Assembly (NCBI RefSeq): GCF_000375425.1
Contig: NZ_AQXG01000002.1
Span: 265,712 to 329,711 of the forward strand
Direction: 5' to 3'
From: Gracilimonas tropica DSM 19535
GTDB taxonomy: Bacteria > Bacteroidota > Rhodothermia > Balneolales > Balneolaceae
DNA: 64,000 nt
The first letter of the stretch is position 1. Every line of letters starts with the position of its first letter. A model generated the notes under the pieces. It was not told the origin of the DNA, searched no databases, and worked only from the letters and a program-made list of their open reading frames with translations. Both the position numbers and the translations under genes were made by a program. This document shows positions 1 through 64,000 of the stretch, one piece after another.

Positions 1-114
1 TACAAAAATACCTACAAACAGATGCTGAATAAGCCCCAAAAGCAATAATTCATATTTTCTTTTACCCAAAAAAAGGTAGAAGCTTTTATATATACTTTGG
101 TCTTCTCCACTCAT
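1..114 (-). CDS. Partial membrane protein, cut by left edge
   Basis: An open frame begins at an ATG (112-114, minus strand) and stays open for 38 codons to the first base of the window. It starts with a short polar stretch (MSGEDQSIYK) and ends in a hydrophobic segment beginning near residue 21 (YELLLLGLIQHLF), as in the first membrane helix of an inner-membrane protein. It lies 21 bases downstream of the DoxX-like gene on the same strand, so the two could be co-transcribed. The ribosome binding site is weak. The family cannot be named from so little sequence, and the start could be internal if the true gene is different. Confidence 0.5.
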   Translation of the reverse strand, partial: MSGEDQSIYKSFYLFLGKRKYELLLLGLIQHLFVGIFV

Positions 115-135
115 AATAAACTCTTGAGATGGGTC

Positions 136-513
136 TTAAAAGAGGCCCAATTTGCTTTCGACGGTCGTTGTTAAGTAAACCAATTCAAAAATGATCGCCC
201 AGTTCTTTACAAAATTCATAAACTCCATCATTTTGTCTTCACGGTCTTCTTCCTTCCAAAAAGAATGAATAGTGAAAGCGGCAATGGTCATAAATATACA
301 TAACCCGATCATACCTTCGATGATGAAATACCCCGTGATCATACTCAATCCTCCAAAAACCAATAAAAGTCCACTTAAAAAAACCATGACTTTAGGCTCA
401 AAGAGTCCTCTTTTTTCCGCATATTCGCGTACAATGTGGGAGTTGTAAAAATGATTAATGCCATTGACAAGGAAGAATACGCCCAACAGAATTATAAGGA
501 CCGTTTTAATCAT
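136..513 (-). CDS. DoxX-like small membrane protein
   Basis: This 125-residue protein has four hydrophobic stretches (about residues 3-20, 43-62, 66-85 and 103-120), with a charged loop rich in E/D/K near residues 87-97. The size, the four-helix plan and the early 'GVFFLVNGINHFY' stretch fit the DoxX/DoxD-like superfamily. Those proteins sit in the inner membrane and are loosely linked to redox or stress responses; their reaction is mostly unknown. The start at 513 gives a short N-terminus leading straight into helix 1. The 156 bases upstream separate it from the ZIP gene, so it probably has its own promoter. Confidence 0.6.
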   Translation of the reverse strand: MIKTVLIILLGVFFLVNGINHFYNSHIVREYAEKRGLFEPKVMVFLSGLLLVFGGLSMITGYFIIEGMIGLCIFMTIAAFTIHSFWKEEDREDKMMEFMNFVKNWAIIFELVYLTTTVESKLGLF

Positions 514-669
514 AGTAGTATTATTGTAAATGTGAATTTTTGGGTTGATATAAATGATACGACCTCAATTAAGGGCGGAATATCTGCCAACTTCTGTTTT
601 TTATCAAATTAACGGTTGGTTTCTTTTATTAGAATTGCAGCTCAATCTACATTTCACCTGGTGAGCCCA

Positions 670-1416
670 TCAACCCAGCAACTGCTGCCCTATCATACCA
701 AGTAAAAAACCCAGGACAGCACCTAAGGGCGGGCTCCAGTGGCGCTGCATGGTTGATTTGGGAGCGATATCCTGAAACACAAGATATAGGATCCCTCCCG
801 CTGCAAAAGTCATGACAGAGGCGGTGACCACCGGCAAGCCTTCCAGAAAAAAGTATCCAAGTATGGCCGCAATTGGCCCTAAAAAGCTGATCCCAAATAA
901 TAATGCAAGTGTTTGGGCAGGTCGTATTTTATCAGAAATAATTTCCCTGAACGAATTGAAGCCTTCCGGAAGATTTTGTGCTGCAATAAAGATAGCCAGT
1001 AGAATTGCTGCATTTTTGTTTTTGGAGAAAAGGGCGCCCACGGCCATAGCTTCAGGAACAAAATCCATAAGCATGGCCATAAATTGAGCCTTGCTTCCCC
1101 CTTTGCGACTCAGATATTTATCAATACTGCTGAATGTAAGTCCTCCTGCTAAAAATGTAACACCCAACAACCATGAAGGTAATACTTCCATCCCCTCGGG
1201 GGCCAGTGAAAATGCGACTGCAGAAACCAAGATCCCTCCACCGAAAGCGATCACACCATGTATGAACTCATCCTTATTCTTACTCTCAACGGTTTCTTCA
1301 AAATAGGAGATCAATCCACCCAAAAAAGCAGTCAGTCCGGCTATCCATGAAAAAAGAAGAATGGTAGTTAGTGTATTCATCTGTTCAGATTTTGCTAAAG
1401 TAAAGAAGAGGCTCAT
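670..1416 (-). CDS. ZIP-family divalent metal transporter
   Basis: A 248-residue integral membrane protein with about eight helices. The ZIP signature is clear: 'MDFVPEAMAVG' near residues 117-127 and 'AAQNLPEGFNS' near 146-156 carry the paired P-E metal-site residues of helices 4 and 5, and 'FAAGGILYLVFQDIAP' lies near the C-terminus. ZIP proteins import zinc, iron or manganese into the cytoplasm; which metal this one moves cannot be told. A second Met at 1380 would remove 12 residues and begin right before helix 1, and is a plausible true start. Neither start has a strong ribosome binding site. The gene is divergent from the GH3 gene at 1590. Confidence 0.85.
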   Translation of the reverse strand: MSLFFTLAKSEQMNTLTTILLFSWIAGLTAFLGGLISYFEETVESKNKDEFIHGVIAFGGGILVSAVAFSLAPEGMEVLPSWLLGVTFLAGGLTFSSIDKYLSRKGGSKAQFMAMLMDFVPEAMAVGALFSKNKNAAILLAIFIAAQNLPEGFNSFREIISDKIRPAQTLALLFGISFLGPIAAILGYFFLEGLPVVTASVMTFAAGGILYLVFQDIAPKSTMQRHWSPPLGAVLGFLLGMIGQQLLG

Positions 1417-1589
1417 TTAAAAAATGAACCCGTAAGTTATTTCGGCTCAGCAGATTATTGCTTAGGTCATCTTAAGCATCAGCTTCAATCTATTAAATAA
1501 TTTTTACAGAAAATCATTTCAATCATTTTTTTCTCAAGCTACAAATCCTTACGCTTGAGGCGTTTAATTTTAACCCAAGATCCGGCTAT

Positions 1590-2960
1590 TTGAAAGTTCT
1601 CGCTACCACTCTCCTTTTTCTCATTGTATTTCTGTCTAACGTTCAGGCTCAAACTTTGCAAGACAAGATCGGCCAGATGATCATGGTTGGTTTTGATAAC
1701 AGCCAATTATCTCAGGATTCCCTGATGTATGATATTTCGAACCGGAATTTAGGCGGGGTCTTGTTGTTTGGATACAACCTAAGGTTTCCCAGCCAGATCA
1801 GAAGTCAAAACGGTCGGTTGCAAGGCGCCTCTGATGCCTCTCTTTTTATAGCTACCGATCAGGAAGGAGGTATTGTAGCCCGCCTGGATGAAAATAACGG
1901 TTATGAAAGTACCTATACAGCTTATGAGTTAGGGACACTATTCAATTTAGAGGACTCAACCCGAAAGCAAGCGGCAATGATGGCTGACTGGATGGCCAAT
2001 GCGGGCTTTAACATGAACCTGGCTCCTGTTGTAGATGTAAACGTAGACCCAAACAGTCCCGCCATCGGTGAGTTGGATCGTAGTTTTTCGGATGATGAGT
2101 ATACCGTATATCTGCATGCTTCCTGGTTCATCGATGAGTTTCATAAACGAAATATTGCTACTTCTTTGAAACACTTTCCCGGTCATGGCAGCGCTGTATC
2201 TGATTCCCACGATGGCTTCACAGATATCACGAATACCTGGGAAGACCGCGAATTGGATCCTTTCAAATTTATCATCGAAAATGACTACCGGGATGCTATT
2301 ATGACCGGTCATTTGTTTAAACAAGATTGGGATGACCAATATCCTGCTTCCCTTTCAAAATATGCCATTACTGATATCCTCCGGGACAGCCTCGGTTTTG
2401 AAGGCGTTGTGATCTCGGATGAACTGTTTATGGATGCGGTCCAGGATAATTATGGGATGGAGGAGACTATTGTGCAGGTCGTTAACTCAGATACTGATAT
2501 TCTGCTCTTCAGCACCAATATTTATCAAGATCGCTCATTGGCCGGTTACATCATTTCAGTGATCACCAAAAAAATTGAAGAAGGAGTAATCGCAGAAGAG
2601 ACTATCAATGACTCCTACCAGCGAATCATGGCACTTAAAGAAAAACGGACTGCAACAAGCACCGAATCAGATCCACTTGCATTTCAAGATGACCTTCTGG
2701 GATCCATTGACGTCTCCAATTATCCAAACCCGTTTAACCCTTCTACAACCATTTCGGTAGCTCTTGATCAGCCCGGCCGGGTTCAGGTGCAGGTATTCAA
2801 TTCCATTGGTCAGGCCGTTCAAATGCTGAATCGTTCAAACCTTTCAGCAGGAGTGCATAACTTCCGTTTTGATGGAAGCAACTTGTCATCGGGGATGTAT
2901 TTAGTGGTAGTGCAGACCCCTGAAGCCCGGAATGTACATAAGATGATGTTGCTTAAATAA
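1590..2960 (+). CDS. Secreted GH3 beta-N-acetylhexosaminidase (NagZ-like) with sorting tail
   Basis: A 456-residue exported glycosidase. It begins with a signal peptide (residues 1-21, ending VQAQ). The GH3 barrel carries KHFPGHG at 194-200 followed by D205 and H207, the Asp-His dyad used by NagZ-type enzymes as acid/base, and the nucleophile D277 in VVISDEL. The last 80 residues (377-456) form a PNPFNP sorting tail. NagZ-type enzymes remove terminal GlcNAc from peptidoglycan fragments or chito-oligosaccharides. The start is TTG at 1590: it alone gives a signal peptide, and the next in-frame ATG falls inside the conserved barrel start. Unlike typical NagZ, which is cytoplasmic, this one should act at the cell surface or outside. 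A tail-less NagZ lies at 44820. Confidence 0.88.
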   Translation: MKVLATTLLFLIVFLSNVQAQTLQDKIGQMIMVGFDNSQLSQDSLMYDISNRNLGGVLLFGYNLRFPSQIRSQNGRLQGASDASLFIATDQEGGIVARLDENNGYESTYTAYELGTLFNLEDSTRKQAAMMADWMANAGFNMNLAPVVDVNVDPNSPAIGELDRSFSDDEYTVYLHASWFIDEFHKRNIATSLKHFPGHGSAVSDSHDGFTDITNTWEDRELDPFKFIIENDYRDAIMTGHLFKQDWDDQYPASLSKYAITDILRDSLGFEGVVISDELFMDAVQDNYGMEETIVQVVNSDTDILLFSTNIYQDRSLAGYIISVITKKIEEGVIAEETINDSYQRIMALKEKRTATSTESDPLAFQDDLLGSIDVSNYPNPFNPSTTISVALDQPGRVQVQVFNSIGQAVQMLNRSNLSAGVHNFRFDGSNLSSGMYLVVVQTPEARNVHKMMLLK

Positions 2961-2981
2961 GGATCAAATCCAACGGTTTGA

Positions 2982-3494
2982 TCACTGATCTTCAGCAACC
3001 CTTTTTAAAGTGAGCCGATACCGGTCTTCGCTGGCACCTTCGAGCCCGGAGAAAACACCCAATGCACCGCCACCTGCAGCGCCTATGATTCCAAAAAGAA
3101 CAGCATTATCATCGGAAGATAATAACGTACCCTGTCCGGATAAGTATCCCACTCCTACTCCGGCGGCTGCGCCAACCAGCAGGCCAATTCCTCCACCCTG
3201 CAACATTCCTCTTTGTATTCTCTGGTATCGCACTTCCTTCACACGATCTGTTTCAATACTCATCGGGGTTTGATTGTAGGAACTAAGCCAAAAAACAGAA
3301 TCAGGTTGAACCTGAACCGAAATTCCCTCAATCACTTTGTCTGTATTAAGTACGATGTATCCCGTCTTTCCTTCGGCCATCTCATTAAAAGAAGCCAATT
3401 GATCCGAAGAATTGCTGACGTAAAGATCTTTATAAGAACTGCAACCGGTAAACAGTATCAGGATAAGAATTAGCGCATAGGGTGATTTTTGCAT
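2982..3494 (-). CDS. Lipoprotein with glycine-zipper segments
   Basis: A 170-residue protein with a lipoprotein signal: hydrophobic residues 7-15 followed by the lipobox LFTGC, with the lipid-modified Cys at 18. The middle (about residues 25-95) is polar. Residues 99-155 contain two glycine-rich hydrophobic runs (GGGIGLLVGAAAGVGVG and GIIGAAGGGALG) spaced like glycine-zipper helices, which often insert into or stabilise membranes. No catalytic motif is visible. It is convergent with the GH3 gene, with 21 bases between stops; a 7-bp inverted repeat (GATCAAA/TTTGATC, 2962-2983) sits in the gap. The function is unknown. Confidence 0.7.
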   Translation of the reverse strand: MQKSPYALILILILFTGCSSYKDLYVSNSSDQLASFNEMAEGKTGYIVLNTDKVIEGISVQVQPDSVFWLSSYNQTPMSIETDRVKEVRYQRIQRGMLQGGGIGLLVGAAAGVGVGYLSGQGTLLSSDDNAVLFGIIGAAGGGALGVFSGLEGASEDRYRLTLKRVAEDQ

Positions 3495-3637
3495 GAAAAG
3501 ATGCGTTATGAATGGAAAATATTTTTTAGCTGGCTCGAAGATAGCGGTTCTTACTTGAAATCTTGAAAAATAACTTTGAATGAGGGGTGATTCGATTTTG
3601 AGGGCTTTGTTGGTATTCGGTTCAATTTAGTAAGGGA

Positions 3638-4417
3638 TTATTGAATATCATTTGAGTTCAACCCAAACAACTGCTTCGCTGTTTTTGTGGTTGCTATATC
3701 AATTTCCTTCAGGCTCACCCCGAAAATACCCGCCAGCTTTTGGGCGGTATATTTCATAAAAGCAGGTTCGTTGCGTTTACCCCTCTTTGGGGTTGGAGCA
3801 AGGTAGGGAGCATCGGTTTCAAGCACCATCTTTTCGAGAGGCAGCCGGGCAACAGTTTTATCCACTCCGGCATTTTTGAAAGTTGCCACTCCGCCTATCC
3901 CCAAATGAAGTCCCAGGTCCAGGGCACGTTTCCCTTCTTCTAAACTCCCATTAAAACAATGCCAAATGCCTTTCAGACTTCCATCCTGCTCTTCTTCGAT
4001 GATATTCAGCATATCAACGGTACTTTCCCGGTTATGGATGATGATCGGTTTTCCGGTTTGCTTAGCAACCTTGCAATGAATTCGAAAACTTTCCTTTTGT
4101 TGCTCCACAAGATCGGTACTCCAATAATAATCGAGGCCGGACTCGCCAACGCCATAAAAATCATCGGAATCGCAAAATCCAAATAGCTGTTCTGTAAAAT
4201 CTTTCGGCAGGTCTTCCTTCACATCACAGGGATGAACACCCGCCATTTTGTAAAACATAATCTCAGGGTGATGAAGCTTTTCCATCTGTGTAATAGAATC
4301 AAAGTCTATGGCCGGCATAAAAATAGCTTCCACTCCTGCTTCGGCCGCCCGGTCATGCACTTCCGCTCGGTCGTCATCAAATGTAGGTAAATAAATATGG
4401 CTGTGGGTATCAATCAT
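3638..4417 (-). CDS. TatD-family metal-dependent hydrolase (DNase)
   Basis: A 259-residue TIM-barrel hydrolase. Visible metal-site motifs are D-T-H-S-H at residues 3-7, the GVGESGLDYYW strand, PIIIHNRES, WHCFNG and the late ETDAPYLAP. These are the ordered signatures of TatD/YcfH proteins, which act as cytoplasmic metal-dependent deoxyribonucleases (3'-5' exonuclease in E. coli). Its length is normal for the family. It is transcribed away from nagB, with 259 bases between the two starts. There is no sign that it belongs to the carbohydrate genes next to it. Confidence 0.92.
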   Translation of the reverse strand: MIDTHSHIYLPTFDDDRAEVHDRAAEAGVEAIFMPAIDFDSITQMEKLHHPEIMFYKMAGVHPCDVKEDLPKDFTEQLFGFCDSDDFYGVGESGLDYYWSTDLVEQQKESFRIHCKVAKQTGKPIIIHNRESTVDMLNIIEEEQDGSLKGIWHCFNGSLEEGKRALDLGLHLGIGGVATFKNAGVDKTVARLPLEKMVLETDAPYLAPTPKRGKRNEPAFMKYTAQKLAGIFGVSLKEIDIATTKTAKQLFGLNSNDIQ

Positions 4418-4560
4418 GTGGTTTTGAGGCTTTAATTTTTGTTAAAAACTACGAAATCGAATCCCCTAAAAATACCTAAAATGTGCTTTTACATTATATA
4501 CTCCCGAAATCTCTATGTGATTACAGGTCAGCACGTTAATAAATTGTTGTATCCAATAAA

Positions 4561-4573
4561 TATGACCGTCATA
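4561..4573. promoter_or_regulatory. Palindrome in the tatD-nagB divergent promoter
   Basis: TATGAC-C-GTCATA is a perfect 6+6 inverted repeat around one base, located 104 bases before the nagB start in an otherwise AT-rich divergent promoter. Its size fits an operator for a dimeric repressor of GntR type. No second copy was noticed in the window. The role is inferred from position and symmetry only. Confidence 0.3.
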
Positions 4574-4676
4574 ATGTGGATTTGTTCTTATGAACCGTTA
4601 TTTTGCGGGTTCTATCTTTTTCGGATTTTTGAGTATCCGGTGAGTCACAATAATTACAACCTAACCAGATTTTTAC

Positions 4677-6608
4677 ATGTCTACCCCCCTCGTCCGACCT
4701 GAGTATGAGAAATATGAGAAGATGCCGGCAAATATTTATGAGACGGCTAAACAAGCATCAAAATATGCAGCCGACCAAATTGCTGAATTGATCAGAGAAA
4801 AAACCAAAAATGGAGAAAAAGCTGTTCTCGGATTGGCAACAGGATCTACCCCAACCCAATTGTATGATGAATTGGTACGGATGCATAAAGAAGAGGGACT
4901 GAGCTTCCAAAACGTGGTCACCTTCAACCTCGATGAGTATTACCCAATGGAGCCTGACAGCATCCACAGTTACGTGCATTTTATGAACGAGTATTTGTTC
5001 GATCATGTGGATATCAAAAAGGAAAATATTCACATCCCCGACGGAACTCTGGATCGCGAAGACATTTACACGTTTTGCGAGGATTACGAAAAGAAGATAG
5101 CAGAGCATGGTGGCATCGATATTCAGGTATTGGGTATTGGCCGTACCGGTCACGTTGGCTTTAATGAACCCGGCTCTTCCATTACCTCCAAAACGCGATT
5201 GATCGCCTTAGACAGCCTTACCATTTTGGATGCAGCAAGTGGATTCTTTGGTGTGGAAAATGTACCGCGCCGGGCAATAACCATGGGTGTTGGTACTATT
5301 ATGAATGCCAAACGCATTATCATTATGGCCTGGGGTGAAGGCAAAGCCAAAGTGGTAAAAAGAGCCATTGAAGGCGAGATCACTAACCAAATTCCTGCCA
5401 CCTATCTTCAGGAACATAAAAACGTTGAGTTTCTTTTAGATGAACCTGCTGCTGCAGAACTCACCCGCACCAAAACGCCTTGGCTGGTTGGCCCAATTGA
5501 GTGGACCGATCAATTGCTTCGAAAAGCTGTGGTTTGGCTCAGTTTATATCTCGAAAAACCCATTCTAAAACTTACAGATGAAGATTACAGTGAGCATGGC
5601 ATGAATGATGTGCTGACTGATATCGGCCGGGCGTACAACGTAAACATTCGCATTTTCAATGAAATTCAGCACACCATCACCGGATGGCCCGGAGGCAAAC
5701 CCAATGCAGATGACACGCACCGCCCTGAGCGGAAGGAGCCTCATCCAAAACGAGTATTGATCTTTAGTCCACACCCTGATGACGATGTGATTTCAATGGG
5801 TGGAACTTTTATCCGTTTAGTAGATCAGGGACATGAAGTGCATGTGGCTTATCAAACATCCGGGAACATTGCTGTTTTTGATGATGAAGCCATCCGATTT
5901 GCAGATTTCGTAACTGATTATCACGATAGCTTTGGACTTGAAAATAAAGAAGCCACCAACCTCTTTGATGAAGTTCGTGAGTCTATCAAGAATAAGAAGC
6001 CCGGTGAAGTTGATTCCGATGAAGTGAAGAAGATCAAAGGGATGATCCGAAGAGGAGAAGCTAAAGCCGCTTGCCGTTATGTAGGCATTCCCGATGAAAA
6101 CATGCATTTCCTCGACCTTCCTTTCTATGAGACCGGTAAAGTTCGTAAGAAACCGATCGGACCGGAAGACATCGAGATCACCAAGGACATTATCAAGAAA
6201 GTGAAGCCACATCAGATCTATGCTGCAGGTGATCTTTCGGATCCGCATGGAACACACCGTGTGTGTTTGGAAGCGATCTTTTCTGCATTGCGGGAACTGA
6301 AAGAAGAAGGACACGACTTCATGAAAGATTGCTGGACCTGGTTATACCGAGGTGCATGGCAGGAATGGGATATCGAGGATATTGAGATGGCTGTTCCACT
6401 GAGCCCCGAAGAAACCGATCGCAAACGTAAAGCGATCTTCAAACATCAGTCTCAAAAAGACCGTCCACTCTTCCCGGGGACCGACAAGCGCGAATTCTGG
6501 CAACGAGCCGATGACCGCACCCGCACCACCGCCGAAACCTATGACCGTTTAGGATTGGCCGAGTACGAAGCCATGGAAGCGTTCGTACGCTGGAAAGAGC
6601 TGGATTAA
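4677..6608 (+). CDS. nagB: Glucosamine-6-phosphate deaminase fused to PIG-L/LmbE deacetylase
   Basis: A 643-residue fusion. Residues 20-270 are a NagB isomerase-deaminase: phosphate-binding ATGSTP (54-59), the FNLDEY strand with catalytic D86, and GRTGHVGFNEPG with H159 and E164. It converts glucosamine-6-phosphate to fructose-6-phosphate and ammonia. Where E. coli NagB has Asp141 in the D-H-E relay, this protein has T157 (recalled comparison). Residues 358-600 are a PIG-L/LmbE Zn-dependent N-deacetylase domain with HPDDD (366-370) and a later H524/H527. The fusion could pair deacetylation with deamination, although the lyase-like arrangement is also known in Bacteroidota deaminases of this length. 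There is no signal peptide, so it is cytoplasmic. It is monocistronic, with a strong terminator 20 bases after the stop. No nagA is present in the window. Confidence 0.93.
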   Translation: MSTPLVRPEYEKYEKMPANIYETAKQASKYAADQIAELIREKTKNGEKAVLGLATGSTPTQLYDELVRMHKEEGLSFQNVVTFNLDEYYPMEPDSIHSYVHFMNEYLFDHVDIKKENIHIPDGTLDREDIYTFCEDYEKKIAEHGGIDIQVLGIGRTGHVGFNEPGSSITSKTRLIALDSLTILDAASGFFGVENVPRRAITMGVGTIMNAKRIIIMAWGEGKAKVVKRAIEGEITNQIPATYLQEHKNVEFLLDEPAAAELTRTKTPWLVGPIEWTDQLLRKAVVWLSLYLEKPILKLTDEDYSEHGMNDVLTDIGRAYNVNIRIFNEIQHTITGWPGGKPNADDTHRPERKEPHPKRVLIFSPHPDDDVISMGGTFIRLVDQGHEVHVAYQTSGNIAVFDDEAIRFADFVTDYHDSFGLENKEATNLFDEVRESIKNKKPGEVDSDEVKKIKGMIRRGEAKAACRYVGIPDENMHFLDLPFYETGKVRKKPIGPEDIEITKDIIKKVKPHQIYAAGDLSDPHGTHRVCLEAIFSALRELKEEGHDFMKDCWTWLYRGAWQEWDIEDIEMAVPLSPEETDRKRKAIFKHQSQKDRPLFPGTDKREFWQRADDRTRTTAETYDRLGLAEYEAMEAFVRWKELD

Positions 6609-6627
6609 ACATCCACTGAATTACACT

Positions 6628-6662
6628 AAGGGCGAAAGAGATTATCTCTTTCGCCCTTTTTT
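6628..6662 (+). terminator. Rho-independent terminator after nagB
   Basis: A perfect 14-bp stem (AAGGGCGAAAGAGA with its complement), a 3-base loop and a run of T form a textbook terminator. It sits between nagB and the FAD oxidoreductase gene, so the two are probably separate transcripts although only 80 bases apart. Confidence 0.93.
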
Positions 6663-6688
6663 ACATTTATGACCCAAACTACTCGACT

Positions 6689-8581
6689 ATGAAGCGTCTC
6701 CTTATCATTCTCATTTCCACAATTTTTACATTACTGAGTTGCCAAAAAAAAGATGAAGTTATCTCAACGGAGATCGCCATCGTGGGTGGAGGTACGAGCG
6801 GAACGGCTGCAGCCATCCAAGCCGCGCGAATGGGACAAGAAGTGGTACTCATCAACGAAACGAATTGGTTTGGCGGGATGCTTACTGAAGCCGGCGTGAG
6901 TGCCACCGATGGAAATCATCAGCTGCCATCGGGCATTTGGGGCGAATTCAGGGAACATATTTATGATTATTACGGTGGACCTGATTCGGTATTTACAGGC
7001 TGGGTCAGCAACACGCAGTTTGAGCCCTCTGTCGGAAATGATATTCTGACCGAAATGATAGCAGCCGAAACAAATATCAGAGTATTCAGTGGCTGGCTGG
7101 TAGATTCGGTTTTGGTTGAACAAGGAAGGTTGCGGCAGGCTTGGTTCACGAATGAAGACGGGGAATCACTGTCGATAGAAGCTTCCGTTTTTATTGAGGC
7201 CACCGAATATGGAGACCTGATGGCTAAAGCCGGTGCAGCATATGATATCCATATGGAAACTTACGAGGAAACAAAGGAAGAGATGGCGCCGGCGGAACCT
7301 CATCCTTACGTTCAGGATTTAACCTACACCGCCATCCTGAAAGATTTCGGAAAAGGGACTGATAAAACCATCCCAAAACCCGCCTCTTATGATCCATCGG
7401 AGTTTGAATGTATGTGTAAGCAGGTTTGTGCCAATCCTACCGAAGATCTACTGGATTGCGATTACATGCTTGAATACGCCAAGCTTCCCAATGAAAAATA
7501 CCTCATCAACTGGCCAACCAACGGAAACGACTATTACGCGGAAATCCTGGAAAAGACGTATGCCGAGCGGGATTCTATTCTGGAACTTGCTAAAGATATG
7601 ACCCGCTCCTGGATCTATTTCATGCAAACCGAAGGTGGCTATACAAATCTTGGATATGCAGAAGATGAGTTTCCTACCGCTGATCATTTTCCGCTTATTC
7701 CTTATATCCGTGAAAGCCGGCGTGTGCAAGGCGTAGATCGACTGTTCCTGTATGATCTTAAAGACCCCTATGCCCTGCCGGAGCGCCCGGTGTATAAAAC
7801 CGGTATTGCTGTTGGAGACTATCCCGTAGATCACCACCGCAAGAAAAACCCAGTTCCTAAACAATTTCATTTTCCCAAAATACCCTCCTACACCGTGCCT
7901 TACGGCAGCTTAATTCCCCGGGAAATTGACGGATTAATTGTGGCAGAAAAAAGCATTTCGGTTTCCAATATTGTGAATGGGACGACCCGATTACAACCGG
8001 TGGTGCTTCAACTTGGTCAGGCTGCCGGTGCTGCCGCAGTGCTGTCTGTGCGGGAAAACATTCAACCCAGAGAAGTGGATGTTCGTACTTTGCAAAATTA
8101 TTTGTTAGACGCCGATATGTGGTTGATGCCTTACATGGATACCACACCGGATGATCCTGCATTCCGGTCTATCCAAAAAGTGGGGCTGTCCGGTATTATG
8201 CGGGGTAAAGGCATTCCCGTGGCCTGGGCCAACGAAACCCGGTTTTATCCCGACAGCGTTGTTACTGCGGAAAATTTGAATGAAATTTTGGACCGCCTGG
8301 AGCTTGAGAATGATTATACCGGAACTGGCACCATACCCCATGAGGACATTCTTGAACTCTTTTGGGCTGAACTTGGAGAACCGGCAGGGGCAAATTCCGA
8401 AAACAATACTTTGGCTTACTTTCGGTCTCAGGACTGGTTTCAGGATCAGGCAAGTGAAATTGGGTTTACGGGCAATGAAGTACTGACCCGCGCGCAGCTT
8501 GCCTGGCTGATCGATCATACGTTCCGCCCTTTTGAAAATGATGAGGTGCAGATTGGTTTCCCGAACTCTAAACTGGATTGA
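6689..8581 (+). CDS. FAD-dependent oxidoreductase lipoprotein (PF12831-like)
   Basis: A 630-residue protein. Residues 1-18 are a lipoprotein signal ending LLSC, so it should be anchored in a membrane outside the cytoplasm. Residues 27-60 hold a dinucleotide-binding fold with GGGTSG (33-38) and the following helix, and then the conserved W-FGGMLTEAGVSATDG. Near residue 330 the sequence 'YIRESRRVQG' and near 425-450 'IVNGTTRLQPVVLQLGQAAG' match the C-terminal FAD-binding part of the PF12831 group. These proteins are common in polysaccharide utilisation loci of Bacteroidota, usually with no known substrate; sugar oxidation is a guess. A cysteine cluster (CMCKQVC, about residues 241-247) is unusual. 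The gene starts 26 bases after the nagB terminator with TACATTTA before it. Confidence 0.82.
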   Translation: MKRLLIILISTIFTLLSCQKKDEVISTEIAIVGGGTSGTAAAIQAARMGQEVVLINETNWFGGMLTEAGVSATDGNHQLPSGIWGEFREHIYDYYGGPDSVFTGWVSNTQFEPSVGNDILTEMIAAETNIRVFSGWLVDSVLVEQGRLRQAWFTNEDGESLSIEASVFIEATEYGDLMAKAGAAYDIHMETYEETKEEMAPAEPHPYVQDLTYTAILKDFGKGTDKTIPKPASYDPSEFECMCKQVCANPTEDLLDCDYMLEYAKLPNEKYLINWPTNGNDYYAEILEKTYAERDSILELAKDMTRSWIYFMQTEGGYTNLGYAEDEFPTADHFPLIPYIRESRRVQGVDRLFLYDLKDPYALPERPVYKTGIAVGDYPVDHHRKKNPVPKQFHFPKIPSYTVPYGSLIPREIDGLIVAEKSISVSNIVNGTTRLQPVVLQLGQAAGAAAVLSVRENIQPREVDVRTLQNYLLDADMWLMPYMDTTPDDPAFRSIQKVGLSGIMRGKGIPVAWANETRFYPDSVVTAENLNEILDRLELENDYTGTGTIPHEDILELFWAELGEPAGANSENNTLAYFRSQDWFQDQASEIGFTGNEVLTRAQLAWLIDHTFRPFENDEVQIGFPNSKLD

Positions 8582-8627
8582 TTTCTAAACCGTTTTAAAT
8601 AGTTGCGATACTAATTTATGAATTTTA

Positions 8628-8651
8628 AATACGGACCGGGTGGTCCGTATT
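8628..8651. other. Intergenic hairpin, role unknown
   Basis: AATACGGACC and its exact complement flank a 4-base loop, giving a 10-bp stem just after the FAD oxidoreductase gene. No T-run follows on either strand, so it is not a standard terminator. It may be a processing or transcript-stabilising structure. Confidence 0.4.
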
Positions 8652-8703
8652 GGCATTCCCAACAGGGTTGTTGGAATGAGGTTTAAAGTGCAGCTTTTCT
8701 CTA

Positions 8704-8746
8704 TTTAAAAAAATAAGGCCCCGGGCAAGTTAATGCCCGAGGCCTT
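8704..8746 (-). terminator. Terminator of the long minus-strand operon
   Basis: On the minus strand AAGGCCTCGGGC pairs with GCCCGGGGCCTT (one mismatch) and is followed by TTATTTTTTT. It lies 35 bases after the stop of the propeller gene and marks the end of the operon that appears to begin near 26700. Confidence 0.85.
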
Positions 8747-8780
8747 GTGGTAGACATAATCAACCGTTAGAGATAGTTGA

Positions 8781-11348
8781 TTATTTGATCAGCATCATTT
8801 TTTTAGTGGCCGTAAACTGCCCGGCTTTAATGCGATAGATATACATTCCACTGGACAAGTTGGAGGCATCAAATTTTACGGTGTAAGAACCGGCTGATTT
8901 GCGTCCTTCCAGGAATTTAGCGACTTCTTTTCCGGTGATATCATACACCGTCAACGAAACCTCTGCTGCTTCCGGTAACTGATAAGCAATGTTGGTGCTT
9001 GGGTTGAACGGATTCGGATAGTTTTGATCCAATGCAAATACATTGGGTAGATCTTCCCGCTCGTTCGATACACCCAACATTCGGGCTATATTGATATCAA
9101 AGGTATCACTGGCAAAGCGTACACTGTCACCGGCCATAGCTGTTACCGTCCAGATCAGGTCAATTGATTCACCTTCTGCTACACCCAAAGATGCTAGGGC
9201 ATCATCCAGTGCCTGATAGGTAAGAGTAAGTGTGGTATCCATTCCCTCGTTATCTGAGGCGATACTTAACAGTGGATCGGAGAAGTCGCCATCGGTAGCA
9301 TCGGCATGCCAGGTATAGGTCACTGACTCATTAGACGAAGCTTCGGCCCAGGTAATACTAACTTCTGTTGAAGCATCTCCGGTCAATGAAAGTTCGGTTC
9401 CATCAGCCGGTGATAATAAAGCAAATGGTTCTATATTGGTTGGAGCTAACAAGTCACTAATATCCAAGGCAACAATAGCATTATTGGTATCCATTAGATA
9501 TAGACGATTATTGCTTCCATCAAAAAGCACACCACCGGTATTATTCAGGTTATCATTTGCACCTAATGGTCCTAATTCCATGACTAAGTCATAAGAAGTC
9601 CCATTTTTCTCGAAGATATAGAATAACCCATTAGTGAAGGCAGGTCCGGCAGCGACCAAGGTTTTTCCGCCTTTTTCAATGACATCATTCACCATCACGG
9701 AATTCAGGTCAGGTGCTGCTACATCTGCTGAAGCAAAAGTGCTTCCCAGGGAACCATCTTCAAAGTTAAAGAATTGCCCTGCAGCGCCGGTTCCTGTAGC
9801 AAGGACGCTATCTCCCATCGCACTGGAAAACCCACCACGACCTACGTTTTGTGGCACGGTATATTCAGCAGCTTTGGTTAGGGTACTTCCGTCCCAATCG
9901 AAGGTAGCGATTACACCGGTGTTACTGCCGCTAAGCAGTACTTTTACATCAGTACCGGAGCCAACCACGCCCAGTGCATCACCAAATCGGGTCTTATTAT
10001 CCAGATCTCCTTCAAATACCACTTCGGGAATACTGGTTTCATCGGCCCAACGGTAGATCTTTACTCCATTTCCTCCAAGGATAAGATTAGCCGTAAAAAT
10101 CTGTCCATCAGATGTTGCACGGATTTGGTTAAATGCGAAGATACCCCCGCTTACTACCTGCTTGTCAAAGAAATCAGCAAGGTTATAGGCATGGATCGCG
10201 TTATTGGTATCCATTAAGTACAGGCGTCCGTTTGCTTCATCAAATAGTACACCACCGGTGTTGTTACCGTTGGAATTTTCACCTATTGGACCTATTTGAC
10301 GAACTAATTCTACACCATCGGTTACATCCAGTAAATAGAATGTGCCGTTTGTAAATGCAGGACCAACAGCTACAAGATGACGTCCTTTATACATAATTTG
10401 GTCGTTTACCATCACAGAATTGAGATCTGCAGATGCGATATCATCAGAAGAAAGCTGAGAACCCAGCGTTCCATCAGCTACATTTAAGAACCGAGGTGCT
10501 GTACCTGTTCCGGTGATCAACACACTGTCCTCGATTACACGAGAAGAAAATCCTCCCCGGGCTTCTCCGGCAGCTACAGTTATATCCGCTTCTTTGGTCA
10601 ATGTAGCTCCATCCCAACTAAAGGGAACTACTTTTTCGGCACCGGAACCGCTTAGTAGTAAGGTGACGTTGGTTGTATCTCCTACAACTCCGAAAGAATC
10701 TCCTAAACGTCCCCCCAGTGAATCAGCAAATATCTGAACCGGAGCAGCATTTTCATCAGCCCACCAGTAGATGCGGGATGTATCACTAATAGCAAGATTA
10801 GCAGTGAAAATCTGTCCATCTGGAGTAGCTCTGATCTGGTTAAATGCGAAAGTACCGCCTGAAATACCTGTATTATCCAATATTCCAACTGAATCGCCAG
10901 TAGCAGCATCAATCAGTACCGGAGTAACCCCGCCTTGTCTACTTGCAACAATAAGATTTCCCGTGGCCGGATTGTAGCCTATACCTCTTTCTGTGTTTCC
11001 TGTACCAAACCAATTACTGGTTGGTGCTTCAACAGACCATATAGGATCTATATTTTCTGCAGGAGGCTGAACTGTTGGCAATAAGCCAAGAGAGTCACCG
11101 GTGGTTCCATCTATTATTACAGGAGTCACACCACCTTGTCGGCTGGCTACGATGAGATTACCTGTCGCAGGGTTAAAAGTAATACCACGTTCGGTATTAC
11201 CGGTACCCAGCCAGTTACTGGTTGGTGCATCTATACTCCAAAGAGTATCAACCTGTGCAACCGCATTTGTATTGAATGACAAAGTCATAGCAAATACAAA
11301 TAGCATGCTTAGCACAGTACTTGTTATCGATTTGTAAAGATTAGTCAT
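8781..11348 (-). CDS. Secreted duplicated beta-propeller protein with sorting tail (DUF4623-like)
   Basis: The mature protein is 855 residues if started at 11348, where GGGGAG stands 8 bases before ATG and a signal peptide (ending NAVAQ) follows; a longer frame to 11399 adds 17 residues without a better site. After the signal come two copies of a 57-residue unit (45 of 57 identical) with '[27 protein letters not shown]'. Then come two propeller-like halves of about 240 residues, each with '[18 protein letters not shown]' and ending 'NNTGGVLFD...[11 protein letters not shown]'. An Ig/FN3-like domain and a PNPFNP tail close the protein. The layout resembles DUF4623-type secreted proteins of Bacteroidota. 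It is the last gene of the operon and probably binds glycan at the surface; no catalytic residues were seen. Confidence 0.8.
10878..11048 (-). repeat. In-gene direct repeat, copy 2
   Basis: The second copy of the 57-codon repeat in the propeller gene, 201 bases from the first. The encoded units differ at 12 residues, mostly conservatively, which suggests an older but functionally constrained duplication. Confidence 0.85.
11079..11249 (-). repeat. In-gene direct repeat, copy 1
   Basis: The first copy of the 57-codon unit, placed immediately after the signal peptide. The linker between the copies (about 11 codons) is unrelated and proline-rich. Confidence 0.85.
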
Positions 11349-11481
11349 GTTAATCTCCCCATTAGTTCTGGTTAAGGTCAGCTTTTTAAAGGCCGACATT
11401 CTATTTTTTGTACGCCGCTAAAATGCAGCGAGAGTACATTCTTTGTATTTTATCCTTACCAAATTCCTTCCTTTGTCAACC

Positions 11482-13311
11482 CTAACGCTCATCACTTGAT
11501 AAGCTATTGATTGGGGGCTCCTGTTCTGAATCAAGATCGTTTTCTGTGGATAGGTGCCTAAACCATGTGAAATACAATCCAATCGAAAGCGATACCAAAA
11601 GGATCAATGCAATTCCAAATTCTTCCCATTGCCGAACCATAAACAGCATAGGTGTTATACAAAGGATCAGCATCCACGGCACTGCCAATACGGTTGAGAA
11701 AATGTCCCTTTTGTTCTCAGCTTCAACTCCTTTCATTTTCTGAGCGGGCATTTTCTTTTTGATATGCCCCCAAAAACCAAATGGCCGGGTTGTTTTATAA
11801 AAATTTTCCAAAATTTCGTCATCCACTGCCGGTGTAAGAAACGTTCCTATAATACAAGCCGCGAGTGAGATGCTTCCCACGAACATAAAAAGTTCATATT
11901 CTGTGAAATCAGGAAAGAAAATAAGCTGAGAAAAGGCTGCTATCATACCAGCCAACACTCCCGAAGCAAATCCATATCCATTAAAACGCCACCAATACCA
12001 CCTGATAACCTGTGGAACAATTAATCCGGAACCCAATCCCATAGTGAGCCATCCCCAGATATCATTGATATTTTTGAACTGTTTGGTTAGCAGATATCCA
12101 TCAACCACAATTAGGATAGAAGCGACTCTACTGTGTATTATAAGTTGATCTTCAGAAGCTTCAGGGTTTATAAATCGCTGATAAATATCTTTCACCCAAT
12201 AGGCAGCTCCTGAATTTACAACCGAGTCAAACGTCGACATGGCGGCGGCTATCAATCCGGCGATAACAAGCCCTGTTAACCCTACCGGAATCATGGTTGA
12301 AAGAACGGCAGGTAAAACTTCCTCCGGATTTTGGATCACCGAATTAGAAGCGCCCCAGGCAATTCCCATCATGGCAACTGCCACTACAAACGGCCATCGG
12401 AATGAAAGCAAAAAGATCCAAAACAGGCTCAACAAACCGGCCTCTCTGTCACTCTTTGCAGCAAAATATCGCTGAATCAAGTACCCCCCTGATCCACCAC
12501 TGCCCTCTATCGTTGTTTTAAAGAGGTAAAAGAGGATGGCAATCCCAAATAAATTATACTGACCATACTCCCCCGGCAAATTCATTTTCCAACTTGGTAG
12601 AATGTTGGTCCAATCTTCAATATTTACATTCAGTGTTCTAAACCCGTCTTCTATCAGCGGGACAGATACCTGGAATGTCTCTGCAAGCGGATAATTGATA
12701 AATGCTATACTGCAGGTCAGTATGATTGCTATAAAGACCAAAAATCCCTGCATCACATCGGTGTATACCACACCATAAAGACCTGATGCCACTGTGTAAA
12801 TAGTAGCTAAACCAATTATTCCAATGGTCGCAAACTCGGCATTAATTCCCAATATCTTAGCTAAAAATATTCCCCCTCCCTGTGCAAAATACGTTACTAC
12901 CGTTACCGCAAAAAGAAGATTTGCCACCGCACTTAATATTCGGGCTGCATTACCGGCTTTATCTCTTCCAAAGCGTAGTTGCATCCATTCTGCAGCAGTC
13001 ATGACTTGTGCCCGACGGTTCCATTTTCCCATAAAGACCATCAGGAAAGCCATGATCAAAACAATACCTCCACGAAGTTCGATAAAGAACCCTTTAAGTC
13101 CCAGTGCATAGATCATTGCAACAATGATCATGGTTCCTGAAACATCAAAATTTGAAGACATTCCTGAAGCACCCAATGCCCACCATGGCATGTTTCGATC
13201 TCCAAGAAAAAAACTATCAATACTCTTGGAGGCCTTACGCTGCAAATAAAGCCCTAAGCCAATCAAGGCAACCAGGTATCCAACTATAATTACATAATCA
13301 ATGGTATGCAT
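11482..13311 (-). CDS. Sodium:solute symporter (SSS family)
   Basis: A 609-residue membrane protein with about 13-14 helices and the SSS plan: helix 1 starts almost at the N-terminus (DYVIIVGYLVALIGLGLYL), followed by 'DSFFLGDRNMPWWALGASGMSSN' with the unwound helix-1 region, a long loop with 'AAEWMQLRFG' and 'GLYGVVYTDVMQGFLVF' near residue 170. SSS proteins bring sugars, amino acids or sialic acid into the cell with Na+. It lies between two GHL10 enzymes (upstream) and the propeller protein in the same operon, so it is likely to import a breakdown product of the same glycan. The hydrophilic C-terminal tail (about residues 580-609) is non-conserved. GGGG precedes the ATG. Confidence 0.9.
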   Translation of the reverse strand: MHTIDYVIIVGYLVALIGLGLYLQRKASKSIDSFFLGDRNMPWWALGASGMSSNFDVSGTMIIVAMIYALGLKGFFIELRGGIVLIMAFLMVFMGKWNRRAQVMTAAEWMQLRFGRDKAGNAARILSAVANLLFAVTVVTYFAQGGGIFLAKILGINAEFATIGIIGLATIYTVASGLYGVVYTDVMQGFLVFIAIILTCSIAFINYPLAETFQVSVPLIEDGFRTLNVNIEDWTNILPSWKMNLPGEYGQYNLFGIAILFYLFKTTIEGSGGSGGYLIQRYFAAKSDREAGLLSLFWIFLLSFRWPFVVAVAMMGIAWGASNSVIQNPEEVLPAVLSTMIPVGLTGLVIAGLIAAAMSTFDSVVNSGAAYWVKDIYQRFINPEASEDQLIIHSRVASILIVVDGYLLTKQFKNINDIWGWLTMGLGSGLIVPQVIRWYWWRFNGYGFASGVLAGMIAAFSQLIFFPDFTEYELFMFVGSISLAACIIGTFLTPAVDDEILENFYKTTRPFGFWGHIKKKMPAQKMKGVEAENKRDIFSTVLAVPWMLILCITPMLFMVRQWEEFGIALILLVSLSIGLYFTWFRHLSTENDLDSEQEPPINSLSSDER

Positions 13312-13321
13312 TAGACCCCTT

Positions 13322-15298
13322 TTATTTTACTAAGATCATTTTCTTGCTCATTGTGATATCACCTGCTTTAAAGCGATATATAAATACCCCACTTGCAAGC
13401 TTATTGGCATCGAATGTAACTTGGTGACTTCCTGCTGCAAATATTCTTTGGTCTTCAAGTAAGGCAACTCTTCTTCCAAGAATATCAAAAACTTCCAGTG
13501 TTACTCTGGATGATGTTGGTAGTGTAAACCCTATTTTAGTAGTTGGATTAAAAGGGTTTGGATAATTTTGCTGAAGTTTATAACCGGAAGGAATTTCGTT
13601 TCTAAGCTCCTCATTAGACGTGATGACTGCATCGATTTCGACCGTTGGCGACTTCTTGCGATCCAGCAGTAGCATGACGGCATCTGCATAGGTTGGTTTT
13701 CCGTCAGTTACTTTATCCGCATCAATTTTTACTACCGTTTGAGTTCCTTTTTCCAGATATGTATTCCCTATTTCTATCCAGCCCCAGTTTGTGGAAGTTG
13801 TTTGATCCAATATGACCTCTGAAGTGTCTTCTGCTCCAAAAACTTCGTAATTCGCACTTTGAGTGGCTTCATTATCGGTGGGAACCCAGGCGTAGACTTT
13901 ATACCAAGCTTCGTATGGAACATCGAGGTCATAGGTGATCGACGACTGAGAATTCGCTTCTGCAAAAATAGTCTGGCCTGAAAACCCCTTTTTATCAGAA
14001 TTGGTCCATGTTCCGGTAATGGTAACGCTATCGGTTGATTCATTGGTTATAATTCCCTTTGGTCTTCTTACCTTTCCATTCCGGTTCGGAAGTATGGCCG
14101 GAGTTCCATATTTATATTTGTAAAGAGTATCAGCCAGGTTATTATTCTTTTCATCAAGTCCCTCAAAGAAAAAGTAAACTTCACCTTTAAGGTCATACTC
14201 CCTGTTGAATTCGATTGCATTTAATACATACTCGTCATCATTAAAAGTCCCCCCTGCTTTGATCAAAATTCCGGGAAAGATCTGTGGTCGAAATACACGA
14301 TGAATGTAGCCCTGGGAAGAAAAAGGTTCTCTTCCCAACATATTTCTAATTACAGTTCGGTAGCCTCCAATATCATAGCGGTAAGCTTGGGGGTGAATGA
14401 TATCCACATAATTAGAATCTAACCATGTAGGCCAGTCTTGCAGGTAGTTATCATAACTGAAACTATATATAGAGGGAGAGAGTGAAAGCGTAAGCAAACT
14501 GTCTTTGCTCTTCACCATGCTATACAAATCTCCCGCAAATTCTGTTAACTTATCGGCTTTCCATTTTAAGAAGGAAGCATCGTCGTAACTGGCCGGAGGG
14601 TCTTCTCCATCATGTTCTTGCCGGTAAAGTTTTTTCGTGTAATCACTGTAACCGGCAGTTGAGGACATTGCCGGCAGCCTATCATCTCCCTGAACACCAT
14701 CTATGTCGTAGTTTTCGATGGCCTCTTCCATGATTCCCAGCATAAAGTCTTGTACTGAAGGATGGATCGCATTCATCCAATAAAAACTATTACGGTTAGC
14801 AATATTGCCGTCTACATCTTTCGCAGCCCAATGTGGATTTCGTTGAATGATATGCCCTCCTGTTGGGTCTCCATACACACTTGCAAAACCATACTCAAAC
14901 CAAGGAATTACTTCCATTCCATTGCGATGAGCTTCAACAATTATTTCACGAAGTGGATCCCTCCCCTGGTTGGCAAAAACCGGATCCTGCAGGTAACCGA
15001 TCGAATCTTTAGCCACCATACTTGGGAACAAGGTGTACCCTTTATTCCATACTACAGGATATATTACATTAAAGCCGCGCTCAGCCAGAAAATCCATTCC
15101 TTCAGCGATGTTTTGCTTACTGTTAAGCACATCACTGTCAACATTAGTGATCCAAACACCCCTTAATTCTTCAACATAGGCCCCTTCATCCTGAGAAAAA
15201 ACATTCTGACTCAGGAAAAGCATACTAAATAGTATTGTTAACAATCTTCCTGTTTTAAAGACTCTTTCGATGTTATTCTTACTGTATCTATTCTGCAT
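13322..15298 (-). CDS. GHL10-family glycosidase with golvesin-like domain and sorting tail
   Basis: A 658-residue exported protein. After a signal peptide (ending NVFSQ, about residue 35) comes a GHL10/DUF187 TIM barrel (about 42-390): 'ELRGVWITNVDSDVL', 'VIPWFEYGF', 'DIDGVQGDDRLPA' with acidic residues at the end of a strand, and 'VDIIHPQAYRYD'. GHL10 proteins include E. coli DigH, which cuts peptidoglycan glycans stripped of peptides. Residues about 405-555 look like a golvesin-type (xanthan-lyase C-terminal) carbohydrate-binding domain. A PNPFNP tail follows. Its first 11 bases overlap the end of the upstream GHL10 gene. The barrel is closely similar to that neighbour, so they are tandem paralogues with different anchoring: this one is sorted by its tail, the other is a lipoprotein. 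Confidence 0.87.
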   Translation of the reverse strand: MQNRYSKNNIERVFKTGRLLTILFSMLFLSQNVFSQDEGAYVEELRGVWITNVDSDVLNSKQNIAEGMDFLAERGFNVIYPVVWNKGYTLFPSMVAKDSIGYLQDPVFANQGRDPLREIIVEAHRNGMEVIPWFEYGFASVYGDPTGGHIIQRNPHWAAKDVDGNIANRNSFYWMNAIHPSVQDFMLGIMEEAIENYDIDGVQGDDRLPAMSSTAGYSDYTKKLYRQEHDGEDPPASYDDASFLKWKADKLTEFAGDLYSMVKSKDSLLTLSLSPSIYSFSYDNYLQDWPTWLDSNYVDIIHPQAYRYDIGGYRTVIRNMLGREPFSSQGYIHRVFRPQIFPGILIKAGGTFNDDEYVLNAIEFNREYDLKGEVYFFFEGLDEKNNNLADTLYKYKYGTPAILPNRNGKVRRPKGIITNESTDSVTITGTWTNSDKKGFSGQTIFAEANSQSSITYDLDVPYEAWYKVYAWVPTDNEATQSANYEVFGAEDTSEVILDQTTSTNWGWIEIGNTYLEKGTQTVVKIDADKVTDGKPTYADAVMLLLDRKKSPTVEIDAVITSNEELRNEIPSGYKLQQNYPNPFNPTTKIGFTLPTSSRVTLEVFDILGRRVALLEDQRIFAAGSHQVTFDANKLASGVFIYRFKAGDITMSKKMILVK

Positions 15299-16433
15299 AA
15301 AAGTATTTTTTTAAAGAATCACCAAGGTGATCATTTTGATCAAAGAGCCCTTCATAAAAGAAATAAACTTCTCCATCGAGCCCCTTTTCACGGTTATGTT
15401 TTACAGCTTCCCTTACGTATTCAAACCCATTATACCGATCGCCTGCTTTGATGATGATACCTGGCACAATTTTCACTTTTTCGTGCCCCGTACTCGTTTG
15501 GTAGTTATCTATCATCCCATCAATGGTGTTCTTATAGCTTTCTATATCCCATCGGTAAGCTTGTGGAATTAGCAGGTCTACGGCTCCTTCCTCTATCCAG
15601 GAAGGCCAATCTTGCAAGTATTGCTCTTTTGACCATGGATAAATACTTGGAGAGAAAGAAACGATCAAATTCTGATCTACGGACTTAATTGAATCATATA
15701 AAACAGACGCATATTCTGTTAGTTTACGCGCTTTCCAATTAAGAAAATCATCTTCTGACGGATTATTTGGAACTACTTTTCCGGTTTCTTCTAAGTAAAG
15801 TTCACGAGTAAAAACACTGTAACCACCTTCTGAAGGCATAGCAGGCAACCGGTCATCGCCCTGAATACCGTCTACATCATAATTTTTGGCTACTTCTAAA
15901 ACCAAAGAGGTCATGAATCTTTGAACTTCAGGATGAAGTGCATTCATCCATTCAAAGTTATTTTTCTTAAGCAATTTACCGGATGAATCTAATGCGGCCC
16001 AGTTTGGCTTAGCCGCTAAAATATGGCCACCATTTTGGTTATAGGAACTTGAAAACCCAAACTCAAACCAAGGTATAACCTTCAGACCCTGTTTTTTTGA
16101 CTCCTTAATGATCACTTCTAATGGGTCTCTGTCTTGTCCTTTTAACAGCGAATCTTGATTGAATTCCTCACCAAATGTTTTAGTCATCACATCACTTGGA
16201 TATAACGTATATCCATCATTCCAGACTACCGGAAATACGGTATTAAACCCAAGATCAGCTATCTTTTTCATGCCGTTGGCAATAGCTTCATCACTGAGCA
16301 TGATGTCACTGTCAACATTTGTTATCCATACCCCGATTACAGGATCAAGATCGGACTTCTCTTTATTGGTCGAACATGAGATCAATGAGCCCAAAAAAAA
16401 CAAGGAAATGATGTATATGAGTTCTTTAGTCAT
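15288..16433 (-). CDS. GHL10-family glycosidase lipoprotein
   Basis: A 381-residue protein with a lipoprotein signal (lipobox LISC, Cys 20) followed by a GHL10 barrel over nearly its whole length. Shared landmarks with the next gene are 'GVWITNVDSD', 'VFPVVWNDGYTLYPS', 'KVIPWFEFGFSSSYN', 'VDGIQGDDRLPAMPS' and 'GEVYFFYEGL'. It lacks the binding domain and sorting tail of its paralogue. It should act from a membrane surface, probably the outer membrane, trimming fragments released by the other enzyme. Its ATG overlaps the stop of the regulator gene by one base (TGATG), a sign of translational coupling. Confidence 0.87.
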   Translation of the reverse strand: MTKELIYIISLFFLGSLISCSTNKEKSDLDPVIGVWITNVDSDIMLSDEAIANGMKKIADLGFNTVFPVVWNDGYTLYPSDVMTKTFGEEFNQDSLLKGQDRDPLEVIIKESKKQGLKVIPWFEFGFSSSYNQNGGHILAAKPNWAALDSSGKLLKKNNFEWMNALHPEVQRFMTSLVLEVAKNYDVDGIQGDDRLPAMPSEGGYSVFTRELYLEETGKVVPNNPSEDDFLNWKARKLTEYASVLYDSIKSVDQNLIVSFSPSIYPWSKEQYLQDWPSWIEEGAVDLLIPQAYRWDIESYKNTIDGMIDNYQTSTGHEKVKIVPGIIIKAGDRYNGFEYVREAVKHNREKGLDGEVYFFYEGLFDQNDHLGDSLKKYFYAE

Positions 16434-17545
16434 CAGGCTGATTCCCTCACAATCAGTTTGGGTTCCAGGTGAATGGCCTGAGGACCGGTATATGTCCCAT
16501 CATTATCCATTAGCTGCTGCAAAATATTATATGCTGTTTTACCGATCTCATACCTGGGAACTTCAATAGTGGTAAGAGGAACCCGGGCCTCAGAACAGCG
16601 ATCAATGTTATCAAATCCAATGATGGCAATATCTTCCGGAATCCTGATGCCCTTTTCTAACATCGCTTTTTGAAAGCCCATTGCGATCAGGTCATTAAAC
16701 ATGAAAATGCCATCTACATTCATTTCTTTGATGTTCAAAGACATTCCTAACTTATAACCTTCATCAAAAGCTGTATTCTCAGTACTGAACGAATACCTGA
16801 AAACATGGCATCTTTCAGCCGGGTTCTCGCCATGCTCCCTGAGTGTTTCAAGAAATCCATCAAGGCGCATATCATCGGTTTTATAGCCATGCTCTCCGAC
16901 AATAACGCATAGTTTTTTCTTAGAGCGTTGCAATAGATGTTCAGCCGCTAAACTACCTCCTTTGAAGTTATCGACATCAACAGAGGGCAATTTAGAATCA
17001 TATACATCATGCAGAATCACTGTAGGTATTGCATTCTTACTGAGTTCATCATAAATACGAACTCCATAAATTGATTTTCTTCTTGTAGTGACTACTAATC
17101 CGTCAACTTCATGAGAAAGCATCATCCGCAGCAGTGAGTCCTCCTGTTGATGGAAGTCGCGGGATACCGTTACCATTAACTTTTTTCCTTTCTGATCAGC
17201 TTCGTCGGCAAGCCCGGCATAAATACCTGAGAAATAAGGCCCTTCAAGATCACGTATCAACAACCCGATTTTGTTCGTTTGGCTTTTAGGCCTGACCAAT
17301 CTATCGCCAAGAAAATTCTTATTTGCAAAAGTACCCTTCCCAACCCGGCTAATGATGACATTCTCATCATTCAAAATCTTCATAGCCTTTTTTATGGTAG
17401 ACATGCTAACGTTATATATTTCCGTTAGCTTTAAGTAGTTAGGAATTTTTCCATCTTCGCCGAAGTAGTCCTCCTTGATCTTCTCCTTTAAGTCTTCAGC
17501 TACAATTTCGTATAAATGTCTGTCTGTATCTGTTATATCTACCAT
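16433..17545 (-). CDS. GntR/LacI hybrid transcriptional regulator
   Basis: A 370-residue cytoplasmic regulator. Residues 8-78 are a GntR-type winged helix (KIPNYLKLTEIYNVSMSTIKKAMKIL, then the wing GKGTFANK). Residues 92-370 are a LacI/periplasmic-binding sugar sensor (IGLLIRDLEGPYFSGIYAG, VDGLVVTTRR, NFKGGSLAAEHLL, EDIAIIGFDNIDRC, PLTTIEVPRYEIGK). This pairing is known from AraR-type repressors, where the sugar releases DNA. It sits inside the operon it probably controls, 4 bases after the PorV-like gene and overlapping the GHL10 lipoprotein gene. Candidate binding sites are described in the promoters near 26731, 26919 and 33584. Confidence 0.88.
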   Translation of the reverse strand: MVDITDTDRHLYEIVAEDLKEKIKEDYFGEDGKIPNYLKLTEIYNVSMSTIKKAMKILNDENVIISRVGKGTFANKNFLGDRLVRPKSQTNKIGLLIRDLEGPYFSGIYAGLADEADQKGKKLMVTVSRDFHQQEDSLLRMMLSHEVDGLVVTTRRKSIYGVRIYDELSKNAIPTVILHDVYDSKLPSVDVDNFKGGSLAAEHLLQRSKKKLCVIVGEHGYKTDDMRLDGFLETLREHGENPAERCHVFRYSFSTENTAFDEGYKLGMSLNIKEMNVDGIFMFNDLIAMGFQKAMLEKGIRIPEDIAIIGFDNIDRCSEARVPLTTIEVPRYEIGKTAYNILQQLMDNDGTYTGPQAIHLEPKLIVRESA

Positions 17546-17549
17546 GATT

Positions 17550-18557
17550 TTAAAACTTAAGTGATACTCCTATTGTGTGAATATACCCCAACTCATTACG
17601 GTCACTCATCGCATAATCAATTGAGATCTTATCGATGGGTGATAATCCGACTCCGAAACGTAAATGACCTAATCCATAATTATCACTTATAAATAGATTA
17701 CTGTAACCGGCTCGCAGAAATAAGGTTTTTCTAAATGCATATTCAGCACCGGTATTTACGTAGTTGTTGTTGTTATTGGGATAAATGGCATCAGCAGCTA
17801 ATATTAACCGATGATCGATTGTTTTAATGAGCTCTGCATTCAACCCAATTCGAAACAGTAAAGGTAAATCCCAGTCTGAAGTCATTAGATTTGCCGGAAT
17901 TCCATCATTGTTGCCTGAATTATTGGGATCCAGGTCAACCGGTACGTAGGTATTGTCTCCACTGAGTTTCATCTCCCCACCGAAATTACTAATACTGAAA
18001 CCCAGCCTAACTCTCTCAAAAGGTGTTTTATACTGAAATCCAAGATCCAAGGCTAAAGTAGAAGCTTTCATCCTCCAGATCTGATTTTGTACGAACTTTA
18101 CGTTTCCTCCGATCCCAAAATTTTCAGTTAACTTTTGAGCATACGTTACACCAATACTTATATCCTGAACTGAAAACCTTTCACCTGTTCCATCCGGATA
18201 GGTTACTGTTCGAACATCCATCTCTCCGCCATCAAACATATATACACTGGCTCCGAGATAGATATCATCGAATTTAAAAACAGAAGCTGCATAATAGAGT
18301 TTGGTATCTACAAACCACTCGGTATTCTGAAATGTAGCCTGATTAGATTTTAGGTTTGTGACCCCAGCAGGATTCCAATAAAGCGCACTGATCTCATCAA
18401 CCACAGAAACATAGGCTTCCCCCATTCCAATACTTCGGGCACCAACCGGTATTTCAAGAAAGGACGATGCTGTAGTTCCTACCTGACTTTGGGCAAAAAC
18501 AGGCACCGAAAAAACTAAAAACAAAAATATGAATATGACCCTTTTGCTCATTTTCAT
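17550..18557 (-). CDS. PorV/PorQ-family outer-membrane barrel
   Basis: A 335-residue exported protein: signal peptide ending VFAQ, then 'SFLEIPVGARSIGMGEAYVSVVDEISALYWNPAGV', the classic N-terminus of the PorV/PorQ (FadL-like) group, then alternating amphipathic strands to a terminal F. PorV carries type IX secretion cargo to the attachment machinery; most paralogues beside TonB receptors have no assigned role. The gene follows the large surface-protein gene by 2 bases. A second ATG two codons in (18551) has AGGA at better spacing and may be the true start. A second homologue lies at 56723 in the same gene order. Confidence 0.82.
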   Translation of the reverse strand: MKMSKRVIFIFLFLVFSVPVFAQSQVGTTASSFLEIPVGARSIGMGEAYVSVVDEISALYWNPAGVTNLKSNQATFQNTEWFVDTKLYYAASVFKFDDIYLGASVYMFDGGEMDVRTVTYPDGTGERFSVQDISIGVTYAQKLTENFGIGGNVKFVQNQIWRMKASTLALDLGFQYKTPFERVRLGFSISNFGGEMKLSGDNTYVPVDLDPNNSGNNDGIPANLMTSDWDLPLLFRIGLNAELIKTIDHRLILAADAIYPNNNNNYVNTGAEYAFRKTLFLRAGYSNLFISDNYGLGHLRFGVGLSPIDKISIDYAMSDRNELGYIHTIGVSLKF

Positions 18558-18559
18558 TC

Positions 18560-21500
18560 CTATTTGATAATTGCAAATTTACCGGTCTTCTCGCCAATGC
18601 CCGGTGCTTTAACGTGATAGAAATACAATCCATAGGCTACCTCAAGTCCATCTTTGGATTGCAAGTCCCAAACTCCTACCCCGTCTTCAGCCTGAATCTC
18701 CCGAACGAAAACACCACTGTTGGTAAATATTCTGATGCTGGCATTCAGGGGTACATTTCGGAACTCTATTCGTTGCTCTCCCCTCCCGGATAAGAATGGG
18801 CGCTCTTCCACAATAGTAGCAGCTACGTAGGGATTTGGGACCACGATAATTTCATCCAGAATTGAAGAATCTGAAGTAGAATCTATGAATGAAGCAGTTG
18901 TAGTCAATCCATAGCGATCTTGCTGACTGAACGGTATTTGGGCGTTAAGTTCAAAAGAATCTCCCATTCCGGGGACATAAATTTGGTTTGCAGGCAGTTC
19001 TGCACCGGTTGCATCGACGGGTTTAAGAAATTTGATATTCCAGGCTATCACATAATCATCATCACCCGGTTCTTCTTTGAATAATAGCTGGATCAGTTCA
19101 TCTTGATCTATTCGTCCATTTTCGGTTGAATCCGGTTCATCAAAAATAAACTTGATCTCGTTACCCGTATTTTTTTCATATAACCTGAAATTGACGGGAA
19201 AAGAAAAGTTTCCGGAATCGGAGGTATAGGCAGAATCCAATACTTCCCCATCTCCGCCCACTTCCAATACAGCACGGATAGGCCAAACTGGAGGATTAGG
19301 AACAGAAAATGTTGGGTCCGGAAGGGTGACTTGTGTTCTCAGATTTGTTTCACTGTCAGTAGTCCAACCCGAATTTTGCTGCGTATTCGATTCATTGGGA
19401 TATTGATTCTCAAATTGCAGGATCAATCCTTCTTCCAAAAGCTCATAGGTCCAATTGGTGACAAACTCACCGTCAAGGTTCGTAGGGACCGGACTATTGT
19501 CTACAATTAAGTTGCCATTTTTATCGGTAATGCTAAATGCCGTGGTCTCATATTCAACAGCCGAGGTGTCATTCTGTGGATAAACCACCGGTTTTTGAGA
19601 AAAGGACAGGCTGTACTCCTGATCTTTGAGTAGATTTTCGTCAACTACCGAAGCCCTTACTGTTCCTGTTGCTTTCCCTGCATCCTGATCTACCCGTCCA
19701 CGGTTATCAACATCCAATGTACCTAAAACCACATTGCTTGCTTCCGGGTTGGGGCGAACCTCCACAGTATTTGGATCATAATTAGTAACCACTCCCTGGG
19801 TAACTGTTATGCTGGCAGGAGATTCAGATGGAGAGATCGGGAATAAGTTATCGAGGTCAGAAATACCACGATCGAAATAGGTTTCATCGTACCCGGCATC
19901 ATAAGCAATGAGGGCATAATAATAGGTTCTTCCGTTGATAACATCTTCGTCCACGAAAGAATGCTGAATTCCAGTATCCTCCCCCATATAGTAATGTACA
20001 CCATTGGGTATGCCAATCTCCTCGCCAAATTGGAGTTCATGGTATCCGGTAAGTCCATTAATTTTATCAAATTGAGCAATGGAACGCTTGTAGACTGAGT
20101 TTCCAAAGGAATCGGTAACATCTTCTGCATCATTGAACTGTGGATCGGTAGACTTAATGATCCGATATCCTTCAAAATCCTCCCCATAAACAGGATCTCT
20201 TGACACCTCTGATAGTTCATCCCAGATCAAGGTTACTTTTCCATCTCCCGGAATAGCTCGCAGGCGGGGCTGTCTTGGAGGAACCGCAAACCGATAATCG
20301 GAGTCGTAAATACGCTGAGCTACTGCTGCCGACCTAAACATGGCATCCTCATTAGCACCAAAAACAAAACTGGTAGAAAAACGCTGACTGGTATTTGGCG
20401 GGAGTTGAAAGGCGCCGGAACCAAAGATCCATATCTGGTTCACGCCCTGACTTGGTACATCAAAGAAGCCGGGTTGTACATTCGGCCAAACCGTTTCTTC
20501 GTCGTGAATGTTAACGGCTCCAAAAAGAGGAGCATAAAACGAGGTTAACCCAATTTGATCGGACTCATCATTATCTAATCGCCCAAAGTTTGGTTCTCCC
20601 TGATCTGGGCGCCCGTTTCCTTCTGAGCCATCTGCATCCGGGCCTGGATATCCATCCTGCTCCGGACCTATTCCATCCGAGCCTACATCATCGATAGATG
20701 CGTTCCAGTCACAGTCTTCATCTCCACTCCAGTGTTCTTGTGGATCATCATAGTTTCCACATGGGGCAAAAGCGAATGAACCTGCGTCATTATCACGGGA
20801 TTCATCCACAAGACCATCATTGTCATTATCGGTCAGGTCAAAATCCAATCCCGGACTTTCCAAAAACTTCCAGCCGATATATCCCGGTGCTATATCTCTG
20901 AATTGTGTCCATGATCCTTGCCCGGTGCTACTCCAACCATATACAATATCCTGGTTATTATCGAAGCCTGCAGCATCATCAGATGTACCTGCACCGGCTG
21001 GATTTACATCCGTATACCCTCCAAAAATAATTGGCTTATCATTGATGTCTGTTGTGTAGGTCTGATCGCCGATATTGGATACTTCATACTGCATAAACAG
21101 AATATCCTTCGCCAGCGCCTGCGACCACTGGAATACTCTTACCCGAACCTGCAATCCCAATCCTCCTTTGGTTGTATCTCCATCAACCGGGTAATATTCA
21201 TATTCTGTGTTTGACAGGTCATCCATTACATAGAAAACTTCCTGGTCAGCATTAAACTGGTTCAATCCAAAATAACCGTTCCAGTTACCATCCCATTCAG
21301 CACTTTGATCCGGCCAGGATTGAGGCCAACTGTCGGGATTTCTTGAGTTTGCAATTTCAGGTTCATCTGTATTTTGGTTAAAGTATCCCGGCAGGGGCTG
21401 AAATTTCCATCTTATATTGGTATTTGGATCTATATCACTAACATCACTGCTTGCACCATAGCCATCTGATATCACTGTGACCTCCTGCCCATCGACATCT

Positions 21501-21823
21501 TCTGTACGCGTCAGGATCATACCCGTCATTTCGTGTAAATGACCGTGACCGGTTCCTTTCGGCCAAACCCCAGCCTGATTTATACTTCCATTTCCATTTC
21601 CAACCGTACCCCAATTCGTGATGATGGACTCCACCTGATTCCCGGTTACATTAAAATCAACCCTGGAATCTTGTTCCCCCTCATTGGGATCTATGAAAAC
21701 CCCGGATTCGTTGGTCTGCGCTTTTACCACAAAGTTGAAGCTCATTACTATGACACACAGCAAACCTAACCTGGAGAGTTTTTGTGCCGCTTCTAAATTA
21801 TGGTTCAATCTTCTGATCTTCAT
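18560..21823 (-). CDS. Large surface protein of the TonB module, Asp-rich segment and PNPY end
   Basis: A 1087-residue exported protein whose family is not recognised. A long N-terminus (signal about residues 1-36, ending VVKAQ) leads to a 'WGTVGNGNGSINQAGVWPKGTG' stretch. Residues 327-423 are very rich in Asp, Asn and Gly (DNDNDGLVDESRDND), as in calcium-binding thrombospondin-3-like or dockerin-like loops. An FN3-like domain lies at about 515-680. The end (about 985-1087) has 'VVPNPYV' and a beta-sandwich closing YGLYFYHVKAPG...FAIIK, similar to the sorting-tail fold. It lies between the TonB receptor and the PorV-like gene, as does the 722-residue protein at 57736. It may be the substrate-binding partner of the receptor; this is inference. 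Confidence 0.72.
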   Translation of the reverse strand: MKIRRLNHNLEAAQKLSRLGLLCVIVMSFNFVVKAQTNESGVFIDPNEGEQDSRVDFNVTGNQVESIITNWGTVGNGNGSINQAGVWPKGTGHGHLHEMTGMILTRTEDVDGQEVTVISDGYGASSDVSDIDPNTNIRWKFQPLPGYFNQNTDEPEIANSRNPDSWPQSWPDQSAEWDGNWNGYFGLNQFNADQEVFYVMDDLSNTEYEYYPVDGDTTKGGLGLQVRVRVFQWSQALAKDILFMQYEVSNIGDQTYTTDINDKPIIFGGYTDVNPAGAGTSDDAAGFDNNQDIVYGWSSTGQGSWTQFRDIAPGYIGWKFLESPGLDFDLTDNDNDGLVDESRDNDAGSFAFAPCGNYDDPQEHWSGDEDCDWNASIDDVGSDGIGPEQDGYPGPDADGSEGNGRPDQGEPNFGRLDNDESDQIGLTSFYAPLFGAVNIHDEETVWPNVQPGFFDVPSQGVNQIWIFGSGAFQLPPNTSQRFSTSFVFGANEDAMFRSAAVAQRIYDSDYRFAVPPRQPRLRAIPGDGKVTLIWDELSEVSRDPVYGEDFEGYRIIKSTDPQFNDAEDVTDSFGNSVYKRSIAQFDKINGLTGYHELQFGEEIGIPNGVHYYMGEDTGIQHSFVDEDVINGRTYYYALIAYDAGYDETYFDRGISDLDNLFPISPSESPASITVTQGVVTNYDPNTVEVRPNPEASNVVLGTLDVDNRGRVDQDAGKATGTVRASVVDENLLKDQEYSLSFSQKPVVYPQNDTSAVEYETTAFSITDKNGNLIVDNSPVPTNLDGEFVTNWTYELLEEGLILQFENQYPNESNTQQNSGWTTDSETNLRTQVTLPDPTFSVPNPPVWPIRAVLEVGGDGEVLDSAYTSDSGNFSFPVNFRLYEKNTGNEIKFIFDEPDSTENGRIDQDELIQLLFKEEPGDDDYVIAWNIKFLKPVDATGAELPANQIYVPGMGDSFELNAQIPFSQQDRYGLTTTASFIDSTSDSSILDEIIVVPNPYVAATIVEERPFLSGRGEQRIEFRNVPLNASIRIFTNSGVFVREIQAEDGVGVWDLQSKDGLEVAYGLYFYHVKAPGIGEKTGKFAIIK
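20555..20845 (-). repeat. Asp/Asn/Gly-rich coding segment
   Basis: Codes for residues 327-423 of the large surface protein, dominated by D, N, G, E and P, with a Cys pair (CGNYDD...DEDCDW). It resembles calcium-binding loops rather than simple low complexity. Confidence 0.6.
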
Positions 21824-21834
21824 TAAAAACTGAA

Positions 21835-24483
21835 TTAAAAATTAAACTGAAGACCTGCCTTCAATAATCTGGGTGCAGGTTGCAAAACCGGATTGGTCAA
21901 ATAATCTCTTAAGGAATTAATTCGGCTATTCCCGTTTGAAATATGAGCTTCAATCTCTGATTCAAAAATCTTTGGTTCGCGGTCTTGTCGGTAAAAATTG
22001 AGCAAGTTTTCGGCCGTAAAAAATAGCTGGCCTGTAACCCCATAGAGCTCAACCCGATATCCTATTCTTAAATCCACGATAAATTCTGCATTGTAACGCG
22101 CCTGATTTCTGAGTACAGTGATATCATTCCGCTGTACATTTTCAGGAGTAAAGGGATAGCCGGTATGAAAAGTAGCCAACAGGCCAGCCGTAAGGTTGTT
22201 TTGTAAATAGGTCAAACTACCGGAAATATTATGTCGCTGATCCCAGCTTAAGGGAAGTAGCTGCCTTGTGGTCTCGTTATTTTGCTGTGCATTGAAAAAC
22301 GCCTGCTTAGGATCACTTGCATTTCCTTTTACTGACTGATAGGTGTAATTTACAGAACCCATTAAACCAATATCGGTTCTGATGTCGGTTGAAAAAGTGA
22401 TTCCACGAACGCGACCAAAGTCTGTATTCTCATACCGCCCCCAGGTATCTCCACCGGTTCTTGCTTCATACAAAGTAGTGCCAACCAATTCCCGGATATC
22501 CCGGTAATAGGCCGTTACATCTATGCCTACATAGTCTCCAATTTGTTGTTGCAGACCTATTTCATAAGTATTAGATCTCTGTGCATCCAGCCCTGCATTG
22601 CCAATAAATTGTGTGAAATTACTGGATTGCACTTCAAATTCAGGGTTTTCATATAAGCGGGAGTATTCCGGGATCTGAAAAAACTGGCCATAAGAAGCAT
22701 GGATAACTCCATTATCAGAGATAGGAAATGCAAAACCTATTCGGGGACTTAGTTGCCATTTTACTTCAGTGGCCCGGTATGCCTGATCTTCAGGAAGCCC
22801 TTCAGAGTTGGAAGGATCCCTAAGATCGGTGGGAACCGTACCCCGGGCATCAAAATAGTCGAACCGTAAACCTACATTTACGATCAGATCAGAGATCTCA
22901 ATTTTATCCTGAATAAAAGCAGCTGCTTCAATAGGGCTTTGATTATATTGGTTGTGTAGCCTTGAAGAAATAGGAGGAATGGTACGTTCAAGGTTATCAA
23001 CCCTTCTTGCCTGAATAAAAAATTCTTCGAAATCAAGCTCGTTGTATCTGAGTTCGATCCCTGTTTTAACCAGATGTTCGGTTCCAAACTGTCGGGTAAT
23101 ATCAAAGCGGGCTGCATAAGTGGAACTTGTTCTGTCTAAATAATAATTATCCACTCCACCGGTGTTAAATACGTTTGCAGGCTGATTATTTCTCCCGTCT
23201 ATGTATCTGTATTTCTCTGAAAAAGGGTCTTGATAATTATATTGTGAAAAGTCTGTGGTATAGGCTGTTAACCTAAGATTGTAAAAAGTGCGATCATTCA
23301 ATACATGATTTACCGTCAACAGATGATTGTAAGAAGTACTTCTTTGGGTCGGTAAATAATCCGGATTTAATCGGTAATTATGGCGGTAAAAATTAGACTC
23401 AGAGTTGGATCGGGTGAGTGAATAGGTAAACTTCAGATTATTGGTTAGCCTATAAGTAAGCTTTCCCATTGTTGTAAGTCCTTCCCTGGAATTCATGGGA
23501 ACTACTGAGGAATCTCCCGTTGACTCTATAATCCAATCGCTTGGGTTGTTTGATGAAAAGTCGGAAGAGTCGCTGGGTTGAAATACTCTTCTCCCAAATA
23601 ACCATCCCTCATTATTGGTGTATTTCAGGTTTGTAAAAAAAGTAAGTTTATTCTCAACAATTGGGCCTGAAAGAGAACCTTCATAACTTTGTTCCCCTAC
23701 ATAGGATGCCTCATCAATTTCGTAAAAATTATTAGGGTTTCCGGTTGCATAACTGCCAACGCTCCCTATAAATGTACCTTTAAACTCATCGCTACCATCA
23801 CGGGTTACAATATTGATAATACCACTGTTAGCTTGTCCATATTCAGCGTTGTAAGTTCCGCTAATGACTTCAACTTCTTGTATTGCAGAATTCTCTACTG
23901 GCGTGGCTAATGCATTACTGAATGGATTGGAAACAGCCACTCCATCTACATAATATTTGATTTCACTGCTTCGACCTCCCCGGATATGAAGAGATCCGTT
24001 TTCACTTTTAGATACACCGGCTTGTACCGATACCGTTTCTGTAAAATTATTAACGGGAAGGTTTAAGATCTCATCTCCACTTACTTTTGCTGATGCAGAG
24101 GTCTGATCTTTAGTGATCATTTTAGCATTGGCAACAATGGTAACTTCCTCCCCCTGAAAAGTTTCTTCCTGTAACTGGAAATCAATTTTCGTAGTTCTGT
24201 CAACAGAAACTTGTACTTCTTCAACCTTTACAGTTTTAAAACCAATCATGGATGCTACAAGCGTGTAAGTACCCGGACGTACATTGAGGATAAAGTAGTT
24301 CCCATCCACATCTGAGGCATTACCCTTTAATTCTCCTTCCAATACTACATTCACACCGGGAAGCGGGTTTCCTTCTACATCTGTTACTTTACCGGAGATT
24401 TTGCCTGTAGTTTGTGCAAAGCCACCAGTTATTGAAACAAAAAGAATGAAAATTGTAAGTAGAATACACCTTATGAAGCTCAT
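21835..24483 (-). CDS. TonB-dependent receptor (SusC-like plan)
   Basis: An 882-residue outer-membrane transporter. The ATG at 24483 has GGGGAGG five bases before it and begins a signal peptide (ending GGFAQ); the longer frame to 24501 adds six residues and lacks such a site. Next is a CarboxypepD_reg-like domain (KISGKVTDVEGNPLPGVNVVLEG), then a plug with 'LHIRGGRSSEIKYYVDGVAVSNPF', and a 22-strand-type barrel ending in the aromatic residue F. Such receptors import large ligands using TonB energy. The gene is second in the operon, 11 bases before the large surface-protein gene. No SusD gene is next to it or anywhere in the window. Confidence 0.9.
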   Translation of the reverse strand: MSFIRCILLTIFILFVSITGGFAQTTGKISGKVTDVEGNPLPGVNVVLEGELKGNASDVDGNYFILNVRPGTYTLVASMIGFKTVKVEEVQVSVDRTTKIDFQLQEETFQGEEVTIVANAKMITKDQTSASAKVSGDEILNLPVNNFTETVSVQAGVSKSENGSLHIRGGRSSEIKYYVDGVAVSNPFSNALATPVENSAIQEVEVISGTYNAEYGQANSGIINIVTRDGSDEFKGTFIGSVGSYATGNPNNFYEIDEASYVGEQSYEGSLSGPIVENKLTFFTNLKYTNNEGWLFGRRVFQPSDSSDFSSNNPSDWIIESTGDSSVVPMNSREGLTTMGKLTYRLTNNLKFTYSLTRSNSESNFYRHNYRLNPDYLPTQRSTSYNHLLTVNHVLNDRTFYNLRLTAYTTDFSQYNYQDPFSEKYRYIDGRNNQPANVFNTGGVDNYYLDRTSSTYAARFDITRQFGTEHLVKTGIELRYNELDFEEFFIQARRVDNLERTIPPISSRLHNQYNQSPIEAAAFIQDKIEISDLIVNVGLRFDYFDARGTVPTDLRDPSNSEGLPEDQAYRATEVKWQLSPRIGFAFPISDNGVIHASYGQFFQIPEYSRLYENPEFEVQSSNFTQFIGNAGLDAQRSNTYEIGLQQQIGDYVGIDVTAYYRDIRELVGTTLYEARTGGDTWGRYENTDFGRVRGITFSTDIRTDIGLMGSVNYTYQSVKGNASDPKQAFFNAQQNNETTRQLLPLSWDQRHNISGSLTYLQNNLTAGLLATFHTGYPFTPENVQRNDITVLRNQARYNAEFIVDLRIGYRVELYGVTGQLFFTAENLLNFYRQDREPKIFESEIEAHISNGNSRINSLRDYLTNPVLQPAPRLLKAGLQFNF

Positions 24484-24537
24484 TAATCCTCCCCTATACA
24501 TCCGGATGCAAAATGCACCCGGACAGCGGCTCCTTAT

Positions 24538-26688
24538 TTATTTGATAAGTGTCAGTTTTCTTGTAAGAATAGTTCCTGCAGCTTCCAGCCTATATAGGTA
24601 GATGCCACTTGAGAGATCGCTACTTGCATCAAAGCGGACAGTGTAGGTTCCTGCTTGTTTGCGTTCCTGAAGCAACGTGGCTACTTCTTGTCCCAGCACA
24701 TTATAAACCTTCAGCGTTACCTGTGAGGATTGCGGAATAGTAAACTGAATATTAGTACTCGGGTTAAAAGGGTTCGGGTAATTTTGCTTTAACTGTATGC
24801 TTTTAGGCAGGTCGGTTGCATACTCCGTTTCTTCTGTAGAAACTCCCACTTTTTCATTGGTTAAAACAATTTCACCACGCATCATAAAACTTTTGGAATC
24901 TCTCCAAAGTGAAGGTTTATTGCCTAATCTTAAAAAGCGGTTCGCAGTCCGAGCCCCTTCTCCCTCATCTTTATCTGTCAGATCTGCATCAAAAGAAATA
25001 ACCTTCCCGTTTTCAGGAACAAATAATGGCCATTCTAAACCAAAATATTCAGAACGGGTTCTTCGGTTATTAATTTGTCCTGCCAAACTTGAAAATGGAA
25101 GCTTCCACTCCATAATATATCCTGTTTCGTCAGGTGTTCTCACTGCAGCAGCTGAATTTCCCTTAAAGATTACAGTATCTACGTATGCGCCATTATAATC
25201 TTCAGGATCTACCGGTTCATCTCCATAAGGTAGCGCTCTGAGGGTTAGCTGGTAATCAGCGCCTCTGGTAGATTCAACATTGTCATATTCATCCGCTATT
25301 CGATAGGTTCGAGTAGCCGGAATAGTATCAGTGAAAGCCGAGTCTGTCCCTGCATTTCTAAAGTTATACATTTCGAATTCCCCTGCACCTTCAACATGCG
25401 GATTGGATGGAATATCACTGATATCATATAACCCTAAATACGCACTTAGGTGGTCATACTGAAAAGCTAAGTTTGGAGTATCCAATGTCTCTATCATAGG
25501 GGTACCTTCATCACGGACCCGAACTGCGAAGTAAATATTTGCTGTATCCATTTTAATGGCTAAATATCCGCTGAAGTCATCCGGAGAATCGGGTGTCCCC
25601 TGAATCAGAACCCAATTGGGAATATCCTGATTCACTGCCATAAAGGGTGCATCCAGCCAGTCGCTGAGATCGGCATCAATAGATACATCCTGAGATTCTT
25701 TATAATCTATACTGTACGTCCACCTTGGGGTATTATTTGGATTATTTGACATATCCACAACTAAACCCCGAAAACCAAATCTACTGGAAAAAGTATCCAG
25801 CCCGCCTCCGGTACCAAGTGTTAAACGCTCAGTATCAGGTGTCCCATTTGAAACTTCATCGGCATCTCCTATGGTCGCATCCAACGATATAACATCCCCA
25901 TCTTGAGGAGAATACAATGGCCATTCAAAGTTTGCAAAGTCCCCGGATTCGGCACCAAGCTTCCCCGCAAGAGATTCAAAAGGAACTTTCCATTCAAGGG
26001 TATATCCTTTTGAATCATCCCACAGAGAGGTTGCTACTTCGGTATTTGGGATTTCCGCATTTACATATCCGTAGTTATAAGTTATCGGAGAATCTGCCGC
26101 TCCATACTCTACAGCCCTTACTCCAATTTGGTAATCAGGACCTAAGGTAGTAGTAGTATTATCGTATTGAGGAGCGATTCTAAACGTTTTCCCTGTATAG
26201 ATCTGTTCATCAGAAACAGGATCTGTCAGACTATATCCCTCATCTGAGCTGAGTAATTCTGTGTGAGGATTCAGATAAGCATCAGGACCAATATCGTATA
26301 AGCCTAAGAAAACATTTAAATGATCATAGTTAATAAGATTTGCGGCATCGTCTGCATCTGATATCATGGGATTATTTTCATCTCTGACATTCATCGCAAA
26401 GTATATATTACTCTCATCCATCTTAACAGCAAACCATCCACTTGCATCTGTAGGTGCGGAAGGATATTGACCTGAATTTTGTGTTGGATTGATAATCTGA
26501 TATGCAGGATGATCAACACTTAAATAAACCCATTGCGCATCACTCCAATCCTCAAGACTGCCATCTACAGTGACCGTATCGCCATTCAACGCCACCCTAT
26601 AAAGGTTGTCTACTGCCGGAGATTGGGCATGTAAAACAGTCGTCATTAATATTAGTGTAAAAACCGTTGATAGTAGCTTGTTTATCAT
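24538..26688 (-). CDS. Secreted twin CBM9-like protein with sorting tail
   Basis: A 716-residue protein if started at the ATG at 26688 (GAGG six bases upstream); the frame to 26700 begins with GTG. A signal peptide ends at VLHAQ. Two homologous domains (about 30-310 and 315-625) each start with 'D-LSDW-DA' / 'DGSLEDWSDA' and repeat 'SGWFAVKMDESNIYFAMNVRDEN-PMI', 'YDHLNVFLGLYDI', 'YTLEWKVPFESLAGKL' and 'EWPLY-P--GDVISLDA'. This is the CBM9-like/DOMON-like fold used for glycan binding. A PNPFNP tail follows. As first gene of the operon, directly after the divergent promoter, it probably coats the cell and captures polysaccharide. No enzyme domain is present. Confidence 0.83.
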   Translation of the reverse strand: MINKLLSTVFTLILMTTVLHAQSPAVDNLYRVALNGDTVTVDGSLEDWSDAQWVYLSVDHPAYQIINPTQNSGQYPSAPTDASGWFAVKMDESNIYFAMNVRDENNPMISDADDAANLINYDHLNVFLGLYDIGPDAYLNPHTELLSSDEGYSLTDPVSDEQIYTGKTFRIAPQYDNTTTTLGPDYQIGVRAVEYGAADSPITYNYGYVNAEIPNTEVATSLWDDSKGYTLEWKVPFESLAGKLGAESGDFANFEWPLYSPQDGDVISLDATIGDADEVSNGTPDTERLTLGTGGGLDTFSSRFGFRGLVVDMSNNPNNTPRWTYSIDYKESQDVSIDADLSDWLDAPFMAVNQDIPNWVLIQGTPDSPDDFSGYLAIKMDTANIYFAVRVRDEGTPMIETLDTPNLAFQYDHLSAYLGLYDISDIPSNPHVEGAGEFEMYNFRNAGTDSAFTDTIPATRTYRIADEYDNVESTRGADYQLTLRALPYGDEPVDPEDYNGAYVDTVIFKGNSAAAVRTPDETGYIMEWKLPFSSLAGQINNRRTRSEYFGLEWPLFVPENGKVISFDADLTDKDEGEGARTANRFLRLGNKPSLWRDSKSFMMRGEIVLTNEKVGVSTEETEYATDLPKSIQLKQNYPNPFNPSTNIQFTIPQSSQVTLKVYNVLGQEVATLLQERKQAGTYTVRFDASSDLSSGIYLYRLEAAGTILTRKLTLIK

Positions 26689-26730
26689 ATCATTCCTCAC
26701 TCATTATCGTTGTTAAAAACTCAATGTTCA

Positions 26731-26748
26731 TTATGTATATAATTTATG
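26731..26748 (-). promoter_or_regulatory. Candidate operator near the CBM9-like gene
   Basis: TTATGTATATAATTTATG, two TTATG units, 43 bases upstream of the operon's first gene. The core ATTATGTATATAAT is nearly palindromic. It is a candidate site for the GntR/LacI regulator. Confidence 0.35.
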
Positions 26749-26918
26749 CCCAATGAGCCCTCTCATTATATTTAACTGTTTTGAGTTTGTCAATTCATTA
26801 AAGAATAATTTTTTTTGGTTATTTTTGAGTGTTAAAAGCTAAAAAAGCGGTTACAATTTTAATTCTAAAATCTTGTAACTACCTTAAGTCTAAAAGGTTA
26901 AATTGCCCCTTAAGCTGA

Positions 26919-26953
26919 TTATGAATACATAAATAACTATTATGCACTTTATG
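26919..26953 (+). promoter_or_regulatory. Candidate operator pair before the GH38 gene
   Basis: Two adjacent elements: TTATG-AATA-CATAA (26919-26932), an inverted repeat with perfect 5-bp arms, and TTATGCACTTTATG (26940-26953). The second matches TTATGCACATTATG at 33594 in 13 of 14 bases. The pair lies just upstream of the probable -7 box, where a repressor would block transcription. Confidence 0.45.
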
Positions 26954-26992
26954 ACCTTTTTATTACATTTACCCAAAATTTAAAACCCCCAA

Positions 26993-29680
26993 ATGCAGAA
27001 CGGCATCAAAAGAAAAGCAATTTTAGTTTCTCATACCCACTGGGATAGAGCGTGGTATTTAACATTTGAAGAGTTTCGGTACAGATTAGTTGGTATGATT
27101 GACCGAATACTTAGTTTACTCTCAAAGGACGATTCATTTCGATGTTTCGTCCTGGACGGCCAAACCATTTTAATAGATGATTATCTTGAGATCAGGCCTG
27201 AGAATGCTTCCCTTCTTAAAGAACTCATCTCAAAAAATAAATTAATCATTGGGCCTTGGTACATACTTCCAGACCTTTTTCTTGTAAGTGGGGAATCTAT
27301 TATCCGCAATCTTCAGATCGGTAACAAGATGGCAAAAGAATATGGAGGGCGACTTGATGTTGGCTATGTCCCGGATCCATTTGGACATATTGCACAACTT
27401 CCTCAAATTCTAAAAGGGTTTGATATCTCTACTTTCATTTTTATGAGAGGCATGCCTAAAGAAGTAGAAGATCAAAATACACTGTTATTTAACTGGGTAG
27501 CGCCCAATGACGATAGTGTTCTCGCCTATAATACTAAAGATGGGTATCTGAATGCTTCGAATTTAGGATATACCAAAGAAATTGGGCGGTTTGATTGTGT
27601 TAAACCGGATATCAAAAATGCGGATAAAAAGATAGAGCAAACCCTATCAAACCTGGGTTCTTTCCACCCAAAAAATCTTTTTCTATTAAATAATGGCATG
27701 GATCATATGCCGGAGCAACCTGAAATACCTGAACTCTTACGAAGGTTGAATAAAGAAAATCCCGATCTTGAAATTCAGCATGGTTCATTTTCAGACTTTA
27801 TGCAAGAAGCCCAAAAAGTGGACACTGAAATTTCTTATACCGGCAACCTCCTTGGAAATGAAGATCACCCCATCCTGCTGAATGTCTATTCCACCCGCGT
27901 TTATTTGAAACAGCAAAACCAAAAAGCACAAAGCATGCTTGAGGGAATAGCAGAACCTGTTTCTGTTATAGCCAATGATCTGGTTGACTTCCCCATTCCG
28001 GATTCCTTCTTAAATCATGCCTGGAAAACCCTACTCAAGAATCACCCCCATGATGATATTTGCGGTTGCAGTGCCGATGGAGTTCACCAGGACAATGAAG
28101 TACGGTTCCGGCATGTTATTGAGAATAGCAATAATATCTGTGTAAGCTCTCTGGAAGGGCTTTGTAAGTCAGGCTTCAATAATGAATATTTAGAAAATAT
28201 CGATGGGCGTTTTAGAGATGTTTTTGTGTTCAACCCTCACCCTTTTCCAAAAAAGAATGAGTGGGTTGAAGCCACCGTAGTATTTCCTAACAAGGAACTT
28301 GAAGAAGATGAAATTTTACCTGAGAGACAATTAAAGGCTTTTGACGAAAATGGAAATGAACTTGGACTTAATGTTCTTTCTACCCAAGCTCCCTTCTTGA
28401 AAGCAGAATTTATACAATTTACATGGGGCAGATTATACAAATTATCCCTCAAAACTGATCTTCCGGCCACCGGTTATAAATTGATTCGTATTTTAGAAAC
28501 CGATTTAGCACCCAAAGATCTACCTTCTGTTACAAATGGTCTCATTAGTAACGAGCATTATGAAATCAGGATAACAGGAACCGGTCTCCATGTTACTGAT
28601 AAAAAGCACAAAATTGATTTTCCTGATTTTATCACTTTTGAATATACACAGGACGACGGGGACACTTATTCCTACAGCAAAGCATCTGAAGAAATTTACA
28701 GCACATTTATAAATGCGAAAGTGGGTTCCGGTAACCAAACTTTAAAGGCGAACTATTCAATTGAAGTTCCAAAGAATTTAGGTAGCCGGGAAACCATTAC
28801 GATCCCAATTAAAGTACACGTTGATCTTTTTAACAAAGATCAACTTTCAATACAAGTTTCCTATAAAAATGTAGCTGAAAACGGACGCCTTCGAGTTTTA
28901 CTCCCAATTGGTTTTAAAACTGATGTAAGTCATGCAGATGGTCATTTTATGATCTATGAGCATACCAAAAGGCCTGTTATTGAACCGGAAAAATCTAATG
29001 GCAGATATGAAAAATATCCCGGTGAATTAAATTATACCACTAATTTTCAGAACGACTTCTGTTTTGCAAAAAGCACTTCTCACATTACCTGGATTGCCAA
29101 CAAGGGATTAAATGAGTACGAGCTGATTGAAAAGCAAGGAACATCATATTTCGCGGTTACTTTACACCGGGCGGTTGGTTATTTATCCGTCAGTAACGGT
29201 TCCATTAGAAGGCCCCATGCCGGACCAAAAATTCCTACACCTGAGGCTCAATGCCTGAGACAATTATCTTCTGAATTATCGTGGGGTACTTCAAAATCAG
29301 ATATTTATGCAATAGTTAGAAAAGCCAAGGCATTTGCCCATCCCGTCTATGTCCGCGAACTCCCAGTATTGCATAATTTACCTCAAGAAGGCCCATTGCC
29401 TCGCCAGAAATCATATCTTAAAATTGAAGATCCCCGAATTCAGCTATCGGCTTTTAAGCCTTTGTCTCACAATAATGATATCATTTTAAGAGTATATAAT
29501 ATTTCAGATGATACCGTTTCTACTGCTGTTAATTTAGGTTTTGATGTTGAATGCTATGTTGAAACAAATATGTTGGAGCAGTGGGTTGAGGGTAATAAAG
29601 TGAGTGTGGGGGGATCCTCATTTGATATTGAAGTAAAACCCCACCAAATCTTGACTTTAAGGTTAAGAAAGCAAAAGTAA
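26993..29680 (+). CDS. GH38-type alpha-mannosidase (mannosylglycerate-hydrolase-like)
   Basis: An 895-residue cytoplasmic glycosidase without a signal peptide. GH38 zinc-site residues are visible: H16 and D18 in SHTHWDRAW, the nucleophile D128 in VPDPFGHIAQLPQIL, and H353 in NHPHDDICGC. The remainder (about 400-895) is the beta-rich GH38 C-terminal region. The HPHDDICGCS motif resembles E. coli MngB (2-O-mannosyl-glycerate hydrolase) and related bacterial enzymes. It would release mannose from an imported mannoside. Mannosylglycerate is a known compatible solute in some relatives, so it could recycle that instead, but its shared promoter with the TonB operon points to an external glycan. It is followed after one base by the parvulin-like gene. 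Confidence 0.88.
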   Translation: MQNGIKRKAILVSHTHWDRAWYLTFEEFRYRLVGMIDRILSLLSKDDSFRCFVLDGQTILIDDYLEIRPENASLLKELISKNKLIIGPWYILPDLFLVSGESIIRNLQIGNKMAKEYGGRLDVGYVPDPFGHIAQLPQILKGFDISTFIFMRGMPKEVEDQNTLLFNWVAPNDDSVLAYNTKDGYLNASNLGYTKEIGRFDCVKPDIKNADKKIEQTLSNLGSFHPKNLFLLNNGMDHMPEQPEIPELLRRLNKENPDLEIQHGSFSDFMQEAQKVDTEISYTGNLLGNEDHPILLNVYSTRVYLKQQNQKAQSMLEGIAEPVSVIANDLVDFPIPDSFLNHAWKTLLKNHPHDDICGCSADGVHQDNEVRFRHVIENSNNICVSSLEGLCKSGFNNEYLENIDGRFRDVFVFNPHPFPKKNEWVEATVVFPNKELEEDEILPERQLKAFDENGNELGLNVLSTQAPFLKAEFIQFTWGRLYKLSLKTDLPATGYKLIRILETDLAPKDLPSVTNGLISNEHYEIRITGTGLHVTDKKHKIDFPDFITFEYTQDDGDTYSYSKASEEIYSTFINAKVGSGNQTLKANYSIEVPKNLGSRETITIPIKVHVDLFNKDQLSIQVSYKNVAENGRLRVLLPIGFKTDVSHADGHFMIYEHTKRPVIEPEKSNGRYEKYPGELNYTTNFQNDFCFAKSTSHITWIANKGLNEYELIEKQGTSYFAVTLHRAVGYLSVSNGSIRRPHAGPKIPTPEAQCLRQLSSELSWGTSKSDIYAIVRKAKAFAHPVYVRELPVLHNLPQEGPLPRQKSYLKIEDPRIQLSAFKPLSHNNDIILRVYNISDDTVSTAVNLGFDVECYVETNMLEQWVEGNKVSVGGSSFDIEVKPHQILTLRLRKQK

Positions 29681-29681
29681 C

Positions 29682-31367
29682 ATGGTACCAAAACGATTAT
29701 ATCTTCTTTTATGGGTTGCTTTATTGACAGTATCTGGATGCCAAAAAAAGGAACTCAGCCACTCTGTGGCTTCTTGGAGATCAGTCGAACTTTCTGAACC
29801 AGTTTTTAAAACGCAATATGTGCGTTATCTAAGTACGGCACCTATTGAGGATTCAATGGAAAACCGTAAAGCCTTTGCACAAAGATTGCTTGAGCGCAAG
29901 ATTGTAGCACAAATTGCATCAGAAGCTAAATTTGACACCCTTAAACCTGTTCGTGAAGCCTTACTCAGGAAAAGAGAAACTTCCTTGGCCAGGCATTTTG
30001 TTCGCAGCCGGATTGAGCCTGCCATACAATCCCCAAACGAAGATGAAGTATGGGAAGCCTACCGCCGAAGCAACACAAGAGTAAAGCTGTGGCAAATTTA
30101 TGCTCCCTCAAAGCAAGAAATCAATGATTACTACAGCCGCTTAAAGCAAGATTCATCTTCTTTTAAGGAACTGGCCATGGAATCTATGCTTGACGCCGGA
30201 GAGTCCGCAGAAGCATTTAAAATGGGATGGGTAAACTGGAATGAAATGGATCTTGCTCCTGAAAGAACCGCCTTTGATTTGGAAATACATGAAAATTCAA
30301 AGCCGGTACAGTCTTTGGCAGGGTGGCACATCTTCAGGATGGTCAACAAAGAAGAAACTTTCTTTGCCGACAAAACCACTTTCAACAATGCCAAAGAAAA
30401 AATTCAGACCGTGCTGAAACGAAGAAGGTTTGAGGAAGAAAGCGTGAAATTCATTGATTCGGTGTTATCAAGAACCGAATTAGCTGTTTATCCTGAAAAT
30501 ATAAACCGCTTATGGAATTATCTGGCTCCAAGACTGCCAAGTAATAACAATCAAATACCTGCTGTTCTAAACAAGGAAGCAAATTCTTACCATGGAGACA
30601 GCCTGTCTCCAAATTTAACTCTGGCTGTTCTTGACGGTACCCCTTTTACCGTAGCCGATTTTATGATGAGACTCCCCAATATCCCTTATTGGCAACTTCA
30701 GCCAAATTTGAGACCGGCACTTGAAACATTGCTGAAAGATAAATTCTTCAGTGATAGAGCGATAAAAGAGGGGATTCAGAAAGAGGAGGAAATCCAAAAA
30801 GAAATAGAGATTGAACGTGTTCGTGTTCTTAACCTTGCGTACAAAAATGCATTAGCAGATACTTTAAACCTAAACCGCATTGCCGGAACCTGGTATGACA
30901 AGTGGAAAGATCGCTATATCAAGAATAAAGTGGTAGAATTTAACACCTATTCCTTTGAAGATTCGACCACAGCAAGAATTTTCTTAAAAGAATTGCTAAA
31001 ATCCAAAGACCAAGAAAATACGCTGAGTAACTTTAAGCAACACTGGCAAAAAAATCGGGTATCACTTAACTCCATCAAACATGCTTCTCACCCTGTGTTT
31101 GAATTAGCAAATGCTAAAGTTACTGAAAACAGTATAACACTGTGGGGTCCCTACCTCCTAAATGGAACTTGGGAGTTCCTCGAAGTTCTATCCGAAAGAA
31201 AAGTTTATCGAGAGTTTGAAGAAGTTCAGCAGGATTTACTTCAAGATATTGTAGCACGTATTCCGGAAGTTACACATCAAGAAATATTAGCAAAAGCCGA
31301 TTATAATCCGGATGAAATTGAATACAATGAATCTATCCTGCAAGAGGTTTTGCCTTTCTACTTTTAG
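29682..31367 (+). CDS. Parvulin-like (PpiC/SurA) lipoprotein
   Basis: A 561-residue protein with lipobox VSGC (Cys 20). Residues about 135-230 look like a parvulin prolyl-isomerase domain: 'KLWQIYAPSKQEINDYYSRL', 'FKELAMESMLDAGESAEAFKMGWVNWNEM', 'FDLEIHENSKPVQSLAGWHIFRMV'. Flanking regions are charged and helical, as in SurA/PrsA chaperones. It would help fold or insert exported proteins. Its start is one base after the GH38 stop, so translation is probably coupled. It may be a dedicated chaperone for the receptors and tail-bearing enzymes of this locus; that role is inferred. The end of the gene is 11 bases from the convergent epimerase gene. Confidence 0.75.
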   Translation: MVPKRLYLLLWVALLTVSGCQKKELSHSVASWRSVELSEPVFKTQYVRYLSTAPIEDSMENRKAFAQRLLERKIVAQIASEAKFDTLKPVREALLRKRETSLARHFVRSRIEPAIQSPNEDEVWEAYRRSNTRVKLWQIYAPSKQEINDYYSRLKQDSSSFKELAMESMLDAGESAEAFKMGWVNWNEMDLAPERTAFDLEIHENSKPVQSLAGWHIFRMVNKEETFFADKTTFNNAKEKIQTVLKRRRFEEESVKFIDSVLSRTELAVYPENINRLWNYLAPRLPSNNNQIPAVLNKEANSYHGDSLSPNLTLAVLDGTPFTVADFMMRLPNIPYWQLQPNLRPALETLLKDKFFSDRAIKEGIQKEEEIQKEIEIERVRVLNLAYKNALADTLNLNRIAGTWYDKWKDRYIKNKVVEFNTYSFEDSTTARIFLKELLKSKDQENTLSNFKQHWQKNRVSLNSIKHASHPVFELANAKVTENSITLWGPYLLNGTWEFLEVLSERKVYREFEEVQQDLLQDIVARIPEVTHQEILAKADYNPDEIEYNESILQEVLPFYF

Positions 31368-31378
31368 GACCGAATTAA

Positions 31379-32563
31379 TTAGATATCGCTTTCCAACTTT
31401 TTCAATAGTTTCCAACTTAAAAGCAATGCTCTTGGTACATGGAAGCAGCCTTTATAGGGGCCTCCTTTAAACCGGTGTGTTCGTTCTCCCCTCCTGTTAA
31501 GATATCCATACCATTCTCCGTGTTCCGGGTCAGGAAAATGACTTAAACTATACTCTGACACTTGCTCAAAAAATCTAAAATCTTGTTCTTCTTCTGTGAT
31601 AGAGTAATTTAACAAATGGGCATATACAGCCTCAGTATGAGGCCACCATAACTTCATATCCCATTCAAGTTGGGTTGGTGAGTAACCCTCTGAATCAAGA
31701 AAGTAGAATATACCTCCGTGCTCTTTATCCCAGCCCTTTCTATAAGACCACCTAACCATATTCACAGCCGTTTGAGAAAGTTCCTTATCGTCCAGCTTTT
31801 GAGCCCAATGTTGAAGAAACCATCCTGCTTCAATTGCATGGCCGGGATTCAAGAGCCTGCCCTCGATGTCATCAATAAATTCGCCCCCGGGAGTTACTGT
31901 TTCAAAAACCAGTTTTCTTTCAGAATGGACATGCAGTAACATCCGGCGAATACATTCTTTGATCTCCTCTTTATAATCTTCCCAATCGTTTGCCGCTACT
32001 TCTTCAATAAGGTTTAACAATATCATAGGAATAGCGAGCCCTTGTGATTCTTCTTGTCCTTCATAGATCGGTCTTCCCACCTTTGAAAGATCGCTTGACC
32101 ACTGCCAAACATCGTGAAAAACTGATTTAGCTTCTTCCATAAATTCTGTATTCCCGGAAGCACGACTATACTCTGCCAACGCCATTATATAAAAGCACTC
32201 CGAGAATATTTTTCGCTGCATCCACAGGCCTTTACCCTCTCTTGTTGTTGAAAAGTACACTCTTCCATCCTTTCGCTTTGCCTTCTCAAGGAGAAAACGG
32301 GCTCCCATTTCCGCCATTTCCAACCACTCCTCCTTTGGAGTTACGGTATTGTAGAGCTTACTGAACAACCAAGTCTGTCGTCCTTGTAACCATATATGTT
32401 TGCGGGTATCATAGACTGCACCATCTCTATCCAGGCAATTATAAAAACCACCATTTTTTTTATCCGGGGAAAATTTTTCCCAAAAGGGAATCACTGAACT
32501 AAATAGTTCTTTTTCAAATTTCTGACGGTAATAAGTAATAATGTTTTTGTTCATTTTGCCCAT
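31379..32563 (-). CDS. AGE-family sugar 2-epimerase
   Basis: A 394-residue alpha/alpha-barrel protein without a signal peptide. Family landmarks are 'RKHIWLQGRQTWLFSKLY', 'RKIFSECFYIMALAEYSRA', 'LLNPGHAIEAGWFLQHWA' and 'KLWWPHTEAVYAHLL', which hold the conserved Arg, Glu and His residues of the N-acylglucosamine 2-epimerase/cellobiose 2-epimerase superfamily. Substrate may be GlcNAc/ManNAc, mannose/glucose or a disaccharide. Because the upstream GH38 enzyme would release mannose, a mannose-glucose type reaction is attractive, but ManNAc to GlcNAc would suit the amino-sugar genes. It follows the DUF4434 gene by 29 bases. A Met three codons in (32554) is an alternative start. Confidence 0.87.
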   Translation of the reverse strand: MGKMNKNIITYYRQKFEKELFSSVIPFWEKFSPDKKNGGFYNCLDRDGAVYDTRKHIWLQGRQTWLFSKLYNTVTPKEEWLEMAEMGARFLLEKAKRKDGRVYFSTTREGKGLWMQRKIFSECFYIMALAEYSRASGNTEFMEEAKSVFHDVWQWSSDLSKVGRPIYEGQEESQGLAIPMILLNLIEEVAANDWEDYKEEIKECIRRMLLHVHSERKLVFETVTPGGEFIDDIEGRLLNPGHAIEAGWFLQHWAQKLDDKELSQTAVNMVRWSYRKGWDKEHGGIFYFLDSEGYSPTQLEWDMKLWWPHTEAVYAHLLNYSITEEEQDFRFFEQVSEYSLSHFPDPEHGEWYGYLNRRGERTHRFKGGPYKGCFHVPRALLLSWKLLKKLESDI

Positions 32564-32592
32564 TCGGATGCTATCATAAATGTTTCATAAAT

Positions 32593-33522
32593 CTATACCG
32601 AAGGAATATCGAATCCCTGGTCTTTTAACCAATCACAATACTGTTTATATAACCCATGCGCAGATAGATACATAGAATTCGGGCTCATAAAATGGGAAAA
32701 TTCAAAGGTAATAAGATTTTCTACTCCGGCTTTCTCAGCCAACTCCATTTTATATCTTAGATTCTTGAACGGTAAAGGTGGAAATTTAATAGGCATATCA
32801 CGGTCAAAAGACTCTACATTACTCCAGCATTCCAAACCGAATTCATCAGCCAAGGCCTTATGCACCTCTAAATAGTCTTTGAGCTCATCAAACCCAACCT
32901 GGCCGTCCTGAAAAGCTACAATATCAATATGGCCGGCAATATGCTCAAAGATTTCTCTCCATTCTTTAGTATGTTGTTCAAAAGAGATCGCATCAACAGC
33001 AAACTGTTTCACACCATGTACATACGGTGAAATCAATATGGGTTGATCTTTTAATTTCTTAAGGTGAACCGACATTTCTTCATATACATCTAACACCCCT
33101 TTTTCGTACCGGCCGATCTCATGGCTTATATACCAACCCTTAAAAGCTTTTCGGTCGCCATATTTTTGTATTACTTCATCACAATATTCTTTATTGAGCT
33201 CAATCTCTTTTTGATATTCTTTGTTCACCCAGTATTTCCCCGAATCGTACAAACCAAAAAAGAAATCCATATCACATCGCTCAGCTTGCTCAAGAAACAA
33301 ATCTAAAAGGTCGTGATAAACAGGATATGTATTCATATTTTTTGAAAGTACATCGGAGTTAAAGACAGTATGTTGCTTATAGCCTGCGCGAATCAGTATC
33401 ACCGTATCAATGCCTACGGCTTTCATTGCGTCAAAATCTTTAACCCAATCCTCTCTGGTCCAATTTTGGGAAGGAATGTCATGAGTAATTTCATCTAAAA
33501 AAGTACCTTTCAGTTTTATCAT
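32593..33522 (-). CDS. DUF4434-type TIM-barrel protein
   Basis: A 309-residue protein if started at 33522, where the conserved 'IKLKGTFLDEI' begins and GGAG lies 10 bases before the ATG; a longer frame to 33558 adds 12 residues. 'WTREDWVKDFDAMKAVGIDTVILIRAG', 'FKGWYISHEIGRY', 'HIDIVAFQDGQVG' and 'LECWSNVESFDRDM' follow the layout of DUF4434 glycoside-hydrolase-like barrels, with a Glu (HEIG) and another (NVESF) at the ends of strands as possible acid residues. No signal peptide is present. It is transcribed with the epimerase and is probably a cytoplasmic sugar-processing enzyme. Its reaction is not known. Confidence 0.78.
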   Translation of the reverse strand: MIKLKGTFLDEITHDIPSQNWTREDWVKDFDAMKAVGIDTVILIRAGYKQHTVFNSDVLSKNMNTYPVYHDLLDLFLEQAERCDMDFFFGLYDSGKYWVNKEYQKEIELNKEYCDEVIQKYGDRKAFKGWYISHEIGRYEKGVLDVYEEMSVHLKKLKDQPILISPYVHGVKQFAVDAISFEQHTKEWREIFEHIAGHIDIVAFQDGQVGFDELKDYLEVHKALADEFGLECWSNVESFDRDMPIKFPPLPFKNLRYKMELAEKAGVENLITFEFSHFMSPNSMYLSAHGLYKQYCDWLKDQGFDIPSV

Positions 33523-33583
33523 CGTGAGTTGACTCCGTAATCTGAATTCTTCAATCAAAAATCAACATCGGCATTTTTACAAA

Positions 33584-33607
33584 TTATGTCCATTTATGCA
33601 CATTATG
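33584..33607 (+). promoter_or_regulatory. Candidate operator in the divergent promoter at 33.6 kb
   Basis: Three TTATG units in 24 bases (33584, 33594, 33603); the last two form TTATGCACATTATG. It lies 54 bases before the phosphodiester glycosidase gene and 61 bases before the divergent DUF4434 gene. The close match to the site before the GH38 gene suggests one regulator for both promoters. Confidence 0.45.
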
Positions 33608-33660
33608 CTTCTTGATTAAGAAATAACAATGGCCTATCTACTGTAAAAAGGATACAAAGC

Positions 33661-35346
33661 ATGAAAAAAACGATACTGTTTACCGCACTCTTAATTTTCT
33701 TTGTCAATCAGCCAAACTTATTTTCTCAATCAATAACATGGACAGAGAAAACAAATACGGTTAGTCTACCTGACGGGGTAAAATTCTATGAAGGGGTCAG
33801 AGAAACACCGGCATTTAAAGGTTGGTATTTTGAAGTCGATCTTAAGAACAAAAACATTGCCTTAGTTCCATACCTTGCAAAAGGCGGTACTGAAAAAATC
33901 TCTGATTTCGCTTCCCGGAAAAATGTTTACGCCGCTATAAATGGAGGATTCTTTGGGGGTGACGTAAGCTACTCCACTCTTATTCAACCCGGGCGTGTTT
34001 TAGCACAAAATGTGAGTTCTTTAACTAGAAATTCCCAAAGCTATCCGGTCATTCGCAGCATGTTTGGTATCCGCGAGGATCGGAGTATGTCGGTCGATTG
34101 GATTTATCATTTCGGAGGAGGGCTCGAAAATCTTTTTAAGTTCGATGCACCGTTGCCTTATTCAAGTTCAAATACCGATCCTTTACCCGCGCCCGAAAAA
34201 GCAGATGGGTTAAAGTATAATGATCCGTTTATGGGGGTTGGTGGCGGCCCCGTATTAGTGAAAGGTGATTCAGTTCATGTAAGCTATAATGAAGAAATAT
34301 TTTGGGGATCCGGAGTCGGCAGAGACAATGCCGATCCTCGTACTGCAGTAGGATACACAGATGATGGAAAAGCAATATTGATGGTAGTGGATGGTCGACA
34401 AGGGGATGTTTCCCAAGGCGTTAGCCTTCCTGAACTTGCTCAAATCATGATAGACCTGGGAGCTACTGAAGCTTTAAACCTGGATGGCGGAGGATCGAGT
34501 CAAATGGTCATTGAAGACTCCTTGGTTAACCGCCCAAATGGCAGCACGTTCCAAAGAAGCCTGGCTACATTTTTGGCAATCGTACCCTCTGACTCTATTC
34601 CGGAAATACCTATTGTCGGTTTTGAACAAATCATAGATACCGGTGATGACAGTGCCTCAGTAAGTGAGGGATGGAGTGAATCAGCTAACTCCGGCTATTA
34701 TGGAGACACTCCTTCTCTTATAACATTGGGTGGAGATGGCTCTAAAACTGTTGCCTTTAATGCTAATTTACCCCAAGCAAATTTATATGAACTTTACGGG
34801 TGGTGGGTATCCTCCTTCAATAGAAGTAAAAAAGCAGCATATGTTGTACTACATGCTAATGGAAGAGATACGGTATTTGCAGACCAAAGCACCGACAACT
34901 CACAATGGGTAAAACTTGGAGAATTTGAATTTACAGGGACAAATTCTGATAAAGTGATCATTTCAAATACCGGTGGAGATGTAAATAATTATATCGTTGC
35001 AGATGCTATTCGCTTTGTAGCCGCGAAAAAGGAACCAACCTCAAATGAAGAAGAATATTTAATTGTGCCAGAAGGATTTAAACTATTACCTTCTTATCCA
35101 AATCCTTTTAATCCAAATACAACCATTTCGTATCAGATCCCCGAAGCAGGAAAAATATCTCTAAAAATATTTGATGTAACCGGAAGACTGATTTCTACTT
35201 TAGTTGATGGCTCCCAAAACCCCGGTACTTTTCAGTATAGCTGGAATGCCAAAAATATGTCAAGCGGTATATATCTGATAAAACTGGAATACGCTACTGC
35301 AACTAATCGCTGGATAAGAACACAGAAGGTTACCCTAATTAAATAA
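33661..35346 (+). CDS. Secreted phosphodiester glycosidase (NAGPA/DUF2233) with binding domain and sorting tail
   Basis: A 561-residue exported enzyme with signal peptide ending FSQ. Residues about 50-308 are a PF09992 (DUF2233) domain: INGGFFGG (93-100), GVGGGPVLV (192-200), NADPRTAVGY (223-232), VDGR (243-246) and LNLDGGGSS (272-280). The human family member, the mannose-6-phosphate uncovering enzyme, removes GlcNAc from a GlcNAc-1-phosphodiester. Residues about 322-452 form a golvesin-like carbohydrate-binding domain, and a YPNPFNP tail follows. A likely substrate is GlcNAc-phosphodiester in a wall polymer or capsule. It is the first gene of the plus-strand cluster with AGGA upstream of the ATG. 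A second family member lies at 48477. Confidence 0.87.
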   Translation: MKKTILFTALLIFFVNQPNLFSQSITWTEKTNTVSLPDGVKFYEGVRETPAFKGWYFEVDLKNKNIALVPYLAKGGTEKISDFASRKNVYAAINGGFFGGDVSYSTLIQPGRVLAQNVSSLTRNSQSYPVIRSMFGIREDRSMSVDWIYHFGGGLENLFKFDAPLPYSSSNTDPLPAPEKADGLKYNDPFMGVGGGPVLVKGDSVHVSYNEEIFWGSGVGRDNADPRTAVGYTDDGKAILMVVDGRQGDVSQGVSLPELAQIMIDLGATEALNLDGGGSSQMVIEDSLVNRPNGSTFQRSLATFLAIVPSDSIPEIPIVGFEQIIDTGDDSASVSEGWSESANSGYYGDTPSLITLGGDGSKTVAFNANLPQANLYELYGWWVSSFNRSKKAAYVVLHANGRDTVFADQSTDNSQWVKLGEFEFTGTNSDKVIISNTGGDVNNYIVADAIRFVAAKKEPTSNEEEYLIVPEGFKLLPSYPNPFNPNTTISYQIPEAGKISLKIFDVTGRLISTLVDGSQNPGTFQYSWNAKNMSSGIYLIKLEYATATNRWIRTQKVTLIK

Positions 35347-35362
35347 GAACTTAATCTATAGC

Positions 35363-36658
35363 ATGAATTCTATTGCCAAGTTTAAAAAGAACCCGTGGTC
35401 CTGGATCCCAACTCTTTATTATACACAGGGGATACCCTATGTAATGGTGGTAACGGTCTCGGTAATTATGTACAAAGATCTTGGCATTGATAATGCTGAG
35501 ATTGCTCTTTACACCAGTTTACTGGCATTACCATGGGCTTTTAAACCGGTCTGGAGTCCACTTATTGACGTCTTTAAAACGAAACGCTGGTGGACCTACC
35601 TCATGCAAGGTATCATTGGAGTTGGCTTTGCCGGGGCAGCCATCACCTTAAATACGCCCTACTTTTTCGAAGCATCCCTGGTATTCCTTTTTATTGTAGC
35701 CTTCTGTTCTTCTACCCATGATATCGCTGCCGATGGCTTTTACATGCTGGCTCTTTCGGAAGAGGATCAGTCCTTTTTTGTTGGGATCCGGTCTACCTTT
35801 TTTCGGCTCGCCATGTGGAGCGGTGAAGGTTTATTTGTTGTACTTGCCGGACTTATCGCCACCAGCACGGGAAGCGCTTCCTTTTCGTGGATCTCCATTC
35901 TGGCAATTGTAGCTCTGCTTATGTTTGTGATGTCGGCCTACCACGGTTTCATGCTACCCGCTCCTGCTGACGATCACCCCGTAAGAGTTGAGGGCGAATC
36001 GCCGCTGAAAGCTGTTTGGGAAACTTTCGTTGAGTTCTTCAAAAAAGACCAGATCGTGCTCGCTATTCTGTTCATCCTGCTTTATCGTTTTGGGGAAGGA
36101 CAACTTGTAAAACTGGCCGCTCCTTTCTTAATGGATACCCGTGAGGCAGGCGGTCTTGCACTTTCGGTGACGGAAGTCGGGGTCATAAACGGTATCATAG
36201 GCCTGCTCGCTTTAACGGCCGGAGGAATTTTAGGCGGAATTGTAATTTCGAGACACGGACTGAAAAGATGGCTTTGGCCCATGATCATAATCATGAACCT
36301 GCCCAACCTGGCCTATTGGTACCTTGCAAAGTTTCAACCCGAATCTTTTATTACAATCAGCACCTTGGTAGGTGTGGAAAAATTTGGTTACGGCTTTGGA
36401 TTTGCCGCTTTCCTGATGTACCTCATCTATGTGGCAAAAGGAAATCACAAAACTGCACATTATGCTTTTGGTACCGCCCTCATGGCATTTGGAATGTCTA
36501 TTCCGGGAGCCGTATCCGGTTACATTCAAGAGGCTATCGGTTATGAGTACTTCTTCCTTTGGGTACTCGCATCTGCAATACCCATCTTCATATTAACCCC
36601 TTTCATTAACATTGATCCTGATTTTGGGAAAAAGAAGGATGACACCGAGCCTGAATAA
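35363..36658 (+). CDS. AmpG-like MFS permease
   Basis: A 431-residue protein with about 12 membrane helices. The AmpG/SLC33-type landmarks are 'WIPTLYYTQGIPYVMV' in helix 1, 'LPWAFKPVWSPLIDVF' in the helix 2-3 loop, and 'CSSTHDIAADGFYM' in the helix 4-5 region. AmpG brings GlcNAc-anhydroMurNAc and muropeptides into the cytoplasm for recycling. It begins 16 bases after the phosphodiester glycosidase gene and is followed by an exported propeller and an amidase, a setting that supports a muropeptide or disaccharide importer. The substrate is not proved by sequence; members of this permease family in Bacteroidota also sit in other glycan loci. Confidence 0.82.
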   Translation: MNSIAKFKKNPWSWIPTLYYTQGIPYVMVVTVSVIMYKDLGIDNAEIALYTSLLALPWAFKPVWSPLIDVFKTKRWWTYLMQGIIGVGFAGAAITLNTPYFFEASLVFLFIVAFCSSTHDIAADGFYMLALSEEDQSFFVGIRSTFFRLAMWSGEGLFVVLAGLIATSTGSASFSWISILAIVALLMFVMSAYHGFMLPAPADDHPVRVEGESPLKAVWETFVEFFKKDQIVLAILFILLYRFGEGQLVKLAAPFLMDTREAGGLALSVTEVGVINGIIGLLALTAGGILGGIVISRHGLKRWLWPMIIIMNLPNLAYWYLAKFQPESFITISTLVGVEKFGYGFGFAAFLMYLIYVAKGNHKTAHYAFGTALMAFGMSIPGAVSGYIQEAIGYEYFFLWVLASAIPIFILTPFINIDPDFGKKKDDTEPE

Positions 36659-36741
36659 ATCGATTAAATCTAATATTCTTAAAAACCACTTCGTTATTTA
36701 GCACACCATGCTTTTTGAACTTAGCAAACTTACTTAACATC

Positions 36742-37701
36742 ATGATGAAAATATCTTCTACCCTATTTCTGCTCTCGATTTTAAGCCTGCAACTGTCAGT
36801 CTTTACGGCAACTGCCCAACCGGTTCCTCAAGGGGAACCCACCAAGATCATAGAAGAACCTGACATGGTCTTTATGAATCCGTCTTGGTCGCCGGATGGT
36901 GAGAAAATAGCTATTACCTCGGCGCGCTATCAAGGACTTTGGATCACCGATGAAAACGGACAAAATCTACGAAAAGTCACCGATGAAGAAGCCGGTTTTG
37001 GATTTTCTTGGTCCTCTGATTCAGAGTCTATTCTTACCCGTGTTTCGGAATACCAGAACCGCCGCCGCAAACTCGCTGTTAAGATCTTTCATACCGATGG
37101 CAGCGCCGATCAGATCACGGAATACAGAGACGAGATGCCTGCCCTGCCTACCTGGGCTGATTTCGATCAGCAAGTAGTACTTATAAATGAAGGTGAGGTT
37201 GAAGCCTTTGATTCTCAAAAAGAAGTTCCAGCAGCCATGAAACAAAAAACAAGGCAGCCATTTTATGTGCTTAAAACCGATCAAATTGCCAAAGGAATGG
37301 TTCCTGAAAACAGCACAGAGAATATCTCTCCTTTCCAGGATGCCACTTACCTAAACCTGCAGGTTTCTCCCGACGGACGTAAACTTGCCTTTGAGGTTTA
37401 TGGCGGGAACTTATACGTAATGAATATTGATGGAACAGGACTGATGGATCTCGGAAAAGCAAACCGCCCCAAATGGGCTCCGGATAGTAAATATATCGTG
37501 GCTATGGTAACAGAGGATGACGGCCACAATATTACTAAATCTGATCTCTATGCCTTAAGTGTAGATGGTACAAACCGCATTAACCTGACCTCCTCAACCG
37601 ACCTGATAGCTATGAACCCGGACTGGTCTCCTAATGGACAACAGATCTTATTCGATACCTCTCAGGATGGAGCTATTTATGTTTTAAATATCGCCTACTA
37701 A
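36742..37701 (+). CDS. Exported PD40/TolB-like beta-propeller
   Basis: A 319-residue protein starting at ATG 36742, which places a signal peptide (ending TATAQ) at the very N-terminus; the frame continues up to a TTG at 36715. PD40-type blades are visible as repeated 'PSWSPDGEKIAI', 'FSWSSDSESILT', 'LQVSPDGRKLAFE', 'PKWAPDSKYIVA' and 'PDWSPNGQQILFD'. Such proteins usually bind protein or glycan in the periplasm. It sits between the permease and the amidase, so it may be a scaffold or sensor for wall fragments. No catalytic residues were recognised. Confidence 0.78.
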   Translation: MMKISSTLFLLSILSLQLSVFTATAQPVPQGEPTKIIEEPDMVFMNPSWSPDGEKIAITSARYQGLWITDENGQNLRKVTDEEAGFGFSWSSDSESILTRVSEYQNRRRKLAVKIFHTDGSADQITEYRDEMPALPTWADFDQQVVLINEGEVEAFDSQKEVPAAMKQKTRQPFYVLKTDQIAKGMVPENSTENISPFQDATYLNLQVSPDGRKLAFEVYGGNLYVMNIDGTGLMDLGKANRPKWAPDSKYIVAMVTEDDGHNITKSDLYALSVDGTNRINLTSSTDLIAMNPDWSPNGQQILFDTSQDGAIYVLNIAY

Positions 37702-37742
37702 CACATTTTCAATTTCAGCACACTATAATCGTTTTTTTAGCT

Positions 37743-40247
37743 ATGAAATCTTACTTATTTACCTGCATAATAGCTCTTCTCACTACCTTCCAATATGCCC
37801 AGGCACAAACCGTGACGGGACTGGATGGATTTAGCATTTTCCTGGATCCCGGACACAGTGAAACAGAAAATATGGGACTCTACAACTACTCTGAGCCCGA
37901 AAAAGTTTTACGAGTTGGATTGGCGTTACGAGACATGCTGCTTACCCAAACCGATATTGATACGGTCTATATGAGCCGTACCAGTGATTCCCAACAAGTC
38001 CCATTGACACAACGGGATGATCTTGCCAATGCAACCGGAGCAGATTTTTATCACTCCATTCACAGTAATGCGGGTTCTAATACCCAGAATAACACTCTTT
38101 TCTTGTATGGTGGCTGGCGTTCTAATGGCCAAACTGTTGAAAAGACCCCGAATGGCGGTAAGGATATGGGAGATATCATGGAGACTGAACTTACCGACGC
38201 CATGCGTATTCCAACTATAGGAAACTGGGCCGATCGCAACTTTTATCAGGGTAGTAATGTTGAAAATCACAGTAATCAATACCCTTATCTGTTTGTGAAC
38301 CGAACTACCAATATGGCTTCTGTTTTAAGTGAGGCAGGTTTTCATACCAACTCCATCCAGCAGCAGCGTAATCTAAATGCCGATTGGAAGCGACTTGAAG
38401 CCCAGTCTTTCTTTTGGTCTATACTTGAGTATCTCGGAGTTGAACGTCCGCCGGTGGGTATTGCTGCAGGTTACATCACCAATGCGGATGGAGCAAAGAC
38501 ACTTAATGGAATAAATGTTCAGGTAGGCGACACAACCTATGTTACAGATTCTTACGAATCCCTTTTTCACAAATACAGTAGTGAATCTGACGAGTTAAGC
38601 AATGGCTTCTACTACCTCGATGGGTTAGAAAACGGCCCCACTCAGTTGATCGTTTCCGGGGAAGGCTTTTACCCTGATACGCTTGACATCAACGTTATTG
38701 AAGATGACTTCACCTTTACGGATGTTGCTCTGGTTTCCAGTGTTCCCCCATTTGTTGCAACCACATCAGTTGGTGAAGATAATGAGATCAATCCCGGTGA
38801 AGATCTTATTATCGAATTTAGCCGTTCTATGAACCGCTCCTCAGTTGAAAATGCTTTAAGTCTGAGCCCTGGGGCAGATTTCAGTCTTACCTGGACTTCT
38901 AACAAAAAACTAATTATCTCGACGGCGAGCTTTGATTTTGAAAGCAGCTATACCTTGAAAATCGATTCCACGGCGCTGGATAATTCATCCTATGCTCATA
39001 GCCTTGACGGAAATGGAGATGGTTCACAAGGCGATTCATTTACTCTTACTTTTGCAACCGGCCCGGTTGACATCATTCCTCCGGCCATTTCCGATATTCG
39101 CCCTACCAACACCCGATTGAATGAGCTCTGGCCCATCATCAGTGCTACCTTTGATGAACCGCTGGACACTACTCTTTTTGATGAAAATACTGTAGACCTA
39201 AGCAATAGCGGCTACTCCGTACCGGGAGAGATCGTGTATTATAATGTTGGTGATCGAAGCGTGATTAACTTTTTCCCATCCGAGAGACTCGCCAAAAGCA
39301 AAAACTACACCCTGACTTTTTCCAAATCCATAAGTGATACCGTTGGTAACAGCCTGGGATCTGATGTGGCCAGAACCTTCCCGACCGGCGATCAGGATAT
39401 AAAAAATGAAACCGTTGTAGATGACTTTGAAAGTGGTCTAACCGGAACCTGGTGGACTCCTGAACAATCCGGCAGTACGGAAGGCTATGATCCTGAGTTC
39501 ACCTCCGTTGAGATCGACAATAACATTGTAAATTTATTTTCGGAAAGCACCGGAGCTATGCGTATCAACTATGGCTGGGATACCGATGAAACCTCACATC
39601 TGATCAGAGAATATCGCGGATCCAAAACAACTCCCAAGTTTGGGACAGACCGCATTTTACAGGTTTATGTTTTTGGTGATGGAAATGGCAATAAATTCCG
39701 ATTTATGGTTAGAGATGGAAACGGAGAGCTTGAGGGCAGTACCTGGTATACCGTTGACTGGCTCGGCTGGAAATTGGTTACCTGGAACATGGCTGAAGAT
39801 GAAACCGTAGCCTGGGCCAATGGCAATGGCACTTTGAATGGAAATCTTTACCTGGATAGTTTCCAGCTTACCTATACTCCCGGTCAACCTGCAACCGGCT
39901 TTATTCTTTTTGATGACCTGAAAGCCGTAGAAATGGGCTTAGCTACCTCAACAGAAGAATCACCTGTTGCGGCAGACATCCCGGAAGAGATCGAGTTAAA
40001 GCAAAACTACCCAAATCCCTTTAACCCAACTACAAATATTAGTTTTGGACTGCCGCAGAAAAGCAGGGTAGCCCTCAAAGTGTTTGATATGCTTGGACGG
40101 GAAGTAGCCACCGTTTACAATGGTGTCAAAACCCAGGGTTTCCATACCGTTTCTTTCGATGCCTCTAACCTATCAAGCGGGGTATATTTATATCGAATAG
40201 AAACTGACTTCGGCGTTATTTCTAAAAAAATGACTTTGCTTAAATAG
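37743..40247 (+). CDS. Secreted N-acetylmuramoyl-L-alanine amidase (Amidase_3), multidomain, with sorting tail
   Basis: An 834-residue exported enzyme: signal peptide ending AQAQ, Amidase_3 domain at about 28-235 with zinc ligands H38 (DPGH), E51 and H107 (SIHSN) and catalytic E197 (SEAGFHTN). Then come a short carboxypeptidase-regulatory-like domain (about 240-330), two Ig-like SbsA/Big_5-type domains (330-550), a lectin-like sandwich (about 555-735) and a PNPFNP tail. Such amidases cut the bond between MurNAc and L-Ala, leaving denuded glycan that GHL10, NamZ and NagZ could process. Because it is tail-sorted and carries binding domains, it probably attacks foreign wall material outside the cell rather than the cell's own septum. 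Confidence 0.88.
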   Translation: MKSYLFTCIIALLTTFQYAQAQTVTGLDGFSIFLDPGHSETENMGLYNYSEPEKVLRVGLALRDMLLTQTDIDTVYMSRTSDSQQVPLTQRDDLANATGADFYHSIHSNAGSNTQNNTLFLYGGWRSNGQTVEKTPNGGKDMGDIMETELTDAMRIPTIGNWADRNFYQGSNVENHSNQYPYLFVNRTTNMASVLSEAGFHTNSIQQQRNLNADWKRLEAQSFFWSILEYLGVERPPVGIAAGYITNADGAKTLNGINVQVGDTTYVTDSYESLFHKYSSESDELSNGFYYLDGLENGPTQLIVSGEGFYPDTLDINVIEDDFTFTDVALVSSVPPFVATTSVGEDNEINPGEDLIIEFSRSMNRSSVENALSLSPGADFSLTWTSNKKLIISTASFDFESSYTLKIDSTALDNSSYAHSLDGNGDGSQGDSFTLTFATGPVDIIPPAISDIRPTNTRLNELWPIISATFDEPLDTTLFDENTVDLSNSGYSVPGEIVYYNVGDRSVINFFPSERLAKSKNYTLTFSKSISDTVGNSLGSDVARTFPTGDQDIKNETVVDDFESGLTGTWWTPEQSGSTEGYDPEFTSVEIDNNIVNLFSESTGAMRINYGWDTDETSHLIREYRGSKTTPKFGTDRILQVYVFGDGNGNKFRFMVRDGNGELEGSTWYTVDWLGWKLVTWNMAEDETVAWANGNGTLNGNLYLDSFQLTYTPGQPATGFILFDDLKAVEMGLATSTEESPVAADIPEEIELKQNYPNPFNPTTNISFGLPQKSRVALKVFDMLGREVATVYNGVKTQGFHTVSFDASNLSSGVYLYRIETDFGVISKKMTLLK

Positions 40248-40286
40248 CAAAATTACTATTTTCAATATCTTATAAATTGTATTATT

Positions 40287-40320
40287 AGGGACTGACTTAA
40301 AACTTCAGTCCCTTTTTTTT
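40287..40320 (+). terminator. Terminator after the amidase
   Basis: GGGACTGA and its complement form an 8-bp stem with a 9-base loop, followed by eight T. It ends the transcript that begins at 33661. Confidence 0.88.
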
Positions 40321-40345
40321 ATCCCCAAGACCTAAAAGCCCGATT

Positions 40346-41557
40346 ATGCGATATACGATTCTATTTCTCTTTTTCATTTCCCTGCTTTCATTCCAAGCTA
40401 ACGCACAGGAAATGTTTGAACGCGGCTATTATATAAACTCAGGTCAAACGAAAGTTGAAGGGCTTATAAGTCTGAATTCCGTTACCGATAGTGAGCCATT
40501 CATACTGTTCAAATCGACATATAAAAGCGATGCCGATACTGTTTTCCATAAGCATATCAATGAACTGAAGGTTTCAGGTTTCAAATACATTAGAAATGAG
40601 ACCCGCATATTGTCTTCAGAATCAACTTTGGAGGAAGAGAAATTCTTCAGGCAAAGTAAACTTCTAAAGGTTGAACTTGAAGGCCGGGCTGTTTTATATA
40701 GTATTGAAAAAGATGAAAAATACACCTTCTATTACTCTGTTCCCGGTCAGGTTCCTGAACAGCTTGTTTACGCACAATATATCAGAAACGATGGTCAGAC
40801 TGCCCGAAAAAACACCTTTCGGGACCAACTTTCAGAAAATGTGAATTGTGGGGATCAGAATTTTTCATCTTTAAGGTATAACCGGTTTGAGCTTATCAAT
40901 GTTTTTAAAGCATATAATGAGTGCTCCGATTCGGATTATAAAACATATCAGGGCATTCCCGCACTCTCATGGAAATATCTGAACATTGGCTTGGGAACCG
41001 GGATTTCCGGAAACTTTGTAGAAAGCACCAATACTGTTTTGGATACTGAGATCGCACGGTTTTCAACCATTGCTCCCTATTTTGAAGTTGATGTTGAATA
41101 TTTACTCCCCTCTATAAATAACCGAATCGGATTCTTCTTTACCGGCGGCTATCTGCAGTTTTCTGACAGCGATCAACGAACTATCCTTGGCTCACCCCAA
41201 ACTATCGACCTGACTTATGAAGTCATTCAAACTTCTATAGGAGTAAGAGGGTATTTACCCCTCGGCAATCAAGTTAAGGCACACGCCGAATTGGGTTTTG
41301 GACGTGATTTCGAGGTTGGCAAAGGTATATCGATTGATTACGAACTGGGAGGCAACGGATACAATGACTTCAACGACCCTCAAATGAACGGGCATTTAAC
41401 CGGAGGTCTAGGTCTCACTGTTTTCAATCGATACATACTGGAAGCCAAATTCAGACATTTAAATACCCGGCTTTCTGATATCTCTTCCGATCAAAAAGTG
41501 AAGCAAGGAATCCTGACCATAGGCTTTAAATATTTACTCAAAAGCTACTACAAATAA
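40346..41557 (+). CDS. Outer-membrane beta-barrel protein, unknown role
   Basis: A 403-residue protein with signal peptide ending ANAQ. Residues 22-200 are a charged, non-barrel domain opening 'GYYINSGQTKVEGLI', containing two cysteines (C168 and C192 by count) that could pair. The C-terminal half (about 210-403) alternates hydrophobic and polar residues as in an 8-stranded barrel ('LGTGISGNFV', 'IGVRGYLPLG', 'GHLTGGLGLTVF'). The plan resembles unnamed outer-membrane proteins of Bacteroidota. It has its own promoter after the terminator at 40320. No function is suggested by the sequence. Confidence 0.72.
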   Translation: MRYTILFLFFISLLSFQANAQEMFERGYYINSGQTKVEGLISLNSVTDSEPFILFKSTYKSDADTVFHKHINELKVSGFKYIRNETRILSSESTLEEEKFFRQSKLLKVELEGRAVLYSIEKDEKYTFYYSVPGQVPEQLVYAQYIRNDGQTARKNTFRDQLSENVNCGDQNFSSLRYNRFELINVFKAYNECSDSDYKTYQGIPALSWKYLNIGLGTGISGNFVESTNTVLDTEIARFSTIAPYFEVDVEYLLPSINNRIGFFFTGGYLQFSDSDQRTILGSPQTIDLTYEVIQTSIGVRGYLPLGNQVKAHAELGFGRDFEVGKGISIDYELGGNGYNDFNDPQMNGHLTGGLGLTVFNRYILEAKFRHLNTRLSDISSDQKVKQGILTIGFKYLLKSYYK

Positions 41558-41573
41558 CGCAGTAGCTTTTGAG
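41537..41573 (+). terminator. Hairpin enclosing the stop codon of the barrel gene
   Basis: CTCAAAAGCTACT pairs perfectly (13 bp) with AGTAGCTTTTGAG across an 11-base loop that contains the TAA stop. The sequence after it is T-rich but broken (CATATTTATTT). It lies between convergent genes and probably stops transcription or protects the 3' end. Confidence 0.6.
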
Positions 41574-41595
41574 CATATTTATTTGAACCGGTTTT

Positions 41596-43455
41596 TTATT
41601 TTTCCGGCATGTCAGATACGCTTTCGAGATAGCCATGCTTGAGGTAAAATTCCTCAAGTCCCTTTACGATCTGTTCAGCTATCTTTTGTTGGAAATCCGG
41701 GTCCATTAGAAGCATTTCTTCTTCAGGATTGGAAATAAAAGCCGTTTCAACAAGAACATTTGGAAACTCAATTGGTGCGTTAAGAGAGAAATTAAAGCTT
41801 CCTGTTAAACCGTAATCATCAAAACCAAGATCCATCATATTTTTGTACATGATCTCAGCCAACGGTCTGAACGCCATGTGTTTGTAGAAAGCGCCCGTTC
41901 CTTTAATCTCTCTCGGATCACTTATATAACCAATAGAATTCGCATGAATACTGACTAACAGATCAGCTTCATTCTCAAGCGTTATCTCTTTTCTCTCACT
42001 CATGTACACATAGCTGTCATCGGTTCTTGGGAGAATCACATTCGCGCCTTTTTCCAGTAACAGCTCTTCGAGTTTCTTGGTGATCTGCAGCGTTACATTT
42101 TTCTCTAAGGTGCCATCAGCTCCCAGGGCTCCATTGTTATCTCCGCCATGCCCGGCATCCACCGATATGGTTCTTCCCTCCAATGGATTGTTCATATTCG
42201 TGACTACCGGAGGACGACGAACCTCAATATTCAGCTGCGATCCCCATCCATATCCAACATGATATCCCCAGTTTTGGCTGTGGCTTAACTCGATCTCTAT
42301 TCTAAACCGGCCATCCTCAACCTGGCTCCAGGTTACATCCTTGATACCGTGAGAACTTCGGTGTTTGATCTTCCAGTTAGTGTTGGATGTTGCACCAAAC
42401 ACATCCACTATGATCACATTTGGCTCAACATCGGTATAGGATATATAGGGTAATTTCTCGGATAAATTGAGGGTTATACGATCCAATTTATCTTCACCAC
42501 TGATCCGAATATTCCCGGTCAAAGACTCTACCGGTGATGAATATTCACTTTCCAGATCCACAAAACGAGTTGGAATCCATGCGCTCAAACTTCTGGATAG
42601 TTGCACCTTATAGTTGTCATTCTTGAGTCCTGTAATATTCAATAAAACTCCCTCCTCAAGATCACCGTACTTAGCACCACCCAGTCGATCCGTTCCCATG
42701 CCGATATTCAGGTAGGCATCGTCACTGTTAACGCGTCCAACACGGGGAAGTCCGTTGAAACTTACGGTGTACGTGCTTTTTTTCTTTTTATAAGAGAAGA
42801 AGTTCTTCTTCATCTTGAATGTGATGTGCTTGTCTTTCACAAAATCTGATGGACGAACCAAATACACTCCCCTGTATAATCCTTCAACCCCTGCAATAGA
42901 AACAGGAACTTCATGCATCGGTATATTTCTTTTGAAACCATCGATATTGAAAACCACTTTTTGTCCGGGTGTGCCCAAAAATTGAACCTCGAGCTTCTCT
43001 CCTGTTTTGAACCATCGGTTGCTCCCCGGTTTTTCAAACCGGTCAGTGATCGTTTTGCCCTTCAAGGAAATTGGCTTGGGAGGCTCCGGCCTGATGAGGT
43101 ACATGGTTTTAGAAAGGCTGTCACCGTTCAAGGCCGTCATGAAGTGTATTTGAGTAGTATCAGCGGTGTGTGAGATCATATCAACAAATGCACCGCTCTC
43201 ATATACCTTCAAGAGGTTCCCATTCACTACAACCGTCGCCCTTGGATTTGTATTTCCGGCAATACGATATCGTGAATATGGATACATAACGGTATCCGTT
43301 TCGGGGATCACAATATTAAGATAAAGTGAATCACTGTAAGCTTCGATTGTAGAATCAACCGCAACAGAGTCTGCCTGAACGGCTAAAGTGTCGACCTGGG
43401 CGAATGCCGTTGTGTAAAAGATCAGTAGTGTAAATAAGAAACCTAAATACTTCAT
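41596..43455 (-). CDS. N-acetylmuramoyl-L-alanine amidase (Amidase_3) with N-terminal wall-binding domains
   Basis: A 619-residue exported enzyme with signal peptide ending AFAQ. Residues about 20-300 are beta-rich domains including an SH3-like part (250-300); residues 310-412 look like an AMIN-type domain ('DRITLNLSEKLPYISYTDVEPNVIIVDVFG'). The Amidase_3 domain (428-607) has zinc ligands H436 (DAGHGG), E451 and H504 (SIHAN) and catalytic E570 (VETAFISNPEEE). It lacks the sorting tail and is therefore likely periplasmic, acting in the cell's own division or recycling, in contrast to the tail-bearing amidase at 37743. It lies 4 bases after namZ on the same strand, consistent with coupled removal of peptide and MurNAc. 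Confidence 0.9.
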   Translation of the reverse strand: MKYLGFLFTLLIFYTTAFAQVDTLAVQADSVAVDSTIEAYSDSLYLNIVIPETDTVMYPYSRYRIAGNTNPRATVVVNGNLLKVYESGAFVDMISHTADTTQIHFMTALNGDSLSKTMYLIRPEPPKPISLKGKTITDRFEKPGSNRWFKTGEKLEVQFLGTPGQKVVFNIDGFKRNIPMHEVPVSIAGVEGLYRGVYLVRPSDFVKDKHITFKMKKNFFSYKKKKSTYTVSFNGLPRVGRVNSDDAYLNIGMGTDRLGGAKYGDLEEGVLLNITGLKNDNYKVQLSRSLSAWIPTRFVDLESEYSSPVESLTGNIRISGEDKLDRITLNLSEKLPYISYTDVEPNVIIVDVFGATSNTNWKIKHRSSHGIKDVTWSQVEDGRFRIEIELSHSQNWGYHVGYGWGSQLNIEVRRPPVVTNMNNPLEGRTISVDAGHGGDNNGALGADGTLEKNVTLQITKKLEELLLEKGANVILPRTDDSYVYMSERKEITLENEADLLVSIHANSIGYISDPREIKGTGAFYKHMAFRPLAEIMYKNMMDLGFDDYGLTGSFNFSLNAPIEFPNVLVETAFISNPEEEMLLMDPDFQQKIAEQIVKGLEEFYLKHGYLESVSDMPEK

Positions 43456-43459
43456 AGAA

Positions 43460-44707
43460 TTATTTGTAGAGGTAATAGTTTTTTGATTTTTCTAAGAACG
43501 ATGTAATGTCTTTGTTCAGGTAATCTGAGATATCAGAAACGCTGTAATTTTTACTGAACCGCTTCCTGATCTGATCGGTGCCGGTCACTTTGTCAAACAT
43601 AGACCACCTGTTTTTACCCATTTCGAAAACTTTCACATCAGGATACATTTTGTGATGCACCTGCATAAAATAAAACTGAAGTTTCATCAGCTCCGCTTTC
43701 TCGTATTCAGTAAAATGAATTTGGACACCATGCAGGGTTTTACCTTCATCCCGGCCGTAAAATGGTTTAAATACAATAGGCCGAAATCGTACGCCGGGAA
43801 GACCAAGGGCATTCATATTTTTTGCAAGTTCCGTTTCATCGATCCACTCAGCAGCAAATACCTGAAATGGAAGCGTATATCCAACGCCTTCAGAAAAGAC
43901 TCCCAATTCTCCCATCACACCGGTTGAGACATAGTAGTACACGGAATACTCATGGGGAATATGGGGCGAGGTTGGAACCCAGGGCAACCCGGTTTCATCA
44001 AACGTCATGTCTCTGTTCCAGCCCTCCATTTCGATCACAGTCAACTCGCACTGTGCACCACCTTGAAGCCAGCCTTCTTCGTTAAGCATAATGGCAACCT
44101 CTCCGGGCGTAAGTCCATAGATATAAGGCACCGGAAACTGACTCACAAAAGAGAAATATCCATCCTCTACAATATTTCCTTCCACCTTATTCCCACCTAA
44201 AGGATTTGGGCGATCCAATACCATGAATTCAATATCGTGTTCAGCAGCGGCTTCCATTGCAAGCCCCATGGTGCTGATGTACGTGTAAGAACGGACTCCA
44301 ATATCCTGAATGTCGTACACCAGTATATCAATTCCTTCAAGCATTTCAGGGGTGGGTTTGCGGGTTTCACCGTAAAGTGAGTAGACCGTGACACCGGTAT
44401 ATTTATCAACGTAGGTATCAACCTTATCGCCGGCGGCAAATTCTCCCCTAACCCCGTGCTCAGGGCCGTACATAGCTGCTAACTCAACCCCGGGAGCATT
44501 GTAAATAAGATCAATTGTTGAGCGAAGCTTTCTGTTTACACCGGTAGCGTTGGTGATCAGTCCTACCTTTTTGCCTTTCAACGGCTCAAAATCTTGCTCA
44601 GCCAATACTTCTATTCCCGTTTTTACTACGGCCGGTTCCTGTGCTTTGATGTACATACTCCCCGTAAATACAAGCAACAGAAGTATGGCAAATAATTTAT
44701 TGATCAT
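43460..44707 (-). CDS. namZ: NamZ-type exo-beta-N-acetylmuramidase (DUF1343, GH171)
   Basis: A 415-residue protein with signal peptide ending IKAQ. DUF1343 motifs are 'KKVGLITNATGVNR', 'LAAMYGPEHGVRGEF', 'VYSLYGETRKPTPEML', 'DILVYDIQDIGVRSYTY', 'MVLDRPNPLGG', 'WVPTSPHIPH' and 'FSEGVGYTLPFQVF'. NamZ proteins of Bacillus and Tannerella release terminal MurNAc from the non-reducing end of peptidoglycan chains; E in GPEH and D in DIQDIG are likely active-site residues. The gene is divergent from the cytoplasmic nagZ and co-directional with the amidase, which mirrors the namZ/nagZ/amidase grouping known from Bacillus. The periplasmic signal means MurNAc is freed outside the cytoplasm. No murQ or murP was found in the window. 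Confidence 0.92.
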   Translation of the reverse strand: MINKLFAILLLLVFTGSMYIKAQEPAVVKTGIEVLAEQDFEPLKGKKVGLITNATGVNRKLRSTIDLIYNAPGVELAAMYGPEHGVRGEFAAGDKVDTYVDKYTGVTVYSLYGETRKPTPEMLEGIDILVYDIQDIGVRSYTYISTMGLAMEAAAEHDIEFMVLDRPNPLGGNKVEGNIVEDGYFSFVSQFPVPYIYGLTPGEVAIMLNEEGWLQGGAQCELTVIEMEGWNRDMTFDETGLPWVPTSPHIPHEYSVYYYVSTGVMGELGVFSEGVGYTLPFQVFAAEWIDETELAKNMNALGLPGVRFRPIVFKPFYGRDEGKTLHGVQIHFTEYEKAELMKLQFYFMQVHHKMYPDVKVFEMGKNRWSMFDKVTGTDQIRKRFSKNYSVSDISDYLNKDITSFLEKSKNYYLYK

Positions 44708-44819
44708 GGTAAATTTAAGTTCAATCTTTTAACATTAAGCGGTTGAAGTTATACATTCTTAAGTTGAACTTCAGCCGGTATTATAGATCACTTGTAAAAA
44801 GAAAAAAATCGTCAACTTT
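44708..44819. promoter_or_regulatory. namZ-nagZ divergent promoter with AAGTT repeats
   Basis: The 112-base gap holds AAGTTCAA (44717), TTGAAGTT (44743) and the inverted repeat AAGTT-G-AACTT (44761-44771). The repeated TTGAA/TTCAA half-sites between two co-functional wall-recycling genes suggest a shared operator; the regulator is unknown. Confidence 0.35.
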
Positions 44820-45884
44820 ATGTCCGCCAACTTGCTATCCGTTAATAAACTGTCGCTTCGAGAAAAAATTGGTCAACTCTTCATTATGGGTTTTCGGGGA
44901 AATGACATTTCCGAAAATTCCGAAGTTCTTGATATGATCAGAACCGGTAAACCGGGCGGAGTGATTCTTTTTGATAAAGACATGGTGGATAATAAACCGG
45001 TTCATAACATAAAATCCCCACAACAGGTATCGAAGCTGACAGCAGCCCTTCAAAACGCCAGCGAAATCCCCCTTTTTATTAGTGTAGACCAGGAAGGAGG
45101 TTTGATCAACCGTCTCAAACCCGAATATGGTTTTCCAGAAACAAAATCTCACAAACAGCTTGGGGAAATTGATGATCCCGAAATTACCAAGGAAGAAGGC
45201 AAGCTGATCGCTTCCACCCTTTCAAAATGCGGCATAAATCTGAATTTTGCCCCCGTTGTAGACCTGACTTTGAATAAGGAGAGTTCCATCATCGCTAAAC
45301 GTGAACGCTCTTTTGGCGCTGATCCGGAATCAGTAACCCGGCATGCCGGTGCTTATATAGAGGGACATCTGCAAGAAAACATCATCACCTGCTGTAAGCA
45401 CTTTCCGGGTCACGGAAGTGCAGAAGGCGATACCCATGCCGGTTTCGTTGATGTCACTGAAACCTGGAAAGAAGAAGAACTTGAACCTTATAAAACATTG
45501 ATCGCTGAGGGTAAATGCCCACTGATCATGACGGCTCACATCTTCAATGCAAATATGGACAAGGAGATGCCTGCTACCCTTTCAAAACATGTTTTGACGG
45601 AACTTCTGCGCAATCAGCTTGAATTTAAGGGAGTGGTGATATCCGACGATATGCAAATGCGCGCTATTTCAGATCATTATGACCTGAAAGAATCACTTCG
45701 GTTGGGACTGAATGCCGGGTTAGACCTTTTCTGCTTCGGCAACAACTTGTTAAAAGAGCAGATACGACTTGAGGATGCGATCGATGCCGTGGAAGAGCTT
45801 ATCAGAAATGAAGAGATCAAAGAAGAACGGATCGATGCTTCAGTGGAAAGAATACTGGCTCTTAAGAAACAGTATTCACTCTGA
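44820..45884 (+). CDS. nagZ: Cytoplasmic NagZ-type GH3 beta-N-acetylglucosaminidase
   Basis: A 354-residue protein without signal peptide or tail, the normal size for NagZ. It carries KHFPGHG at 193-199, the dyad residues D204 and H206, and the nucleophile D276 in VVISDDM. NagZ removes GlcNAc from GlcNAc-(anhydro)MurNAc fragments brought in by AmpG. With the AmpG-like permease, the GlcNAc kinase and NagB in the same window, it gives a complete GlcNAc recovery route. Its last 9 bases overlap the end of the convergent kinase gene. The secreted homologue at 1590 would do the same job outside. Confidence 0.92.
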   Translation: MSANLLSVNKLSLREKIGQLFIMGFRGNDISENSEVLDMIRTGKPGGVILFDKDMVDNKPVHNIKSPQQVSKLTAALQNASEIPLFISVDQEGGLINRLKPEYGFPETKSHKQLGEIDDPEITKEEGKLIASTLSKCGINLNFAPVVDLTLNKESSIIAKRERSFGADPESVTRHAGAYIEGHLQENIITCCKHFPGHGSAEGDTHAGFVDVTETWKEEELEPYKTLIAEGKCPLIMTAHIFNANMDKEMPATLSKHVLTELLRNQLEFKGVVISDDMQMRAISDHYDLKESLRLGLNAGLDLFCFGNNLLKEQIRLEDAIDAVEELIRNEEIKEERIDASVERILALKKQYSL

Positions 45885-46730
45885 GTATTTCTTTACATGA
45901 TATTCGACCAACCGCTCTATGGGTTTGCGAACGATGATGCTGAGGTTTAGCTCCCGTTCATTCAAAACCTGCTCCAGCGTTTCTTTATGAACCGCTGCAA
46001 TGGAACCTACAAATCCCACGTTGGCTCCTTTGATACCCGAAAAATAAGCCAATTGTTTATCCGCGAAATCTTCAAAACCTTTCTTAACGATTTCCCGGAT
46101 AAACGGGTGGTCAGCATGATCTCCAAGCAATTGAGAGAATGAAGCTACAAAGCGATTGGCATTCGGTTTTTTATAAACGTTTTCGAGAATATGGTCCAGG
46201 TTCATATCATGCCTTTGCTCCAGTACCTTTCGCAGGTCTTTGGGCATGATGTTATAGAAATAACTCCGAATGATCTTTTTCCCGAAATACCCCCCACTGC
46301 CTTCATCACCCAAAGTAAAACCGAGAGACGGTATCTTATGGGTGATCTTGGTGCCATCATAAAGACAAGAATTAGAACCGGTTCCTAATATACAAGCAAG
46401 TCCCGGGCTATTCATAAAACAAGCTTTAGCAGCGGCCAAAAGGTCGGTCTCCACGCAGATCTTTGCATTTGGAAAGTGCGCAGAAATCGCTTGTTCTACC
46501 GTTTCTTTGCCTTTTGGGCTTCCGCAGCCTGAGCCATAAAAGAAGATCTTATCCACTTCTTCGCCTGCCAATGGATCAGCAACATGGGCGGCTATGTTTT
46601 TCTTCATGTCTTCCTTCGACATGAAATAGGGGTTCATTCCCTCAGAATAAAAATCCTTTTTTTCTCCTTTTTCGTTTACTAAGATCCATTCTGTTTTGGT
46701 TGAGCCGCTGTCTGCAATTAGTATATTCAT
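45876..46730 (-). CDS. BadF/BadG-type N-acetylglucosamine kinase
   Basis: A 284-residue cytoplasmic kinase of the ASKHA fold. Nucleotide-binding motifs are ADSGSTKTEW (6-15), 'LACILGTGSNSCLYDG' and 'GFTLGDEGSGGYFGKK'; the family is the BadF/BadG/BcrA group that includes GlcNAc kinases and Clostridium MurK, which phosphorylates both GlcNAc and MurNAc. It should turn free amino sugar from NagZ (and possibly NamZ) into 6-phosphate. The gene is convergent with nagZ (9-base overlap) and divergent from the NagX-like gene. Specificity for GlcNAc versus MurNAc cannot be read from the motif. Confidence 0.88.
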   Translation of the reverse strand: MNILIADSGSTKTEWILVNEKGEKKDFYSEGMNPYFMSKEDMKKNIAAHVADPLAGEEVDKIFFYGSGCGSPKGKETVEQAISAHFPNAKICVETDLLAAAKACFMNSPGLACILGTGSNSCLYDGTKITHKIPSLGFTLGDEGSGGYFGKKIIRSYFYNIMPKDLRKVLEQRHDMNLDHILENVYKKPNANRFVASFSQLLGDHADHPFIREIVKKGFEDFADKQLAYFSGIKGANVGFVGSIAAVHKETLEQVLNERELNLSIIVRKPIERLVEYHVKKYSE

Positions 46731-46836
46731 TCACCTGTAATAATTGATTGGTGCCAAGATAGTTATAGTGAAATTTCATTACCACTTTGAAGAGTATTTT
46801 TATACTATTGGGCTGAATCAAAATCAGATTTTATTT

Positions 46837-47997
46837 ATGAGCACACTAAGCGGAATTTCATCCGGCAAGCGTTTGGTATCACTTGATTTCTTCAGAGGTG
46901 CTACCGTAGCTGCCATGATTCTTGTCAACAATCCCGGCTCCTGGTCTCACATTTACGGACCTTTGAAACATGCTGCCTGGCATGGATGGACGCCCACCGA
47001 CCTCATCTTTCCTTTCTTCCTATTTATTGTCGGCGTTTCTATTGTGCTTGCCTTTACAAAAGCCCGTGCAAAAGGTGCTGATGATAAAGACCTTTTGAAT
47101 AAAACATTGATCCGGGCGGCCAAGATCTTTGGGCTTGGTCTGGCTCTCTCAGCATTTCCTTATCTGACTTTTATACCGGATTTCGGATTACACCAAAACC
47201 TGATTGATATTCGCATTCCCGGTGTACTGCAACGCATCGCTATATGTTATGCGATTGGAGCCGTTTTATTCTTATACACCAAACCAAAGACTCAGATGGT
47301 TACTTTAGGTTCACTGTTGGTGGGCTATTGGCTGTTAATGACTTTTATCCCCGTTCCGGGGCACGGTGCAGGCGCTATTGACACTTCTGACGGTAATCTC
47401 GCTGCTTACATCGATCAGATTATTCTCGGCAGCCATATGTGGAAAGCCAACTGGGATCCCGAAGGTTTCCTGAGTACACTACCGGCCATTGGTAGCACGC
47501 TGATTGGCATTTGGACGGGAAGAATGCTGATGAGCAAACAAGATTCTGAATCCTCCAGAACGCTTCAGTTCTTCGTTTGGGGCTTTATTTTGATCATCCT
47601 CGGATATGCCTGGAGTTGGATCTTTCCTATCAATAAAAACATCTGGACCAGCTCTTACACTTTGTTTACCGGAGGACAGGCCATGTGTATTTTTGGATTG
47701 AGCTATTGGTTCATTGATGTAAAAGAAAAGCAGAAGTTCACCGATTGGGGCGTGGCCTTTGGCTTGAATGCCATCACCGTTTTCTTCATGAGTGGCATAA
47801 TAGGCCGTTTACTATATATAATTACATTTAATTATAGAGGAGAAACATTTACGGTTAAAAGCTGGATTTATGAGATAGTCTTAAACTCAATAGCCTCTCC
47901 CATAAATGCTTCTCTTATATATGCAATTATTTGGATTATTCTTTTCTATTTCCTCGCAACTTGGATGAAAAGAAAGGATATCATAATTAAAGTATAG
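46837..47997 (+). CDS. NagX-like membrane acyltransferase (DUF5009 / heparan-glucosaminide acetyltransferase type)
   Basis: A 386-residue membrane protein with about ten helices, started at ATG 46837. A longer frame begins at a TTG (46744) but the first 31 residues are not family-like. 'KRLVSLDFFRGATVAAMILVNNPGS' with 'LKHAAWHGWTPTDLIFPFFLFIVGVS' is the signature of the group containing human HGSNAT and bacterial NagX. Its catalytic His (HGW) sits near residue 49. NagX-type genes occur beside GlcNAc kinases and are thought to act on amino sugars at the membrane. The last ~65 codons are much more AT-rich than the rest, possibly a recombination joint. Confidence 0.82.
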   Translation: MSTLSGISSGKRLVSLDFFRGATVAAMILVNNPGSWSHIYGPLKHAAWHGWTPTDLIFPFFLFIVGVSIVLAFTKARAKGADDKDLLNKTLIRAAKIFGLGLALSAFPYLTFIPDFGLHQNLIDIRIPGVLQRIAICYAIGAVLFLYTKPKTQMVTLGSLLVGYWLLMTFIPVPGHGAGAIDTSDGNLAAYIDQIILGSHMWKANWDPEGFLSTLPAIGSTLIGIWTGRMLMSKQDSESSRTLQFFVWGFILIILGYAWSWIFPINKNIWTSSYTLFTGGQAMCIFGLSYWFIDVKEKQKFTDWGVAFGLNAITVFFMSGIIGRLLYIITFNYRGETFTVKSWIYEIVLNSIASPINASLIYAIIWIILFYFLATWMKRKDIIIKV

Positions 47998-48011
47998 TGT
48001 AAATACTAATA

Positions 48012-48359
48012 CTAATTAGGTTCAAAGAAAAGATATCCAGAAGTCCCAGTTGCACCAGCCCAAATTATATAATCAGAGCTAGTATCAAAATCATAGTTTG
48101 ATAAATCCATTGTGCAGCTGGTTTCATAGAAACAGTATGTTTTTATTTCAGGATCACCATTAAGAGGAGTCACCCTTAAGGATATAGTCTCAGCTTGTAC
48201 ACCATATGTATCAAATGAAAACATATAACCTTCTGACATAGGTGATACATAGAAACTTTCACCTGGAGCATCCACATTTGTACCAATCATACTGGGATAA
48301 CTGGCTAATGCTAAAAAAAAGACGCTTAATATGGAAGGAATAATGAGTTTTTTAAACAT
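48012..48359 (-). CDS. Small exported orphan protein
   Basis: A 115-residue protein with an N-terminal signal (MFKKLIIPSILSVFFLALASYP). The mature part (about 90 residues) is beta-rich, has two close cysteines (YCFYETSC, about 79-85) and ends in hydrophobic FFEPN. I recognise no family. Base composition is clearly more AT-rich than in the neighbouring genes, as is the 117-base gap downstream and the end of the NagX-like gene. It has its own short, AT-rich upstream region. It might be a recent arrival. The open frame with a proper signal peptide favours a real gene, though no domain supports it. Confidence 0.5.
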   Translation of the reverse strand: MFKKLIIPSILSVFFLALASYPSMIGTNVDAPGESFYVSPMSEGYMFSFDTYGVQAETISLRVTPLNGDPEIKTYCFYETSCTMDLSNYDFDTSSDYIIWAGATGTSGYLFFEPN

Positions 48360-48476
48360 AAAAATTACCTCTATATACTATTGTTAATATTAACAATAAC
48401 ATATACTAAATTAATTATTTCTTTACAAGAGTAAATTTTGAAATAATGTTTATTAATTACTTGATTAATAGTTAAG

Positions 48477-50918
48477 TTATTTAATAAGCATCATCTTCTT
48501 TGAAAGAGTATAATCGTCAGCCCTTAGCTGATAAAAATACATTCCCGTAGAAAGTCCGGTAGCATCAAACGAGACACTATGGTTACCAGCTTGTACTTTT
48601 TTATCTAGTAAGGCAGTAACCTCCCTTCCTAACACATCATATACCGTTAATTCTACATCGGTTGTTTTCGGCACAGAAAAAGAGATCTGGGTCACCGGGT
48701 TAAAAGGATTAGGATAATTCTGCTCTAATGCTACCTTTTGAGGAATTTCTCTTACTTCCTCATTACTTACCGCATCACCGGAACGTGCGGGATAAGTGAT
48801 CCGCAGATTATCCAGATAGATGGTACCGGTATATTCTTTTCCGGTTTCCTGATCCGAAGCCAAACGAATTCCAATTTGGGTTATCGTTATTGGATAATAG
48901 AAAGAGCTGTATGCTCCATTAGAAAGAATGTCTTCAGTAAGTGCTGGATAAATATCAAAAGAGGTATTCTCCGCCCATTTTTTTACGCGGATATGAAAAC
49001 CTTCATCATCGTTATCTGCAAGCCCGATCTCGATCAGGTGTTTTTTGCCGTCGGTCTTTGCATCAAGAATGAGGGAATCAGGAACACCAAAAAGCGGGAT
49101 CCCTTCATTTAGATTCAGGTATAACCATACATCGGGTGTATTCTCGTAAACAAAACTGTAGTCTATTTTAAGCGAATGATCTCCATCGGTTTGCTCGGAA
49201 TCGGTTGTAGAGATCGCTGAATTTTGCAGGTCAACATTTTTTCCACTCAGTGTCCATGTACCGGCATCTTCAAAACTGTTGATCACTTCTTCTCCTACAC
49301 CGATCTCAATGTCTACTTCGGCGGTATCAGATACACCGTCATAGGTACCTATAATTTTGGTTGAACCGGCTCCTAACCCGCTGAAAACACCATTCGTAAC
49401 CGCTCCGATCTCCGGATTTTCAACACTCCATTCAACATCAGCATTATTTACGTTGTGTTCTTGTCCGTCGAAGTCGAATGCTTCATTAAAGAAAGAAAAC
49501 TGGTAAGAAGTATCTGACACTGCATATTTGGGAAAAATGGAGAAATCCGTGATTCCTTTTACGATCACCAAAGAAGAATCGCCAATCCCTTCATACTCCA
49601 TGATCACATAACCGGTGTCAGCGGCAGAACCGGCTGTATATTTTCCATCTGCTGAAATCGATCCGGAAAACCCCTCGCTTAGTGAAAAATTGATCTTCGA
49701 TGAATCCAGCTCCATTGGATAGTAGTTCTCATCACTCCCGTAAGCATCAAAAGCATAGGTACTTCCCTTATACATTTTCAGATAATTGGGGTTGAGTTGT
49801 ACCTTGTTTAAAACTCCGGTCTTTTCCTTGGTTGAAACAAGCATAAGTGCATTTGCAACGGCCCGCTCACCGGATCCATCAGATGGACTGTTAACCACCT
49901 CATCATGAACCACCATGGTTGTAGAGCCTCCGCCATCCAAATTGAGGGCATCCGTAACGCCAAAAGTACTCATGAATTCACCCATTTCGGTAAGGGTCAT
50001 TCCGGCACTTGTACTTTTCCGCCCGTCCACGGTCATAAAGTAAACTTTGGTGGAATCATCATTAAAGCCAACTGCGGTTCTGGGATGACGTTCGGGCCAG
50101 TCTCCCTGATTCTGTCCGTCGTTCAGGAACTTTCCACGTCCGCCAACAACTTCTTTCAGATTGTCAAAACCGGGCTGTAATTGGTGCTCGATCGTGACCG
50201 TATCTCCAATGGCGATCGCATCCAAAACAGTTTTTGAAGTTCCGTGACCCGAAAGTACAAACGTTGTGTCAGTAAGTGGAGCATCGCCTCCGGAATGTGT
50301 ATCCGTCACAACCGCTCTCACCTTTCCATTGACCACCCATGGATCAACCGCATACAGGATAAGCTCGGTTCCGTATTGATTGGTCCCTGTTGAACTCCCA
50401 TAAAAATGGTTGTAGTAGATGAGCTGGTCGGTTCCCCTCGCACGGTTCACTCCATGCATTTCAAAAGCATCCCCATCCACATAGATATTTCCGGAATAAG
50501 AGGTTGGGTTAATAAACATTTTCTTTTCTCTGGTGAACCCAAAAACATCCCTGTTTATGGGGCCCTTCATGATATCGCCTTTAATTACCTGGGCATTTGT
50601 GGGGGTTCCTCCTCCGTAAAAATCGCCGTTCACGGCAGCAACTACCTGGTGCCCTGCCGTTGATTTCCTCTTGGCCATGGAACTGGTTCGTTCATAACCG
50701 GAAAAGCTGTCTTCGGCCTTCACCGTTTCGAGTGTAGTACTCGATTCAGTGATATCGATCTCAACTACATCAATGGTCCAGGGAACCGATGGAGCTTCAA
50801 TGGTGTAATGAAAAATACCATGTCCGATCTGCTTCACACTCAGTGTGTCGTACTGAATTTGGGCGTTGGTAATTATTGGGAAGGCAATGCAAATGGCAAT
50901 TAGTATCGATTTCTTCAT
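48477..50918 (-). CDS. Secreted phosphodiester glycosidase (NAGPA/DUF2233), large, with sorting tail
   Basis: An 813-residue exported enzyme: signal peptide ending TNAQ, PF09992 domain about residues 50-360 with 'VNGDFYGGG', 'VVGGRGKFL', 'HPRTAVGF', 'VDGRKSTSAG' and 'LNLDGGGST', then two Ig-like (Big_2-type) domains (about 370-550), a lectin-like sandwich with 'ENTPDVWLYLNL' (about 555-720) and a PNPFNP tail. It differs from the 33661 enzyme in length and accessory domains and is not a recent copy. It follows the metallophosphoesterase gene by 39 bases; together they could first remove a sugar from a phosphodiester and then free the phosphate. Confidence 0.87.
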   Translation of the reverse strand: MKKSILIAICIAFPIITNAQIQYDTLSVKQIGHGIFHYTIEAPSVPWTIDVVEIDITESSTTLETVKAEDSFSGYERTSSMAKRKSTAGHQVVAAVNGDFYGGGTPTNAQVIKGDIMKGPINRDVFGFTREKKMFINPTSYSGNIYVDGDAFEMHGVNRARGTDQLIYYNHFYGSSTGTNQYGTELILYAVDPWVVNGKVRAVVTDTHSGGDAPLTDTTFVLSGHGTSKTVLDAIAIGDTVTIEHQLQPGFDNLKEVVGGRGKFLNDGQNQGDWPERHPRTAVGFNDDSTKVYFMTVDGRKSTSAGMTLTEMGEFMSTFGVTDALNLDGGGSTTMVVHDEVVNSPSDGSGERAVANALMLVSTKEKTGVLNKVQLNPNYLKMYKGSTYAFDAYGSDENYYPMELDSSKINFSLSEGFSGSISADGKYTAGSAADTGYVIMEYEGIGDSSLVIVKGITDFSIFPKYAVSDTSYQFSFFNEAFDFDGQEHNVNNADVEWSVENPEIGAVTNGVFSGLGAGSTKIIGTYDGVSDTAEVDIEIGVGEEVINSFEDAGTWTLSGKNVDLQNSAISTTDSEQTDGDHSLKIDYSFVYENTPDVWLYLNLNEGIPLFGVPDSLILDAKTDGKKHLIEIGLADNDDEGFHIRVKKWAENTSFDIYPALTEDILSNGAYSSFYYPITITQIGIRLASDQETGKEYTGTIYLDNLRITYPARSGDAVSNEEVREIPQKVALEQNYPNPFNPVTQISFSVPKTTDVELTVYDVLGREVTALLDKKVQAGNHSVSFDATGLSTGMYFYQLRADDYTLSKKMMLIK

Positions 50919-50957
50919 ATCGAAGGGTTTTGAATTATTTCTTAAAGTGCAGAAAAA

Positions 50958-51980
50958 TCAGGGTTTAATTTCAGCCTTATACAAACTGTCCTGACGTTGT
51001 TCCAAATTCTTTCTGTTTTGGATGCGCTCACGTTCCACGGTATCTCCGGGCTCCAATTGATGCTCCCACTCATACGTAACAGGATACCAATTAATAATAT
51101 CTTCCTTACCCAGTTCCATCACGGTATATCCGGGTTTAAAGCCCAGCCAGTTTCCACCCCACCATGCTGCTGATGCGGCCTGAGAAGTGATATACCAGAC
51201 ATCATTGAACCGAAAATCCTCGCTGATATGAGTGTGTCCCTGAAGCATAGCTTTCACATTGTGGCGCTCAAGGATGTAACGAAGGTCAATATTGTTTTGA
51301 AGAATGATGGGGCTCATAGCCTTCATGTCAAAATCGTTGTTGATTTGCCCCTTGTGAGAAAAAGCCGCCAGGTGTGATACCACAATTGCCGGTTTATCAA
51401 GATTATCGCCAAGGTCGTAGCGAAGCCAATCCAGTTGTTTTTCGCTTATCCTTGCCTCGTAGCTTGGCCCGTTCTCTCCATCCATCTCATGAATGGAATT
51501 CAAGACTACAAAATGCCAGCCTTTATGGTTAAAACTGTAGTAATCATCATTCATCCCAATTTCATCCATGATCATTTTTCGGCCGATACCGGGATGATCA
51601 GCCGGCACTTTACGGCGAGAAGAAAGCCCCAACACGTCATGATTTCCAATACAGGGATAATGAGGCATTTTCAATCCGGAGGTAATTTCCTTGTAAAGAG
51701 AAATAGACTCTTTATAGGTTTCCAATTCGGTATAAAGGCCGTCAAAAACCATATCGCCGCCCATTAATACAAGGTCGGGAGCAGGATCAAGAGCATTGAC
51801 AGATGCTATACATTTCTTATAGCCTTCATGCCCTTGTCTGCGCGACGTAACATGCTGATCGGTCAGGTGTACGATCCGGAAATGTACTTCGTCTTCTGCG
51901 TCTTTCTTTGGATAAGAAAGAGTGCCCAATCCAAGGGCACTCAATCCAAGTTTCTTTAAGAATGATCTGCGATCCGACAT
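50958..51980 (-). CDS. Tat-exported metallophosphoesterase
   Basis: A 340-residue enzyme with a twin-arginine signal (SDRRSFLKKLGLSALGLGTL). Calcineurin-like metal motifs follow in order: D-x-H in VHLTDQHV, GGDMVFDG, GNHD (about 112-115), a histidine in VVSHLAAFSH, and QGHTH (about 245-249). The Tat signal suggests a metal-loaded, folded phosphatase or phosphodiesterase for the periplasm. Its ATG overlaps the TAA of the GHL10 gene (TAATG), so translation is coupled. The setting, with GHL10 upstream and a phosphodiester glycosidase downstream, suggests a substrate in wall polymer phosphodiesters or freed sugar phosphates. Confidence 0.87.
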   Translation of the reverse strand: MSDRRSFLKKLGLSALGLGTLSYPKKDAEDEVHFRIVHLTDQHVTSRRQGHEGYKKCIASVNALDPAPDLVLMGGDMVFDGLYTELETYKESISLYKEITSGLKMPHYPCIGNHDVLGLSSRRKVPADHPGIGRKMIMDEIGMNDDYYSFNHKGWHFVVLNSIHEMDGENGPSYEARISEKQLDWLRYDLGDNLDKPAIVVSHLAAFSHKGQINNDFDMKAMSPIILQNNIDLRYILERHNVKAMLQGHTHISEDFRFNDVWYITSQAASAAWWGGNWLGFKPGYTVMELGKEDIINWYPVTYEWEHQLEPGDTVERERIQNRKNLEQRQDSLYKAEIKP

Positions 51981-53953
51981 TACTTGATGAGCGTCATTTT
52001 TCGGGTTTTAGTTTCGCTGCCCATTGTAAGTTGGTAGATATAGATCCCTGAAGACAGGTCCGAGGCATTAAAGTTGACCGAATGCTGTCCCGAACTCAGG
52101 ACTTCATTCTTAAGTGTAGCTACTTCACGCCCCAGCATGTCATAAACTTTAAGGGTAGCAAACCCGGATTCGCTCAATGTAAATTTGATCTGTGTGGTAG
52201 GGTTGAACGGGTTCGGATAGTTTTGTTCCAGCGACATACTTTCCGGCAGCTCAGTAAGAGTTTCGTTAGAAACCACCACACCTGCTTCAACTGAACCGGT
52301 TGGATCACTTTCAACGTTATTACGGCTTACCGCGGTAACAAAGTACCAGTATCCGTTTTCTGAAGGAGGCGTAATATCGGTATAACTCGTTTCTCCGGTC
52401 ACTTCGATCAGGTTGTAGTATTTCTCCATTTCTTCCATCTCATTTGGATCTTGTGATGCATCCACCCTATAGATGGCATATTTGATCAGAGAATCCACAT
52501 GGCCTGTGTTGGAACGTTTTGCCACCGGAGCATTATTCGGGGCATCCCAACTTAGATGAAATTTATACTCTACTTCGCTGTCTCGGTTTACCACTAAATT
52601 CTGAGGCGATTCGGGTTTAGTGGTGTCTTTCCAGGACATCGTTGGTTGCAGAGCTGCATATTTATACAAGTTGTTCTTTAACGAATCTGCAAATCCTTTT
52701 GAAGAATAGGTTGTAATATTTTTTGCTCTAAAAAATACACTCCCGTTAATATTTTCATTGTTTCTATTGTGTCGAACCTGTCGTGGAATTTCATTAGCGG
52801 CAAATAACGAACCTGAAAAAGTTGTTCCATCCGTACGATACAATCCATGTCCAGGATAAATGTGTCTATCGTTCTCAGTGGCCCTGGCAGCCCACCAATT
52901 TGACAAAAGCCCATAATCTTGTCCGCCACCAAAAGGCCAATACAATTGCGGTGTAATGTAATCTATAGATTGGGCTTCTAACCAAGCAACACCATCAGCA
53001 TAGATTGTTGCAAATGCATTTAATCCAGTTGTACCACCCGGTGTACCAGGTTTCCAAATGCCGAACGGGCTAATACCAAATTTGACCCAGGGTTTCATAA
53101 CTGTGATGCTATCATGCACCATCTCAATAAATAAATTTATGTTATTTCTTCTCCAGTCATCCTTGTTTTCAAAACCACGTGGGTATTGAGCAAACGTACT
53201 ATCGTCCAAAGCTTCATTTTCTTCTGAGCTGCCCATGTGATTTGGAGGATAAGGATAGAAATAGTCATCAAAATGGATCCCATCAATATCATACCTGTTG
53301 ACTACATCCATCACCACATTCACGTTGTATTCCATCACTTCAGGCAAGCCCGGATCAAAAATGGCAATGGCATCGTTCAGTACCAGCAGCCACTCAGGAT
53401 GGGTATTGGAAATATGCATGGAGTCACGCTCTGAAGTACCATTCCCTTTTGCTTTACTGTTTTCGTCATACTCTTTAGCAAGGAAAGGCTTCAAACTTTC
53501 ATCAATATCTGCATTCTGAATTTTTTGGGTAAAGTCATCCGGTATCATTCTCATGGCGCGATAAGGATTCAGCCAGGCATGCAATTCCATACCTCTTTTA
53601 TGGGCCTCTTCAATGGCAAATTCCAAGGGATCCCAATATGGATCAGGAGGGGTTCCTTCATCGCCGGTCAAATATTTTGACCACGGTTCAATATCCGAAT
53701 CGTATAAGGCATCTCCTTCTGTTCTTATTTGGAAAAAAACAACATTTACGCCGGCATTTTTTAAAGCATTTAATTTTTTAATTAGATCTTTCTTTTTTAG
53801 GTCTACTGACCATGAGCTCGATTCTGGCCAATCCAAGTTTATTACGGTAGCAATCCAAACACCACGAAATTCTTTTTTGGGCGGTTCCTGAGCTTGTATT
53901 AGTGAAGAACAAAACAGTAATAAAATGACAGTATAAAATATCTTTAAGCGCAT
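51980..53953 (-). CDS. GHL10-family glycosidase with FN3 domain and sorting tail
   Basis: A 657-residue exported protein if started at ATG 53953 (signal peptide MRLKIFYTVILLLF to IQAQ). The longer frame to 54001 runs into a terminator hairpin and should be rejected. The GHL10 barrel (about 27-390) has 'FRGVWIATVINLDWP', 'VVFFQIRTEGDALY', 'MELHAWLNPYRAM', 'YDIDGIHFDDYFYPYP' and 'IDYITPQLYWPF', the standard GHL10 series with the acidic HFDDY strand end. An FN3 domain (about 445-555) and PNPFNP tail follow. It differs from the tandem pair at 13322/15288 in motif wording and represents the more common GHL10 branch. First gene of a three-gene transcript. Confidence 0.89.
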   Translation of the reverse strand: MRLKIFYTVILLLFCSSLIQAQEPPKKEFRGVWIATVINLDWPESSSWSVDLKKKDLIKKLNALKNAGVNVVFFQIRTEGDALYDSDIEPWSKYLTGDEGTPPDPYWDPLEFAIEEAHKRGMELHAWLNPYRAMRMIPDDFTQKIQNADIDESLKPFLAKEYDENSKAKGNGTSERDSMHISNTHPEWLLVLNDAIAIFDPGLPEVMEYNVNVVMDVVNRYDIDGIHFDDYFYPYPPNHMGSSEENEALDDSTFAQYPRGFENKDDWRRNNINLFIEMVHDSITVMKPWVKFGISPFGIWKPGTPGGTTGLNAFATIYADGVAWLEAQSIDYITPQLYWPFGGGQDYGLLSNWWAARATENDRHIYPGHGLYRTDGTTFSGSLFAANEIPRQVRHNRNNENINGSVFFRAKNITTYSSKGFADSLKNNLYKYAALQPTMSWKDTTKPESPQNLVVNRDSEVEYKFHLSWDAPNNAPVAKRSNTGHVDSLIKYAIYRVDASQDPNEMEEMEKYYNLIEVTGETSYTDITPPSENGYWYFVTAVSRNNVESDPTGSVEAGVVVSNETLTELPESMSLEQNYPNPFNPTTQIKFTLSESGFATLKVYDMLGREVATLKNEVLSSGQHSVNFNASDLSSGIYIYQLTMGSETKTRKMTLIK

Positions 53954-53984
53954 GTCACACAATAGTTTATTTTTTCCAAAGGAT

Positions 53985-54018
53985 AAAAAAAAAGGCAGCA
54001 CATTAGCTGCCTTTTTTT
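53985..54018 (-). terminator. Bidirectional-looking terminator before the GHL10 gene
   Basis: AAAAAAAGGCAGC pairs with GCTGCCTTTTTTT across a 6-base loop. On the minus strand it ends with a T-run 18 bases after the stop of the upstream propeller gene, separating the five-gene TonB operon from the three-gene GHL10 operon. Confidence 0.92.
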
Positions 54019-54035
54019 GTAAAAGTTCGTTGCTG

Positions 54036-55415
54036 TTATTTAATAAGAGTCATCTTATTAGTTAAGCGAACACCGTTAGCTTGCAGAGAGTACAGATATA
54101 CTCCTGAAGACAAGTTTGAAGCATCAAAAGTTACCTGATGGCTTCCTGCACTCATTCTTTCGTTCACCAATGTAGCAACTTCTCGGCCTGTCATGTCATA
54201 CACCTTAAGTGTAACCGGACCTGCTTCGTTAATACTGTAATTAATATTGGTGGTAGGGTTGAATGGGTTCGGATAATTTTGATCCAACTCATAGCCTTTA
54301 GGAATTTCTGCAACTCCTTCGTTTTCATTAGAAGTAAATACTTGATCAGTAGTAAACTTCTGTACTCCAAATTCTGGTTGATTAAATTGTCCAACGTAAG
54401 CTATAGTGCCGTCTGGAGAAAAGTCAATTGCTCTTGGTCTTCCATCTTGCGGCCCGGAACCTTCCAAATTCCATGACAAACTATCAAGGGCTACTTCATC
54501 TTCTGTCCCTAAATTGGCATAGTCAAAGGCATACCAGGTATGCATTCTCCAGCTTGAAGCTGTACCAGGATATTGATTTGGAGGATCATTAGGTGAACCT
54601 GCGCTTACCCATAAGTACTTCGTAACAGGATGAATGTCAAATGATTCAATTCTCATACCTTTAAGAGCGGTATCTGGTACTTGATCAAAACCTTCAAAAG
54701 CACTCGGTCTTTGATAGATGAATAATGCATTATTGTCATATCCTGCCCACCAAATAGTGTTTCCATCTTCAGATACTTCAAAGCCTCTTGAGAATCCAAC
54801 ACTTTCATCAATTACAACACCATTATAAGTAAGATCAGGATTATACTGTATAATAGGATCTCCTGGAAATACTCCCGAAACAAAAACATTTCCTTGGCCG
54901 TCAACTGCTGGTTTAGCAGCTCCCCTACCATCTAATCCATCATCTACAGTAGATTCAACTTTAGCAAGTCCTTCTCCTGTTTCATAGTCTATCAAGTATA
55001 ACGTATTATAGAATGCAGCAACAATGTCACCTTGATGATTTGTTGCCAATCCTCTACCGGATCTATATTCAAACGCTTCTCCATTCCAAAATCCACCAAC
55101 AGTATCCTCTGTACCGTCTGCAAATGGAATAATTTTTATTGGAGAAATATCTGCTTTTGTTCCGTCAGGATTAAAGACATTTATAACCGTAACTCTGGCA
55201 CTATCACCAGTTTGTTCTACGTATACACTGTCACCACCTAATGGGTAATATGATTGAATCCAAATTTTTCCATCTGGATCGACTGCTATACCATGAACGT
55301 CCCTATCTGAGTTCGCACTATCCGGAAATACAGAATCGAATTCCCAGTTCTGTTGTGCAGAAGCTAGAATAGGTACAAAAAGTAAAGCGAAAAATAAAAT
55401 TGTAACTCTTTTCAT
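54036..55415 (-). CDS. Secreted beta-propeller protein with sorting tail
   Basis: A 459-residue protein with AGGAG six bases before the ATG and a signal peptide ending ASAQQ. The body (about 22-370) has NHL/SMP-30-like blades: 'HGIAVDPDGKIWIQS', 'RGLATNHQGDIVAAFYNTLYLID', 'AAKPAVDGQGNVFVSG', 'RGFEVSEDGNTIWWAG', 'FDIHPVTKYLWVSAG', 'RAIDFSPDGTIAYVG'. A PNPFNP tail ends the protein. No catalytic residues are apparent; it probably binds ligand at the surface. It is last of the operon with the second TonB receptor, as a different propeller protein (8781) is last in the first TonB operon. The body is more AT-rich than the tail. Confidence 0.8.
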   Translation of the reverse strand: MKRVTILFFALLFVPILASAQQNWEFDSVFPDSANSDRDVHGIAVDPDGKIWIQSYYPLGGDSVYVEQTGDSARVTVINVFNPDGTKADISPIKIIPFADGTEDTVGGFWNGEAFEYRSGRGLATNHQGDIVAAFYNTLYLIDYETGEGLAKVESTVDDGLDGRGAAKPAVDGQGNVFVSGVFPGDPIIQYNPDLTYNGVVIDESVGFSRGFEVSEDGNTIWWAGYDNNALFIYQRPSAFEGFDQVPDTALKGMRIESFDIHPVTKYLWVSAGSPNDPPNQYPGTASSWRMHTWYAFDYANLGTEDEVALDSLSWNLEGSGPQDGRPRAIDFSPDGTIAYVGQFNQPEFGVQKFTTDQVFTSNENEGVAEIPKGYELDQNYPNPFNPTTNINYSINEAGPVTLKVYDMTGREVATLVNERMSAGSHQVTFDASNLSSGVYLYSLQANGVRLTNKMTLIK

Positions 55416-55476
55416 GAGTTCTCCTATTTCTTAGTTATTGTTAGTATGGGTTATACCCATTTTCTTTGACGATAAT

Positions 55477-56721
55477 TTACAATCCGTATAAAGTAGATCG
55501 CTCTTTATCAAACATATCAATTTTGTTTAGTAAAAGTGTTCCATTTGCACCTGATCTTCTTGCACCAATTATAAAACCTTCCTCATCCCATACAAGTGAG
55601 TAATAATTGTCTTGTAGCACATACTGATAAAAAGGTAACACTTTACCGGTTTCAGTAACCTTTAAAATTCCATAATCTCCATCAACAATTCCTAAGTACA
55701 TGTTCCCTTCAGAGTCAAAATTAATTGCTCTAATCATGCCTTGATACTTACCAGAAAGATTTAAAATCTCAGAAGCATTTCCCAAATTTCCAGTTCCATC
55801 AATTGGGAACATCCATACTTTTTGTTCAACCGATCCAGGTTCATTACCTGCAACATATAATTTGTTCTCATAGACAAATACTGATCTTAAGTTTGCAGTA
55901 AAAGAATAACGCTTAATAGATTTATCAGAAAATGTAAATCTATATATATTAGTATTATTCCCTACTACCCATATGTGACCAATTCCGTCAAATACTAAGT
56001 CATAAAATTTTGCACCCTCATTAAGTGGAGGATATGCCCATACTTCATCAATTGTTCCTTCCGGATTACCTCCTGGAGGCATTCTGAATATGGCAGCATT
56101 TGGCGTTTCCGGCGATATAAGATATAAACCTCCATCAGGACCAAATTTTGCACCAGTGTAATTGCCAAATCTAGTAGTATCTGAATAAACTGAAACTTGA
56201 CCATTTTTTGTGATTTTTCTGAATTTGACACTACCTTGGATATCTATTCTGCCATAAATGCTTTCATCTGCATCAATTGCAAAAACTGAGACAGGTCGAT
56301 AATTATCTGATAAACCAGGATGATTTGTTTCTGCGGAATCCAAAGTATAACTAAAACTGTTACTAAAATATTCAGCTCCTCTTACAGATACTCGAACATC
56401 CAAATTATCACCTGTCTTGTAACCAGGTCTTACTATTAACTCTCGACTGGAAGCTCTTTTAATAACTCCTGGAGCTCCTCCAAAATTAATAGTCATACTA
56501 TCAATATCACTTGAAAAATTTTCTCCCCTCACTATTACTGAATCCACCCCAGCTAAATAACGCCCTTCAGGAAGTATATTTGTAATGACTGGATTTGGTT
56601 TTGATGGCTCATAGTCGGGATCAAATACGCTGTTTCCATTTTTACAGGAAACTACACCTAATGTTAATATAGCTATTAATGTTATTCGCGAAATCATTTT
56701 TGAATTTATACGTAATTTCAT
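55477..56721 (-). CDS. IPT-domain beta-propeller lipoprotein
   Basis: A 414-residue lipoprotein: lipobox LTLGVVSC (Cys 26). Residues about 42-128 are an IPT/TIG Ig fold ('PVITNILPEGRYLAGVDSVIVRGENFSSD'), and 140-414 are NHL/SMP-30-like blades ('TGAKFGPDGGLYLIS', 'YDLVFDGIGHIWVVG', 'RAINFDSEGNMYLGI'). IPT lipoproteins with propellers are common next to SusC/D systems, where they act as surface glycan-binding proteins (a SusE/F-like role). It follows the PorV-like gene by one base with AGGA upstream of its ATG. It is visibly AT-rich compared with the gene before it. There is no counterpart in the first TonB operon. Confidence 0.78.
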   Translation of the reverse strand: MKLRINSKMISRITLIAILTLGVVSCKNGNSVFDPDYEPSKPNPVITNILPEGRYLAGVDSVIVRGENFSSDIDSMTINFGGAPGVIKRASSRELIVRPGYKTGDNLDVRVSVRGAEYFSNSFSYTLDSAETNHPGLSDNYRPVSVFAIDADESIYGRIDIQGSVKFRKITKNGQVSVYSDTTRFGNYTGAKFGPDGGLYLISPETPNAAIFRMPPGGNPEGTIDEVWAYPPLNEGAKFYDLVFDGIGHIWVVGNNTNIYRFTFSDKSIKRYSFTANLRSVFVYENKLYVAGNEPGSVEQKVWMFPIDGTGNLGNASEILNLSGKYQGMIRAINFDSEGNMYLGIVDGDYGILKVTETGKVLPFYQYVLQDNYYSLVWDEEGFIIGARRSGANGTLLLNKIDMFDKERSTLYGL

Positions 56722-56722
56722 T

Positions 56723-57727
56723 TTAAAATCCTATTTGAGCACTAAATCTGTTCACTTCTCCGAATACACCGAACTGTGTATAAGCATAATCGATGCCAAG
56801 CGTAAGCGGACCGATCGGTTGTTTTATACCGGCACCGAATGAAAATTGCTCCTCATCTTTTGGAAAACCGTATCCGGCCCGCAGAACAAATCGGTCTATA
56901 AAAGTGTATTCCATTCCAAACAACAGCTGTTCGTCATAATCTCTGGGTCGGTTGGCATCTATACTGACGAGCAGAGAATGATTATCAGGATCTACATCCG
57001 TCAAGTCCAGAACATCCATTGAAATCCCGATCTTGAAGGTCAGCGGTAATTCAGATTTTTCATCGTCGTAACTAATTTCCGGAGAGAAATTTCTCAGTGC
57101 CATCCCAAAGTTCAGGCTTTCAAACCCGGTTTTATAAAGCACTCCAAAGTCGAGAAGCCCTGTACCGGCAGAAAATGATTGGGTGGCGTAATTTCCGTTA
57201 CCATCTGTGCTAACTGCAACTTCGCCTAAATTCTGATAGCTGTAACGAAAGTTAGCACCCACAGAAAATTGTTCGGTTATGGCATTGGCGTAGGATAAAC
57301 CCACAGCAAAAGCCGTTGGGTTTATGGTTCCAAGCTCCACATAACCATCCTCATTATCAGCCAAAGCCGTGGACAAGATATCCCCGTAATCAACGGACAT
57401 AGCGTTTACTCCGATCACACCAAATTTCCCATCGGCGGGTTTGTAAACAAAAGCCGCTGAGTTATGATTGATATCGGCGATCCACTCTACCGCGCCTACC
57501 GTAGCTGTGTAAGATCCTTCAATGAAAGCCATAGTCGCCGGATTATAAAAAGCAGAATAAGCTCCCATATTAACGGTTGTGGCAGCACCGGAAAGAGCTG
57601 AAGCTCTTGCTGACGGTGAAACGCTTAAAAATTTCATACTTGTTTGCGCCCTTTTTTCCTGTCCGAAAACATTGGTCGCAAAAAAGAGACTAACTAAACT
57701 GATTAAGAAAACTTTAAAGAATCTCAC
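56723..57727 (-). CDS. PorV/PorQ-family outer-membrane barrel (second copy)
   Basis: A 334-residue exported protein. The start is GTG at 57727, supported by AGGTG five bases upstream and a signal peptide (ending NVFGQ). 'MKFLSVSPSARASALSGAATTVNMGAYSAFYNPATMAFIEG' is the PorV/PorQ N-terminus, followed by barrel strands to a final F. It stands 8 bases after the 722-residue protein gene, mirroring the arrangement of the PorV-like gene at 17550. The two copies are distant in sequence, so they are not a recent duplication. A type IX shuttle role or a partner role to the TonB receptor are both possible. Confidence 0.82.
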   Translation of the reverse strand: MRFFKVFLISLVSLFFATNVFGQEKRAQTSMKFLSVSPSARASALSGAATTVNMGAYSAFYNPATMAFIEGSYTATVGAVEWIADINHNSAAFVYKPADGKFGVIGVNAMSVDYGDILSTALADNEDGYVELGTINPTAFAVGLSYANAITEQFSVGANFRYSYQNLGEVAVSTDGNGNYATQSFSAGTGLLDFGVLYKTGFESLNFGMALRNFSPEISYDDEKSELPLTFKIGISMDVLDLTDVDPDNHSLLVSIDANRPRDYDEQLLFGMEYTFIDRFVLRAGYGFPKDEEQFSFGAGIKQPIGPLTLGIDYAYTQFGVFGEVNRFSAQIGF

Positions 57728-57735
57728 TTTTACAC

Positions 57736-59904
57736 CTATAATATGATTACGATTTTTCTTGTAGCTACACTTCCAAATTCATCGTCATTAGGATCCTCAT
57801 TAATGATCCTTGCGATGTAGACACCACTTACTATTCGCTGCCTTGAATTGGTTTTAAGGTTCCAATACATGTCACCGCTTCCGTTTTCATTGGAAATGGT
57901 TGTGATCAACTCACCAAGTTCTGTATAAATTTCAACGGTACACTGTGCAGGAACTTCATAGAAAGCAATACGATCGTCATCAGCCTGGTTACCGAATCTT
58001 AAAGCATCCGGTGAATTTGCCCTGTATGGATTAGGAGCTACCCGAATTTCTTCCATTGATTCCCCTGCCGGTCGCAATAAGCGAGCCGGTTCGAAACTCT
58101 GCATGTAATACCGATTACTTACCAAAGGCTGACCGGTTGGTGTTTGTCCTGTAGCATCACTATTGACCGACCCAACACTCTGGATATAGTAGTAATAATC
58201 TCTGCCTCGAATTGGAGGGGGAAGTTTAAATTCCGGTCCCCGATCCACATCACCATCTATGATAACCCTTTCTTCTGAAGATGCTTCATAAAGTAAACGA
58301 TAAGTACTGTCTACCCGCCCGGAAGCGCGGTAGATCCTGAAACCGGTCAGATCGGAAGCATCGCCTTCAAAATCCCAATTTAACTCAATACCGTTACCGG
58401 CTGAGATTACATTGAACAAGCTTGGCGGTTGAGGGCCTTGCGGAATGTCATACCCTGACTCGTAATTCGCGATGGCTCTTTCAAATGTTTGAAATAAGGA
58501 ATCACGGCCTGTAAAAACCCATTCATTTTTCGTGAACTCGTAATCGGTACCATTAATGGTATATGGAATTTTAACATTGTTTTCGTCAACACCGGGATCT
58601 TCAGCGGCTTGTTTAAATGCACGCCCCACTTCTTCCGCTAATTCTCGGGATATTCCAGCTGAAGCTTCTGCTATCACGATCCTTACGGTTTCACCGGGTG
58701 CAATTGTGTAGGGTCCATAACCATAAGTGTACGCCTGACCACCTCCCTCTCCTAAAGAAGGATCACTGGTAGAATTTATAAAGTCTCCGCTGGGTTCAAC
58801 GGTATAGGCATGTCGGGGAACACGGCCTCTGGTCATCAGATCATACTCGTCGGACATTTTTGTCACGTTGAACGCATCGTTGTTACTATAAAGCGGGTCA
58901 TCATTATGTTCGTAAGCCATGGTTGAAGGCTGCCCCGGATCATCGGTCTCATCGGTTGCTGAAGCATCAGCATGAAGCGTTACAGTTCCCACAAAGTGAT
59001 AAGCCGCCAACCTCCCGGTAGTATCATCAGCGGTTAGATAGCCCCCGGTAGTATTGGGTACAAAAATAGGAGCTCCAATATTGTTATAATTAGCCGTAGC
59101 AAAACTTGGAAAATATCCGTGCCAGGCAAAAGAAGCTCTGAAATTTTCCGGTTCGCTGGGTCGTAAACCATCTCCCCTTCTATCATTCATAGTATTAACT
59201 CCCCATCCAGTGGCGTTTCCAATAGTATAACGGGAAGCTTTAACAGGAGCCATTCGGTTCAGGAAGTAGGCTACAAAACCTTCAACCGTTTGATTAGGCA
59301 ATTCAATTTCATCATCATCATCGATATTACCGGTATTGGTAAACTCGTATTCAATGATATGATAGTTGTCATGGTACTGCTGACTGAATTGCATAGCCGT
59401 TCTCTTAACGGTAATACCGAGCAGGGTATTCATTTCAGATACTATCGCACGGTCGGCAGCCATGTTTTCATCAATACGATCATTATTGACACTTTTACTG
59501 ATCGACTGCAAACCATCCACAAATACTTCAGGGGCCGGAAACTTACTTACCGTTTCCATACTGATAGGATAAAATTCACCGAGACCGGTCACTCGCGGGC
59601 CCACATGAACAACTCGTTCAGCATAATCAAAGCCCCTTTCATCCGTAAAATCAGTTACACCAAGCCACATTCCTTTCATGGCCTGGGCATCCTGCCCTCT
59701 GTAAATAGCCGGCCATTGCCAGCCACCTTGTTGTTCATTGATAAATCCCTCTTCAATTTCCGATCCTATATTGGAATAAAAATTGTGAAAAGATCCTACA
59801 GATAGCCATCTATTTTCAACCTGAGCGTTCGCGGAATGAGGCAAGCCTATAATTCCAACTAACAAAAAGGCACAGGTTATTTTGAATATACTTTTATTAC
59901 TCAT
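57736..59904 (-). CDS. Large surface protein of the second TonB module, PNPY end
   Basis: A 722-residue protein with signal peptide ending ANAQ. It opens with a domain carrying 'NRWLSVGSFHNFYSNIGSE', followed by a long unassigned region with several acidic and Gly-rich stretches, an FN3-like domain (about 490-600) and an end with 'EEIRVAPNPYRAN' and a beta-sandwich closing VSGVYIARIINED...KIVIIL. It occupies the same slot as the 1087-residue protein at 18560 (receptor, surface protein, PorV) and shares its PNPY end and FN3 domain, but lacks the Asp-rich segment. It may be the binding partner of the receptor. No family name can be given. Confidence 0.72.
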   Translation of the reverse strand: MSNKSIFKITCAFLLVGIIGLPHSANAQVENRWLSVGSFHNFYSNIGSEIEEGFINEQQGGWQWPAIYRGQDAQAMKGMWLGVTDFTDERGFDYAERVVHVGPRVTGLGEFYPISMETVSKFPAPEVFVDGLQSISKSVNNDRIDENMAADRAIVSEMNTLLGITVKRTAMQFSQQYHDNYHIIEYEFTNTGNIDDDDEIELPNQTVEGFVAYFLNRMAPVKASRYTIGNATGWGVNTMNDRRGDGLRPSEPENFRASFAWHGYFPSFATANYNNIGAPIFVPNTTGGYLTADDTTGRLAAYHFVGTVTLHADASATDETDDPGQPSTMAYEHNDDPLYSNNDAFNVTKMSDEYDLMTRGRVPRHAYTVEPSGDFINSTSDPSLGEGGGQAYTYGYGPYTIAPGETVRIVIAEASAGISRELAEEVGRAFKQAAEDPGVDENNVKIPYTINGTDYEFTKNEWVFTGRDSLFQTFERAIANYESGYDIPQGPQPPSLFNVISAGNGIELNWDFEGDASDLTGFRIYRASGRVDSTYRLLYEASSEERVIIDGDVDRGPEFKLPPPIRGRDYYYYIQSVGSVNSDATGQTPTGQPLVSNRYYMQSFEPARLLRPAGESMEEIRVAPNPYRANSPDALRFGNQADDDRIAFYEVPAQCTVEIYTELGELITTISNENGSGDMYWNLKTNSRQRIVSGVYIARIINEDPNDDEFGSVATRKIVIIL

Positions 59905-59935
59905 TTGAATTCTTTTGTTGTTACTGCTCGGTTAA

Positions 59936-62900
59936 TTAAAACGAAAACCTAATTCCAAATCGAATAGTACGTGGGTCAAGGAAGTGGAAGAATTCCTGAT
60001 TCGGCATATTTATGTATGCTTTATCATCCAAAACATCATTTACGTAGCCGTTATCGGCTTCAACGAACGTCCCATTCTGATACTGATAATACACCCCGCT
60101 TTGGGTATCGTAGTACAATGCTCTTCCGTTTGGCGAAGCAATATTATTTAAGTCGGGAGTTGCTTCAATGGGTACATATTCTACACCGGCCGGACGGTAG
60201 TCGCCCACCTTGTCACTTCCGGGTACTCTGGAATTAAGTAATCCAATTTCTTCTAACTTATTCTTAGGTAAGTGCAGGGAACCCATGTAATCCAGGTAGT
60301 CATTACCATCAATTAAGCCGGCATTGAATACATTGAAATTTCTGGTATTCAGTACGTTACTGATATCAGCAAAGAACTTGATATTAGAGCCATCATTGAA
60401 ATCTACCCGTTTGGTAAGTCGCAGGCTTGTGGTCCATACATCGCGAGCCTGCAGGTTATTTACAATACCTGGAATAGAACCTCCTCCGGTGTATGTAAGG
60501 CGCTGACCGGCTCTCCAGTTAACCAAAGGTACGATCTGCCATCCACCTAAAGGATTGGTACCTAATAATCTTGGACCAAAATCATATGGGGTCTGGAAGT
60601 AGAGCTGTAATCGAGCAAATGGGCGAGGAACCGGGCGAGTGATATCATTATCATTAGTTGTTCGCTCATAATTACGCTGGTCAAATGGGTTTTCATAATT
60701 GACGAGCGTGCCAAAAAATCCACGTGATTCGATATGGTAGGTATAATTAACCTCACCCCAGAAGAAACGGCCTGCTTGTTTTCTGAGGGTAAACTCTAAT
60801 CCCCGAATGTCTTCGTAAGAAAATGGCCGGCTGACCGAATAGGAATCACTTCCATTTCTTGCCACGTAGCCTACCGTTATAGGCTGATTTATAAGATCTT
60901 TGTAGTAACCACTGACACGTACCAAGTAATTATCAAAAATATTCTGTTCGTAGCCCAATTCATAAGCAATGGTTTTCGGTAATTTATTCTCAGGAGCAGC
61001 CACCCGGGTCACCGTATTTGTGAAAGGCTCAACCCGTACCAAGTACAAGTTTTCCGGATCAGGTAGCTGAACAAAATGTCCGTAGTTAAAGAACAGCTTA
61101 CTGTTATCCGTAATTGGGAAAGAAACCCCCAATCGTGGCTGTAACACAACTTGTGGACTCACATCAGAAGTAGCAGCCGTGTCTAATGCTGAGGCATTTC
61201 CGGTATTAAACAGATCGGTAAATGGCTCATAATCATACCATGCGATATTGGGATCTGAATAGGTTAACCGCAGCCCCAGGTTTGCGATCATCCCGTTGAA
61301 TTCCATCTTATCCTGTACAAATAAAGCTCCCCGTAAAGGTGTGGTATCCCAAACGGATCGAGTTCTTCCGGACCGCAAGACTTTATCAAAAGATCCGTAA
61401 TTCACTTTACTGTGTGTGCGTACAAACTCAAAACCGGCTTTAACAAGGTTCACGCGGTCAACCTGACTGGTAATAGCAAAGCTGGTATTCAATACAGATA
61501 TCTCACTGCTGTCGCGCGAGGTACTCATTCCAACTCCCATACGCATTCCTGACGCAACCCCGAACGATGTCTCATCATAGAATCCAAAGGGAGCTTCAGA
61601 AAAGCCTACCCCACCGATGGTGTAAACATCCGAAGTATCCCTGAAAGCACCGGGATTGGTGCTGTTACTGGTGAAATAATTGTTCACCTTAACTTCGTAG
61701 AATGTGTTGTTATTAATCGAATGAGTGAACTGAGCACCAATGTTGGCATTTACTCTTTCAGAGGGAGCCCAATAGTCGGAAGCATATATCCTTGATTCAA
61801 TGTAACTCACTTGATCCATATTGGAAGCGATTCCCGAAGGGGATACAAAAAATCCCGGATTTCCGGACTGACTTGCACCGGTTCCGGTTTCATTACTGTA
61901 CATACCATCTATGGATAGTTTCATTCCCGGAGCAACATTGCTGGTCAATTTACCCTGAAACGTTCGCTGCTTGTATCGATCTCTGGAAAGAGGAACCATA
62001 TACATGGTTTGCGTTTCACGGAAAGAGGCAGAAAAACGAAGATCCCCTAACTTCTCACTGATCACCGGAACGGGCCCTCCTATAGTAAGGTCAACTTCAT
62101 AGTCCGGCTCGGTGATAGCCATATCTTTTCTGTGCTGATATAAAAATGCTTGTTGAGCCGCTTCAGGAGTCAGGTCATTATTTGGATCATCATCACCCAA
62201 AAGCTGCTGAGAAAATGCATTCCACCCCATAAATGCAGGATAAGTTTCCTGAGTATATTGATCCCAAGCCCCATTATTGGTTCCGGTCCAGGCTACTTCA
62301 TCATCAAGGAAAGGACGCAACCAGTATGAGTTAGGATCATTGATCCTTTGGCCTACATTTTTTTGCTGAGGCGGGGTAATTCGAAAAATACCATCAACCG
62401 TATAACGGTCTCTGCTCCCCTCCTTACTGGTAACATTGATCACACCGGACCGGATGTTTCCATACTCGGCATTGAATCCCCCGGTTTGAACCTGAACATT
62501 TTCAATAGAGGTAACACTAATGCCCGTGAAAGGTGTATTATCTCGCTCGGAACGCAGGGAAAAACCATTCAGGTTAAATGCAACCTCATCGGCCCCACTA
62601 CCCCGAATACTTAAACCATCTTCAATTCCTGCTTGTAAACTAACCACTTCGTTTACACTGGTTACCGGAAGTGCATCAATACTTTCCTCACTTATGTTTG
62701 CCTGACTGGAAGAAACATCCTTTTTCACCACCGGTTGCCGGGCTGTTACCACAACCTCTTCACCTTCCAGGGTTTCCTCCCTCATTTCAATATCTACTTC
62801 CGTAGTAAGGTTTATATTCACTTCCACATTTTCTATTACCACCGGAGTAAAGCCCACATACGTAGCTTTTAAAGAATAAATGCCGGCATTGACATTTAAT

Positions 62901-63088
62901 ATCTGGTAGTACCCATCCACTGCGGATGAGGTTCCTTGTGTGGTTCCCTCAATAATGATATTCACACCCGGTAAAGGCTCCCCGTTTTCATCGGTTACAA
63001 AACCGGTGATCTTACCGGTTTGGGCGAAAGCGAGATGAGAATAAATGAAGCCTAAAAAGAGAAGAGATAGTAACTTTTTCACATCCAT
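59936..63088 (-). CDS. TonB-dependent receptor (second copy)
   Basis: A 1050-residue outer-membrane transporter with signal peptide ending AFAQ, a CarboxypepD_reg-like domain (KITGFVTDENGEPLPGVNIIIEG, about 25-110), a plug (VSLQAGIEDGLSIRGSGADEVAFNLNGFSLRSERDN, here split by text, about 150-190) and a barrel ending FGIRFSF. It is first of a five-gene operon: receptor, surface protein, PorV-like barrel, IPT lipoprotein, propeller. It has an ATG without a good ribosome binding site and a long upstream region with a possible LacI-type operator. As at 21835, no SusD neighbour is present. Confidence 0.9.
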   Translation of the reverse strand: MDVKKLLSLLFLGFIYSHLAFAQTGKITGFVTDENGEPLPGVNIIIEGTTQGTSSAVDGYYQILNVNAGIYSLKATYVGFTPVVIENVEVNINLTTEVDIEMREETLEGEEVVVTARQPVVKKDVSSSQANISEESIDALPVTSVNEVVSLQAGIEDGLSIRGSGADEVAFNLNGFSLRSERDNTPFTGISVTSIENVQVQTGGFNAEYGNIRSGVINVTSKEGSRDRYTVDGIFRITPPQQKNVGQRINDPNSYWLRPFLDDEVAWTGTNNGAWDQYTQETYPAFMGWNAFSQQLLGDDDPNNDLTPEAAQQAFLYQHRKDMAITEPDYEVDLTIGGPVPVISEKLGDLRFSASFRETQTMYMVPLSRDRYKQRTFQGKLTSNVAPGMKLSIDGMYSNETGTGASQSGNPGFFVSPSGIASNMDQVSYIESRIYASDYWAPSERVNANIGAQFTHSINNNTFYEVKVNNYFTSNSTNPGAFRDTSDVYTIGGVGFSEAPFGFYDETSFGVASGMRMGVGMSTSRDSSEISVLNTSFAITSQVDRVNLVKAGFEFVRTHSKVNYGSFDKVLRSGRTRSVWDTTPLRGALFVQDKMEFNGMIANLGLRLTYSDPNIAWYDYEPFTDLFNTGNASALDTAATSDVSPQVVLQPRLGVSFPITDNSKLFFNYGHFVQLPDPENLYLVRVEPFTNTVTRVAAPENKLPKTIAYELGYEQNIFDNYLVRVSGYYKDLINQPITVGYVARNGSDSYSVSRPFSYEDIRGLEFTLRKQAGRFFWGEVNYTYHIESRGFFGTLVNYENPFDQRNYERTTNDNDITRPVPRPFARLQLYFQTPYDFGPRLLGTNPLGGWQIVPLVNWRAGQRLTYTGGGSIPGIVNNLQARDVWTTSLRLTKRVDFNDGSNIKFFADISNVLNTRNFNVFNAGLIDGNDYLDYMGSLHLPKNKLEEIGLLNSRVPGSDKVGDYRPAGVEYVPIEATPDLNNIASPNGRALYYDTQSGVYYQYQNGTFVEADNGYVNDVLDDKAYINMPNQEFFHFLDPRTIRFGIRFSF

Positions 63089-63453
63089 AAAAAATTTGTT
63101 TTGAACAACCGATCAAATTCGTTGTCGATTTGAGTATTGACTGAAACCGCATACTATAAAATTCTAATTAAGAAATAAACTCTTAAAGGAATTTTTTTCT
63201 TAAAACATTTTATTTCTCCCCGAAATAAACAGGAAGACTGTTAAAGTCGATTTTTGTTTAAAGAATCCAAGAATTTACTTGAATGTTGATTCAAATTTTC
63301 TTGCAATTTTTAACACTTAACCTTTTGCCTGAGAGTACATTATAGAATCTGCTCTGTTTTAAGCAAAAGCGCTTACATTTTTTTTGCTTAATGAAATCGT
63401 TTCCGAAAAATTCTACTTTGTCAGAAATTTATGAACCGGGAAGAACCTGATAC
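63089..63453. promoter_or_regulatory. Divergent promoter of the second TonB operon and kynA
   Basis: A 365-base AT-rich gap with several T-tracts and no credible gene. Outward promoters for both sides must lie here. Near 63358-63391 TTAAGCAAAA and TTTTGCTTAA form an inverted repeat that encloses the operator candidate described next. Confidence 0.6.
63365..63379. promoter_or_regulatory. Candidate LacI-family operator
   Basis: AAAAGCGCTTACATT contains the perfect palindrome AAGCGCTT; its right side (GCGCTTACA) equals the half-site of a typical LacI-family operator (TGTAAGCGCTTACA). It lies about 280 bases before the TonB operon and 75 before kynA. No LacI gene other than the hybrid regulator was seen in the window. 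Confidence 0.4.
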
Positions 63454-64000
63454 ATGAGCTTAACTTATACCAGCTATTTAAAAATTGACGAATTAACAGA
63501 CCTGCAAGAATATAAATCGAACCCTCCGGAGCACGATGAGATGCTGTTCATCATCATCCATCAGACTTATGAGTTGTGGTTCAAGCAGATTCTGCACGAG
63601 TTTGGGAAACTTCGGCGCGACCTGGAAGCCGGCAAAACCTGGGGAGCCGTCAAAACCATGCGGCGCATTCTCACCATTCTAAAAACTATGGTTTCTCAAA
63701 TTGATATTTTGGAAACCATGACCCCGCTGGAATTCAACAGCTTCAGGAAGTTTTTGGGGCAATCCAGTGGATTTCAATCGCTGCAGTTTCGGGAGATGGA
63801 AATTGTATGCGGCTTGCGCTTCCCGCTCATGAAAGAGGCTCACAAAGATCAGCCCAAACACCTTGACATCCTGGAAGAGCGCATGGAAGAATCTACTCTT
63901 TGGGAAAGTTTTTGCGCGTACCTGCGAACCCGGGGCTACGATATCCATCCCCAAAGAGAAAATGAAAAAGGATTGATTCATGAACCGAATGAACAGGATC
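63454..64000 (+). CDS. kynA: Tryptophan 2,3-dioxygenase, cut by right edge
   Basis: The frame from ATG 63454 is open for 182 codons to the window end. 'SYLKIDELTDLQ', 'PPEHDEMLFIIIHQTYELWFKQ' and 'FLGQSSGFQSLQFREMEI' are the hallmark blocks of heme-dependent tryptophan 2,3-dioxygenase, which opens the indole ring to N-formylkynurenine in the cytoplasm. H in IIIHQTYELWF is in the active-site region; the heme His lies past the edge. GGGAAG occurs 12-17 bases upstream of the start. The gene is unrelated to the carbohydrate locus and marks its right border. Confidence 0.93.
   Translation, partial: MSLTYTSYLKIDELTDLQEYKSNPPEHDEMLFIIIHQTYELWFKQILHEFGKLRRDLEAGKTWGAVKTMRRILTILKTMVSQIDILETMTPLEFNSFRKFLGQSSGFQSLQFREMEIVCGLRFPLMKEAHKDQPKHLDILEERMEESTLWESFCAYLRTRGYDIHPQRENEKGLIHEPNEQD

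Follow-up and report, generated by a model that had tools for sequence, protein, structure and literature searches.

A conserved gene trio of TonB receptor, surface protein and PorV-family barrel, and its possible role as an outer-membrane uptake unit

Glycan capture by the SusCD system is a textbook trait of the Bacteroidota. In the type IX secretion system (T9SS), PorQ holds PorZ and PorV holds PorU at the cell surface, as described for the attachment complex (PMC5562754), and a review raises the possibility that C-terminal domains (CTDs) such as that of PorZ are protected from cleavage by cognate PorV-like barrels (PMC10202324). Another barrel described as holding a surface subunit is BamG, of the FadL family (PMC12611786, PMC12578637). 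Here we describe a gene trio with features of such systems, found twice in a stretch of 64,000 nucleotides of Gracilimonas tropica DSM 19535 (contig NZ_AQXG01000002.1; hereafter the window), and weigh how it might function. A published description of the trio was not found in the titles or abstract openings searched, most subscription journals lying outside that coverage.

The two modules of the window

Both modules lie on the minus strand and follow the same order: a TonB-dependent receptor, a large surface protein and a PorV-family barrel. The receptor of module 1, TBDT1 (21835..24501, with the ATG at 24483 as the second in-frame methionine), is followed after 11 bases by SURF1 (18560..21823), a mostly beta protein of 1087 amino acids with a signal peptide-like N-terminus, and this after 2 bases by PORV1 (17550..18557). 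Module 2 comprises TBDT2 (59936..63088), SURF2 (57736..59904; 722 amino acids, consisting of a body, an FN3-like part and a CTD) and PORV2 (56723..57727), separated by gaps of 31 and 8 bases. Two more copies lie elsewhere in the same genome, outside the window: a third trio, and a fourth that is rearranged. Both receptors carry CarboxypepD_reg and Plug domains besides the barrel and fall outside the SusC/RagA family, scoring 75 and 71 bits with its model (TIGR04056), far under the cut-off of 368. The two PORV proteins belong to the PorV/PorQ family of NCBIfam (NF033709; 190 and 199 bits, cut-off 90), and the PORV2 profile matches the solved PorV structure 6h3i at E 2.5e-17. They stay under the PorV and PorQ equivalog models (at most 113 bits against cut-offs of 220 and 250); the true PorV and PorQ, over their own cut-offs, are encoded elsewhere in the genome.

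The surface proteins resemble each other at the C-terminus, in the CTD of SURF1 (18560..18898, minus strand, with VVPNPY) and that of SURF2 (57736..58074, minus strand, with VAPNPY). Whole-profile comparison with hhalign aligned the two proteins over the CTD only (probability 99.1, E 1.4e-18, 102 columns), and kinship of the bodies was rejected for this reason. Profile matches indicate that the CTD is homologous to the uncleaved CTD of PorZ/PorU type. The window CTDs match the C-terminus of the PorZ model at E 6.9e-5 and 5.8e-5, and those of two other copies in the genome at E 1e-5 and 1.6e-6, all far under the whole-protein cut-off; the SURF1 profile weakly matches PorU (E 0.27), and PorZ (5m11) is among the Foldseek matches of both surface protein models. 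With the model for type A tails (TIGR04183, cut-off 23), SURF2 scores 18.5 bits (21.7 in the genome search) and SURF1 gives no match at E 0.1.

The surface protein models are mostly beta (mean pLDDT 77 and 80), and SusD is absent both among the best 50 Foldseek matches listed for each and among Pfam matches at E 0.1. The bodies match FN3-rich and beta-supersandwich folds (GH94, GH65 and GH116 types) with query-normalised TM-scores of at most 0.20, and the fold search was therefore set aside as proof of body function. An earlier note on this DNA had described two triplets of the same order spaced by 2 to 31 bases, a PNPY tail distinct from those of the neighbours (the surrounding tails have NYPNPFN) and no SusD-like gene. 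These observations hold, and Pfam finds no SusD domain in 30 window ORFs (39 ORFs of at least 150 amino acids were listed).

Conservation and genomic context

The trio is a conserved gene unit. Its genes are adjacent in 56 of 60 loci from other genomes, with no real loss in the remaining four, and loci with the unit, some of them from distant relatives, carry 21 family labels. In 163 triplets that differ from one another in their last 250 residues, the gaps counted from the last sense codon have medians of 20 and 13 bases, which is 17 and 10 after the stop. The fetched loci contain no natural fusion of the three parts. A search of seven whole genomes with the CTD only, using a profile built from trio members and a 75-bit line set after the hits were seen, yielded 38 strong hits. 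Since a PorV-family gene follows 36 of these, the adjacency of the barrel is not a matter of chance; a TonB receptor lies directly upstream of 35, and none has a PF07980 SusD within 10 kb. When seven second-tier proteins are added, the barrel is adjacent in 36 of 45 and within about 8 kb in 43 of 45. The recurrence of the triplet, for which the earlier note had proposed a search, is thus borne out. Each of the seven genomes has from 2 to 11 complete trios, and the bodies are diverse across them. The exceptions include four PNPY-tail proteins without a barrel of their own nearby (L149, L170, L249 and L169), two CTD proteins without either partner in G124 and one without its own receptor in G112.

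Within genomes, the parts of the trio diverge together. In G179 (11 trios), distances co-vary at 0.69 for CTD and barrel and at 0.76 for body and receptor; the corresponding values in G236 (8 trios) are 0.55 and 0.73. The body-receptor pair co-varies most strongly of all in G236 and is second to the CTD-body pair in G179. Duplication of the genes as a block would also be expected to produce co-divergence.

The proposal that the trio is an alternative to SusC/D, made in the earlier note, fits part of this picture. G124 and G236, which belong to other classes than the window, have no SusD by PF07980, the one SusD Pfam model used genome-wide, yet they carry four and eight trios, respectively; in one of the eight, a small gene separates the surface protein from the barrel. 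The other five genomes contain both trios and PF07980 SusD.

The neighbouring genes bear on the likely ligand. On the minus strand beyond PORV2 lie an IPT/TIG protein with a Cys near its N-terminus, likely a lipoprotein (55477..56721; homologue in 71 of the 80 named SURF2 loci), a protein with a type A T9SS tail (54036..55415; 65 of 80) and a GHL10 enzyme with a type A T9SS tail (51980..54001; 48 of 80). Around module 1, also on the minus strand, a CBM9-like protein with a type A tail (24538..26700) stands just upstream of TBDT1, as in G127, G065, G013, G034 and G223, and a sugar regulator of GntR-LacI type, assigned by Pfam on the G127 copy, follows PORV1 (16433..17545), as in G127, G065 and G223. 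Between the modules are NamZ, a NagZ-like GH3, amidases and an AmpG-like carrier. Genes that lie 3' of a trio barrel include GH16, GH3, CBM20 and malectin types, and many have no glycan link. For the window trios, peptidoglycan fragments or amino sugars appear the likeliest candidates as ligand, and other copies of the trio probably serve other glycans.

Uptake unit or separate parts

We lean towards the reading that the trio is an outer-membrane uptake unit, made of a T9SS-exported ligand-binding subunit, a private PorV-family barrel as its holder and a TonB transporter. The large protein would leave the periplasm via the T9SS, directed by its PorZ/PorU-like CTD; the CTD would not be cut off, and would instead be docked on loops of the adjacently encoded barrel. 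Docked in this way, the surface protein would remain on the cell with no need of a lipid anchor (a simple pattern finds a lipobox in 5 of the 163 surface proteins). The variable body would capture the ligand and hand it over to the receptor encoded just upstream, which would pull it through with TonB energy, so that the trio would work like SusC/SusD or BtuB/BtuG. The earlier suggestion that the barrel places the surface protein is supported by the analogy with PorZ-PorQ and PorU-PorV and by type A-tailed orphans, namely three stray SURF2-like bodies that end in an ordinary type A tail and have neither barrel nor receptor nearby; the barrel is probably the holder of the surface protein. A role of the latter as lid or ligand binder is suggested by the near-constant TonB partner, the within-genome co-divergence and the frequent glycan-gene neighbours.

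It is possible, though we think it rather unlikely, that the genes encode co-expressed but separate parts: a surface enzyme or adhesin exported by the T9SS and seated on its private barrel, and a receptor that imports the products alone, without contact between them. Pairs of CTD protein and barrel without an adjacent receptor do exist (PorU-PorV, with likely counterparts in six genomes, and L006), an operon of the L003 type has the receptor several kb from the surface protein in all seven genomes, and the bodies weakly resemble beta-supersandwich portions of glycan enzymes. However, the receptor directly upstream of nearly all strong CTD proteins and the rank of the body-receptor pair in co-variation argue for a closer relation, and neither body has a catalytic domain by Pfam at E 0.1.

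We give little credence to the view, already disfavoured, that the surface proteins are ordinary T9SS cargo, with the PNPY tail as a variant type A tail cut as usual and the barrel as a spare PorV. The K or R near the end of 162 of 163 CTDs does represent a basic residue kept in the last strand, as in type A tails, but such tails rarely precede a barrel. In the fetched stretches, 2 of 247 do so, one being PorU (40 of the tails lie near a stretch end), and among the 60 type A tails over the cut-off in the G. tropica genome only PorU is followed, by coordinates, by a PorV-family gene. Besides the trio barrels, a single PorV-family barrel scoring 321-345 bits is present in each of the seven genomes (next best 242); by coordinates, this top-scoring gene follows a CTD protein of 1294-1417 amino acids in every genome, the two being identified as PorU and PorV by NCBIfam in G. 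tropica and, in the other six, only by their length and position. Finally, we consider it most improbable that barrel and surface protein help to fold or insert the receptor in the manner of BamG/BamH in the Bacteroidota BAM complex. A weak BamG match of PORV1 (E 5.9e-5) and the precedent of BamG as holder of a surface subunit speak for this view. Against it, the match reaches 22 bits where the cut-off is 250, compared with 190 bits for the PorV family, and BamG and BamH are core subunits of one machine, whereas trios occur in several copies per genome with diverse bodies.

Returning to the uptake unit, the chances seem to us evenly balanced that such trios make up a widespread TonB uptake class of their own, present, as judged by record titles, in Balneolota, Rhodothermota and Ignavibacteriota as well as some other lineages, in which a T9SS-exported ligand binder is clamped by a dedicated PorV-family barrel and not by lipid. 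If so, anchoring through private PorV-family barrels that shield CTDs from PorU would be a general principle, realised in many pairs besides PorZ-PorQ, and the trios would allow the protection of CTDs suggested in the review (PMC10202324) to be tested in many independent pairs. Uptake by trios would also tie nutrient import to protein secretion, and would furnish many surface proteins, so far unnamed, with names and hypotheses.

Comparison with known systems

The trio shares with SusC/SusD a TonB receptor that has an N-terminal CarboxypepD-like domain and whose gene adjoins that of a large surface protein, in many cases within a glycan-gene cluster. However, the surface subunit of the trio is a protein other than SusD: most copies have no lipobox, the CTD is of T9SS type and the partner is a PorV-family barrel. 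The receptors score far under the SusC/RagA cut-off. BtuB/BtuG, which takes up vitamin B12, likewise combines a TonB receptor with a surface lid other than SusD, the lid in the trio being a putative one; BtuG is a lipid-anchored beta-propeller, and no barrel partner figures in its description in PMC10404256. The T9SS attachment complex (PorZ-PorQ and PorU-PorV) shares the pairing of a surface protein bearing a related CTD with a barrel of the PorV/PorQ family, and PorU and PorV in G. tropica have the same gene order as surface protein and barrel in the trio; as described in PMC5562754, the complex serves to sort cargo and is without a TonB receptor. A further parallel is offered by type B CTD proteins and their cognate PorP/SprF shuttles, as described in PMC12618676, where the barrel is specific to one protein and often encoded directly downstream. 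The trio differs from them in its CTD of type A/PorZ kind, its PorV-family barrel and the TonB receptor that belongs to the unit.

Conservation of the three-gene unit

On the minus strand, each of the window's two trios runs from a TonB receptor through a large surface protein to a PorV-family barrel; the genes are 11 and 2 bases apart in module 1 (17550-24501) and 31 and 8 bases apart in module 2 (56723-63088). The twofold module of identical order and close spacing described in the earlier note is thus confirmed, at gaps of 2-31 bases. The same genome holds a third complete trio (L002, contig C1) and a rearranged set (L003, contig C23), in which a PNPY-tail protein is followed by a protein with the ordinary T9SS cargo tail (type A), a 525-aa protein with a lipoprotein-like N-terminus, a receptor and a barrel.

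Of 296 genomes sampled from the phylum, 134 have a match at E 1e-3 to SURF1, the 1087-aa surface protein of module 1, and 141 have one to SURF2, its 722-aa counterpart in module 2; these tallies take in weak matches, many of the SURF2 ones spanning the C-terminal part only. Within the genus the distribution is patchy, SURF1 being matched in five of seven genomes and neither protein in G061 and G159. Sixty loci fetched from other genomes (40 for SURF1, 20 for SURF2), picked for family spread rather than at random, carry 21 family labels as counted from the match lists, and in 56 of them receptor, surface protein and barrel succeed one another on one strand within 600 bases. At the non-strict loci, one gene separates receptor from surface protein (L108), a probable barrel, judged by eye, lies inside an over-long reading frame (L110), the contig ends (L114), or one small gene precedes the barrel (L131). 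The best 80 of 204 SURF2 loci in a named collection, whose record titles include Balneola, Rhodothermales, Ignavibacteriales, Melioribacteraceae, Caldithrix and KSB1, comprise 68 strict trios; four of the remaining 12 run into a contig end (L175, L188, L190, L208), two are orphans (L158, L169), and six (L186, L204, L206, L209, L211, L214) have one extra gene of ~320 aa between trio parts, mostly with a lipoprotein-like N-terminus. Two of these extra genes, with which that of L131 is grouped, were scanned and gave no Pfam family over its cut-off. Both window modules share one contig in G127, G065 and G013, with 24 to 43 kb between match starts. Conservation of the triplet, which the earlier note had left to a search of other genomes, is borne out by the 56 adjacent and 68 strict trios, and the trio is very likely an operon unit.

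Pairing of the C-terminal domain with the barrel

SURF1 and SURF2 align with each other only in their C-terminal domains (CTDs), for which the NCBIfam PorZ model gives a match at its C-terminus and which score under the type A cut-off (TIGR04183); PorZ (5m11) is also among the Foldseek matches of both models. According to passages in two papers on P. gingivalis, PorZ and PorU retain their CTDs (PMC11285876), and PorQ holds PorZ while PorV holds PorU (PMC5562754). PorU, PorV and PorQ exceed their cut-offs elsewhere in the own genome, so that the trio barrels are extra copies. There PorU is followed by PorV, the order of surface protein and barrel in the trios, and in the six other genomes of the whole-genome search described below a 1294 to 1417 aa protein with a weak CTD match precedes the top-scoring PorV-family gene, as identified by coordinates rather than by a family-model name.

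Across 188 fetched stretches, a barrel follows 151 of 159 distinct PNPY-type tails; two lie near a stretch end, and six have none directly after them, namely L110 (barrel inside an over-long frame), L003 (barrel 8 kb further) and L149, L170, L249 and L169, which have no barrel nearby. For 247 distinct type A tails the corresponding figures are 2 with a barrel, 205 without and 40 near a stretch end, the two being PorU and a 529-aa protein in L006. SURF2-like bodies with a type A tail (L158, L231, L238) have no barrel or receptor nearby in three of three cases; the orphan L169 keeps its PNPY tail and counts against a strict tail-partner rule. By analogy with PorZ/PorQ and PorU/PorV, it is likely that the CTD would stay uncleaved and be held by the barrel. 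PorV-like barrels also follow weak-CTD proteins (529 aa, about 2400 aa) at L006:9413-12998, G191 C1 ~3668400 and G112 C1 ~2968700.

A profile of 52 PNPY CTDs was run on seven whole genomes (own, G065, G191, G112, G179, G124, G236), giving 38 matches at 75 bits or more, with the reservation that trio members had served to train the profile and that the line was chosen after the list was seen. A PorV-family gene lies within 1.5 kb after 36 of these (35 within 400 bases), and a CarboxypepD_reg receptor directly upstream of at least 35. The exceptions are two tandem ~1060-aa proteins of G124 without either partner and one G112 protein with a barrel and without its own receptor. The stretch L276:6344-12793 shows tandem 1056/1057-aa proteins with a PNPY-type CTD and neither barrel nor receptor alongside. 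A second tier (51 to 59 bits) comprises one protein per genome in all seven, each in an L003-type operon with the barrel 7 to 8 kb and the receptor 6 to 7 kb downstream. These matches are split in two pieces and reach 74 to 86 bits as whole proteins in the six other genomes, so the tier boundary is partly a scoring matter. With both tiers pooled, the barrel is adjacent in 36 of 45 cases and within about 8 kb in 43. The L003 type, with a PNPY protein of ~700 aa (L003:4663-18000 and six other genomes), is a fourth operon type. Since trios with bodies unlike SURF1 or SURF2, giving no profile match, also occur (L264, L265, L274), the constant parts are CTD, barrel and receptor, and the variable part is the body.

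The receptor link and possible ligands

Pairwise paralogue distances were compared inside single genomes, which takes out species phylogeny. Co-variation for CTD-barrel, body-receptor and barrel-receptor was 0.69, 0.76 and 0.71 in G179 (11 trios), 0.55, 0.73 and 0.66 in G236 (8 trios), and 0.72, 0.86 and 0.81 in 16 trios pooled from five genomes, values reached by at most 13 of 1000 permutations. This shows that the trio parts travel together, a statement on co-inheritance rather than contact. Surface protein and receptor would, on balance, capture the ligand jointly.

The row of module 2 is conserved among the best 80 of 204 SURF2 loci, with a TIG-domain protein in 71, a type A tail protein in 65 and a GHL10 enzyme in 48. 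In C. difficile, one GHL10 enzyme acts as a peptidoglycan lytic transglycosylase (PMC6016235); another GHL10 protein has been described as starch-acting (PMC9967864). NamZ, two Amidase_3 proteins and a NagB-type deaminase are encoded around and between the modules, together with a NagZ-like GH3 just under its cut-off and an AmpG-family carrier and NagX-like and NagK-like proteins below theirs. Taken with the GHL10 row, these neighbours point tentatively to peptidoglycan or amino-sugar fragments as the window ligand, a guess that may well be wrong. The region 4677-55415 is an extended cluster for the recycling of peptidoglycan and amino sugars (NamZ, NagZ-like GH3, amidases, AmpG-like carrier, NagX-like protein, sugar kinase, NagB-PIG-L, three GHL10, two NAGPA), its order largely conserved in G127 and G065.

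Outside the SURF2-type trios, the 45 genes immediately downstream of a barrel, where one protein may count several times, include, among the 25 of 47 families listed, GH16 (6), malectin (6), CBM20 (5), GH3 (3), CBM48 (3), GntR-type sugar regulators (3) and Amidase_2 (3), the last compatible with peptidoglycan; 17 of the 45 have a type A tail. Families without a glycan link are listed too, among them rotamase (4), lamin tail (3) and 3-hydroxyisobutyrate dehydrogenase-like (2). Given the GH16, malectin and CBM20 types, other trio copies probably serve other glycans, though some neighbourhoods give no such sign.

Relation to SusC/SusD

The own genome has three PF07980 SusD genes, two more than 100 kb off on the window's contig and one on another contig. 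Within 10 kb of the 38 strong CTD matches in seven whole genomes PF07980 was found in none, and a search of the whole G124 and G236 genomes gave no match at all. A SusE domain is present in the T9SS type A tail protein at 8781-11399, with no SusD found among the 30 window ORFs scanned with Pfam. The trio probably works in the manner of SusCD, in line with the earlier note's proposal of a SusC/D alternative, and it is a non-member of SusCD, because the family tests for SusD and SusC both came out negative.
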